Source: Paramacrobiotus metropolitanus
Taxonomy: Eukaryota > Tardigrada > Eutardigrada > Parachela > Macrobiotidae
Reading direction: 5' to 3'
DNA: 64,000 nucleotides
NCBI RefSeq assembly: GCF_019649055.1
Contig: NW_026570232.1
Coordinates: forward strand, 1,178,001-1,242,000
In this document: piece after piece, positions 1 through 64,000 of the stretch
Numbering within the stretch: position 1 is the first letter of the stretch
Layout: every line of letters starts with the position of its first letter
The notes under the pieces: model-generated
What the model was told of the DNA's origin: nothing
Seen by the model: only the letters and a program-made list of their open reading frames with translations
Databases searched by the model: none
Made by a program: the position numbers and the translations under genes

Positions 1-3000
1 CTTGATCCGATAAAACACGGTTCGTGCGGTGTGCAAAGCGAAATTAATTTACTAGATTGCATGCGCATGTATCGTCACAGTGGGCGCTCCAACAGGAAAC
101 CCTTGTTCATTCTACGTAACTTATACCGGTCAGATATCTGCGACCGGTGTGGGACTTTGTCACCTTAGGGCATCCGGCACTATGGGCATATCATCGGAAA
201 GTGCTGCCAATTGGCGATCGAGCTCGGTGCCTGGTGATAGTGCAGACAGGGTGCTGTTTCTCACACAAATTACCGTTATTGCCGCGTTTACATGGTAGCG
301 AGGTTGAAGTCCGCATTTTTGAGCCTGGTTGGAATCTTATAACGTAAATCATCCGGTACACGTACACCCGGTTTTTGGCGGACAGTCAATAGACTGAAAA
401 GCCGGTACATGCCCAGGCATGATCCGTCTGGGAAATTAATTTGGTAAACGAATTATTCATGTCGGAACATACCGTTCTTCAATCAAAAGCTGCAGCCGCG
501 TCTCAAGCCGCTCACAACTTGTTTTTGAAATTTTGTAATTATAAGGTAAAAAACCAAACAGTTTCAAAGCATTTAATGCGTTCTGCAGTTAACAGAATTG
601 TTTCCATGCAAAATTGCATTTTCATGCATAAAGGCATACTTGCATGCTTTTTTTCATTGCTACAATAATGTTTTACTAAACCGCCCGGCACCAGCAAATT
701 TCTGGTTCATTTAATTTAACTGAGTATTATTGCGAAGCTAATATTTCACTGAGAATTTAGCTGCGCTACATGATCATGAGATTATTAATATTATCATAGA
801 ATACTCAAAAAAATTCTCCAAGGAACGAAACTTAAACGCCTAACGTCGGTTCTCAAATTCTTATTCAGTTGGTTTTACGCACGATTAATATGAGGAATAC
901 AACATCCCGCACACACATTTTCAGCCGTAAGGTTTCTATAAGTAAACCGCATTTTATTCCTAGCTTCTAATTACCCATCGGAAATTATTTACTGGTAGCG
1001 TATGTAAAAATTAGAGCGTTCCGCATCAGTAGTTACAGCACGCGGCAACAAAGCACTTAAATTCTCGAGCGGTCATCAAACGACGTACATGCTGTGGTTA
1101 GTCTTGCAGTCGCAAGCTGGAAGAAAACTGTGCTCACTGAATGGAAATTAATTGTTGACGAACGTCCCTTTTATTCCAGGAGTTTATATATAGGATAGCG
1201 AATGTGATCAACAAGATGCCGATATAATGATCAAAAGAGCACGCAAAGATTAATTAACGTGCCGCATACATCTTGTGGTTCGAGTATAAGGTGTGCGTGC
1301 GGATGTGCCGATGCGTAGGTTGGCTGATTGTGAAATATCGGGAAGATGATGCGATAAAGGATGTATGCGCCTCATCCAATTTGTATTGTATGTGGTCGAA
1401 GATGGGAAGAAGCATAGGCATATATGACTAAGCTATACCTGCCGGTATTTGCGATTTTACCCCGATATGTGTGATGTAAAGAGCCTTCCGATTAATATTT
1501 CTTTAATGCGCCGGCTAAATTCGGTATAGTTGCCTGTAAATTGCAAATTAGTCTGGCGATATTAAAGCTTACTCTACCTGTAGATTTCTTGCGACTGCAG
1601 ATACTGAATGAAATTTTACAATACGTCAGAATGATATCGAAAACTACCGTTTGGAATGTTTTAATTTAGAGGCTGAAACTTTCATGCGAAATACACAGCA
1701 ATCTAAGTAATTTGTCTGCAAAAAGGCGAATTCTTCCCATTCAAGTATTCTATGCAGCGGTAAATCTGTGTGTGTGGCAGTCACTGTGTGCATTATGTTG
1801 TATCCACTATCCACTATCCACGCGCTCAGATGGAGCTGTAAACGAGCATATCAGCATATGCGAGCTCGAAATTACGGAGTGCATCACCACATCAGTAGAA
1901 AGACTGTAGATTCGAAATAGTGGTTTTCCTACAGCGGCTTGTTAGAAATGAAATAATTATACTGCATAATTATATCCACAGAGCGCCATTAGTAGAAACA
2001 TGTATTGTATAGTGCCGGTAGTACCGGCTCAAAATTTTGTAGCACACCACAATAATGCGTCGGAATTTTGCCTTTTGAATGTGCACGTCGTACTAGTGTC
2101 TGCACAATTTCAGTTCTACAGTGGGGCTGCGCAGAATTACAGAAACTAAGCGGTAACCGACAGGCCTGAGATAAAAAAGTGCTATCAGTTTCTGTACTGT
2201 ATTGTCACCTTTCTCCATAGCCAGAGCGATTCTGTAAAATTTGAGAAAAAGTGCCCAATCAGCCAGGTATATCTGTAGTGCACAGTGATGCTAGCAGGCA
2301 AAAACATAAGAACATAATGTAACATAATGCCCCTGATCTGGTAATCCCTAACCCCAAAGCGCAATATAACCGGCCTTGTTCTCCTTTTGCGAAAATTGCT
2401 TCCCAGGTATATCTGTATACATATGTACTGCTGGCCTGCAAGTATGCGTATGTACTTGCCGGACGTGTACATTCGATATCCCGGCGTCCCACTGGCTGAA
2501 AAACGGGATAAACAGCTGTGTATATGCTGCGCAGTGTAACATATACGTCGATGTGCGTGCGCTACCTGCTGTCTCATCTTACCCGGCCCCAGCTGCATCC
2601 ACAGCGAGGCCAGAGAGGGAGAGAGCCGGCATCCCCGCAGGATGATGTTACCTTGTCATTATAGCTAGTATGCCGATGGAAGCGGATCAGCCGGCGGTGT
2701 ATTACGTGTGTGCTTGCGCGCGTGTATATAGATGCCGGAATAATTCGATCGGGTCGCTGTGCAAATGATTTTGTCGGGAGAAAAATACCCCCAGCCTGAC
2801 CCTGTTTCAATATACTTTGTTTAATTAACACATCTCATGACAATATTGCTATTTGTCATCCCATTTACAGAAATGACACAATTTCATCCGGACTGCAGTG
2901 TACAGCCCCGGTGATGCTGATGCTCATGGTGTATTATTCCACGCACCCTGCGCAGTGAATCGTGCTTAATCAGTTGACAATGGTCGTTGGTTGTTTAGTT

Positions 3001-4574
3001 ACGTTGTGGTTGGAAAGTGGAGCAATATTATTTTAGTGTATACGTTTCCACTTGAAGTATCCTTACCCGGTACATGTTGCTGGTTTTTGGGACTATTCGC
3101 TCTGTACATACCCTGACAATTTCACTTCCGGTCCACGAGCCGCTACGGTAACTACTGATCACCTCTGCGAAAGCATTCGTATAAAAACCGAACACTGTTA
3201 ATCATAAAAATTCCTTTTAAATTTCAGTGTTTCATCTACTTTATGAATGAGAGCGCTAATTGATGTTAAGTTTTTTACGCCAACGTTTATATGCCAACGT
3301 TTATACGTTACGAACACCAATTTTATATGCAGTGTGCTGTATACACGACAGGCTATCCGTTGTTTTAGTATTATCATTATAACCACATGATTATTGTACT
3401 CGTTTAACTTAATATTTAATTATTAAAAGTGCTCATGTATTGTACATACCGGTACATTACGGGGAAAAATAAAGCTATTATTATTTTCGAGTTAGGAGAA
3501 GTGGCATATATAGTTATTTGCGCAGGACGTATGACAGAACCATAGATGTGTACTCATATAAAACAGTACCAACTCGCATTCAGGTGGCGTTTTTGCTGTT
3601 TTTTATGTGCGTTATCCGTTTTGCTTTTAGTAACTCACAAATGTTCGCCCTTAAAATGCCAAAATTCAGTTTCGAGGTTCGACACGATAGCTCTTAAAAT
3701 AAACTGATACCAGTAAGATCCAATAATAGTATGCTGGCAAGTCGGAACGGTTTTTACAATCTCCTGCATTATTTATTATACGTTTTTAAACAACACTTTT
3801 ATCATTTAAGATCATATTAATTTATGTAGTTTATTGTTTACCGCTCGTTGTAGAAGGGATAACGAACGGCTTACCACTAATAGTAATTTTGTATAATACA
3901 GTAAATATAAATTCTGTACTTCACTGTATAGCGTATGTATATTGTACTGTCTGTTTGTAATTACTGCCTGTACCGGCTTCAAGATTGATTAATCTGTATT
4001 CTTTGCTTCGTAATTATCTACCCTTCAAATGGATTTGTTATTCTCCGGCTTCGAAAATATTTTGTGTTGAAGAGTCTTTATTGCGAAAAACATTTATGTG
4101 GTAAAAATTACTACGGGATATCCCACATAATAAAGACAGTCGTTGGAAATGCAGGCTGCCACATATCCGTGCTGTCGCTACGTGTACAAGGGGTAAATGC
4201 GGCGCAGATGTATAGGGTTTCTGTACGCATTAACTGGAAATGACACTCGAGGCCCGCAACACAGGTACCCCACACAATCGATTGCCTCATGCCGTCGCAT
4301 TCCGATCACATGGTCGGGTGCTGCTACAGCGCTGGAACTGGCGCACGCGTTGATTGACAGTTATTTTTAGTTTTCATAATTTTCATTTTTTTGATAAGCC
4401 ACCTAGTTTACTGCTTATCTTACGCAATGTGAAACGTTCCCTCAAGCATTGAACAGAGTACCCATAATTGCTGTTGCCGTTAGTGTTATTAGTTACGCTA
4501 CTCATACAGCCTCGCACAGATGAATCACATGTGTAGTGGTCCGCATAATGTGAGGTGTGCTGTTGTTTCCGCAG
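1..4574. other. No supported gene (left flank)
   Basis: AT-rich sequence with only short chance reading frames in all six frames and no recognisable protein motif, tRNA or transposon. The last part (about 4,440-4,574) probably holds the promoter and first intron of the IRF2BP-like gene, because a good splice acceptor (tttccgcag) ends at 4,574. I see nothing else to annotate. Confidence 0.5.
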
Positions 4575-4614
4575 GATTTACTTGTCCGCCTGATCCCCCC
4601 TCACGATCATCCTT

Positions 4615-7600
4615 ATGTTCGTATCGCACTTCGATAAACCTCCGCTGATCTTTGCACCGTCGCCCTTCATGATTGACGAAATGTACCGGAGTGTGCGGCA
4701 ACATTGTTATCTGTGCGATTTGCCACGCTATCCCTGGGCCATGTTGCTGGAGTTCTCGGAGGCCGTCTGCCGCGGCTGCGTCAACTACGAGGGCCCCGAC
4801 CGCATCGAGCACGTCATCGAGGATGTCCGCCAGATGAAGCGCGTGGCGGGCGTCCACGACAGTGGCGGGGGCGGGGCGCCCCCGCCGCCCACTTCCCGCC
4901 CCGCCAACGGGGTGGGGGCGCCGCCCCCGTCCAACAAGCACCCGCCCAATTATCCCCGCAATCCCCATGAAATGCAGAATGGAGAATCGCGATCCGGACC
5001 GCCGCATTCGGGACCCACCCGCGGCGGAGGGATCGTCACCCAGAACCCGGTCGTCCACCATGAGCGCTACGGGATGGATGTGCGCGGGGTGCCCCAACCG
5101 CCTCCGGCCCCCAGCGGACGACACCCCCAGAGCGGCCCGCCGCCCATGCCGCCCAATGGACCGGTCCGCGGCGACTTCGGGATGATGAACGGCGGACCGA
5201 ACGTGGTGGAGCATCCCGGCGTCATGGTGCCGCTGGACCGGAGGGGCTCCGGGATGGGACCGGTGCTGGGACCGCTGCCCCGGTTGCCGCCCATTCAACC
5301 GCCGCCGATGCCGGTACCTGGAATCCGGTCGGGAATACCTCCACAGTCACACGGACATGGACTTCAGGGCATTCCAGGTAACACGAATGTGCCCAGTTAA
5401 ATTTAAAAGATTTATTTTGCGGTAATTTCTTTTTTTGTTTTTCTTATTGTGGTAATTTTCATAATTTTTTCCTTTGGAATTGGCAAGGAAAAATGCATGA
5501 GCGGTTTTTTACGGGCCTATAAACCACGGTAAATCGTAGTTCGAGAAGCGGCTACTGTTAAGTAAGTATTTTCATGGGGAATAATTTGGTAAAATTGGGT
5601 GTTCAGTCATCTGATATTGTGGTGTTGAATATTTTATTTTTAAAAATAATTGATTAAATGTAATTCACGGAATTGGTAGAAATATAGGGAATGCCGTCAG
5701 CCTAAGCGCGTCGTATTTCATCATAATGTTGATTAATTTAGCAGCCATCCTGTGTTCTAATTGCGAATAATTTGAGCCGCATCCACCTGAGGATAGAGCG
5801 TAATACACCGACCCTTCCTTCCCCGTTTCCCGGTATTGTGCGCATTGTCCTCGCTGTGTGCACCTGGAGGGATTAATTAGATCCCCATCCAGCGTGCGGC
5901 AGCGACACTCTTCCTGCCGGGTCAGCCTCATTAAAACCCGTCAGGGGGATTTTGTGTAGGCGCTGGCGCCGCTCCATTGAACAAACCCCCTTGATCGCGC
6001 CGGCTAAGCGAGCAATTGTACTGATAAATCCCGGTGTATGTGTGAACTCACTGTAAAGGAATGGCGCAGAGGATTTTGCGGGTCGTTCTTTTCAGTTTTA
6101 AGACGGGGGGATTTCGACGACGTTAGGGCCACAGGATTATTGTTCGGGATGGCTAAGGAAAAATTAGCTTCGTAAGCGCCGAAACATGCTGGTTTGTCTC
6201 GATTTCCAACCGGGCTGGTATTGTTCGCCGGGCACTTGAGAGACATGCATTCAGGGACCACGCAGCAATTATTTCCTTAGAACATCTTCCGTTCGATGGG
6301 GGCAGGTTGGCTTGAATGGGGAATGTATGCCGGGATGCGCTTGAAAAGGGATGTTTTCCGGTTGGGATTGTTAGAGAATAGGCTTCTGGTTGTGGTCTTT
6401 GTTTTGGGATTAGTGGGCACCGGCTCGTTTGGGGAGAGCATCACGAGCTAGATTCTTTTTCCAAGGTTGGCTGAAAAAGGGGATGGGGATGCGCACGGAT
6501 TAGTGGTATAACAATTTTCCATTACCTCGTTGTTCAATGGAAATAATTGGGTTATTAAACAGTTAAATTATTGGAAAATTGTTGATGCAAAAGCTTTTAC
6601 ATAATTTATTTAGGGACGCAGCAAGAATAATTAAGGAAGAAATGAATGGAATTTGTCGTGAATCATTAGATGGCAACATAGGTTGTATGCAGTTGAAGCA
6701 GTTCATACTGTTTTAACTTTTTACAGCTTGTACCTAATTTTTTGTGGTTATGTCAGCGGTCAGTTTGTCAGCAGGTTTGCTAATATTGGAAAAATTATGG
6801 CAGCAAAACTACATTATAGTAAACGTTACGTTCGAAAATCGTAGTGTGCTAACAGAAAGTGAAGTTGAAGATTACTAATTGTTTGTGTCATTAATTGACC
6901 CAGGCGGTAGGTTTCTGACCAAACGTATATATAATTTTAAGCGAGCCCTGAGGCGCCGAATGACAGCCGGATGTTCTTTGGACTAGTTTCTGGGCTATCT
7001 CTTCATGGTCCTCATTACATTCCATTGTACCGTGTATGAAAGACATGGAAAAATGGGTAGAGAATAGTGCACGCCTCAACGGCTCCGCTAATGTACACAA
7101 AATGTCGGCTTTGCATGGCCCTTGGGTTTCGCGCGGCGAGAGAGATCTCTGTGTATAATATTAATTATGACCGCTGGTAGGACTAGGCATCATGGATGAT
7201 CGATGTAGTCGATTGTAGACCTGTGAAACACACGGTTGTCCCCCGTGTGTTGACGCGTTTTCCCCGTTTATAAAATACTCATTAATGCAGCCGTGTGAAA
7301 AATGCGTCAGGACTGAATTCGGCACGTCCCTGGTGCACGGGCTTCCGGGAACGGGAGCAGATGAAAAGGGAAAGCCCATTATCGACACGAAGTGCAGAGT
7401 GCAGCAGTTAAAAGGCCCGGGAATTATTTGTGCACGGGGTCCGGGTGCGCGGCCGATAGTAATCAATACACGGTGTCCCGTTCGATATGCAAATGACAAC
7501 TTGATTGAATGATCTCGTGTGCGATACGACGAAACCGGGGGGTTCGTTAATAATCGGGAAGCTGATTGGGCGAACGGGCCAGATTAGAATCAAAGTCAAA

Positions 7601-10600
7601 CACTGAATGCCGATTAGTTATAATGATGGGCTATTGTTAAGGAGATATCAGGTGGATCGGGCGTTGCGTTGACGATCAGATGTCCAAGTCTGTGGATAGC
7701 TGGCCTACCTACTAACAGCCGTTAATTATAATTATTAATAGCGGTAATATTAGTTTTAACGAATTTATCGAAGTTGAAAGTGTGGTGCTAGCTTTAATTT
7801 TCATGACTTATATATTATGGTGCATTGTTGTTTTGTAAATCAGAGTATAAGCTGGGAAATCAGTGAAAAAATTTCGTGCAATACATACCTATGCAGAGTT
7901 ATAGACACTACTAGCAGCAGGTTACTACGGGAACAACGTTTTGGGATTCAAAAATTAACTGTAGAATACATGTGTTTTCTCTAGTGTTCTCTATGTAACT
8001 TGCACTTGCTGGATGTGAAAATAATATGTTTTGAAGTTATTACGATACTATATTTTGTGTGAATACAGCATCGTAATAAATACTTTCGGTGCGTTTCGGA
8101 TAAACAGTTACAAATTTACTTAAAACTAAATTGTATGTAGTTTATAATTCCGACGATTCAGGGCACTAAATACGTTTACTAAGTACTTGAAAATAAATAA
8201 CATGGTAAATATGATTACGTATAAGCAGGGAAGACAGTGGTGCTTGATGAATCATAATTTTCGACTTACTTCAGTCTATGTTTAATTTTTGTTTGTCTTT
8301 TTTCTGTAATTATGGTATCGAGTTGTCGCAGCGTATTAGAAACACAGGACAGTATTTCTTATTGTCGACGGTGTAATTATTTTGGAACCCTAATCAAATG
8401 CATTGCAGTAAATTGATAGGTGAATGGGAGACGATAGAAAAATTGTCTGAATAATGATGGCGGCACAGATGAAGATTATTGACAAGAACAGCCCCGAGTA
8501 TGAGGATTCTAGGATTACAGTGATGGACTAAATTGGAAGACAGAGATAATCATCCCGCGTCTCTCTTCCTTCGCTCCATATTGATCAAGGTGGTAGCGGG
8601 GGAAATGAGTATTAAAAATAATCAGCAGATTAAAGGGGAACATGTCTGGTAATAAGATAATAGACAGGGAAGGGATTATATTCTATAATATAGACGGAAA
8701 TGAATGGAACACCGCTTTCCGTTCCCGTGAAACAATTTGGCCGGAGCGGATTCCGCTGCAGCGGGCTTTTGACGTCAATTAATAGTGGGGGTTTTCACGG
8801 AACCGGACTGGGGATTGTGTGGTCTCTAGGATGATTACTCTGTCTGTAGGGCTTGTTTTGATGATGTAGGGAAAGGGCATCATTTAATCGGGTGGAAGCT
8901 GAGCTTTATTTTTTCATGGAAAAATCCGAAATTAATACGGATAAGTGTCAGAGATTGAATTAGCGTTGATGTAGGAACAATCGTATTAAATTTTTGCCAA
9001 CATATATTCTACATGTGATCATTGGTAAATAATAAATTGTCGATACATGCGGTGCGGTGTATTAGACAATAATAGCGTGCCAAGGGTTTGTTGCTGATCA
9101 TATATTGACGACGTGAAAGGTTACCGCTGGTATTGTTATGCGCTCCGGCATGGCATTGCGTGAGATGTTCTCTTTAATCTCACGTGCTGCATGGCCGTTG
9201 TAGCGGGACATGCGGCAGAAGTTTGATGCTTTTGCCGGTTGCGTGTCGCTTCCCATTGGGAAGTGGAGTATTCCCTGCTACGATGCTCGTTCTCGACCGG
9301 CCTTTCCGTGGCGTTGGGTCGGACATAATAAGGTCGACTGTGGCACGCCAACGAGGCGACATCCATGCCCATGACGTGCTCGGTATTTGTGTCAACATTA
9401 GACCGTGATGTTTATCTGTTATTACATAGAAAATTGTTGTGGAGGTAATTTCGCAGTTTGCCTCCATTATGGGAGATTATCTGCGTTGGTAAATCGGGCT
9501 TTCGTGGTTGTTGTGGTGCAGTAGGCGTTGAGAGGGCCTAATCAAGGCTGGCTTTCTTGGTGGAATTGCACCCCCTTGTAAAAAGAACATGAAGAAATTA
9601 ATGATTTCCGCACTGTTCCGAAAGAAATTATTAAAATGTTTAACAAACTGCACACTGAAATGCTTCCGTCCACTACGTAGTTCCTGCGGCAGTCATGAAT
9701 TTGGGAGAGTTATCGCGACGCAATAGCGGTACGGAGATCCGTTTCGTCTGTTAAAGTTTCCCATCCTGTCCAAATAAAAGAAGCGAAAAATAACAAATCA
9801 GGAACTGAGAATTATTATTTACTTACTTAGTAATTGGTGTACTGTCCAGCGAATTACTGTAACGCACCCAGGTTTCTCGAAACTGTTTGAGTGACTGAAT
9901 TAACGTTTAGGCGGAAATATTTACCCAGGTCCCGGGCACGCCTCAGTAGTCCAGGCGAAACGCTCGCATCCCATGGAGCGCGACGAGGATATGCTGCATC
10001 CGCACCGCAACAGTCCGCCGTCGATGATGGAGATGCCGGCACCCAGCAGTGCCAAGCGTCCCCACATGGAAATGCCGCAGTTGAGCCTGAGCAGCAGTAA
10101 TTCATCGGGCTCCTCCGGTTCTCATCCTGATCTCATGCTGCGCTCCCTACCCAAAGAATCCTCCGGGACGACGGATAATATCCGTATAAGGAAGGAGCAT
10201 TTGTTGGCCGGCACACCGCGCAACGCTATGCCGATGCACATGGAACCACCACAATTAATTAAACCCCGTAGGTTCATATTATCCTACGCTTGTTTTTAAT
10301 GTGTAACACAGCGCCAGTGGTTGAAGTTACTTTATTAATTGTGCTAGCTTAATATGCATTAATATACTGAACACTTTTTCCATTTGTTTGAAATATTATG
10401 GACATTATAAAAACAAACAGCCTGAAGTAGTGTAAAAAAAATTGTTATTTGTTTCTTCAGCGGTGTCGATCGCCACGAGTCCCCCAATGTCCCTACCGAG
10501 TGCCATTTCAGCACTAAGCACCAACATCAGCCTCAGTACACCGTCCAATAGCGGAAGTGCTTTATCTCATGCTCAATCACCAATGAGTTCCAATGGAAGT

Positions 10601-11877
10601 TCACGAGGCAGTCCACCGGTATGTTGCTTGTTTTGGCTGTCTCACCGCGTAAAAGTTCAGGAGAATTATGATGATAATTGTGCATTCACTGGAGATGTTT
10701 CGATGATGGTGTTTTTGTCATAGTTACTCTGATTATTCTGTACAATTTTGTTGCCTTCAATTGGTAGATATTTGATTTATTAAATGATTTAAAATTAAAT
10801 ACGCTAATGGCGGTGGTTCATCGAATGTTGTTGTTGCAGGAAATGGCTAACCATTCCGCATCAGCACCCCCCACCCTGTCCCCGACCGGCGGCAGCAGCT
10901 CGGTGCTGTCGGTCGCCGATCGTCCCATCATCACGCATTCGCCCGCCCACCATCCGCTGCCCACCAGTTCCCCCATTGAACGGATGGAATCACCGCACGT
11001 CACCAGCCGGCCCTACACGACCCATCTGACACACGGCCCACGCAAATCCATCAGTCAGGAGGAGCGGCCCACCATGGTGGCCATGGGCGGCCGCGAGGCC
11101 TCCCCCTCCACGGCCTCCTCACCGGCCAGCGGAATCAGTGGAGCCGGCGGCGCCACCGGCACGGGAGCCTCCACACAGCTGCTGCGCTGTACGATCTGCC
11201 ATGAACGCCTGGAGGACACGCATTTCGTACAGTGCCCCTCGGTGGCGCATCACAAATTCTGCTTTCCCTGCTCGCGGAATAGTATTAAGAAACAGGGAGC
11301 CGGTAATGATGTCTACTGTCCCAGCGGCGAAAGATGTCCCCTGGTCGGCTCACAGGTGAGAAACAGGAATCTATCAGGGATTTTATGCGTGCAAACAGCA
11401 ATAAAATGAGCTTCGGCTTTGTCTGTACAGATTTCTTTCATCTTTTATAAAAGATAATTATTATTCTCTTCTGTCGTATAAAAGTTGAGGAATGCATTTC
11501 CTTCTCCCTGTCAAAATAAACAGAGAGGTTGTTGGTTAAAGTTAAATCGGATCTAATCCACCTGAAAGCATTCGGCAGTTTGTTGTATTCTTAAAGTATA
11601 ATTTTTACGGTACTATGGGTATTTATGCACGATAAGCGTCCAGCTTTCGGCTTTACAAAATTACATATTTTCGTAATTTATACCAATGGAATATTTAGTA
11701 CTGATGATTTTACAAATTCGTTAGCAGACATTAAATTGATGTTGCTGTTAGTGATTATGAAAGATTATACAGTTCGATCGTTAACAGGTACCGTGGGCAT
11801 TTATGCAAGAGGAGATCGCCACAATACTGGGAGAGGACTACAAACCAGCCAAGAAGGAGCGCGATTCTGCCGACTAG
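4615..11877 (+). CDS. IRF2BP: IRF2BP-family transcriptional co-regulator
   Basis: Five coding exons join in frame: 4,615-5,377, 9,950-10,267, 10,461-10,618, 10,840-11,355 and 11,788-11,877, giving 614 residues. Residues about 28-65 are the N-terminal IRF2BP zinc finger: [13 protein letters not shown], then [17 protein letters not shown], with Cys31, Cys34, Cys52 and Cys55. The C-terminal RING-type domain starts [18 protein letters not shown] and ends with [17 protein letters not shown], another family hallmark. Between them is a long Pro/Ser/Gly/Met-rich linker, as in vertebrate IRF2BP1/2/L and fly relatives. Family members are nuclear repressors or cofactors, and the RING has been linked to ubiquitin ligase activity. 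The start at 4,615 is the first ATG after an in-frame TGA. An acceptor at 4,573-4,574 suggests an upstream non-coding exon. A poly(A) signal AATAAA lies at 12,441. The first coding intron is 4.6 kb, unusually long for this window. Confidence 0.93.
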
Positions 11878-13256
11878 TTGAAAGTGCACACTATTCTGAC
11901 AACCTTCCCGTTTCCCGCAAAGAGGAAACAGCGGATCGGTCGGCACGCGGTCCCTGGTGACCTTTACCACAACCACACACCCAACCCATACCGTCCCTGT
12001 GTTGACATAGGCTCTCCTATCGGTCTACAGTATTTTGTATTTTGTACATAATTTACAAGCGGACACGTCTCTTGGAGGGAAATCAAGACAAGCGGGGAAA
12101 AAACAAGATGAGGAAAGTTTTTCTTTAAGAAAACCATTCATGGCGGTTATATAATTATTAATTTTGGTAAATTTTTGGAAGCTAGTTGGTTTTTTGTTCC
12201 GGTTACGGATCTTCTGATGGAAAAATGGAACTGGTTTTTTTGTTTGTAAGAGTATTTTATGTTTAAGAAGGCGGCGGTATTCTGGAAGTGGATGGCTTTT
12301 TTAGTTTTTCTTGTTAAGACGTTTTCTACATTTTGTCGGGGTTCGTTTTAGACTGGTCACTGTAAACTTCTATTGCTAGAGTTTTGTGTTTCTTTTAAAA
12401 AAGTTAGTTTTTCTCAGTGTTTTTAGTGTCATATTTGTGCAATAAAGTTATTATGTTTTATGTTGTCGCGGTGTCGCTTTATATTTTGCCGATCTCCATG
12501 GTCGACAAGTAGTGCAGAACATAGTTTACAACCAGCTATGGTTTACATAGATGTGAATTTTAGGTGAAGTAAATTTGGCAGTTAAAGGCAGTAAACCTTA
12601 ATAATTGTATCGCGTAGTGTGTACATATCAGTCATATCTAGAGTGATTATGTAACTACGAGTACAGGAAGCAAGAAATGGATAAATGAACATTTCGTTAA
12701 TGAGCTTACGGATGTGAAACTATAAAGTGGATTATTGCAAAATAACAAACCTTCGTAATGGCTATGGCTAAAAAGTATTGTACAGACTCACGATTTGAAT
12801 GCATACGCTTACTGGTTAGTGCACACGAAGGAAGCCCAAAATTATTGGCTTCGAGGGGAACGGTACATTTCTTCCTAGTGGACTGTAGTGGCAAACTAAT
12901 TTTTGTGACTTCTATGATTTTCTCAGCGACATCGCACCGATCAGTTTGTCTCGGTAATTAATTTTGGTAACGCCTTTCACGGGAAGTTTCTCGTCCGTTT
13001 CGTAACAGTTTTTCGTTTTACATAACAAAATGTTCGTCAACACTTTTTCACCCGGGAAAAACTATTCTGGAAACGTGTTGGAAAAAGATTTGGAAACGTA
13101 CCGCACTGAGCGATACCTATCGCATTACTCAACGAAATGCAAATTCTCCATAGCTGTGCATCACTTTAAAAGCCACGTCCGGAAAACATTAGCAACATTC
13201 ATCGTGACATCGATTACTTTGATAGTTCTGCAGACGACAGTAACCTCCTCGACATA
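11878..13256. other. 3' UTR of IRF2BP-like gene, then intergenic
   Basis: About 560 bases after the stop at 11,877 are T-rich untranslated sequence ending near AATAAA at 12,441-12,446. The rest, to 13,256, holds the upstream region of the next gene. I see no confident TATA box there, only a weak ctttaaaag near 13,165. Confidence 0.5.
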
Positions 13257-14756
13257 ATGATGAAGCCTGTTGCATTGGTCACCTTGTTGGGTAAGTACAG
13301 TACATGAAAATCACCTCCAATTAGCGTAAGCCATTAGGAAACAAAAAGTTATAATGTTACAGTATGCTATGAAAATTAAATAATTAAAATTTACGTAGTT
13401 CATCTATTTTATTGTATAAAATGCTCATGGTATTTCATTTTGTTAGTGGCATCGGTTTTTGGACAAGCACCGTACAATAAACCACCATACGGCGCACAGT
13501 ATAACGCCGCACCGTACAAACCCGGCTACCAGCAGGACTACAAAGCCCCGGCATATAACCAGTACAACACCTACGGATCCAACTATAACGCCCCTTCGTC
13601 GTCCATTCTACTGCAGAACAGCAATGTCCTCTTCGCCACCGGTGAGACATCTGCCATCAATGTGGCCGTTCCCGACGGGACCGAATACTACGTCAACACC
13701 CAGTACGAGCTGATCCGCGTCGATCCCGACGGTCTCTTCCGCCACGAGCAGATCCGTGTGGCCACCAATGTCAAGTACGCCTTCCACGGTTACGATGACT
13801 GTCTGTGGTACATCGACTACAAACCGTATGCCGATATTTGGCGCATGTGCTGGAAGGACGCCCCCGAACTGGTAAAATATTTAATAATAATAATCCGTTC
13901 AGTTATCCGCTAAGGACTGCAGGGTTCTTCATTACGGATTTCCGAAAATAAATGCGCGATGTACATAACAATAAGATACCCGGCAGTTAGTATTCATATA
14001 ACAAATAACGCAACACAATAATATTATGTAGAACCCAATGATGGTTAGTAATGTAGCACAATTCTGTAGAGATATGTATGCGCTTATAGAATGTAGGTAT
14101 GTTTTAAGTGTATTATTTTTATACATACATAATTATTACTATTGGATTTACTGTTGGATACATAATTATTACTGTTGGATTTATGATTGTACTTATATAT
14201 GTACGTACTTCCATAGCTCCCAAATTCCTAATATATTATAACAGTTCGTGGTGGTATAAGCATGCATACGCAATATTTCTCACATTATTGCACAATGATG
14301 TCTGATCTTGACCTTTGTCCACAGATTCCCAATCAGCCTAACCCGGTGAACTTCGTGAAGGTGGCCAACCGCAACTGGGACAACGGTTTCGCTGTTGCGG
14401 ATGACGGCAGTCTGTGGCTGTACGCCGGTCACCAGTGGATTCGCGACAAGGACGTCAACAACGCCATCGATGCCGGCTTCGGTAATGACGGTACCCAGAT
14501 GTACCTGGGCAAAGACTACAAGCTGTACCGATGGAACTACGAGACCCGCTACTGGGAAGTCTTCCAGACCGGCGTCTGGGTCTTCGACATCTTCAACATC
14601 GACACCATGGTGATCTGCGACCAGCAGTACTACTGCAAGAAGATCGTCTACGGAAAGTTCGTCGGTATTCCCGAATACTGCACCAGCGTGAACATCCTGA
14701 AGGACTCCTTCTACTGTGTTACGCCTCAGAGCCAAGTCAAGCTGGTGGCATATTAA
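13257..14756 (+). CDS. Secreted Tyr-rich protein with tectonin-like core, copy 1
   Basis: Three exons join in frame: 13,257-13,290, 13,447-13,871 and 14,325-14,756, giving 296 residues. The N-terminus is a signal peptide ending near VASVFG, so the mature protein probably starts with Gln (QAPYNKPPYG), which could cyclise. Residues about 18-58 are rich in Tyr, Asn, Pro and Ala. The rest is a folded-looking core of about 235 residues with short Trp/Tyr/Gly motifs such as GSLWLYAGHQWIRD and YKLYRWNYETRYWEVFQ. These recall the repeated blades of tectonin-type beta-propellers, but the match is by feel only. Several Cys are present (DDCLW, VICDQQYYCKK, PEYC, FYC), consistent with secretion. The gene is a tandem duplicate of the one at 16,486-17,912, with the same intron positions and phases (1, then 0). 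Function unknown; extracellular matrix, cuticle or a lectin-like role are guesses. The ATG is doubled (13,257 and 13,260), so the exact start is uncertain by one residue. Confidence 0.85.
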
Positions 14757-16485
14757 GCCGCGCAATAGTCCTTGCTGCAGCGGGTGAATGAATTCATGCG
14801 CTGTATGGTGATTTTGATTTAACAAATTTACACTCCGAAATTGTGATTTTAAAGGTCATGCGTGCCTGGCTGAAATGTTTGATGTGGTTTTGTACAGATT
14901 GTCATTGGGTTTAACCTGACCATCACTTAAAATGGTGATTAAAATGAACTAGAATTTGTGTGTGTTCTTGTTATTCTCCGAAAACGCAGTTCGTGTCGAT
15001 TCAACCACCAGGTCAATTCTGATCAGTTATAACTCATAACCGCAATCCGGAACAGCAACAAAATCGATGTTACTGTACAGTACTTAGCTACGATCATAAT
15101 ACAGCCAAACATTGAAAATACGTGAAGTGATTATCCATACCTCCACGGCACTGAGTTTAAGGGTCTGCAATTTGGATCAAAACGGACCGGATTTTGACAA
15201 CAACAAATCTGATGGATTGTGACAATACAATGCTAACGTACTTATGACGGTGAACGCCGTGTTGTCGAAATTTAAATAAAGCGGTACGGCTCGTATTTTA
15301 AATAATAGTAACTTAACAGGTTGCATATATTGGTTCCTTAAAGAAAAGATTCCTTACTGCTTACGGTATAATAATGTTAGCGTACCGCTAACGTAGCAAC
15401 GCATTAAATGTTTAATAAAACCGCACACTGTTTATACATGCATCGCCTCTAACCGGTAACGCCGTTTTTAAAGAGCAACGGTTGCTTCGATGGAAAGGCT
15501 TGAAATAACGATTAGAGCATAGTACTCCGTGGCTCGAAAAAGGTTTAATAAAGGGCACACGCGCGGTCTGGGTCGCCCAATTGCGCAAGCTCGTGCATAA
15601 CGGGCGATACCTGTGGATTACCAATTAAAACATTCTCTCTAACGCCCACGCCTTTTCGCACCTTATATCAAGCAATTAGGGAATTAGCTCAGTTAGGAGG
15701 TTACACAGATCTATACGTATGGTTCTGTTCAAGATAGTCTATGAGTGCAGTCGTACATGTGCGCTATTTTATTGCTGCAACATCTTTAGTTGCTTTGGTA
15801 TTCAAACCACATTCGTAGGGAATTTGTCTTGCAATTGAAAAAACAAGATTACGAGTAAACATTGCAGTATTGTAATTGTGTATTAATTTATATTATTTTA
15901 GCAAGGCGCAGCGCTCGTCCTTGCGCATTTGCCACTTTGATTTTTGCGAGAGCATAATGCGCATTTAAGTACAGTACAGATATACAGATGTACAACCAAC
16001 AACTTTCTTGTTGATGTTATTTCGGCCGGTTTGCTGCATACCTCTCAAATTACATGAATCGCATAATATATACCAATATGGAAGAAAATAATTTTGGTAA
16101 GAAAATAATTGCGATGCGGTTCAGCTCCATCGTTACTAACAAATCAAAAACTGCCGTAAACCTTTATGTGGCGTTAACGTAAGCACGACGTGTTGTGTAC
16201 GGTTCTCTAATTAACAATAAGTAATAATCCCGTTTCGTTGCATAACGTACAACGTTCAAAACAAAGAAGCTGGAGACTGCCGGAAAACTGACTCAAAAAA
16301 TCCAAAGCAAGTCCATAGATGGATATCATATCACTCATTATGTAATGGTTGTTGGATACAGTGGCCGAATCGTTGAAATATTCAAAGGCTGTATATAAAG
16401 TAAAGCGCAGAGGTGATAATGGAATGCGGTTCCATAATCTGGTCATTTAGTGATTTCGTATTTGCGGATTTTACTGACGGTTACG
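14757..16485. other. Intergenic spacer between tandem copies
   Basis: AT-rich sequence without a supported gene. An AATAAA at about 15,277 is rather far from the upstream stop, and an ATTAAA-like hexamer near 14,938 is closer. The right end holds the promoter of copy 2, including a TATA box at 16,392. Confidence 0.45.
16392..16399 (+). promoter_or_regulatory. TATA box of copy 2
   Basis: TATATAAA lies 87 bases upstream of the ATG at 16,486. That spacing leaves room for a start site about 30 bases downstream and a 5' UTR of roughly 60 bases. Confidence 0.55.
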
Positions 16486-17912
16486 ATGGCGAAAATTGCG
16501 GCAATCGTTATTTTACTCGGTAAGCAGCCGGCAAATATATTAATCACGAATAGCAGATTTCTCCATATCGGTATACAGTATACGTATATTTAAACGGTAT
16601 GCACTCGTACTGCAATTTACTGATAACAGTAAAAGATTATTACAAAAAGATGTTTATTGAAAGTCTGTGGAGACATTTATGATCGCATATGCAGATATGT
16701 GCATTGGGAAAATAGAAACATGTTGAGATTTTTCGTTGTGTTGTTGTAGCGGGCTGCGTATTTGGGCAAAATCCGCCTTATAATACTGCGTATAAGCAAG
16801 ACTACAAACAGCCCGCGTACGCTAACTACGGAACCAACTACGGTCGCACCAACTACGGCAACTACAGCAGCAACAACTACCAGGGTACCGGCTACTCGTC
16901 GTCCATCCTCCTCCAGACCGGCAACGTCATCGCCGCTACGGGTGAGACCTCCGCCGTCAACGTCGCCGTACCCGATGGAACCGAATACTACGTCAACACC
17001 CAGTACGAACTGATCCGCGTCGATCCCGACGGTCTCTTCCAGCACGACCAGACCCGCGTGGCCACCAATGTCAAGTACGCCTTCCACGGTTACGATGACT
17101 GCCTGTGGTATATCGACTACACCAAGTTTGGAAATATCTACCGTATGACCTATAAGGATGCTCCTGAACTGGTAAATTTTAACTATCAATAAAACCTTTT
17201 TTTCTATTTAGTTACCAAATTATGATATAATTATGTACTACCTAAATGTATGCATGTATATGTAATATGTGTACATGTATTTTATATATCTTATGCATCT
17301 TACGCACATCTATTCCTGTCTGCTTAATGTATTCTACTAATTGTAAGTGCTTACTGCATTTTGTCTTACATACAGTAAATCAACGTGTAAAGTTACGTAA
17401 TAATAATGTACGTTTGCGCTGTACACAAACTGATCGTTTGTCTAAAATATACCAGTACTGTCACCTTTGGCTTTATTTAGATTCCCGGTCAGCCCAATCC
17501 AGTTAACATGGTAACGGTCACCCCCCATAACTGCGACAATGGCTTCGCCGTGTCGGACGACGGCAGTCTGTGGTTGTATGCCGGTCACCAGTGGATCCGC
17601 GACAAGGACGTTAACAACGCCATCGATGCCGGGTACGGTAACGACGGCACGCTGATGTACTTGAGCCGCGACTACAAGTTGTACCGATGGAACTTTGAGA
17701 CCCGCTACTGGGAGGTGTTCCAGACGGGTGTCTGGGCGTTCGACATCTACAACATTGACACCATGGTGATCTGCGACCAACAGTACTACTGCAAAAAGAT
17801 CGTCTACGGAAAGTTCGTCGGTATTCCCGAATATTGCAAGGGCCTGCATCTTCTCAAGGATTCGTTCTACTGCACCACACCCCAGAACCAAGTCAAACTG
17901 GTCGCATACTAG
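16486..17912 (+). CDS. Secreted Tyr-rich protein with tectonin-like core, copy 2
   Basis: Three exons join in frame: 16,486-16,519, 16,750-17,171 and 17,481-17,912, giving 295 residues. The signal peptide (MAKIAAIVILLAGCVFG) is cut by a phase-1 intron and is followed by Gln and a Tyr/Asn/Gly-rich stretch (YANYGTNYGRTNYG). The core is closely similar to copy 1 at 13,257-14,756, and exon 3 is 432 bases in both. The signal peptide, Tyr-rich segment and introns have diverged much more than the core. Long runs of near-identical DNA in exons 2 and 3 point to recent duplication or gene conversion. A poly(A) signal AATAAA lies at 18,052. The expected location is extracellular. No named family is recognised; the resemblance to tectonin or propeller lectins is tentative. 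Confidence 0.86.
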
Positions 17913-18847
17913 ACAGTTTTATGTTTGTGTCCAGTTAGTGCATTTGCCTTCAGTGTACATGTGTATACTTTCGTTAACAGCAACATGGATTACAGTAGGT
18001 TTTTTATTCTGGTGATTTTTGTGATTTACAGCGGATGGCCGAACGGCGATCAATAAATCAATCAAATTTTGTATGCCAGAAGGAACATAATGATCCTGAA
18101 TAATTACTTCCTGCATAGTGATGATTTTAAAAATTAAAAAATTATATCAGAATGTTAAGGTGGTTAATTTGGGATTTTTGTAATCTACCGGAATTCGGCA
18201 ATTCATTACATGCAACAACGATAGCCGTAGGAGGTTTAGACTTGTGCCAAATAAATCTGTGCGTGTACATAAAAATTTGGTAATTAGCTCAATCAACAAT
18301 TCCATGTAGTTCGCGGTCATGTGAAATCCAGAATTATTTCTGGGCACGACAAATTAAGATCCGGTGGCGCAGTGGGGTATCTTTAACAAAAGATGAAAGC
18401 CTCGGTACCCTGATATTGAAAAATTTGTTAACAAATTCAGGACATTGCAGTTTTGTGAAAATTCTATAATTAAGTTGCACGACATTGGCGAGTCTATGTA
18501 GTCTTACCGCACCCAGCTGTTCGCGGGGTATTTTTTATGTCGTTCAACTTGTGTGTCTTGTGATCTGACACTGGGCGGAACGGAAGTCGGCCTCAAAAAT
18601 AGGCACGAACCCAGTCGGGAATCTTTCGAGTAATGAATCTTTCGTTTTCTCCAAAGTCGTTTGGATACATTCACTAGGCTGATTCTGGGATTCTGGAATG
18701 ACTTGCATCCGGTTTCAGAGTTTGCCACAGGTATAAAACGCGAGAGATTTCTCTGTCGAACAGGTAAAAACTGGCTTTTGCATTTTCTTCCAATTGAATT
18801 GTCGGTTTGAAGAAATTTCTCATTCTGCGACCGCTTTTTCCGAAATC
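17913..18847. other. 3' UTR of copy 2 and DH31 upstream region
   Basis: Contains AATAAA at 18,052-18,057 for the upstream gene. From about 18,100 to 18,731 I see no gene. The DH31 gene's TATA box is at 18,732. Confidence 0.5.
18732..18738 (+). promoter_or_regulatory. TATA box of DH31-like gene
   Basis: TATAAAA in the context ggtataaaacgcgagag, 116 bases before the ATG at 18,848. This is a good match to a core promoter. Confidence 0.6.
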
Positions 18848-19735
18848 ATGGTTTCCGTAACAGACGTTGCTGTTATCTTTTCTTATAGTGTGTTTCTTAT
18901 TTTGAAGTCCATACACAGTGGACGTTGCGCGCCGGTTGATGTGACAAAATTGTAAGTACGCAATTCAGATACGTAAGTGTACGTACAATTGCGATTTATA
19001 CGTTAATTTCAGTTCCGTTTATATTAGTAAGGCCAATTTTTTTACTAATAATTCTTATGGTTGCAAGTATGAAACATCTGTATTGCAAGCTTGATAATTT
19101 TGTTCCATATTCGGCTTAACTCTCGCACTTTCCAACAGGATATCCATGCATCAGGACATGACGCCGTCCCAGGAAGAAAATCTCATTCATGCATTAGTGC
19201 AAAAAGCTGCTCGCATCGATTCCCTGGAATCCGATCGCCATTTGTTGCAGAATCTGCTTTCTGATATTAATTCCGGAAGATTCACCGCAGCGGGGTACGT
19301 AAAGGGCACAGTAAATCACAACTGCTGATGATATTATACCTACAATTGACATATTGCGGTTGATACAGACAAGTGATTCCTAGCCACATTAAAGAGCGTT
19401 GCGTTTTATATGTTTACTAATATATGTACGGCTGTACAAGTACATTTACCTTTGTATGCTAATTATTTATACTTCATTATCAATTTATAAAAAGAGCGGA
19501 CACGTATTACAGAAGCAATGTCAAGAGGTCGACGCTGGCCGTGGAACGCCTAAGCAAGCCGACACTTGATATGGGATTCGGTCGCTCCGTAGCTGGCGGT
19601 GCAATTGGCGCAGCCCATGCTGCACTCATTGACTCTCAACATCCCGGTGGTGCGTTGCAGTAAATATTGTTTTCCAATATTCATCAGATTTCGTGTTTCT
19701 GAGTTAAGTTTTCTTTTGTTGCAGGTCCGGGATGA
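18848..19735 (+). CDS. Dh31: DH31 (calcitonin-like diuretic hormone) precursor
   Basis: Four exons join in frame: 18,848-18,951, 19,139-19,294, 19,495-19,649 and 19,725-19,735, giving 141 residues. Residues 1 to about 27 form a signal peptide. A spacer runs to the dibasic site KR at 97-98. The C-terminus ends GGPG followed directly by the stop, so Gly141 would be the amide donor and the peptide ends in GGP-amide, the hallmark of DH31. Counting back from Pro140, the 31 residues from Thr110 begin TLDMGFGRSVAGG. They match the pattern of arthropod DH31 (T-x-D-x-G-x-x-R near the start, GGP-amide at the end) at the same length. Cleavage could be at KR (adding STLAVERLSKP) or at the single Lys108. 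The last exon is only 11 bases and carries the amidation signal. DH31 acts through a class B GPCR in fluid secretion, gut movement and rhythms in arthropods. A poly(A) signal lies at 20,004. Confidence 0.85.
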
Positions 19736-21096
19736 AGCACCACCTAACCACTGCCATAGTAAAAAGTTATAATCAAACATTTCATTGATTGGATACCGGC
19801 AACTGTCTTAAACTGTGTATGCCTCTGAATAACTAAACTGCGCGATCCTTCTTATAGTTAGAGCCCAGCTAACAATTTCCAATTTCATGTTTTGGAGTTT
19901 TACTGTTCATTTTTCTCCTTTGCAGTTTCGCCATAATTAATAATACAAATACGTCATGCTGTTTGTTGTGCTAGAGTTGAGCTTTACGAGCGCCTTGCAA
20001 TGGAATAAAACCAAATCAGCTCACGGAAACAAGACTAGTACTGTATTAATATCAACTAAAAAACACAGAAGTTTATTTTTAATTATCTTACCACTTAAAT
20101 GCTTTAAAATCAGCAGTAACTGTAACTAGACAAAGCAATAACTGCTATGTAAAAAAACAACGCAAGAAGTTTTTAAGTTGGATAATCGCACGCACAAATC
20201 TGTATTTATATAAATTAAATTCTCGGTGTACTTTATTGATCGAATACAAAGATAAGCTTACAATTCACAAAAGAAACATCACATCCTAATATTAACAAAC
20301 AGCAGGAACATGCGGCCGGATTACAGAGAACATTTGATCTAAATTAGCCGAGGCCGGTGCCATTCCCAGGATGGATGCCGCGTTTCCACGTTGAATTTCG
20401 ATGCTGAACCTCTGGCGCAAAAACTCCGCTGCACGTTTCTCGCCTGTTTCCTGCCAAATCGTCTTGCCCACTTCGCTAATTCTCGGTTAGGTTGATGTAC
20501 TCGTACGTATAAACTATAAAGGTACCCGTAAAGTGTGAAGGAAGTAAATGTGTACAACGATGAACCATAAAGTATAGTTTTGATTATGGAGTCGATAGCA
20601 GCGGTTACTACGCACATTCGACTTATTTTTTATATTTAACCGTCGGCTTATCAATTTCACAAGGAAACATGGTAATGTCTGTGTATCTTTTCTCTGCATT
20701 CTACTCGTTAAACACCAATCTTCTGAGGTCACATAGTATTGTATCGAAGCGGCAGAGTGACTAAGTGAATAAACTAGAACATCAGCCGACAAATCATGAT
20801 AAAGTTTTGTAAAAAGTTTGAGGATGCAAAGCAGGTTTGTAGGAGCATTGTGCAGTTTTTTTTCTAGCTTTTCGATATGAATCACTTCGTCCACCAACAT
20901 GTAGCAAAGCATGCTGGATTTTGACATCCACATGCATACATGCGTGCCCATGCCGACCACCGTATACCCAAACCTCTGTTTTGTATTCGTGTAATATTGA
21001 TAATTTATTTTGTTAATTATTTTTTAGTTATTGTGACTTTTTACATAAACTAAAACTTGCATGGTTGAAATCCGCAAGTTATTGTTATCAGTCGGC
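19736..21096. other. 3' UTR of DH31 gene and intergenic
   Basis: AATAAA at 20,004-20,009 fits the end of the DH31 transcript. The remainder, to 21,096, is AT-rich with no supported gene. No clear TATA box was found before the next gene. Confidence 0.45.
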
Positions 21097-24000
21097 ATGG
21101 AGGTTACGCGGAAGATATTTTGTTTTAGCACTGTTGGAAACTGTTTCCTCCTATTTTTCACAATTATTTTTCTCGTCAAACAAAGTGCAGGTAGAGGCTT
21201 TTAAACACTGATGTATATACAGTAAAAAGTATCTAAAATGGGAACGGTTAGAAAATCTATTTATTAGAGTTATAAGCGCAAGCTCTATATAATACAACAA
21301 ATTCCTGCATGCCTTTTCCAGCTGCCGTACGGTGTGCATCAACGGACAAAACCCCATACACTGGAGCTAACAGCTATTCTACGAATTGTAAGTCATAATT
21401 CTTAAGGAATCCCTGTATCTATCGAAAGGTTAGTTTTTTAAAAGCTTATTTTTTTTATAAGTGCGAATTACAGTTGTGGGCAAAACTTTCAAAATATATT
21501 TTTGCTTTAGGGTCCGGTGGTACGTTAGGTATTGTGTAAGAATGCGAGTGTAAGACTGAATGTGTAATCTACGAGGTAACAAGATTTGTTGCGGACTGGC
21601 TTCCTTAGTGTCTTACTCACTATCCAGGCCATTCTTTATGGCACGGTCTATCGACGCAACGATACTAACAATAAAATAATATTATTATTAATTTACGCCA
21701 TTACAAATGCTTAAATGTTTTTATGAAGGCGGAGACATGAAAGAAATAAAAAGAGCATTTTACAACTTTTGCGCACTGCCTTTCGCCACAAAAATTAAGC
21801 GAATTCCCATAAACTGGCTCTCGAAGTATTGCGTTGTCAGTTATCATTCTGTTTGAGCTGGTTCTGTAGCATTACTAACTGCTCATTAATTTTGTGAGTC
21901 GTGTACTTATGTATGTGCGCATGAATTCAATGTCATGAATTTTTAATCTGCATTAATGTAAACGATTTCAAAGCAAGATTCATCAAAACATTTCTTGATT
22001 ACACAATGTATGGTGCGTGTTGAATGTCACAACTGTTATTGATATTTCAATAGATACCGGCATCCAAAAGCAACCACAAAAACTGTAAGTCCATCGGCAC
22101 GAAATCGCACACATACAGGCATTAATAAGGTCAAAGATTTTTCTCCTAATGTCACACTCCAAATTCCAGTTCGGCCAACTACACAGCGTTCGCCGATGAG
22201 CCCACGCCGTATTCGGACCGGCTAACCTATCAAAACCGCTCCTATACACCGTATCGCAATGACTACTATCCCAATAACTATTACAACCGTTCGGTAAACT
22301 ATGACCGCGGAGACTACAACGACCGACGTCCCGACACCTACGATCGGTATAATGACGAGGAATATTACCGCAGTGAGGATTACCGGCGACCGAATCGGTA
22401 TTACAACTCCACTGGGTCAGGATATTATCCACGAAATTACACGGCGTCCCGGATGATCCACAATGATACGGGTTATAACTGGACGATGGGTTACGACGGG
22501 CGGGGGACGGATTATTCGAAGAAAAAGGGCTACAGAGCGGAACCGTACGATGATCGTCGGTATGACGGATATGCGGATAGGTACAGCGATGACCGCGATA
22601 ATTATGAGTCTGGACGAATGACCGGCGACCGATACCGGGATGACGACTACGGCCGAGATGACTACGACTCCACGTACAGGGGAAATTACCGTTATAATAG
22701 TTCAGGTGAATACTGTGCTTCACTTAAGAAGATGGCCGTCTTGCTAGCATTGATTACGTGCCGTGTACAAAAAATGAGCGATTATTTCAATCTGCGACAG
22801 TTTATTGCGCATATAAGAAACGCGCACACCGGTGCGCTGTACTTTATTATCAGGGTTTCATCATCCGGGGGACCGGGTACATATTTCACAAATGTTTATT
22901 TCTTCCAATAAAATGTAGGTCCTTACCGGTCTGACCGTTATCGGGACTACGACAACGATAATTACGGACGGTACAATGATGGACGTTACGCCAATGACCG
23001 TTATGATTATGGGCGTAATGATTCGTACGCGTTGGGACGAAATACTGCCGGCCGGGATTATGACCGATACGATGGCCGTGACCGCTATGGATACGATAAC
23101 CGGGATTCGTACGGCCGAAACGAACAACTGCGCGGACCGGAGTACGACCGGTATGGGAAAATTAACCCATACGGAGGATCCTATAATGGCGGTTATAATG
23201 GTTACGGACAGACATACAATAAACCGCAGGAAGCGTACGGATCCGGATATGACTGCCCCATCCAGACGAAGGAGACCAAGTCGTCACATGCCGACATTCC
23301 CACCACTTCCGCCAGTGCTATTGTCTCTATTCCCACGTAAGCTTCAGAATTTGTATAACAGCATACGCAACACAGTGCTTATCAAATTTTATAATTAAAC
23401 TTCCTTTATCCATCGTTTTCACCTGACTAATAAATAGTATTCTCACTATCGTTAATATGTTTGTATAACAGTTTGCTTATTTTAAAAATTTTTTAGAATT
23501 ACAGCTTGCATATTTTGAAAAACAGACTGCAGTTTCTGGTTAACAAAAACAAACAACTTTAGTCAAAGAAAAAGGTTATTAGTCGGAAATTAGGTTTTGC
23601 TGCTTGCGTTTGCTGTTCCTCAATAATTTATTTTGCTTTAGGGGTGACTTCATTCTGTATTGTTCGCAACATCCGGCAAAAACAATCCTGGCGTATCCGC
23701 TGTACTGCAGCGGTTATGGCGACGAGGGAATGGGCAAAGATGCCACACCAACACTTATCGACAATACATGCTTCGACATCCGGGTATAACCACATAAGCT
23801 TACGTTTTACGTTACCGTTACAGTTATATCCAGCCGGTGGCTTGTTTATAAAATGTAGAATAATAAACATCTAAAATAGGTTTTAGAACTTTAATGTGCG
23901 CGTTTGAAGTAAAATGGCGCAATAACTATACTTGCCAGTCATCTAATTAGTTTCCGTATAACTGCTTATAGGTGGTGGATGATCTAAACAATTTGGAAAA

Positions 24001-26625
24001 GCCTAACCATCTCATTATCGCTTTGACCAAAGCGGGTCATTCTGCTGCGTACCAAGTGGACTATTCGTCTAGCACCTTAAAACTCCTTCCGTGCCTTCAT
24101 GTTTTTGAGTACAAGTATTTGGTGGATTTTGAGGTAGTTTTGCGTTTCGCTTATAAGTACAAATAATTACGTAGCTTTTGATTTTGAAGTGTTTCGAAAT
24201 TGCTCGCTGTTGCAATTTTTAACCACATACAAGTACCACACGATGCTGTATACAGTACTTAATCAGTTAATTTACTGAGCTTGCCAGAGATGCTGCAAAC
24301 ATTACTGCAATCCTCAGAGTTAGATGTTACACTACACATCTGGTATTTGGCGTAAGCTGTAGATGAATGACCTTTTTGCAGTCAGTTCCCTTGGGACATG
24401 CCGGCACACTGCTGGCCTTCGCCAATAACAACGTGGAGCCGACAGCGGCTTATCACGAGTCCGTGCAGCCGTTGTACATTGCCAAGGACGGCAAAATCGC
24501 CCTGTGCGGATTCGCCGACATCCAGAACGTCCTGGATGTGACGGCGTGGAAGAAGAGCGTGGATTCCATCATCTTGGTGTATTCGCAGCGACGTGGCAAT
24601 ACACGCCGAACCCTGCTACACTTATTCGAGATCCGCTTCAAGGATGGCTACTGCGATGTGCGACCGTATAAGCACCAGAAGACCATTGGCGCGGCGGTCT
24701 ACGATGGACAGCGCAACACGCTGTGTGCCTACGAACCGTTCACCATTGACCAGTGCCTGTGTGGTAAAACTGCAAAAACTTGATATTAATTTTCGTGTTT
24801 GCGTTGCACGTACAAGTTTCTTTTTTTTTGCAACAGGAGTGGAGGATTTACAAATCCTTCGGGCGCCGCATTACCACAAAACTGTCCATCTGGGCGTGGC
24901 CTTGAGCAATAACGTTAAGTATGAGACGGATGGGGCGTGTCCAGTGGAAGAGCGTCTCCAGCCGGACAACCAGTATGATAAGTCGTTTTGCTGCTGTCCG
25001 CTGGCCAATCAGCGTTCGTTTATTATCGAGTATTCCGGGCAGTCGCGCAGTTTTGATTTTATGTCGGATGACGATAACGCGTTCCAGACTCTATACGCCG
25101 GTCCCGAATCGGTAAATTTTCTGATTAAAACTTCATATAAATGCAGTTGTGATTCATTTCCTCTTGCGGTCGCATGGTTACAGGCAACGGAAATCTCTCA
25201 GTTGCAAACGGAAAAATGCTGCCCGGTATTCCAAACCATAAGTCCAGTCGGCGAAACATCCCTTTACACATTGGAACAGAATCGTTATGGCGGCTGGCAG
25301 GTCTATCAGTTTATCAACCATGGATTACCGTCGTACGCCGAAAGTTCTTCCTTTGGATATTGTGACGACAACGATGTCATTGTCAGTTACACTTTGCACA
25401 GCTTTCAAGCAGGTACCTTTTTGAATCGTACATGCATTTTCAAAAATACATATTTGGAGCTATTAATTATTTATGTAAATCCCGTGTTGCAGACAATACG
25501 ATCTACCATATTCGGTGTAATTGGGATGGAAAATATAGCAACGATGCGTACAAAGAGAAGACCAATTACGTCGGACGAACAAGTTACACTGCGTACGTAC
25601 AGAGTCGGCACAGGTTTGCTTTTCTGCATTTTCATCTGTATTTGTGGAAGGATTATTGGCTCTACTTTTAAAGGAAAATTCCTATACAGTATTTTAGTGG
25701 TGCTTAGAATTAAACTGATTGCAAATTTCCGACGCCGTTGCTCATTATAATTTGCGTTTTACAAATGTTTATAATTTGTTTTATATGTTTTACCTTACCC
25801 CAAAATTGTTTTACATTTCCTGTAGAGCGCGTAACGTAATAAACGTTTATTCAAACATCATGCTCTGCACCGAGAAAGTTATGCGAGCAAGAGTTTAAGA
25901 AAACTGCATTTGTATGTTTTTAATTTCACAGTCCGTCCCCATATGCGCTAGCGCCGGCTAAGACTTATACGTCCAGCTACAACAACAGCAATTACAAAGC
26001 CCCGACCAGCAACACCCCCGCCGCCTATCCGACTCCCAGCTACACCGCCCCAGCACCGGCTCCCGTACCGGCACCGGCACCCTACGCCCAGCCGGCGCCC
26101 AGCTCCTATGCCGGCTCACCGGCACCGGCCGCCTACGCATATAACAGCCCCAATAGTTATGCCGCCGCGAAAGTATACTATAACGGATCCAACTCCTACA
26201 ACACCACGTACAACAACACGAACTATGCCAGTAAACCCAAATACGATTATTTGCGCGCCAACTACAGTAAAGATCAGCGTCCTGTTAATATTTACCTGAA
26301 TATGTCCGACAATCCGCTTTTTCATCGTTTAGCATCACAACAGTATCAGCGCCCGTATAACGGGACATACCGGCATGGATTCGGAAATGATCTGTACAAT
26401 GCGGATCCGTATGGGCATTACGGCAACTATTCCATGTCGCGGGCGACCTATGGGCCGCAGCTGTACAGCGGCGGATATGCCCAGCCGGGATACAATGTCT
26501 ATCAGCCGGCACCGTTAAGTTACGACATGGCGCAGTACGCTCCGTCGTCGCATACCGGCATCCGTTTCACGAATTCCACACGGGGCGGGTATTATTCGCC
26601 ATCGGCACGGACCAACGGCAGATAA
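21097..26625 (+). CDS. Large secreted protein, variable-tail family, member 1
   Basis: Twelve exons join in frame to give 1,049 residues: 21,097-21,190, 21,322-21,387, 22,054-22,084, 22,170-22,705, 22,919-23,336, 23,642-23,783, 23,972-24,133, 24,382-24,763, 24,837-25,111, 25,184-25,412, 25,493-25,613 and 25,932-26,625. Exon 1 is a signal peptide ending in phase 1. Residues about 60-380 are disordered and extremely rich in Tyr, Arg, Asp, Gly and Asn (for example RYRDYDNDNYGRYNDGRY), with almost no Lys at the centre. Residues about 382-790 form a Cys-containing core with motifs FILYCSQHPAKTILAYPLYC, LCGFADIQN, NTLCAYEPFTIDQCLCG, DKSFCCCP and FGYCDDNDVIVSY. The tail (about 819-1,049) is Ala/Pro/Tyr-rich (APAPAPVPAPAPYAQPAP). 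The next gene is its tandem paralogue with identical intron phases. No named domain is recognised. Extracellular structural or adhesive roles are inferred from composition. An in-frame ATG at 21,061 is an alternative start. Confidence 0.86.
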
Positions 26626-27809
26626 AAGAGCTGTGTCAAAAAACTGAAAAATGATTTTTTGTATCTCAAACATTATTTGTATACTTGTTGTAATACTGTA
26701 AAGGAATGTTGTGCTTCAGCGGTTATTACCGTGTTTTCTAGTACAAATGCCTGAAATTATTATTTTGGTTGAAATGTGAATGTCAATAATAATATTATGT
26801 CGATAATGGTGCGGCATTTATTGTTCCAAAAAAAATATTATTTATGCTGTACTTATGCAATTGCAGTTATACCAATATATTCTAATGATCCGTTCTCCGA
26901 AAGTGAATTTAAGAATTATAATAGTTTAAGGATGTTATGAGATTATTTATGCAAAGGTAAATTCTACAGTTTAGAGCAGTAAGAAAGTATCGGCACAGAA
27001 CTGATTTCGATGAAAACCATCAATTTCACGCTGTTTGTTAGTTGACAACATAATTATTAAAAGTAATAATTAATATCTTTATAATATGCAGTAGCCACCC
27101 ACGAAATCAGTTACTAAACCATGCATATCGCTTTTTGCAGGTATTTTTTATCTCCATGACACTTTGTACGTGTCACATCGTACTGATAATACCCTAGATC
27201 TGCTGAACTTCTATAAATAAGATACCTAAAGAAAAAATTTTTCATTTTTGCAGTGATCAAGCCGGGATGATAATTTGTGAAGACTTAATGTGTACGAACC
27301 GCGCTGTCATCCTACTGACCAATCATTTTGACTTTCGCATCGTTTTTTCATATAGCTTTAGATATTGAAAATGTTTTATACCCAGTTGGAAGGGCACAGT
27401 ACAGTTGCAGTATTCAGTTATATGTACCGGTACAGACCTGAGAAGTCATGGATGGTTGTCTTAAACTCTTGTCATGTAAATTCGACTGAGTCAAATCACG
27501 AGCAAAGATAGCAATCGTTTTCCCGGAAACCACAGCTTGAGGCATTGCCTTGTAGCGGTCATTACTGTGTTTGGAACCTAGCTAAAGGCTTTTGACTGAT
27601 ATTTGACCTTTGACGAATTGGCTGGGTATTGCGCTACCATCAGTAAAACAGCAGTAGGAAAACCAAAGCTGCTATTGTTAGCCGCCGCCGCACATGTCAT
27701 AACTTATACAGCGGGGAGAAATCGTTTCCCGGTTTGGGTAATAAACGCGTTTTTCCTGTAGTGTTATTCTAAAAATCATGAGCAGGATAAGAAAAACAAA
27801 TTAATAACA
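26626..27809. other. Intergenic spacer between tandem 12-exon genes
   Basis: AT-rich sequence with no supported coding exon and no clear AATAAA just after the stop at 26,625. I see no confident TATA box upstream of 27,810. Confidence 0.45.
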
Positions 27810-30800
27810 ATGCTGCATAAACAATCGCTACGTCCGGACTTCTTTAGTACTGTATTTATATTCGTTCAATTGGCATTTTATGCAGGTAAGTGACTTAAGT
27901 CTGATCATGCCGATGGAGTTACTAACTGCAAATAGCTTACTATTTTTGCCACTGCTAGTTCGCTACTAATGTTACAGTTTTTTGCATTTCATCGTCTGAT
28001 ATTGTACATATGTCCAAGCTTTTTTCAGTGCGCTTGGTACGTACTTGGTCAAATTATCGCAGTTTCGTTGCAGCTAGAGGATTTGTTGCGAATCCTTTGA
28101 GAGACGATGTATCCGAATCTGTGGTGCACCGACGCTTGCGACCTTATTATCGCAATGGTAACTGATTGTTTCTCACCAAACCGAAATCTGTACATAAATT
28201 ACAGAATATCTACTAAATACAGGCTTTACATAATTAGATAATAAACAACAGCATTTACATTAATTATTCACTGGCTTTTAAATTTTCAGGTTCGTTTCCT
28301 CTGACTCGAACGTAAGTGCACTGTTCATATACTTTGAAAGTCAGCACATCTTCGGCAAAATTCAAACAACTGTTCTGCTTGTTGATTTTTAGGAGTTGTT
28401 AAGGTTATAATGACGTAATTTTAACGCTATTGTTGATGAAAAATCACTTTGACTTTACTAGTTTACACTTCAAACGGCTATAAAACAACGGTGAACTTCT
28501 AATAAACTGAAATATCGCGCGATACGTGCAGATATACTGAACTTGCTACGTATACGTACGCAGTATGAAGAAAGAACCACTTTTAGTAACAAATTATGTA
28601 CTTGCTGTGGATAAGTAAGATAACGCGAACGCTATGCCATTTTTAACACTGGAAACTGATTGTTTATAGTTTGTTTGCGGACCATCCGGAACGCCGGCGT
28701 TTTCCGAGGCAGCTGGAAGCGGATGCCTACGCTCGCCAAGGGTCACGTTCGGATGGGTCTGACCAGCAGCAGCAGAAGCGGCCTGATCGTCTGTCATACA
28801 GCAATGGCACCGAATTCGATGACGACTACGATCGCAGCGAACTAGAGCAGCGTCGTAGTTATGCGGCTAGGAAAACTCAGGAACGCCGACTACGTAATCA
28901 GTATGCAGGAGGGGATTACGATTATTCTAGGTACAGAAAGCTCGAAGTTACTTACTACCATTGCTTACTATAGAAAACCAGTGATGTGTACACTCTTTAC
29001 AGTTTTCGTGGATACGGGAATTCTCGTTCAGCAATTCCTATTTCTTGTTATATTATAATGATTATACTTTAAGTCTGTAACTAACAGTTTTGTTGCAGAG
29101 AATCTGAAAGCGAATACTTTCTGCAGCAGGGCCCCTATCCGCATGAAGACAAAGAATGTAGATACGTCACGCGTCAAACGAAGTCGTCCCTCAACAGCCT
29201 CCCCATCACATCCGGCAGTGCTGTGGTTTCGCTTCCCATGTACGTCAAGTGTACCATACGTCCTAGGATTTTTGACGGCGATAACGATTTTGGTTGTTTT
29301 TTTAACGTTTAAACTTGTATCATTTTAAGTAGTATTACGCGTATGCACTTTTGTTACACTGATGGCCTTTGCCCAATAAAGTATTTTAGTGTACCATATA
29401 TACTACAACAATTATCAACTGAATATTTGATTTCACTTTTTACGATTGTCGACATTTTAAATACACCTGACCCGAAATTCCCAATATGTATATGCTCGAT
29501 ATTCATTTAATAAGCCGTATGCGACAATTGATAATTGTGTTACGCTTGTTGACAAGGGGGAGCTTTGTACTGTACTGTACGCAAAATCCAAACGGCAAAA
29601 TCCTGACATTTCCACTCTACTGCAATGAAGAGGCAAATAACGGCCATGCTGCCGGGACCGGCGGTATTGTCACTGATATCGAGCACCCATGCCACCAGCT
29701 GAAGGTTAGTGTAAGACTTACATACTTTGTAAGAATACGGCTGTACAATTTTGTAAGCATTTTTAACCAGAAGTTGTAATTCCATAAATATAATAAATAT
29801 AATCGCCTCAGTCTTGCCCCGGTTTGTCAGTGAACATATTTGTACGTATGCTGAAAATACAAGTCGAGGGTGGCGCAACGAAATGTTTTAAGCCAAAAAA
29901 ATGTCAACCCGAAAACGAATAAGAAACAAAATGTACTCACTCTTATAATTTTTTATAAAACGGAACTTTTAAATGGGATTATTTTATATCTATACGTTAC
30001 ATCATACTGCTAAAAAGCCTTACCTTATTAGTTACACTTTCATCCGTTCGTTTATCAACTGTGCCGCATGTTTCGCATGTTACCAGGTGGTAGAAGATCG
30101 GAACAACCTACAGAATCCTGCGCATTTTGTCATACCCCTAACAAAAGGCTATTACACAAGACCATATCGAGTGGATTACGACACTGGCGGTTTTACGTTA
30201 TTTCCGGCTCTGGAAGCATTCTATTTCAAATACCTGACTGATGTCGAGGTCAGTATACAACTTGTTCTGCAGCAGCGCGTATGTGTAATGACTATAATCA
30301 ACTGCACGCGAATTTTCGTAATGAAAACAGCAATATAAAGTCCATTACAAGTATTATTTTCGATAGACAGTATTTTTTGGCGGCGCGGGGACCGTCTTGC
30401 TTTTCGCGAACGATAATCAAGAAGCCGGTGCGCCCTTTGCGGATACTCTGGCTCCCATCTATTTAGTAAAACATGGGGAGATACGGTTGTGCGGGTTCAC
30501 GGATATACAGAACACCCGAAAGGTCACCGCTTGGAAACGGCCAGATAAAACAAGCTCCATGATCGTGGCCTATCTACAACAACGCAGCGGCACCAGGCGA
30601 TCATTGTTGCACTTTTTCGAAATTCGCCTCCACAGAGGCCATTGCGTCAGCAGGCACTATGAATACCAGCAAACACTGGGAGCAGCTGAGTATCGAGGAG
30701 GGCGGAATACGCAGTGCGCTTACGAACCGTTCACCGTGGATCATTGTCTGTGCGGTATGAACCAGAAACCTTAATGCATTTAAATTAAGGAACGATGAAT

Positions 30801-33484
30801 GGTAATTAACCCGTATATTACTCACAGTTTTATAGATAATAGTATTAACGGCTAGAGTAGGCTTCACAAACAGCACTTCAATATTCTCCATTCAAGATTT
30901 CCGGTTATCCCGAAGGATACCTGCAGAGTATATGAATTATGGAAGCAGTGATGATTTTTGCTATTTTTGCTGTTGTTTAGACTGCGTGATCGATAAAACA
31001 AGAGTAACGTTATAGTCCTGAATTATATCTCATTATATTTTGCAGGAGCTCAAGATATCAAGTTCGTGTCTTCAAAAGGCTACCAAACATCACACTTAGT
31101 AATTGGTTTGTCATTGCGCGCTGAAAAGGAGAATGACGCTTGCCCTGTATCAGAGCGAATTATGCCGGAAAATGCCTTTGACAAATCATTCTGCTGCTGC
31201 CCTCATGCTAACCAATATTCTTTCCTTTTGGATTATTCCCATGAATCCCGAAAGTTTGGCAAATCTGGCCGGCATGGAGTATTAGATTTGCGAAGTCTCC
31301 AGGGAGACAGTGCGGCTGTAAGTGTCAAAGATGATCTCGGAAATACAGTACTTATGTGCTTAGAAATAAGAGTACTGCATAAGAAGATACACGTTGTGAT
31401 ATGGGGCCACACTGCATGCATACACATTACACACGTATATGAGAGTATTTTACTAGAGGCAATTTATTAGCAGTACTGTCAGTACATAATTGCCTGCCAT
31501 GCAGACAATTTTGTTTTTTCGTCATGCATCATTTTTTGAATGTACAGAGTATATTAATTACATTAAATACCTGAGTAGTAAACTTGCAAGCATATTCCGT
31601 ACTTAATTAGGTTATGTACAAGTTTAGCCGTCTGACTGGTGAGTGTGCGATCGACTGCAGTATAATCGCTTTACAGGTCACGGAGATCAGAGAGATAAAA
31701 ACCGAGAGCTGTTGCAATATCTTCCAAACGAGTAGCCCTTCCGGCAGGACGGAATTATATTCCATTGAGCCGGACGACGATGGCTTCCCGCAGTTGTTTC
31801 AGTTTATTGATCATGGACTTCCGCCTTATGCTCATAGCTCATCATTAGGTTACTGCGACACCAACGATGTTATTGTCAGCTATGATCTTCACGCCTTTCA
31901 GTCAGGTAAATCAATGAAATACAGCTGCAGCTACGTATACTGGTAAATTTGCAAAAGTATTATGACCAGTTACGCATTCTACAAATATGTAGTAACAACA
32001 AGAGATTAATAAAAAATGGACTGCTAGATGAAGCATCGTAATGTACAAGATTACAAGGGTATATCTATATGCGTTGTGAATTACAGGTCAAAACCTTATT
32101 AAAAATTTTGGTGCATGACTAATTATTATTTAATTGTAGATAGTAATTATTATTTAATTGTAATAATTACTATCTACAATGTCGACATACGTTATACAGT
32201 TTTTGGAATTTAGGTGATGCATCAACTAAGTTTATCTATTTACAGCTTATGATTTGTGTTACTGTTGTAGTTTAAACTCTGTAAATCTCATTAAATTCGG
32301 ACAGATAACACCATATTCCACATCAAATGCAGCAAAGATACTCCTTTCCATCCTTCCAGCACGAGGCATTCCCCGAATATGTCCTTGGCGGAACACCGAA
32401 GCCAGTCAAAGTAATGCGTGGCAGTTTTTAGTCTCTGGGACTGGTTACATACTGCATACAATGCACATGTCCTTACAGATAAATAATCATTTTCAGCTTC
32501 TTAAAATAGCTTAAAACAATTCGTGGTTGCTAATTTTTTGAAATAAAACAAATTTGAGCACTGCAGAATATGAGCAAGAATTATCATACATATTGCTCGG
32601 GATTTGCATCTAATATAACTTGTAAACGTTAGTGTATCCGCTAATTTAATTTCCTTACTCTACGGTAACGAAGAATCGCTGAAAGGATAACGCATTGCTC
32701 GTGGCTCTTGTGTGGAGCCACGCTATGTTTGTTTGTTTTGTTTTTTTTATATTACCTAATAAAAAGTATCTTAAAACTGGTTTGGGTATAAAAGCAAATT
32801 TGTTTCATTCAGTTATATGCCAACGCCTTCTGAGATGTTAAGGCGTGTTTTCTTCCTCCCTTATACTATTTTGTTGACTACGTTAAATGCATTTTTACTA
32901 GGTGGCTGGATTACCGTTCGGCGTACTACAGTCAACAACCGTACAACCGTTCCACCCTGAACGCCCATCCCAAAGCCGGGTCCGTGTACAGTCCACTACC
33001 TCATGCTCCCACGCGTTATCAATCCTACAGATTCCGTAATTTACCATCGGAACCCCGATGGTCCTCGTCCAGTGCCGACCACGGCAGACTGTCGGCCATC
33101 CATCCGGATTCAGATGACTACTACAGCCGCAACATGACCGGCATCGGCAGCAGCCGACGGAAACCCCGCGATTATCCCTACCCGGCACCGCCGAATCCGC
33201 GCTATATGCGACCACCTTCAGAGCCACGGAAGAGATTTTCCTCTTATCCGCCGGGTATGCCTCTAGCTCACTTCAATCCTAATCCTTACCGGACAACTGC
33301 AAAAAGTCCTACCATTCGTGTCAACAGTACAACGGATTTAAACATTTCGCCCATTCCCACGTACAGTCTTTATATATTCACCGGGAAGAATGATACCGAC
33401 AGCCGGCCTTACCGACCACCTTATCTTGTACCAAATGGTCAGCACACGATTCACCCCGGGATACGATACAACGAAACTGCATGA
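27810..33484 (+). CDS. Large secreted protein, variable-tail family, member 2
   Basis: Twelve exons join in frame to give 823 residues: 27,810-27,885, 28,074-28,157, 28,290-28,311, 28,670-28,930, 29,099-29,239, 29,557-29,704, 30,087-30,248, 30,367-30,754, 31,046-31,317, 31,677-31,905, 32,305-32,410 and 32,902-33,484. Every intron phase equals that of member 1, and exons 7 (162 bases) and 10 (229 bases) have identical lengths in both. Exon 1 is a signal peptide. The N-terminal segment (residues about 30-190) is Arg/Gln/Asp-rich and much shorter than in member 1. The core (about 195-600) matches member 1 throughout: FVLYCTQNPNGKILTFPLYC, LCGFTDIQN, NTQCAYEPFTVDHCLCG, DKSFCCCP, LGYCDTNDVIVSYDLHAFQ. 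The tail (about 630-823) is Arg/Tyr/Pro/Ser-rich and unlike that of member 1. Poly(A) signals lie at 33,694 and 33,957. Extracellular; function unknown. Confidence 0.86.
32133..32180. repeat. Perfect 20-bp inverted repeat (hairpin)
   Basis: Arms 32,133-32,152 and 32,161-32,180 are exact reverse complements around an 8-base loop, inside intron 10 of the variable-tail gene. The sequence aattattatttaattgta occurs twice head to tail here (from about 32,121 and 32,145), so the hairpin is joined to a short direct duplication. Confidence 0.85.
32700..32722. repeat. 8-bp GC-rich stem-loop
   Basis: CGTGGCTC and GAGCCACG form a perfect stem around a 7-base loop in intron 11 of the variable-tail gene, followed by a long T-rich run. 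It may simply be chance structure. It does not match the histone 3' stem-loop. Confidence 0.4.
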
Positions 33485-35712
33485 CCACCGTCGATAATAA
33501 TAATTATACAAATATAGCTAACATCTGCATCTTTTTCTCACCCACATATAGCACAAACGTTTTTGTTACAGCAGTGATCAGCATAACTACGTATAGTATC
33601 ATAAAAATTTATTAAATTCTTCTGGGAGAGTGTGATATATTTCTATGATATTTTTTGTGTGTTGTTAATACAAAAATTTCTTTCATGAATAAGAATAAAC
33701 TGTCTGACAATTGTGAAAGGTTACTGTCAGTTATCATTGCACAGTTAATTTTCATACTTCTATCGCATGCCGGCGATGCAATGGTTATAAAGATTTTACA
33801 GAAATCATACAACTCATAGGTCTTCTTGACCTTGGATAAATCTTGAGATAAAGGTGTCTGTTCGATGATAATCATACTGGCAACTTTAATATTATACGCA
33901 TTTTTAATACCACAGCACCGTCTGCAGCTGTCTGTCCAATGCAAGTACTCGTAATTAATAAAAGCTGAGACATTTCTATAAACCTACTTATTTTTATCAG
34001 AGATCACACAAAAATTTATGAAGCCTTCTGTATATCCATTCTTAAGGATCACCACAATGGTTTAATCCCGAAACTAGTCAAAAATTTTAATTCTACACGT
34101 ATGCACGCATTCGTGATATTTCTTTAAATCGTGCGAACACTGTTTGTGTGCATAAGTAATAAATTTTATGGTTGCCACAGTAATAATGCAGTCAACAAAT
34201 AATATGCATAACGGCGACGATGAATGGCATAAATACTTTGTAGCCGTTAGACCAGCACATATTTAATATTTTATTTAGCGCTAGTATCATTTGCATAATT
34301 TTATCTAGCATATATGACGTACTGTACAATACATATGCATGGCGTTTGTATCTGATGTTGTACCGTCAGCTTGGCTGCGCTAACCATGGCAAGATGTGCG
34401 TGCGCCTGCGCCACCAGAATTGCAGTTTACCATTTTCTTTAATTAATAATTGTCATCATAGCGCAGGCGTAATAAGGAAAGCGTTTACAAACACACACAT
34501 TGCCTTTTAATAATTATTGTAAATCCAAATTTGTTTATTTCACTTGCCGACAGTTTAACGCTGTGGGACGGGTGAAGTTGTGACCTTAATTCGATACACA
34601 ATGCATTTCTTCCGCCTGACGTAATTAAAATACAAGTATATTATAATGTGCAGCAGTAGCTGCACTGAACCCTTATTAAACCAGTTGTACTAAAACCTTT
34701 CTCAATAAAATTTTAGTCTTGTTTTGGTAAGGCCAATGATATCATCTGGATATTGCATAATGGCTTCTGAAAACCTAAAAAGCGACGTCGAACCAGCAAA
34801 AAATGTAGTGCAAAAATGTAGTTCAAAAAAGCTGTAAACAAGTATGCGTAATACCTTCAGTAACCAATTTCACACAAACTGCTTATTTCGCTATTTGGGA
34901 TGGTTCAGTGTCTGCGCTGCATGCTGTAAGCATAGTGCTGTAAGCTAATGCATCGGCAGTGAAAACAGGCAAAAAAATCTGAAATATAGGGAGTAGGTTC
35001 ATTTATATGTCGGTTTTCATGTGTAATGTATTTTGCACCTACAAACACACTCTAGGCTAAACTTGAACCTTTCATATTCAATCAATGCACGAAAAATTAA
35101 TGTAATCGAAAGTTGGTAGTATGCAGTATGTTGATTTCACATTATGGGCGAAATTTAAGCATAATAATTTCCATAATATCCTGTTTTTAAAATTTTAAAG
35201 TGCGTCGTTTACATTTTAAAAGTTGGAACTGATTAATCGTAACTGATAGCATCGGCTGATCGGTATTCGATATTATACAATGTTGCATGTATGATATATC
35301 GATACTCGTATGTACCCATTGACCGGCAAAACGAGCGGTTTTAACCGTTCGTATGCTGCTCATACTTTTTTGTCAGCAGGAAAGCACTGCCTTCAGCGGG
35401 CAAACACCTCCAAACAATTCGGGCACGCTGGGAGGACCTTGGTACAGCATTGTAATTCAATCAAGGCATGCAGGTCAAAGCACTTCTTGACCATAGCAGA
35501 AGTCTTTCCCATCGGACATCAGAAACATACGTCCGCATTGATGCCATACTTGACTTTGAACTTTTAAATTCACATAACAATACAATCAAGATTATTGTCA
35601 GTTTTTTCTCTCTTGAACTTTTTCCCACCTTGAAAAAAACGCTTGTACAACAGTAAGAATCGGTTATCCAACAGCGTCGTTTCACGCGCCAACCCGTTAC
35701 GGGTTTCATGGC
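33485..35712. other. 3' UTR of member 2 and intergenic
   Basis: AATAAA hexamers at 33,694-33,699 and 33,957-33,962 are candidate ends for the upstream gene. The rest is AT-rich and I see no gene, tRNA or mobile element in it. Confidence 0.45.
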
Positions 35713-35719
35713 TATAAAA
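35713..35719 (+). promoter_or_regulatory. TATA box of Tyr/Pro repeat gene
   Basis: TATAAAA in the context ggctataaaatgattgg. A non-coding first exon would start about 30 bases downstream and end at 35,857 before a GTAAGT donor. The acceptor at 35,965-35,966 lies just before the ATG at 35,981. Confidence 0.6.
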
Positions 35720-35980
35720 TGATTGGAACGGCCGCACAGTTTGGTATCACACCTTTCGGTTCTGGATTACAGCTGAACAAGTTCTGCTTACTTCCTGCAC
35801 TGTGCCTTTGTAATTAGCGATTACCTTACGGACGGAGTATCACTTATACAGAACCACGTAAGTCATTACGCTTTTATTTTTTATCAGATGCATAACGACT
35901 ACTGAGTAGAGTAACATTACATCAGTATTACTTGTATTTGTATACACATCTTATGTACTGTTGCAGTTAATTTTTCCAAA

Positions 35981-36974
35981 ATGGCATCAGTGCTGACAGC
36001 GGCCGCCTTGTTCACCTTAGGTAAGATTCTTTCGCTCATTACTTCTCAACTAATCTACTTACGTATGCTTATAAATTTGTGCATAAAGCCATTCTTTTAT
36101 ATATTCATATATGTACAAATAATATACGCTTAAAGATTCTAATATTCTCATACGTATATATATATATACACTAAAGGTCATCCGCATATTATAATAATTA
36201 ATTGTGACCCATTAGTGTAATACGTATTGCCTCGATTTCGTAGTGTGCTCCGCCTTTGGTCAGGGGACGTACGGCTCGTACTCTTCACCACCTGCGTACT
36301 CTTCACCACCCGCGTACTCTGCACCACCCGCGTACTCTGCACCACCCGCGTACTCTTCACCACCCGCGTACGGTGGCTACAGTTCCTCCTACACTGCCCC
36401 GTCATCGTACTCGTCCTACTCGCCGGCGCCCTACGCTGCCCCAGCCTACCAACCGGCGTCGTACTCCCCGTCCTACACTGCCCCGGCGTCGTACTCTTCC
36501 TACTCACCGGCACCCTACGCTGCTCCGGCCTACCAACCGTCGTCGTATCAGTCCTATACTCCGTCCTACACTCCCCCAGCGTACACTGCCCCGGCCTACT
36601 CCTCGTACTCTTCGTACTCCACCTACACCGCGCCAGCCTACAAAGCCCCAGCCTACCAGCAACCAGCTTCCTACGGATACCAGCAACCGGCTTCTTACGG
36701 ATATCAGCAGCCAGCGTCTTACGGATATCAGCAGCCGGGTTCTTACGGATATCAGCAACCCGCTTCTTACGGATACCAGCAACCGGCTAGCTATGGATAC
36801 AACAAACCGGCATACAGCTCCTACAGCGCTCCTACCTCGTACAGCTCCTACAGCGCTCCTGCTTCTTACAGCTCCTACAGCGCCCCTGCTCCTTACAGCC
36901 CAGCTCCTTATGCCGCTCCTGCTTACAATACTCCTTCTTACTCCGCCCCGGCGACTTACAGCAGCGGCTACTAG
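35981..36974 (+). CDS. Secreted Tyr/Pro/Ser/Ala repeat protein
   Basis: Two coding exons join in frame: 35,981-36,020 and 36,244-36,974, giving 256 residues. The signal peptide (MASVLTAAALFTLVCSAFG) is interrupted by a phase-1 intron, as in the other secreted genes here, and is followed by Gln. The mature protein is almost wholly Tyr, Pro, Ser, Ala, Gln and Gly and has no Cys. It starts with five AYSSPP/AYSAPP units, continues with APSSYSSYSPAPYAAPAY-type blocks, has six exact or near-exact YQQPASYG units, and ends in SYSSYSAPA blocks. No globular domain is present. The composition resembles insect cuticular or chorion proteins, silks and byssal or cement adhesives. Tyrosines spaced this regularly could be cross-linked (dityrosine or DOPA), which is inference. 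A 5' UTR intron (35,858-35,966) precedes the start. Confidence 0.82.
36279..36368 (+). repeat. 18-bp coding tandem repeat, 5 units
   Basis: Five units of period 18 encode Y-S-(S/A)-P-P-A. They differ by only a few bases, which suggests recent slippage or unequal exchange. Confidence 0.85.
36654..36797 (+). repeat. 24-bp coding tandem repeat, 6 units
   Basis: Six units of period 24 each encode YQQPASYG, one with Gly in place of Ala. Third-position changes between units show some age. Confidence 0.88.
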
Positions 36975-38488
36975 ATACGGTACGTTTACACATTGTTGTT
37001 ATTTTTTCCTCATTGGAATTTATTTATTTTTTTGATAATGTTAATGCTGAACAACCGCTGCTTTGCAGAATGGACCTTTTTAGTGGCATCGATGTGAAAT
37101 GGATTGCCAGGCCTATTAATAACAGTTAGCACTAACACACCGAATTTTTACTGCCGTTTTGTGTGCTTTATCCTAAATGCTTTTATAATTGGCTGAAATG
37201 GCTTTTAGAAAATTTAAACAGCTTGCTGTGCTGCGGCTTTTTTATACAAATGGTACGTGGTGGTGAAAACTATTAAAAAAAGAAGTTACGGTCATCCAGT
37301 TGTCTGCAGTTATTTGCAGTGAAGAACTTCTTCTGAGTATGAGAATCAGCATATTTCGTCGACAAAATTAATGAAGAACAAAACATCGTAGAGTATAATT
37401 ACGCATGAATTAAAATCGTACTATATAACTCATACAGTTGATAAATACCTAATCGAGCATTCCAACTTAAGACTTGGTAATAGGAGCATTTTCTAAAGAT
37501 TGTCGCATAAAGCCACATGTAAGAAAGCGGCTGTCATGCGCTTGAGTTTGTTCGATCGGAACCGTACAATTTCAGTGCTCCTGTAATCTGCACATTAGCA
37601 AAAAACGGTTAAATAAATTCCTTTCTTCCTGATTTTTTGCGGCATCGGTTTTCTCGCGTCTGTTTACGTGCAGAAAGGTGATTTGCCTGGAGTTTTATTT
37701 ATGGTTGGAAAATTGGGTACTAAAATTTCATGTACACATTTGAACTTAATAATGGTTGGCGTTTGTTGCTGAATCAAGTTGTTTGGTACGCAGTAGGCAC
37801 GAAAGCTGACCGTAGTTGGACTTTACTAAATTAGATTTTATTATTATGCTATTATTATGTGAGACAATACAATAATATACTTACTGCACGCCAGCACGCG
37901 CTCAGAGCACATACATGTATGTGATAGCAATATGCGAGTACGCTGAATTTTTTCGCCACGTAACCGTAATTCTCTAAAGACTGATGACATAATGATATTA
38001 TTTACTCATCATATTCATTTGATTGGTATCATTGAGCGAAGCTCGTTGTATACATATTGAGAGATTAGATTCATATTATTTACCATTATTATTATTAAAA
38101 TATTAACGAAAATTACACTATATGTTAGATAATTTGGAGTATTTCTGCACTTATGTGGTTGTGCACCTGATTTTGTGCTGGCGTAGTTCTGTTCATAGTT
38201 CGAGTACATTTGCAATCGCAAATCCACACTTTCCGCGCAAAAGTGCACGCTAATTTACATACAGTAGCCAACTTTTATTGCTCCAGTAGATTTTTCGACA
38301 CATAAACATGCTGTCATAAAATAAGTTGGAATAGTTTCTATATACTGTAGAAGTAGATACATAAAAGTTAATTCATGGATGCAAAACGGTCAAATATAAC
38401 TGCATTAAGAAGTAGCATACAAAACTCGTTCAAACAGGGAAGACTGGAACCAAAATTTAATATCACGTTCGTCTAATTTAAGCGAATG
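36975..38488. other. Convergent intergenic region
   Basis: Lies between two convergent genes. AATAAA near 37,610 could serve the plus-strand gene. TTTATT at 38,274-38,279 reads as AATAAA on the minus strand, about 210 bases past the guanylate cyclase stop. No gene seen. Confidence 0.5.
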
Positions 38489-41400
38489 TCATACAGCAGT
38501 GATTTTCAGTAACGGATGGAATAAGAATGCCGTACGGGCATTGGGCACCTCTTTGCGCAACACGAACACTTCCATGGGCTCGGCTTTGCCTTTCATGGCG
38601 ATATGGCCGCGTTCCTCGAAGCAGAAGGAAGGATCGAAATTATTCTCATCTTGTAAGTACCTTTAAAGACAAAAACAACCATAATATTAACAGCGCATGG
38701 TCTTATATTTTATCATTCTGTCTTACCGAAAGGCCGTCTCGGATATATTAATGTGACCTTTGGAGCCGGTCGATTCCGTCCGGCTGGCCAAATTCACTGT
38801 GTTTCCAAAGAGACAATATCGCGGCATTCGTTGCCCAATAACACCCGTTACCAACTCCCCACTATGAAGTCCAATCGTAATCTGAATGTATACAAAAAAT
38901 ATGTCGCTAATGACGGTATCCCTCCAGTATATTTGCCAGTCGCTTAATGACCAGCCGCACTACTGTGCGCACCCACGCCAATCGTTAGTCGTGATTAGCG
39001 TGTCAAGTTGTATTGCGTGTGATCCACACTCCCATCGTGACAGACAAATGGCTCGTTAATTAGGTGCGTCGGGCGTGCCGGTGCCCTTGTAAACCCGCAC
39101 CGCGTTAACGCATATATACGTACCGTGACGGGGAGACCGTCTTCCCGGAGCTGTGTGGAGATATCCATCATCTCCAGTGACAACTTGGCGATCCATCGTG
39201 CATGACACTTGTTCTCCTCCGGCAGTCCGCTGACCGCCATGTACTTGTCATTAACGGTCTCTACCTACAAATCAATCGCCGCAATGATCCTAATTCACTC
39301 TTAATGGGTGTTTGGCACGTCGCTTAATCCTGTTTTACAACCATGCAGTCCACTGGAAATTTCCCAAATTCCACAAGACAAATTTCTTTCGAGTCTTTAC
39401 ATGTGTGTTAATCTGGTATGTATTTAATGTACAATCGTAATGCCTCAAGAGCTATGCTAATATGTCTGTATGACCTTTGCAGGTACAGCTGTGTTAGGAA
39501 TTAACTTGGTAAACTCAGTACACTTATACAAATTAATTACCTTATAAACGTGTGGATTGAGTTTCGGATCAGTGAGTGCATCAAATTTGGAATAAATGGT
39601 GTTCAGGTAGTCCACGATCTTCATTGGATCATTTTTCTGGTCGACACAAAACTGCGCAAAACTCGTCACTCCGCAGAACAGCACCGTGACCTCTTCGTAG
39701 CGCTTAGCCGCCACCGGCCGGTTATGCCGCAACTCAATGGCCACACTGGCCGGCAATATAGAGTACACCAACTTATCCGTCTTCTTCTTCTCATCCTCGA
39801 GATCGCGATACATCTGCTGTAGCTGATCGGTCAGGATCTCCATATCGCGCGCCAACCGGTACTCCGTCTCGAAATGTTCGGACATCAGCACCAGATCGCG
39901 GGTGGCATCGTGCAGCGGAATATCCGTTAGGTGCGTATGGGCCTTATCCAACTCGACCAGATTGGTCAGACTGGGCGAGCAGATAAACAGCACCCAGTCA
40001 TGCTCCGGCAGGAAGATCATCTGACCTTTGAGCTTTATATACAATTTCCGCAATTTGGCCACGGACGCCAGGGTCTGCAGGACGAAGACGGTGTTGATGT
40101 GTGACACGATGGTCTTGAAGTCGAAGGGCATGTGGGGACGGAGCATGTCGAAGATGCTGTCCAACGGCCGGTGGAGGCTGTCCGGGAGGAGTCGCGCAAA
40201 GGCTGTGCCCATACCGCGGATGACCAGACCGCGGTCGAATATCACATGGAAGGGGAAGAGCTGGGCGAAGGTGTGCGGCGCGATCTTGGGCTCGTTGGTG
40301 AAGACGGTACTGCTGCGCTCCAGCGTGTCCTGGATTTGGTCCTTATTGGCGTCGCGTTCCTCAATTAAGAACTGGGAGTGGTCGCAGTCGGGATGGCTGT
40401 TCTTGTCCATGTACACGCGAATGTCGATCTCCTTGCCATGGAGACGACTGGCCACGGTCTTGACGATGCCGATGACGATGGGCTCGAGGCCCTCGCGCTC
40501 AGAGTAGTAGTGTAGGATGACGGAGCGGTAGTCGCGTTTGGTGCAGCGGAAGGACGGGGCCCGCATGCCCGGGTAGATGGACGCCAGGTGGTCATGTAGC
40601 GCGTCCAGATTCTCCAGGAAGGCCGTGGGGGTGGAGCCCAACACGCCCAGGATTTTATCGTAGCCGGACTCCAGGCAGAAGTCGTAGAAGAATGCACCGA
40701 AGAGCTCCAGAATTTTGGGTACAGGTACATCTGCAATAACCGTATTCCTAACTACCCAGTAAATGTCACGCGTTTACAGTACAAAGAGAGAGGGACATTA
40801 CTGAGGATCTTTTCCGCTGCGGTCACCAAGCGGAACGTCATTTCGTCGTCGTACACGCATCGTGTTAGAAAATTTCCGTCAATGCTCACACCCGCTTCTT
40901 TTCTATAATTGTAAACCAACACGCTAGCATCAAGCAGTTTAATATATTAAATATCCCAATGATTCGAATGTTCTTACATCTATATAATTATGTTGTGTTG
41001 TACGTAATTATAGCTTTGAGATAGAGTGTCTATGCCACGAGTACCTGTACAATACACTACAATACACGTGGTACACCATAGTATGTATTTTACATGGTAT
41101 TCGGTTCGATACGGTATAATGCTGTATGTCTATACATTACATTTATCGGTAATAAATTATAAAATAATAATAATTATATCTGTTTGTTTCGTATCTACGC
41201 ATATGTATCGTATCTGTATCGTATCTGTGTAACTTACGCACTAATGTATGCAACGTATCTATAACATAAAATATAATATTATAACTTCATGTAGCTTTCT
41301 GTCCTAAATTTTTTGAACTTAATTGTAGTTTTTTACCGCGGTTGATTTGGTTTCGTCGGAAGTCAGATCATTAAAAAATTAACACACTAATAGTGTAGCT

Positions 41401-44400
41401 GAATGCATACAAAAAGCGAATGTTACGAATCAACTGAAACGTCACAGTGGTAAAACGATCTCGGAGTAAATGTAAAGAAATGCTTTTTCTTCTTCAATTT
41501 AAACAGTCAGAATACATATGGCTGCGGGTGGTAATGCAGTTTCCAGTAGCCGGTATTCCGGCCCGAAGACCAAACGGCACAAATACCGGAAAGCCTGCAA
41601 CGGCATGTGGTATCGCCTAATGGCGCATTCGCCGATCGACGCCGCCAATAGCCAGTAGTCATACACATAGTGCAAGGACGCATTTAATATCTTGTTGCAG
41701 CCAGTCAGTTGCCGGGGCGCTGGCGTAATTTCTTCCCACGCCTACACTGCTAGGGAATCGGTTGACTCCCTTCCTCTTATGCTCTGTCTCCCGCTCAGCA
41801 AGTGATGAGGAGCGGAAGTAGTGGAACGCAGCTGCATCTCACTAGTCGCACATGACCGCGCTGCTAGGCAGTCACCAGCTGCAACGCGCTTGCTTGATCA
41901 GAGAAGAAAATGGGAAAAGAAAAGGGAATTGAATAGCCGCGCAGCTACTGTACAGATAAAAAAATCATTACACCCAAATGTGCCCATGCAGGCACAAGTG
42001 GCAGGAGCGCTCTCCTCTCGAGCATGGATGGCCGATCTGTGGCCGCGTGGCTGGTCGATCGCGTGGTCGCCCGAATAGAGCCTCTTCAGCATCCCATCAT
42101 TTTTCACGGGTTTCAAAGCTTTCAAGGGTACTAGAGTGAAAATGTGCAAACAAGGGATGCGCTCCATAATTTGCAATAATCCCCGAGATATGCCGGCACT
42201 TCCGGCGGGCAGTCGCTCTCTGACACCTCCTCACTGTGGCCGCTGTAGTGGCGCCCACTACAGCGCCTTCTTCACTCTGGACAAATGGATATTATTCAAC
42301 ACCGCATGGCCGGGATTGCCACATCCAGTGGGTAAACGTTCCAGAACAGAAACACTTGCACCGCCCGTTACATGCAGTTTTCATGTGAGGTTGTCGACCA
42401 CGCCGCTGACCGCATTACGTATTCACTATGGGCGCCGGCATGGCCGTAACGCGATTCCGCCGTTTAACCAGCAATTAGATTCATTTCGTGGGTGTGCACG
42501 CGCCTGTGACATCCGCTGACGCGGGATGCTCAAACCTTTCAAGTGGGATCGAATCACGCTGGACGTGATTGAAATGTTGTACCGCGCGCTCTTTCGCTCG
42601 TGTTTCTTTATATTATCTTCCAGTCCCTTAGTAAAGATTAAAGAATAACCTCTCGCCTTTTCTGGTACTATCAACTTTTTGCAGCTGATCGGTTTTTAGC
42701 AACGCGGTTGCACATACAAGTACGGTATACCACATGATTTTGCATACCGGAACATACCGGTAGCACAGTTGTCAAAGTATGCATTGTGTTGACAAAAAGT
42801 ACATAGTACTAGAAATTTAAGTAACAGACATTTCGTAATTTTCCAGAATAAAGTACGCATGAATTATCAGCTACAGCTGTACACGCTGATGTGCAGTTAA
42901 GTCGCTCGGGTTCATGAAATTATGATTTTAATATAAACATTTAATAAATAATACAGCAATAAAAAGTAATTGTTCAAAAAACACGTAAGTATACAAGGTA
43001 CAAACAACGAGCACTGCTAAAATAACAGCAAGCTTTCACTTAATCCAAATCAGACCTAGAGTATCTAATCGTGTGTTAATTCAATGTGTTCTGTAGAATT
43101 TCTAAGACATCTGAAATTATAAAATGGACATAGAGTAGGCAAAAAAGATCCCACCGTATCATTAAGTCTGTGGAACCACCCACGCAGTTAGTTGCGTACG
43201 CCGGAGCGCATATGCACCCATCGCCCGCAGCCCGGCACATGGCAGCGGCGGCCGGGCGCATGGAGATGTTTTTTGCCAGTGTGTGGCATTTTAATTTGAA
43301 AGCAATCCGTGATAGCGTGCATTTTGTGGGGGATTGAATGCCAGGAAAAAAGCCGAGTGTGTTTGCATACATGTGCCCGAGATTGTTGTACTGGAGGGAC
43401 ATGCGCCCATGGTGCAGAGTGTCAACAGCTGCAGGCCATAATCCCCATCAAGAATGTCTAGATCTACGCTACAATCCGTCCACGATAACGAGGCTGACTG
43501 GATACCCTATCAAATTGACAACGCGCTGTAACCCGGCGATCATACAGTAAAATGGTGGGTGATTGCGCAACCGGATTTAGAAGATGTCTCGTATCGGCCG
43601 CACACTGCAAAGACGCGTTCATAATGTATGTACAAACAATATCACAGCGGTTGCATAATACGACAGCCGCACGCGTTCAATACAAAACCACGGCTAAATC
43701 AAATTTCGGTTTCTTGGCGAAAATTGTAAATACGGCACGTGCATATAATACAGTGCAGTGTAGCATATGAGTATCGATGATTCCCGCGGGACAGGATCAT
43801 CTTAAGACCCAAACCATTAAACCATCCCGCCGACGTTTCCGGATACACTAATGTACTCTACATCGACAACGTAGACGAGTACCAAAGTACCACACACACT
43901 CACGCCCGCTGCTGTGGCGTCCAGATAATGCTGATCACAATCTTTTTTCTCTTTCAACAAATTCGCAAACTCTTCAAGGCTGATACTCATCAAATCATAT
44001 AAAGCGGCTAACTGGTAAGTATATAAGCCGTTTGTACACAATTTATATTTTCCATTGGATTATCAGAACTTAAAGGCCAAACGTCTCCCTACACTTGTCG
44101 CAAGAGTGGTTTTTTTCAGGATTACGGTATTACCTATAACAGTTTGTTATGCTTTTACCTGACCATGAGTACCGTTCTCTATGACTGTATAATTTATTAT
44201 CGCGTATACGCTCAATTTTGTCGCATTTTGTATAAAACTATGGGAGTAATTAACTGCAAACAGAAAGATTTAATCTAGTTCTGTAATCAATAATAAATTT
44301 TCGCTGGTTATCGCTGTTACGGTGATGTCCTAATTGTAAAGGTCACGCACCGCCGGGGGCATGGTTTGGTTCCACGTTTATTTATGATATTCACTTTACC

Positions 44401-46261
44401 CCCCCCCCCCCAACAATTTGTATATCAGTCTTCAAAAATATTAGTATTTTAAAATTTTTAAGTACAATAATGAGTAACCTGAAATAATTCTGTTCATATG
44501 GTAGCTACCCTTTTTCAAAGGTCAAAGAAGTGTTTTTCAGTCAGCCATAATACTTTATCCATTTTGCACGCAAAATTTTACACGAATATTGATGACGTGG
44601 TATAACGCAATTACCGGTAGTGCTAAAATTAATATTGTACTGCTATATAGAATTTCAAATTATGATCGAGCTCCGTATTTGTCATTAAGCTGCAAGTAAT
44701 CAGCTGGGCCCTGATCCCGCACAGCACGTGGCCATGTACTGCGGACTAATCGACTGCTTTTAATAGGCAGAACGTCATAACGGAAGAAGAGAAGCGGAAA
44801 CAAGCCGATACAATGCGCTAATACTGTACTCGTATATCTCTGTGTGCCGGGCCTGCACGGGAAGAAAACAGCTGATGAATATGTATGAATACCAGCTACT
44901 GTGGTTTGAATGCAGTCTTTCTTCCGTATGGACTCTCTATTAGCCTATTCAGCTGCCCAATCCCTGTTTGCCCAATTAATTATCCCTGCTCACCGGAAAC
45001 TACACTGTCACCCACCAGGTGAACCATACACACAACCTCGGTCAGCTACTTGATCAATCAAATTATCACCTTTCGCGTTATGTAAAACTGCGTATACGTA
45101 TACACCAGTGTATATTTTTAATGCCCATTCAAATGCAGACTGCAGCGCAATCAAGCGCGATGCAGTTCGCTTTGGTGCCCACATTGGTAATCACAAGGTC
45201 GGATTTTCTCATTAATTTTTCATTTAATAGGAAGTATATGCGCAACTGGCACTATGCATTACCTGGGCGTACGTCAGGGCGCTGGAATCTGAACAACAAA
45301 ACGAGCGCACAGAAAAGTTTTGATATTTAAAAACCAACAGCGTCAAAGTTTAATTTTGCGGTATAGGCTAGATTTACAAGTGCTACGTTGTGTTAAGTAA
45401 ATTAATTTCTTTCCGACATTTTTGTAGTACGCACTTACGAGTGCGTTCAAGTGAGTTTAAGCAGAAATTTGCAATGCGATAAAACATGTCATCGGTATGT
45501 CAACATCGATATCAGTTGTTCGTCACGTCGTAAAAACCCATTAAAAAACCAAGCGGTCCGCATGCAGATCACGTTTTATGAGCCAACTTAATGGACATCA
45601 TGAGCCTGCAAATTGTTGTAAGTTGTGCTGTCTGCGGCGCGGTGCGCATTTGAATAGCATTAAATTTTTCCCGTACGTAGCAGCCGTCACAGACACTGAG
45701 AGATACATAAAATAATCAAAAACTTAAGCTGATTGTAAGTTCATACGCATTTCATTTATATATTTTTCTAACTGAAAAAATGTATGTGTGACGCGTATTT
45801 TATAAATAAACCGGCAGGGAAACCTTACTTGATATCCTCCCACGTATCCGCTCCGAAATTCCTCAGCACCAGTAGCTCAATGGCACGATTGACGAATCCA
45901 TACTGACAATAGAACAAACACACTGAATGGCCATATTGCATATTACATAAGTGTAACAACTTTCTACAAAAGGATAACTAGTGTATGCATAGCATTTGCA
46001 TGGGTAGGGGACGCATAAAAAGTCGAAACGCGGTGAGGCGTGCAGCTGCACGTAGGCATAAAAGAATCCCCGAGCAGCCGGCACGTCCGCCACATTATAA
46101 CATCAACTTCCGTGACCAGCCTGTTGTTATTCTCCGCACACACTGCCCAAACGGCCAGCCCGGCCCGTTTTCGGCTAATCATCCTAATTCCAAACTACGA
46201 CTCTCTGTACAATTATTATCATCCGGCGTGGAGTAGCATTACGCTGATTACGACTTACCAT
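38489..46261 (-). CDS. GUCY1B1: Soluble guanylate cyclase beta-1 subunit
   Basis: Seven coding exons on the minus strand join in frame to 611 residues: 46,261-46,259 (only the ATG), 45,902-45,829, 40,902-40,802, 40,730-39,541, 39,264-39,124, 38,881-38,727 and 38,660-38,489. The beta subunit binds haem and nitric oxide and pairs with alpha to make cGMP in the cytosol. The H-NOX domain (about 1-180) opens [14 protein letters not shown]. The proximal haem ligand falls exactly at His105 ([20 protein letters not shown]), with Cys78 and Cys122 kept and the YxSxR propionate motif at Tyr134-Ser136-Arg138. A PAS-like segment, a coiled coil ([16 protein letters not shown]) and the cyclase domain ([22 protein letters not shown]-like [20 protein letters not shown]) follow. 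Intron 2 is 4.9 kb. The length is close to the roughly 619 residues of vertebrate beta1. A candidate poly(A) signal lies at 38,274-38,279 on the minus strand. Confidence 0.96.
40903..45828. other. Long intron 2 of guanylate cyclase beta-1
   Basis: A 4.9 kb intron separating the first and second parts of the H-NOX domain. I see only short open frames, an A/T-rich background and a run of about 14 C residues near 44,399. No nested gene or transposon could be supported. Confidence 0.6.
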
Positions 46262-48302
46262 TGTTAATTGCCGGATCAGGTTCACGGGAGATAACCGTGG
46301 TATCGGGGCAGGAAAGTTAAACCACCAAATAAATCGCGGATCACACAGAGAACAACAAACACACCACTGCCAATTATGGCCAACAGTAGATTAATTTAAA
46401 TGTCATGCTGATCCCGGAAAATCAGGGAAGCCGACTAATGTGGTACAAGAACCGGGAAGCCGGGGTTGCATTGCGATATGACTGACACTTCCGTATCAGC
46501 GAGCGAGGCTTTACACAGCTGCCGTATAACACTGGCCCAACTGACACATAATGCGCACGATATTGGGCCGTATATATACAAAATATCTGTACTGTGCCGC
46601 CGATCACTGCTGCGCGTATATATGAACCGAGTCGCGCGGCGCACTGATCAGCTCGACCGGATATGGACTGCGTATAATATGGATGGCTTCCTTCGGCACC
46701 GTGATGCGATATAATATATTGCCAGGGTGGGCAAATGGAATGGAAACCGCGTTACCAGCCACAAACGATGTCTATATAATAGTCTGCGCGGGCAGCTATC
46801 AGCAACCGAAGCCGATTACATTATACCCGCGCGCCGGGGCCACGGAGTCTCGAGGAAATGGGCAAAGCCGATTAAATGCCAAATAAATTCCCGCTTTGAC
46901 GACGCCGCGACGCTGGCGCTATAGCCAACAACGTCCCGGGATCAGAAAAACTCGGCACGGGAGAGTCGGTGGGATCAGCAAATTTGCTGGGGCATCCAGT
47001 TTCCGATCGGTTAAGGTTAAAAGAGCGCCGCTGGGGTGCCGGCATCCGGGTGCTGCACTGCACCATTCAGGCAGCCCGCCTGGGCGTTGCTGCGCTCAGC
47101 CGGCGGGAGAGAACAATCAGCGAGTCTGGTCCCCGTGGAGGCGATGGAATAATACGCATCGGCATGCCGCCAAACAAACTGCGGTACATATATGCGATAT
47201 ATATTTGATTATCCGCGGTCGCGGAATACATATATATATGCCGGGATGAGAGGAGTGTGTGGTTATGAAGATGTGATCGGATGACGGGTTAAGAGTTTGC
47301 GCCGCTGACTATTGTATTAAGTCTGGCCCAAAACAATCACGGAAATGGACCATCTCAATTGGAACAAATGGAGTTTAGATTGACGCTGGGCTTAGGCTGC
47401 TGTGTAGTCACGTATTAGCCTATGTACGCATGCAGGCGGCTGGCTTTAAGCCGCTCTATAGCTGCGCGGGGCTCTTACCAGCGCAACCCCACGTCTCATT
47501 CAAATTTTTTAAAGCCCAGCCCATTTTTTTGTGCCGGCGTAAAACAGTCCTAACTAGGGAGAGAAATATATACCGAACTGGGGATTGAGATTGAAATGGA
47601 GCTCCCTTAATTGAATCTTGAAGATTATGACAACACATCCTTTACAATTGTCCATAAGCGCTCCATTTCAGCATAGTGCACTGAATGGTCGCAAGAAAGA
47701 ATTGTAGTGCAACGGCACAGGATTATGGCCTTTGCTTGGTGTTGTCTGCTTATTATGTGCACTAAGACGCGACGCGATTCGAGAACATTTTCATTTTTCA
47801 TGAATCTGAAGCGATAAACACAAAAATTCTGTCCACATTCAAAATATAAAAAAATTGCATTGCTAACTGCCTAAAAGTCTCTCTAAAGGCGAAGTACACC
47901 ATATTACGGCGATAATAAACGAAGTACACCATATTAGTACTCGCAAACATACTACGCAGAAACTGCCAGCATTAAGAATAATAAACCAGCTCGTCATCCC
48001 ATCGTACAAGATATGTAGTTGCGCTACGTCGTTAAAAATTTTGATCCTAAAGTAATACGTATTTCGGTATTTGTACAACGAAGTCTGAAACTGTTGTCTT
48101 CAGTAAACTTTAGACCTTTGTACCGCAGAATGCATACTCGTACAGTCGTATGTACTTAACCATAATGATCAATTATCTACCGAAGTGACCAAACAATACT
48201 GTTCTACAGTACAGGCTGTACTTTGGTCACTTTTGCGACCAAAGTACTTAATAATTTCATTTACGTATCCGCCAAATAGTCGTCAAACCCATGATGTTCA
48301 AT
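46262..48302. other. Intergenic: guanylate cyclase promoter side
   Basis: Contains the upstream region of the guanylate cyclase gene (read right to left). About 46,400-47,460 is moderately GC-rich with many short frames in both directions, but none shows a family motif or a consistent splice model. No supported gene. Confidence 0.4.
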
Positions 48303-48308
48303 TTTATT
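48303..48308 (-). terminator. Poly(A) signal of RPL11
   Basis: TTTATT on the plus strand reads AATAAA on the minus strand, about 90 bases after the RPL11 stop codon. Confidence 0.5.
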
Positions 48309-48396
48309 TCGAATAGGTGGCATTTCACGTGATCCTACAGGTTCCTTCCCAATTTTCATCCGAGGAAAAAGACAGAAAATAACACAAAAAAGCTTT

Positions 48397-49904
48397 TTAA
48401 TGTTTCTTTTCTCCTTTTCCTGGCAGGATTATACCTTCATACTGCAAAACACAAAAGAAGACGTAAGCTGCAAGAACTGAACACAAAATTCATACATGAT
48501 TCATCATTTTGTTGCACCCACGGTCAGTGCACGAGGAAAATACGAGAACAATCAATTTCAAAAATAGGCCGCCAAGCATTACAGTATTTCGCTATACACG
48601 ACTGTTCATAAACAGGCTAAACGAAAAAGCAAAATAATCGTTCCCATGAAAACTCAAGCTTTTGATCCCAAAATAAACTGATAATTATTTCAATACTTTC
48701 TCATGGATAAACGCATGTATAGCAATCAAAGATTTCTCGAACAGTAGAAACAAAAGTTTATAATCAATTTACTAGTAGCTGTCACAATAAGTCTCCACAA
48801 CGCGCTAAAGACGTTCTCGGAAACATAAAAAGTCTTCCTCTGTAAATGTTTACCTTTTGTTGGAACCACTTCATGCTTTCTTTGCGGGTGACGCGGTGTT
48901 TCCGTCCGATTATGCCCGTTCGTCGTCGTCGATCAACAATGGAATAACCAGGTCGTCCCAATACCACGTAAAAATCCATACCGTAGATACCAATGTTCGG
49001 ATCATATTTGATTCCAAGATCAATGTGTTCTTGGATACCGAAACCGAAGTTTCCGGTTTCTGAGAAGCATCCTTCGCGAAGTTCGTATTCTCGCACCTGA
49101 AATGCAAATAATGCGAAACCATAATTATCGTATTCGTTTCAATTTCAAGAGCGCGAATATCCAAAATACCCTGTAGCTACTTCACACCAAAAAGACAGGA
49201 GAAACAGGGAAACTCGTAACGAAGACGCATTTTCCATCTGTTCAACATTATAACTTCTCAAAACAGTCTGAGTAGGACAAACTGTAACTTTTTAGAAACT
49301 TTCAACACTCATTTTGAAAAAATAGGCGACAAAACAAAAAGAATAGACTTAATAGCTTATTTTTTCATGTGAAATAAATCTACTGCGCATTGCGTACCTT
49401 TAAACCTTTATCCAAGATTTCCTCCGCTTTGGGACCACGTACTGTCACATGCACGGCGATCTTTTCGTTACGTCGAATGCCAAACGATCGAACCGTAAAT
49501 CTCGCTGCAGAATTACAATGCTAATGAAACCAATTGCTGTATATTTGGATAACTCGCAGAGCTACGTTAAACGTAATTCAGAACCCTCAAATTTCCGACG
49601 AACCCAAACGTCTTCAAGTCCCCAAACGAAGACTGCAGCCATGTTCGCTTCTTCTTACCTTTTGAGAAAACTGGGGTCTGGCCGGTGAGCTGCTCCAGCA
49701 CTTTGGCGGCACGAGTCAACCTGTCACCAGATTCACCCACACAGATATTAATGCAGAGTTTCTGAATGCGCAGTTCGCGCATGGGATGTTTCTCGGGATC
49801 CGCTTTCTCCTTCTTCTCAACCTGCAATCGGTACGAGTACGATAAACAGTGATTCCCGGTGAGCATTCTTTAATACGTAAAATCCAAAATTGACTTACGG
49901 CCAT
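48397..49904 (-). CDS. RPL11: Ribosomal protein L11 (uL5)
   Basis: Five coding exons on the minus strand join in frame to 187 residues: 49,904-49,899 (ATG GCC only), 49,821-49,659, 49,504-49,398, 49,096-48,854 and 48,441-48,397. It is a large-subunit protein that, with uL18 and 5S rRNA, forms the 5S particle at the central protuberance. Diagnostic stretches are [75 protein letters not shown] and GIILPGK near the end. The length fits the eukaryotic family (about 178). The first intron lies right after the second codon, which is common in animal ribosomal protein genes. The leader holds a C/T tract (tcatcttttt) just upstream of the ATG that may be a 5' TOP motif, which would couple translation to growth signals. 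No intronic snoRNA was found. Confidence 0.97.
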
Positions 49905-50638
49905 TTTCTCACAAAAAGATGACAAGGGAGCTGTCCAGACAATCAAAATCCGCAGATATACCTCGCGAACCCTGAAGAACTCTGGATGATAATTTTTGAA
50001 ACTGCGTCGCCGACTGCTGCCGTAGCATTCAGCGAGAATCTGTGCGAGTGTACTGTTTGTGGTAGGCCGGTTGGTGGAGAATGATGAAATATTTTCAGTC
50101 GGTCGCCACATATGGCGGTAGTCAGTGCGAATTTACGTACAGTAACTGCCGGACTGCATCAGTACGTGGAACGTACAAAATTGTTGTTACTGAAAACTTA
50201 TGAACTTGTTGCTGTAGAAAATTACTTACTATAATTAATAATTTATAAAATTATTGCAAAAATTTGTGAAGCAAGGTTATACAATGAAAGGCTACTTTTC
50301 CCTAGTTAAATATATATGTGTGGGAGGTTATATGTAGTTATAACTTATGGATACTGAGAGCCCGGAAAAAAACCCGGCGAAAGACGCTATATATGTAGCT
50401 GCTGTGGAAAATTAGCATGCTGCTACGGTAGTTAAAGTGGACTAAAACAGTACTTTAAATTTAAGATGATATGTATATTATAATGATTATAGTATTTACT
50501 GTTTATTTGATAACGATTCAGTCAAGGTTCTATTGTTCCTGATAATATTCTTCTTCTGTAACTTCAAATGATACTTCACATCCCTGTACTCCTGAAGGAC
50601 CGGGACACTAATCAGAATGACCAAACAAAGTTAAACAA
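49905..50638. other. RPL11 promoter side and left flank of the transposon stack
   Basis: No gene. The RPL11 leader with its pyrimidine tract lies at about 49,905-49,925. The boundary of the plus-strand LINE is probably between 50,638 and 50,843 but its exact 5' end is not visible. Confidence 0.45.
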
Positions 50639-50843
50639 TAAACAAAACATATAATTCATGCTTAAATGAAATTCACTTTAAAACAACCTTTTTTCCTCGC
50701 TTGGACAGCTTGCAGACTGCTCAATAAATCTAGAACTTGCTCTCTGCAGCCTTTAGCCTACTCGATTGTGCACTCTAGCCGTACATCTGGCATAGAATAC
50801 TCCATATACACAGCAGTGACCTTTACACTCGGTCGCTCTTTGC

Positions 50844-52028
50844 ATGTCGAAAATGCCCGAATCGGATGATGGCGACGATTTTGAGGATGACCTATCTGGC
50901 CTACAGTTTGTTGATTTGGTTAACAAATTATCGGAAATTGTTCAGGAAGTGTATGCCAACCCACCATCCAAGAAAACCAAACTCCATGCTGTTCTCACCA
51001 AACACAAGGACGCACTGGAGCAAATCCCTTCCTTATTAAAAGATCACCACATCCGCCTCTACGAAAATGCCCTGATGACGGAAACCGAGCTCGGCCATGA
51101 AAAAGAACGTGTGATACAGCTAACTCGCAGGAATCACGAAGATACCGGCACCCTGATCATCGGCCATTGCGACAAAGAGAAATGGCTGCCCACCAACAAT
51201 CCCGTGCCACAAAAATCCTATGCTGCAATCGCCAAAGAACCCCTGCCTGCAGTAATACTCCAGCCGAAAAATAAAGCGTCCCTGCCACCCCACCAATCCC
51301 GTGCAACACCGAATGAATTGTCCAAACTATCAAACGCCCTTAACACAGCCATCCCTGCTGGCGCTGCGAATCTCAACGTGACTGACATCCGTCCCATCAG
51401 TGGTAAGCGTGTCCTACTTCAGTTCAAAAATGCCGACAGTGCCGAAAATGGTAAGTCAGTTTTACAAAACCATGCAGAAACATTAGGCTACGAAGTCGTC
51501 CCTATTAAGCCTAAAATGTCAAGGGTTATTGTTCGCCGAGTCCCGAAAACACTGTCAAATGATGACCTTCTAAATGAAATAAAGGCCAAAAACATCCTTC
51601 CACCCAACTCAGAAATTAAAATTGTCATCCGTTTAACCAGTCGGCGCGAATAAGTTTCCACATGTGCAGTTGTTTTGGAAGTCAGTCAGGCTGTTCGCAA
51701 TATGTTGACTGACCACCGCTTTTTAATGATTCAGTGGTGACGTTGTCCCGTAGAGGATCATGTATACATCCCACAGTGTTCCACGTGTTGCGTTTATGGC
51801 CACACTTCGACGAAGTGTGACAAATCACCCCGCTGTGCTTACTGCGCTAAAGGCCATTTGTCTACAGACTGTACGGAAAATGATGATTTTGTATTTGTGT
51901 GCCCGCTTTGCAGTGACAGCAATGTTTACATGCCGGCCAACTACCATTCAGCATACGATCGCCCATATTGTACTGTTTTCAAAAATTCGCGGTATTTTTA
52001 CAACCAAAACGTTACAAAAAACCGGTAG
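50844..52028 (+). pseudogene. LINE ORF1 (RRM-like plus CCHC knuckles), broken
   Basis: Starts at the ATG at 50,844. Residues about 175-265 look like an RRM-type fold (GKRVLLQFKNADSAENGKSV). The frame then meets TAA at 51,651 and TGA at 51,738. Past both, the same frame encodes zinc knuckles: CSTCCVYGHTSTKC (CX2CX4HX4C), CAYCAKGHLSTDC and a third Cys-rich stretch, ending at a TAG at 52,026. Such proteins bind element RNA and act as chaperones. The two in-frame nonsense codons indicate decay rather than two genes. Confidence 0.75.
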
Positions 52029-52206
52029 ACGACGTTGAAATTTTGGAAACTAACTTAACTGAGAAAACCGCTGTTTTTAATAATAAGATTTTGTCAGATC
52101 CGGTTAACCAACAGACTGTGTCTCTTCGACAGCCGAAACATCCGGCTCCTGTTGAAAATATCCGTGTGCGATGCTGTAATGTTAGAAGCGTAAAAAGCAA
52201 ACGCGA

Positions 52207-52218
52207 AGAAGTTAAATT
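52207..52218 (+). repeat. Target-site duplication, left copy
   Basis: AGAAGTTAAATT, repeated exactly at 55,690-55,701, brackets the minus-strand element. Removing the element and one copy leaves the APE endonuclease reading frame continuous. Confidence 0.88.
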
Positions 52219-55200
52219 TCAGTTCGAAATGTATTTATCATGCTTTCTTCACTCATTTATAGAAATTTTCAATATCCTTCAAAAATCAAATAATACAAAC
52301 ACAGACAAAAAAGAAATGCAGTTTTCACATGCTATAACAAGAAAATTTCCTCTAACTTCTCCTGATCCGGTATTGTGCCCATAACGCACATAGCGTTTCC
52401 TCTTTGAATCTGTATGGAGATCCGCTGCCGGAAAAATTCTTTCGCGCGTGGTTGCCCGGTAGTGGTCGCGATGAGCTGTCCGGTTTTATCGACCAGCATC
52501 TTAGCTCCGTCGCCCAAAGGTCCGTATGTTTCAAAGGCAGCGGCAACAAAATTGTACCTTGGCTGAAGCCACGCATGTTTTGCGAGCTTTTTTGCTTCGG
52601 CTAGTTGCGCTGCGGCACCGACATTGACGGCTGTACGGTCGAGATATGAAGTTGCCAGAGTGTCCACACAGGTTACGTCTATTGCGAGTGGTTTACCACG
52701 TTCCCAGGGACAAGCGTAACTACATCCGGTCTTTTGTTACCTACTAAGGCCAATCCTTTCGGCTCCACTCTGGCAGGGAAACCACCCGTCGTTAACGCGC
52801 GAGCGAACTCCTTGCTGATGCCATCATGTCTGGGTAGTCGTCCGGCTGATCGTTTGCACCGCAGTCCATGTCTCCCGAACTCGTCTACCCATTCGCCGCA
52901 TTTACATTCATGGGGAGTTACAATAGGAGCACCTAAACGTAGAGCGACGCTGGTCTGAAAATCGATATTTTCCAGCAGATTACCTAGGCAAGCAGCCGGC
53001 AATGCGTGAATCCAATAACCCGATTCTGGTGTTGACACCGCCTTCAAGTGTGCGACTTCTGTGGCAGAGACACGGAGTGCTGAAAGGTCAGAAAGTGCAC
53101 GCAAGGACGCAGGAGTGTCCCAGGCTTTTTGGATGCCGTGGAGGGGTTCAGCTGGCACATCATTCAAGCCGGTAAGCAACTTCCAAGCCAAAGTTGCGGA
53201 AGTTGTGTCGGTCGGTGGTAGAAAAGGGCATAATTTAGAGATAAGCGAGCGCACAGAGGAAGCCGATGCCAAGTAGGCGGAGGGAGCTAGCTCCTCGGTG
53301 CGTCGAATCCCTAAACCACCCAGTCGAACTGGTAACGATGTCTGCAACCACGTTGGATGATCCATTCTGACGTTGGTGATCTTCTCCACAGCGGCGCGGA
53401 AAGTTTGGTCCAGGGTGTATAATTCATCCGAAAACTGCCACGCCAGAGAGGTGCGAAGTAAGTGGACGATTTTTGGAACACCAAGGCAGTTTTTCAACAA
53501 AAATAGTGCTTGGTGTTTCGGGATTAGCACTAGTCGTTCACACATGTTCTTCACTTCCTCCACTCTTTTTTTAATCACAGGTGCTACTCCGGTCGGCAAC
53601 AGAGGTGATCCCAGGAGGCTCAGCTTCTCTTTAGACACCACCGACAAACTGGGGAATTTCGTCTGGAAAATAGCAGCTGTGGATTCCCGTTGAACATCTG
53701 ATCCACCGCAGATAAAAAGTTCACATTTTGAAAGGTTCACAGACAAACCGATTTTTTCCGCTTCCGCAATGAGGAGCTCAAAATTGCAAAGCACTTCTTG
53801 TGGGCGGCCTCCTAGTGTCCCGTCATCCATGAACCACGCGTTTAGTTGCGTGATTAGCATGTCCACGATATATTGTACAACCAGACAAAACAAAATTGGC
53901 CCTAGCGGATCTCCTTGCTGTACGCCGGACTGCGAAGAAATAATTATATCGCCAAGGAACAGTGAAGAGTGGTAGCCATAGCACAGCTTTACGAACGGAT
54001 AATAATCCGGTATGATATCAGCGGCAATCTTCAGAATTTTCTCACGCGACACAGAGTTGAAGGCGTTTGCAAAGTCGATTTTCAGCAGCACTTTTACTTC
54101 GTCGCTGTAGCGTAAAAGAAAGTCCCTTGACGCATGGATGACACCTTCTACGCCTTTCTTTGTGCCGCAGCCTAGTTGATGAGGATGGAAGATAGGTGTA
54201 GTAATCGGACGGATTCGTGAGTCGACCAGTTTAGCGGCAAGTCTCCTGTAGGTATTGCCAACTGCGATTGGACGTAAGCCGCCATCCTTTTTCCGGAGTG
54301 CGATGAGACGAGCGCCGCAAAGGACAGGCCTAATGTCTTCAGGGATATTGCCAGTCAAAATGTGGTTTAGCAGGTCCGTGATTGCATCGCACAATTCTTT
54401 TGACGTATCATCTGCCCTCCCGCCGAGTAAATCCAGAAGGTGCTGAGGACGCAACCCGTCTGGTCCTCCGGCGCTACCCTTCGGCATGGATTCCAGTGAT
54501 CTGAAGACCTCATCTGGGGTGAGTGGGACAAACGAACCATTTGGGTCTTCGGGCAAATCTGGAATAGGGGACTCGGGATGTTTGCTCTGCATTGCTTCAA
54601 CAACTTCAGAGGTTATTTCCGCTACGGAATCAGACGAAAAAAGTGTGCGTACAGCGCCACTAATATTAAAATCGTCAATCTGTATGCCAACTCGCCGAGC
54701 CAGGTCTTCGTCGAGCGTAGCGCGTCGAGATTTAGGTTTCGTGGTCGTTTCTGAGTCCTCCAGTTTTCCCTCTTCAAACTAAGCGACACGATTCTTGATG
54801 TGAGTAGTCAGGGAAATTTTACGGGCTTTTTTCGAATCAGCAGGGAGAGACAGTACTGCAGATGGTGCTGACAGCAGGCGCAGCCATGAAGACGAGGAGT
54901 TTTCCGTGGTAGCACGTCGCATCAACTTTGTCAGCAGTACAGCAACAGATGGCCTGGCTGCTTTTGGTATCCTTCGCATAATTCTCCGCTTAGTCCAGGA
55001 CGCTACCACGGCGGAGATTGGCGTGCCAGCTTGCGGGTCGGGGAAAAGAGGAGCAGAGGTAGTACTATGAGCAGGAGGAGCGCCAGGAGCCGATGAGGGA
55101 TTAACTGGCACAAGTTCGAGGTCCCTGCTCAGGCTTCTTGGACAGACGGGTCTATGCGTCCCCCATCTTCGCAGCTCTTTTCCGCATCCCGAACACGTAA

Positions 55201-55689
55201 ACAGAGCAGATGACATCGTAGAATATTTCGGTGGCTACAAAACAATGCGAGGAACCAGACCCAAGTTCGTCGAAAAATCGGTGTTTGCCACTGAAGAAAC
55301 GACCTACCCGGATACCTGAGGTTCACACAAAGTGTTCCCCTCAAGTAATTTCGGTAGATGCCCAACAGTCATCCATTGCCCAGCGGGGATAGTCAAAGAA
55401 ATAGATGAAGATTAGGTTCGTAGGTAAATTGCAAAATAATGGTGAGAAATAGAAATAGAACAGCTATTGATTATCATGCTATTGATTATGCAAATAAAAG
55501 GCACTGTTACCAAATAGCAGATGGGAAAGAGTTGTTACTGAGAAGAACAATTGTTACCTGGGAAAAAAAGTAACCGACGCTCAAGAAAGGCGTAAGCCGG
55601 TGTAACTCCACTTCTAACGGGTTTATTGTGTCCAGCTTTATAGTTTATCGTTCGTGGACGCTCTCGTGTGCAAGCCACATTTGTGGCCA
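52219..55689 (-). mobile_element. RLE-type non-LTR retrotransposon inserted in the LINE
   Basis: A 3,471-base element in opposite orientation to its host element, bounded by 12-bp target duplications. Its 5' end is at 55,689 and its 3' end at 52,219, with a 5' UTR of about 470 bases, one long ORF and a 3' UTR of about 113 bases without a poly(A) or simple-repeat tail. The single ORF, the N-terminal zinc finger and the C-terminal restriction-like endonuclease place it with early-branching LINEs (R2-like architecture). The 12-bp duplication in an unrelated transposon shows that this copy did not go into rDNA. Confidence 0.88.
52332..55216 (-). pseudogene. RT/restriction-like endonuclease protein, one stop and one frameshift
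   Basis: Reads from the ATG at 55,216 to the stop at 52,332 and encodes about 960 residues. The N-terminus has a CCHC finger (CSGCGKELRRWGTHRPVC). The frame meets one TAG at 54,779-54,781 and continues in the same frame into the reverse transcriptase: GSAGGPDGLRPQHLLDLLGG, LLKIDFANAFNSVSRE, SGVQQGDPLGPILFC and the active-site segment AWFMDDGTLGG (Met where many LINEs have Ala). The C-terminus has a Cys/His knuckle (CKCGEWVDEFGRHGLRC) and the PD-(D/E)XK-type nuclease segment RPDVVTLVP. A missing base near 52,709 shifts the frame, and the other frame gives IDVTCVDTLATSYL and the remaining 110 or so residues. Only these two lesions are visible, so the insertion looks young. Similar proteins are known to me from cnidarian, sponge and echinoderm genomes, but I cannot name the clade. 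Confidence 0.85.
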
Positions 55690-55701
55690 CAGAAGTTAAA
55701 T
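55690..55701 (+). repeat. Target-site duplication, right copy
   Basis: AGAAGTTAAATT, identical to 52,207-52,218. Confidence 0.88.
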
Positions 55702-56459
55702 TGTTCTCTTCAGTCAGTGATGTGACCGTTCTTACGGAGACATACGACAGGCCTTTCATGACAGATTCCGATTTCGCTGACCTAGATAATTTCAACGTAT
55801 TTCGAAAAGCCAGGTCTGATGGTCGTGGCGGTGTGGCTATTGTCATTCGTAACACATTACGCGCGATTCCCAGGCCTGAGCTGGAAACTCCCTTACTTGA
55901 GATTCTTTGTGTACAGTCTCTGTCTCTTGATCGAATTTTTATTGCATTTTACGCACCACCCGATAAAAGTATTCATGCAATCCCTGCGCTAATTGAACAT
56001 CTGCGTTCTCGTTTCTCCCCTCATTTGTTAACAAAATGCATAATCATGGGAGATTTCAATCGGCCTGACATAAACTGGTCAGATAAAACTGCAATTAAGC
56101 CAGCAAGCCGTGAGTTGCTACACGCCGTTGAAGAATTTGGGTTAAGACAGATAATTGATTTTCCTACGAGAGAAATGAACTGCCTCGATCTGTGTTTGTT
56201 AAGCGCAAATTCACTTTTTGAACCGGCAGTTCCAATCTGTCCGCCTTCTACTAAAAATGATCACATCGGTTTTGAATTTTCTTTGAAATTAAAGAAATAT
56301 CGCAGAAAATTTCGGATAAAAAAGCGGTGGAAAATTGAAAAAAGTAAAGTTGACCAGTTCCTAGCTGTGCTGAACGCTGTAGATTGGGTTAATCTGCTTG
56401 GCTGCCTAAACGCTAACAAACGTGCGGATAAATTTGAAGATGTTTTTCTCGACACAGCG

Positions 56460-56515
56460 AAAACTTTTTTCGTTTATGTAAATGTTAAATTGCGTAAAGG
56501 ATCGGTACAATATCC
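56460..56515 (+). repeat. 56-bp direct repeat, copy 1
   Basis: Matches 56,558-56,613 with one mismatch. Together with the inverted arm at 56,514-56,535 it forms a fold-back duplication that breaks the LINE frame between endonuclease and reverse transcriptase. Confidence 0.88.
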
Positions 56516-56535
56516 GATCCTTTACGCAATTTAAC
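56484..56535. repeat. Perfect 22-bp inverted repeat (hairpin)
   Basis: Arms 56,484-56,505 and 56,514-56,535 are exact reverse complements around the 8-base loop tacaatat. It sits between the two 56-bp direct repeats. Confidence 0.9.
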
Positions 56536-56557
56536 AATTTTTTTCGTTTATGAATTT

Positions 56558-56613
56558 AAAACTTTTTTCGTTTATGAAAATGTTAAATTGCGTAAAGGAT
56601 CGGTACAATATCC
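56558..56613 (+). repeat. 56-bp direct repeat, copy 2
   Basis: Second copy of 56,460-56,515. The LINE reading frame continues from this copy (RKGSVQYPKNIKKIINSRD). Confidence 0.88.
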
Positions 56614-56932
56614 CAAAAATATCAAGAAGATAATCAATTCTCGAGATCGTGCTTTCCGTTTGTACCGGCAATTTAGATCAAGTTATTTTAAATTTAAATG
56701 GAAAAATATTTCAAAAAAATGTGACACCTTTGTGCGGAAGTTTGGAAAACAAAAGCTTTCAAATATATCCACAGCTTTTCGAAATAATCCATCGAAGTTC
56801 TGGCGGTATATGAAATCAACCAATGATCGAATCGGCATGCCACCCCTCAAGGTGGCCGATGGCACATCCGTAACTACCGATCGTGAGAAAGCAGCCGTAC
56901 TTAACACAGTGTATCGTAACTCTCAGTCTATG

Positions 56933-57094
56933 GGTGGGTCTCATATTCAAAGCGAATCTCGTTATGGTACGGTTGCTCAACCGCACGAGGTGGTTGTTTG
57001 CAGTGGCCACGCCTACAGATACGGTACGCGAAGCCACCTCGCGAGGTGGAGTTGCTGTATCGCAACTAGATTCGCTTTGAATGTGAGACCCACC
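56933..57094. mobile_element. MITE-like 162-bp terminal inverted repeat element
   Basis: The 27-base ends 56,933-56,959 and 57,068-57,094 are inverted repeats with one mismatch, starting GGTGGGTCTCA. The flanks are CTATG on both sides (56,928-56,932 and 57,095-57,099). Because of the bases shared at the junction, the duplication could also be read as TAT with ends starting GGG. Removing the element and one flank copy restores the LINE reverse transcriptase frame exactly, which proves insertion. The interior is also partly palindromic (cgaggtgg and ccacctcgcgaggtgg) and encodes nothing, so it depends on a transposase elsewhere. Confidence 0.87.
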
Positions 57095-59231
57095 CTATGT
57101 GTGATGGCCACTGTGCTGGCAGCAGCCTTGATCTGACCTGTGACAACAATGATAATTGGGAAATTTCTGAATTATTAATTTTTGAACAGCTTGCAAAAAT
57201 ATCCGTTACAACATCGAGCGGTAAATTTGAAATAACTAATAAACTTTTAAAAATTGCTGCTTTGTCTATCACTAAGCCGCTTAAATTAGTTTTTAATGCC
57301 GCTATCAATGAAGGGGTATTTCCATCGAGATGGAAGCATTCTTTTATAACTCCGATACCGAAAATCTCAGCAGATCACAGATTGCCCGACAGTTATCGAC
57401 CAGTTTCAATGCTAAATCCTGTATCCAAAATTTTTGAACGTTGTCTTGATCAGTTGATTCGTGAACACTTGAGCAGAAACCATATGCTTTTCGATCACCA
57501 ATTCGCTTACCGGCACAAAAGGTCAACCGAACTACAGCTTTTTCTTTTCGTAAAATTTGTGAATGATTTTATCAGTAACGGCACTGCTGTAGACGCCGTG
57601 TTTTTGGACTGCTCAAAGGCTTTTGATAAGCTGTCTCATGAATCCATTAACGATGCGTTAATTCAGATGTATCTTCCCAGTCAAATCGTGCATTTGATTT
57701 CTGATTATTTAAAAAATCGAACGCAACGTGTGACAGTCGAAAATGAAATTTCGGATCCGCTACCGGTAAACAGTGGTGTACCTCAAGGTTCTGTACTGGG
57801 CCCTTTGTTGTTTATTTTCGTGTTGAATTTCATCCTTTTTGCACTGAAAAACGGAAGCGCCGCTTTCGTTTTTGCTGATGATATTGTTGTGTTTCGTCCG
57901 GTTACAACCACAGCGGACACCCAGTTACTGCAGGAAGACCTAGCGCATCTTGGTGAATGGCTTATTGACAAACAGCTCATCCTTAACGCGGCAAAGTCCG
58001 TCCACGTTCGTTTCTCAAAAAAGAAATCTCCTGATTCTTCATGTCAGTACAGTATTAACAATGTTCCTGTACCAAAGTCTGATTACGTAAAGCACTTGGG
58101 AATATTTGTTGATCGAAAACTGAACTTCAAAATCAACAGCGAAAATGTAGCAAAAAAATGCAACAAAAGAGTCAACTACATTAACCACGTTTTTCGCTAC
58201 ACTGACTACGGTGCCCGCATACGGCTCTTTGAAGCACTTGTCCTTTTAGTTATCGATTACTGCTGCGTCATCATGAAGCCGTCACTAAAACAGTCGAAAA
58301 ATGCCATCGAAAGTTGTCAGAGAAGGTTTTCTAAAACTTTGCGACTCGGAAACGATGTCTTGAATTACGAAAAACGTCTAAAAGAACTTGAATGGGACGA
58401 TCTGATTACGCGCCGTCTGAAAAAAGCACTGCTGTTTATGTACAAATTAGTGTTTCGGGTTGTTCCGATGGGTGATCTAATTGTATCTCCCTGAAATTCT
58501 CTGCTGCTGTGCTTGAGTCTGTTGCAGGAAATACCAGAATATCAGAACGCCTCCTGAATCACCCGTGCCCGATTGAGCCGTCCCCAACAACCGTTTGTGG
58601 AATAACAGTGACCACTGCCCATGACTCGTATCTCAACAGCCTTGTGTCCGTCTGGAATGAACTTCCCCTGATGCCCAACGCCTACGTCACGTTGAATACC
58701 TTTTCCGAAGCTTTAAAGACAGTAAACTGGAACGATTTACCATCAGCTAAAGCTTTCAGAACAAGTGACTAGCATAATTACGTCTATTCTTTGGTGTTCA
58801 ATGATAAAGAAGTAAATTTTAATTAGTGAAGTATCACGGTTGCGACTCAGTTGAAACTGTACAAAAGGCGATTACGTGCGTAAGTGTCCTTGCTTTCCCT
58901 TTTTCCCACGATTTCTTTTTGAAAACATTTTGAAAATTCGTAATTGTCAATGTGGGTTTTGGTTTTATGCATCGACCCCAGCGCGATCGTCTCCCTTCCT
59001 TTTTCCACGATAACACCAACTGATCGCAACCTTTGAGACTCTCTGTACTGCCTTTTCAAGTGTTTTGCTGTTTATTATAAAACAGTGTGTGTTGTTGTCA
59101 TCGTAATCACTTCATGTTTTCGTGTTTCACTTCATGATGCTGTTGTAATGTTTTGTGTGTTTTTCCTTCCGCTGTCTCGCTGTCTGAAGCTTAGAGGGGG
59201 CACTCGCTCCGTGCAAGGACAATAAACTTCC

Positions 59232-59249
59232 ATTATTATTATTATTTTA
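59232..59249 (+). repeat. ATT simple-repeat tail of the LINE
   Basis: A short attattatt run at the end of about 450 bases of 3' UTR. Short repeats of this type end many Jockey/CR1/I-like LINEs. Confidence 0.55.
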
Positions 59250-59506
59250 TTAAACAAGAAATAAGGTAACAAACAAGTACTGTAGTTCAATAAATATTTT
59301 CTACCGTTACATAACACATGACAGCAGATGTATACCGGAAGTATCCAACAAGATCGCTAAAAAGTAACAGGCATATTCTATAATAACACCACAATAACAG
59401 CCATTTTTTCGGCTGTGCGTATTCGCAAAACGTGATATACATTCTACATTCGGTGCACATCGGTTGATTTCTGAGTCACAGCTCCGCAACAGTGAGAGTT
59501 AACTGC

Positions 59507-62500
59507 TTATGTCGAGGAATCAATAATCACGGGTGTAGTTGATATTAGATCCGTCGACGCTGTGACATCGCTTACGGACGGTGGCACCGTGCTGTCCATG
59601 GTGGTATCGGGTGCGCTGGTATGGTCGGTGGTCAGCGTTGACGTTGTAACTGGAATAGCGTCCGTTGCGTCAGTTGCCGATTCGATGCTGATCACAGAGG
59701 TTGTGTCGCTGGGTAGTGACGATTCGGATGGCATTGTCCACAGGATAGTCGTGGCATTGGTTTCTGAAAATACCGGCATAGTAAGCTCTGTGTACGCCTT
59801 GACCTTTTCGCGGTTTTGCTTATACAACAAAAAATTGCAGATCAGTTAATGTACCAGGTGGAGGAGTGGTGACAGTGATGTTAACTTCGATTATCCATGG
59901 CGGCTGTTGGACGCTGGTGTAATTGGGTTGTTGTACCATTCTGTGTGGTCCGTGGTGGATCATATTAGGAGGGGGTATAGCATTTGGTAACCTACGGTCC
60001 AACATTGTTGATAGCCTTTTTGTGCTTTTATGCTTTTGTGATGTGCACGCGAAATATGAAGCGCTATGAGGTCGTGATTATAGTAGAACGAACCCGCGTT
60101 GTGGCTGCTCCCAGGGTCTGGCTACAGGTTGTACGTGTTGGGCGTGCTGCATCGGTGGCGGTGCTTGGAATCTGGGGTCAGGGTTCCACCATGGTGATGG
60201 GGGCATCGCGGGTGATGGCATATGGAACTGGGGTGGCACCGCTCCAGATCTATAACGTGGCAATGTTTTAATCCAAGCGCTCTCGTACAGAAATTATATT
60301 TTATGTATTGCTATTTATTAATTGATTGTATCTCTGGTTGTGCAATTAGGTTTACGTTCATAGATTTAATAGTGCCCGGAAAGGCAAGCTTACGGAGGCT
60401 GTTCAGTATTTTGGGGTGCGTTAGGAATGTTCGCATTCGGAGGCATTGGATACACTGTAGGTACCGGCGAAAATACTGCTACCGGCGGAAACGTGATGTA
60501 TCCAGCGAAAGCGCTTCCTGGAGGAACTTGCTGCGGTCCAGGCCCTCTAAAATTAAATTCAGCGTACGAGTACTACATGATTATTTAACGAAGTACAATA
60601 TGTACAGCATACTCGTGTTTGCGACAATAATTTCTGATTTTCTGTGCTTTAAAATTTTTGAGTAGTATCTGAATTTATGCTATAAAACAAAATGGAAGTA
60701 GTATAATCGTTAGCAGCAACCATACTGTACTGTGCAACAGTAAATTAATAACAATCTATGTGCGTTCCAACAAAAATTATTATATTATAATATAATATTT
60801 TTACATAATATTTATACATTTACCAGATATGTAATATTCGAATTAAGCAGACCAATTGTAATTAGATAAACTTACAAGGATATCCTACAGCTAAGAGCAT
60901 CGAGTAACCGGTCCGAGTTGCTTTCTCTTTATGAAGTTAACACTTATTGGCTTTGTTACTGAATTTAGTGGTAAAATTTACCCGAAGCCACCAGGGTACA
61001 GCGGTCCATTAGGACCCATAAAAACCGTCATTGGCTGTCCAGATCCCATCATCTGGTATCCCATGCCTTGCATCCAGTTGTTCATATTAGGCTGGCTGAG
61101 TCCTTCCGGTACCGGTGCCTGTCCGAAAACGGGCTGCGGCGCCGACAGCTCGGGACCAGGCCGCGGCATGCCGGACCCTTGTCCATGTCCATCGTTGGGG
61201 AAACTGGGATGCAGCAGCTGCGGCTCTTCCACGTGGCGATCGATCAAAACATCTTCGTAGCGGATTTGGGGGGCAATCAGCAATGAACTGTCAGTAGCAT
61301 TGGACGTGGTATTGACGAGGTCACTGTGCAGAAACGCTGCTGGAAGATCCTCCATATGGGGCATTGCCCGAGGAGAATCACGATCAGGTCGTCGGAGATT
61401 GAACCGGCGATTGGGATGGAGATGGTTGGAATTATCGACTACTTCATCGGCCGGTTCGGTCAGGTTGTTGGAGCCGGTCAGATAGACATTGCCAGTGTAT
61501 TGACCTTTAGATGCATAATGAACCGTGTGTTTATCAAAACCATATCATAACTATAATTCCTAATTGTGTGGATTCTACTGTACATACTGAACGTATAGTT
61601 CGATGCCTTTATCAGCTGATTTTTCGCACATGATATCCAGTCAATGACCACTGAAACGGGGACGTTGTTAGGTGGGAATTTCTGTTGTGGTGCAAGGGTA
61701 CTAACCTGATCCTGACGAGGTTACGTGGGTAATGTAAGCGTCGCGGTTGGCCGATTGGACGGCGCTGATTGAGGCTTGGTTGTTAACACGGACCGTTCCG
61801 ACGAGGCTGTTGGCTGCAATAATTTGACGACTTATTTTTTATACAAATTATTATACCAGGAAAATATATTTACGGAGAGTTTCAGCCAGGACATCGGAGA
61901 TATGAACGGTCGACGGCTCGGACGTCTTTTGACAAAGGAAGAATTGTTCGGAGATTCGTGAAATTTTGGATACCTGAAAATCAAATACTTAATCAATCCT
62001 AATTGTACCTATACCGTACCTGTAACAGGAAGACGTTCGTTCCTTCATCTATACGCGAATTTGGATGTCCAAATGTCCCTTTACCAAACTTACCTTATTA
62101 CTGGCGCAAAGCACATGGTACTAAAGTCATTACGTAAATTTAATTATTCAGCGATTACTTAATTTTGAATAAATTGTTTTTAAAGCTTATAATTACTGTA
62201 TAGTCTGTACCCCACTCGTTGCCGGCAGTTCGTCGGCTACTCTGACGAATTTCTGCGTATTGGCATCCCAGAGCAGGTACAATGTGTTGGCTTTCTCGGA
62301 GTTCGCCTTGAGTATCCCATTTACAACTTCTGGACAATGGTGATTGGATACCATCAATGCGATCAGATTATCCGCACCAGCATTTGTAATGACTTCCAGC
62401 GACTGAACGCCTTAAAATTACAAGCATACTTCTATCTAAATATGCGCTCTATGGTAGTACATGTCACATGACATTGTGTGTGCGCTATATAAGCGTTTTA

Positions 62501-63897
62501 TCTAGTAAATATTCGTTTCATACACACTATGAGAAAATCCGAAAATGTAAATGCTGATCCCGAACAACGCATCCCATAATATATATATGGATAAGTAACT
62601 ACAGTGCATACAATGATGCGTAAAAGTTAAGAAACACATACGTATTTGTAACTAAATTTTTTAACTCGTTTTATATTGCATACCACACAGTGCTGCACGG
62701 CCAAAAGAAATTTCCTCCACCGGCACTAATGCGCACTCGCCGCTGCCGCCCTGGACAATCTGATGTAGCGCAATCCGATAAGCGAACGCGTTTTCCGGTA
62801 TCAAGGACGCCAACACCACATAGTGCGCTCCGTTGGCCGTCCAGGCAGCCACATACTCCGCCGGGCCGGAATTGGCCGTGGTGCACTGGGTGATGGTGTT
62901 GGCTTTCTGGTCGATGATGGACACACTGGGATAACCGCACTGGCGGTCACCTTCCCGGCACTGACGCCCACTGCTGGTCACTAAAACGGTCGTGTGGGCG
63001 TATTGCGCGACGGCCATATCCAGTGCGCCGGCAGCGCCGATTACGCGCAGGGCGTGGAAGTTGACCAGGGTGTGGTCTTTGACGGACACTTCGTATAAAA
63101 TGGGGCTGCGGTTCATGGCGAAGATCACCACGTACTGCTTCGTGCCCACAGCGAAAGCCTGTATAATGTATAAATACCGTCAGCTAGCCGTTTAAATTAT
63201 GAAATTATTTTTTTAAAATTATGTTCATACCTCAAAATTGGTCACAACACCATCCGCAAGGATAACGAACTGTGGCTGAGCGTTTTGTAGATCGTCCATG
63301 GCTCCGTTCACGCACAGAATCTGGCTTTTCCGTTTGGTTGATACCGGCTTGGAGTAGCACAGTACACTATTAAGATGATGCAGTTGTTATAATGATGCAG
63401 ATATTATACAGTTCGGTAAATAGAAGCTTGATTAATGATACAGGTGACTTTCTGTTTCACTTACTAGTTGTTCGTCAACTGTGGTAGAGCCATTAGTGCG
63501 GAGGATGAAGCGCTGGTGCCATGGCGGTGAAATACCCGTTCCACCGCCACACACGCCGGGTTACACTTGGCCTGCTCCCGCGTACAGTCTGCAATTGTAA
63601 GCGAATCTTCACCGGCAAAATCATTAAAACTCGTACATAACACAACAATGTGTCGCGAGTACAAGCTAGGGGCTTTATTTATGTTTACACTGCGACATAG
63701 CAGTCAGTCATTCCACTACAGCCATTATTGCACAATCAAGAATTAAAAACAACAACCAAAATCACAATTATCAACAACTTTATTCTTTAGCGCGGTACAA
63801 TACCTGTAGCTGTCGATGGAAAAATAAAATATGAAAAACATAAGACTGCAGTTGCGCACAGTGCCGGCCACGGGTCACGCATTTTGGCAGTTCGCAT
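59507..63897 (-). CDS. Large secreted protein, variable-tail family, member 3 (divergent)
   Basis: Twelve exons on the minus strand join in frame to 828 residues: 63,897-63,804, 63,588-63,465, 63,366-63,231, 63,158-62,684, 62,410-62,211, 61,973-61,874, 61,813-61,706, 61,504-60,982, 60,546-60,394, 60,249-60,094, 59,991-59,855 and 59,787-59,507. Exon 1 is a signal peptide ending near STAT, with a phase-1 intron. The core (about 73-412) aligns by eye with members 1 and 2: YVLCYSKP with FILYCSQHP; KQYVVIFAMNRSPILYEV with NHLIIALTKAGHSAAYQV; ALCGVQSLEVI with CLCGVEDLQIL; VSKISRIS with VTEIREIK. Introns at the matching points have the same phases (2, 0, 1, 0, 1). The tail is Pro/Met/Gln-rich, then Ser/Thr-rich (TTSTLTTDHTSAPDTT). 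The weakest joint is exon 5 to 6, where reading on gives a stop at 62,193. Two genes are therefore the alternative. Function unknown. Confidence 0.75.
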
Positions 63898-64000
63898 GAA
63901 AACAACTGGTATGTGGAAAAATGTCAGGCAGCGTAAAGGAACACCAAACCTTCAATCGTTGGACAACAAAGACAAGCCAAACAAATCTTGCATATTACAG

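Follow-up and report, generated by a model that had tools for sequence, protein, structure and literature searches.

A clustered tardigrade gene family that may encode secreted proteins with one folded head and divergent low-complexity tails

Our analysis identifies, on contig NW_026570232.1 of the tardigrade Paramacrobiotus metropolitanus, an array of old duplicates that we read, with a probability of roughly 0.57, as encoding secreted modular coat, mucus or adhesive proteins, in which a folded head is joined to a disordered-looking tail. Three of the genes, here called A, B and C, lie in the window (the whole stretch of DNA that was analysed, 64,000 nucleotides), and by sequence comparison the family appears to comprise at least eight genes and probably nine. 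This reading is built on the gene structures of A, B and C, the homology of eight cores, the introns that these cores share, their clustering, the composition of the tails and a short motif that recurs in them.

Results

Gene structures of A, B and C

The genes A, B and C were rebuilt by hand from their splice sites, using the sequence only, in a window with a GC content of 42.9%. Gene A (21,097-26,625, forward strand) comprises 12 exons in which every intron is GT-AG and the frame closes, and it encodes 1,049 residues, the same length that the earlier note had given. Its signal-peptide-like first exon (21,097-21,190), which ends in phase 1, is followed by a Y/R/D-rich N-tail in exons 2-5 (21,322-23,253; Y 17.8%, D 12.9%, R 12.3%), by a core that is probably a beta-propeller (23,254-25,613, the 3' part of exon 5 together with exons 6-11) and by an A/P/Y-rich C-tail that occupies one exon (25,932-26,625) and contains the motif GIRFTNST. 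Gene B (27,810-33,484, also forward) has the same layout, with a core at 29,157-31,905 and an R/Y/P-rich C-tail (32,902-33,484) that carries GIRYNETA at its end. Exons 1-10 and the last exon (32,902-33,484) of gene B are clear, but exon 11 (from 32,246) cannot be given a single donor, as four of them keep the frame open and lead to proteins of 806, 860, 862 or 877 residues. Gene C lies on the reverse strand (63,897-59,507) and encodes 849 residues in 13 exons. Its core, of the subfamily that also holds D, E and H, is encoded by exons 2-8 (61,588-63,588) and is completed by the first codons of exon 9; exons 9-13 (59,507-61,504) encode a P-rich and then S/T-rich tail with the motif QIRYEDV.

The first exons of all three genes are hydrophobic and end in phase 1. 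What they have in common is this position and phase, so that the shared signal-peptide exon described earlier stands as a structural feature but not as a shared sequence. The C-termini of A, B and C look polar when judged by eye.

Core homology and extent of the family

The cores of A and B are 50% identical, whereas those of A and C share only 16-19% of their residues, and a profile comparison (hhalign) of C against A+B gives no match (probability 0.6%). C is thus unlinkable to A and B directly, and the Cys-containing core that the earlier note had assigned to all three genes exceeded, as far as C is concerned, what three sequences can show. C is tied to A and B solely through introns and through five further core copies outside the window, which came from an exon-by-exon search of the genome (533 contigs, 169.8 Mb) with queries C, A, G, D and H. 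All five lie on the minus strand of contig NW_026570232.1: F near 1,115.8 kb, D at 1,135.4 kb, E at 1,148.7 kb, H at 1,164.1 kb and G at 1,170.1 kb. The family is therefore not the three-member one first described, but one of at least eight genes. The core exons of D-H were joined with donor phases fixed to those of A-C; when the phase was left free, the best join had the same phase, except in D, where two joins scored almost equally (13.3 vs 13.2), and at the first join in H, in which an exon is skipped.

With these copies the chain of comparisons closes, and D-H bridge C to A and B. A+B matches F+G at 97.4% (E 1.4e-11), F+G matches C+D+E+H at 95.6% (E 1.3e-8) and C matches D+E+H at 98.2% (E 4.4e-14); C against F+G reaches 69.0% (E 4.4e-5) and A+B against C+D+E+H only 25.5% (E 7.5e-4), compared with 0.1-0.4% for three column-shuffled decoys. 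Across the family the heads have diverged to between 14 and 50% identity.

A probable ninth member, I, is very divergent and lies at 1,248,925-1,249,476 of contig NW_026570232.1 on the minus strand. It emerged (E 6e-5) when 4,413 open frames, taken from the window and from neighbouring stretches of the contig, were scanned locally with an HMM, and it shows the PLCG exon ending; a Y/P/G-rich frame follows it on the same strand. A genome search with the frame of member I matched only itself. All family matches at E <0.01 fall on contig NW_026570232.1, with the cores within 1,115-1,250 kb; cores A-H span about 127 kb, about 135 kb with I, and the array including tails about 155 kb. Genome searches with C, A, G, D, H and I gave no credible copy on other contigs, and an E 0.6 match on another contig was taken as noise. 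Member I itself, however, escaped the searches made with the other cores, so weak matches are missed and the restriction to one contig is provisional. As regards a prokaryotic origin, a search with two short peptide patterns of A+B found no encoded relative in genome contigs.

Shared introns and codon constraint

In the alignment of the eight cores, a phase-0 intron following exon 6 of A is present in all eight genes at column 102, or at 109 for A and B, where a gap shifts it, and a phase-1 intron at column 301 is likewise common to the eight. The next phase-0 intron, at columns 424-426, is found in seven of them, while G reads through. A phase-2 intron precedes these in the six genes in which it could be placed, at columns 35-50 and in positions that do not exactly coincide. 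An extra intron at column 166 is restricted to A and B, the other six genes being without it. The matching of core intron phases reported earlier thus extends to agreement in position for three introns but not for the phase-2 one.

Over 422 aligned codons, A and B are identical at 61, 72 and 34% of first, second and third positions, respectively, which indicates that their core exons are under protein-level constraint. At four-fold sites (n=87) the identity is 36%.

The core domain and its probable fold

Cysteine accounts for 99 of the 3,293 core residues as against 16 of the 13,118 tail residues sampled, and 10 of these 16 belong to the far D tail, within its open frames. None of the eight cores gave a Pfam match over the cut-off (the scan covered a part of each core in D-H), so no profile in that scan placed the core in a known family. 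The sub-threshold matches are of unrelated kinds and were taken as chance: UbiA (0.0064, in C), DUF4142 (0.22, B), U5 snRNA-binding (0.25, G), GH43 (0.12, H) and FAZ1 (0.25, F). A sequence search of the PDB with A+B found nothing up to E 1, the single match with C (E 0.85) was attributed to chance, and so were four matches of a seven-core profile (E 0.23-0.8, antibody VHH and FBXL5). The absence of a named domain, as first suggested for this core, is borne out by these searches.

A structure model of the A core, predicted with B as the only other alignment row, is nearly all-beta, with 12 successive strands over residues 71-225, a mean pLDDT of 43.0 and a pTM of 0.37. Foldseek places Elongator chains (Elp2, a propeller protein) in the first two rows for this model; the LGI1 EPTP domain is third, and LGI1 chains occupy ranks 3, 5 and 9-11. 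In VIA-align, the LGI1 EPTP domain matches over 193 residues with Z 12.2 and an rmsd of 6.7, tied with Ski8 (Z 12.2). Judging by their titles, the 50 matches listed there are propeller-containing chains; the region aligned is mainly residues 1-261, so that the C-terminal half of the core is barely covered. The best structural matches are therefore propellers, a fold that the earlier note had not proposed, and a beta-propeller is the probable fold of the core, although a model of such low confidence could mislead.

A self-comparison of the eight-core profile with hhalign detected no internal repeat (probability 0.3-0.4%); in many propellers sequence repeats are not detectable. The EPTP profile PF03736 matched none of the scanned core sequences and nothing in the genome, though control genomes were equally silent. 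Membership of the EPTP group, which the modelled fold suggests, is treated here as a lead only.

Composition, motif and sequons of the tails

The compositions of the tails are as described in the earlier note, and its picture of tails that look disordered and differ greatly around a conserved core holds in the models of A, B and C; for D-H the tails are assigned by position only. Tail sets of D-H were defined as the same-strand open frames downstream of the core, with their exons provisional, and position and strand weakly support the assignment of each distant frame to its gene. Downstream of the F core lies an open frame of 5,778 codons (contig NW_026570232.1, 1,112,467-1,095,134, minus strand) with 24% A, 22% T, 14% D, 11% S and 5.9% Pro; it has 34.6% S+T over residues 400-5,400, is largely made of 93-nt repeats with a 31-residue period, and is mucin-like. 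If this frame belongs to F, as its position may suggest, the tails would range from about 190 to nearly 6,000 residues. The open frames of E and H (995 and 1,634 codons) are full of related motifs. In the D tail the motif recurs in successive short open frames whose similarity extends over about 30 residues and points to exon duplication, and further on RYN-x-S/T becomes dense (23 sites). The best splice joins from core to tail score 5.8 in F, 8.8 in E, where the joined reading contains two stops, and 12.6, 2.8, 15.9, 12.2 and 11.9 in H.

The tails had been called unrelated; a short Arg-Tyr/Phe motif, however, is common to seven of the eight genes. Enumeration of five-residue class patterns gave as the best pattern hydrophobic, Arg/Lys, aromatic, acidic/Asn, acidic/Asn (p 4.3e-9, 6 genes), which none of 60 shuffled tail sets equalled (best 5.7e-7). 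The more explicit form [ILVM]R[YF][NSTDE][DEN] occurs 18 times, in A, B, C, D, E, F and H, against a mean of 0.30 and a maximum of 4 in 2,000 shuffles; this form was chosen after the tails had been viewed, and the enumeration is the less biased test. The motif is absent from the part of G that was read; the copies in A and B are close to the C-terminal end. A narrower motif tried earlier, found only in E (9), H (13) and A (1), was replaced by the one that enumeration supports. Searched genome-wide as a DNA pattern, the motif gave 8 matches, two of them in the cluster (F and B), against 8 in a reversed control, and thus is not enriched elsewhere at the sensitivity of such a pattern. The one good E-value from a tail query against the genome was for its own place; two extra matches, at 0.067 and 0.109, are in the H frame.

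N-glycosylation sequons exceed all 400 shuffles in five of 12 tail sets, with 10 in the A N-tail (shuffle mean 4.3), 9 in D (1.5), 40 in E (13.8), 58 in H (10.6) and 46 in the far D tail (10.8). In the other seven sets they do not, and the frame beside F lies below the mean (20 vs 31.4). Over all tails, an Asn that follows an aromatic residue is part of a sequon in 83 of 105 cases, as against 128 of 384 after other residues, a strong association; for A, B and C alone it does not hold, the corresponding figures being 12/23 and 20/67 (P 0.077).

Neighbouring genes

Upstream of A, two secreted-looking paralogues, T1 (13,257-14,756) and T2 (16,486-17,912; exon 1 placed by eye), lie on the forward strand. 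Each pairs a Y/P-rich N-part with a mostly beta domain, 84% identical between the two, which has no Pfam match over the cut-off, a model pLDDT of 48 and what we assume to be a tectonin-like nature; matches to these genes occur on eight contigs. At 36,216-36,974 (forward) there is a secreted-looking frame rich in PAY and SYS, similar to frames at 1,252-1,262 kb of the contig. The presence of these other Y/P-rich, secreted-looking genes fits a structural locus.

The surroundings also hold genes of other kinds. A neuropeptide precursor-like gene at about 18,849-19,737 (forward), recognised by eye from a KR site and an HPGGPG end across a splice, presumably resembles DH31. On the reverse strand, the frame at 39,457-40,773 resembles what we take to be the haem-NO-binding part of a guanylate cyclase. 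Between B and C (50,820-58,494) lie frames that we regard as a LINE-like reverse transcriptase and endonuclease, and between D and E, on the opposite strand (1,139.5-1,142.3 kb of the contig), are two tandem frames that resemble seven-transmembrane receptors.

Discussion

Taken together, these features may define a family in which each protein would consist of a signal peptide, a head that bears Cys, is almost entirely beta and probably forms a propeller, and a long tail almost devoid of Cys. Extracellular building materials are known to use such a plan, in which a folded, Cys-bearing head carries a long flexible tail rich in Tyr or glycans. By this analogy, the head, possibly stabilised by disulphides, would form a folded node, binding to partner molecules or to further heads and providing specific contacts in an extracellular coat, mucus or adhesive, while the tail would provide cohesion or hydration. 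The Tyr-rich tails of A, B and D could serve as sticky, cross-linkable spacers, and the tails rich in sequons (D, E and H) or in Thr/Ser (F) as hydrated, glycosylated ones. Such tails would grow by repeats, perhaps also by exon duplication, with the head being kept. A role in matrix, egg shell or adhesion would fit the genomic setting, which suits cuticle, egg shell, mucus and glue alike.

A bolder form of this proposal, which we put forward only tentatively, is that the array of about 155 kb encodes giant propeller-headed secreted glycoproteins of the tardigrade coat or mucus, with one ancient head and tails of independent chemistry: Tyr-rich, Pro-rich, made of sequon repeats or mucin-like, and up to nearly 6,000 residues long. 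The short Arg-Tyr motif may in that case be an assembly or processing site.

The structural matches lend themselves to another reading, namely that these are secreted ligands or lectins whose propeller recognises a receptor or a glycan, as in the pairing of LGI1 EPTP with ADAM22, the tails being mere spacers. The high rank of LGI1 chains for the A model, in Foldseek as in VIA-align, speaks for it, and the divergence of the heads would suit diversified recognition. The same model, however, reaches a pLDDT of just 43, the EPTP profile finds nothing in the genome, though the control genomes are silent too, and to our knowledge very long tails would be unusual for ligands; we therefore consider this reading unlikely. 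That the proteins are immune or other arms-race effectors in a fast-evolving array appears far more improbable still. The tails look structural, no effector or defence domain emerged from the Pfam scans, and the A and B cores are constrained at codon positions 1 and 2, against which stand the clustering of the genes, their divergence and the lack of copies on other contigs.

A different objection concerns the tails of D-H, which could belong to separate low-complexity genes beside the core genes, so that only a short protein of the A/B/C type would be real. In favour of such an arrangement are the low scores of splice joins in F, E and H, the two stops in the E join and the other Y/P-rich, secreted-looking genes of the region. 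Yet A and C close with their tails in one model, B does so with any of its four donors, the tail frames come after the core frames on the same strand, and the motif links the tails of seven genes; we hold this arrangement to be rather improbable.

In the titles and abstracts of the open-licence literature, we found no description of this family, which is not proof of novelty, and no account of the proteins that compose the cuticle, egg shell or mucus of tardigrades. If the family does encode modular secreted structural or mucus proteins, its general kind would be known but the combination unusual, with a head of no named family, eight or more divergent copies in one array, and motif-linked tails that run from about 190 to possibly nearly 6,000 residues. 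Because its head can be recognised, the cluster would supply direct candidates for proteins of the tardigrade cuticle, egg shell and mucus. It also presents one folded module carrying tails of different chemistry, with growth by repeats visible in the genes.

Several known systems resemble the family in part. Like the LGI/EPTP (EAR) propeller proteins, its members would be secreted and have a beta head, and the LGI1 EPTP domain is tied for the best match to the low-confidence A model. Unlike them, the family has no match to the EPTP profile, shows 4% identity in the structural alignment and carries long low-complexity tails; Pfam detected no LRR in the N-terminal parts of B and C, and that of A is Y/R/D-rich. 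The tectonin and fish-egg lectin propellers are approached by the neighbours T1 and T2, in which a Y/P-rich part is coupled to a beta domain whose match to fishelectin is weak (rank 15, Z 7.6, rmsd 12.2), but these two have no detectable homology to the family core (hhalign probability 0.1%). Secreted mucins find a parallel in the long Thr/Ser-rich tandem repeats, almost without Cys, of the frame beside F, provided that it belongs to that gene. In contrast to mucins, the head has no Pfam match, the frame is low in Pro (5.9%) and high in Ala and Asp, the other members are Tyr-, Pro- or sequon-rich, and Ser/Thr tandem repeats were not seen in A and B. Finally, the chorion, cuticle and glue clusters of insects are clustered structural secretory genes, and the array shares with them its divergent low-complexity secreted proteins; it differs in having a large conserved folded head, of no named family, and tails of very unequal length.
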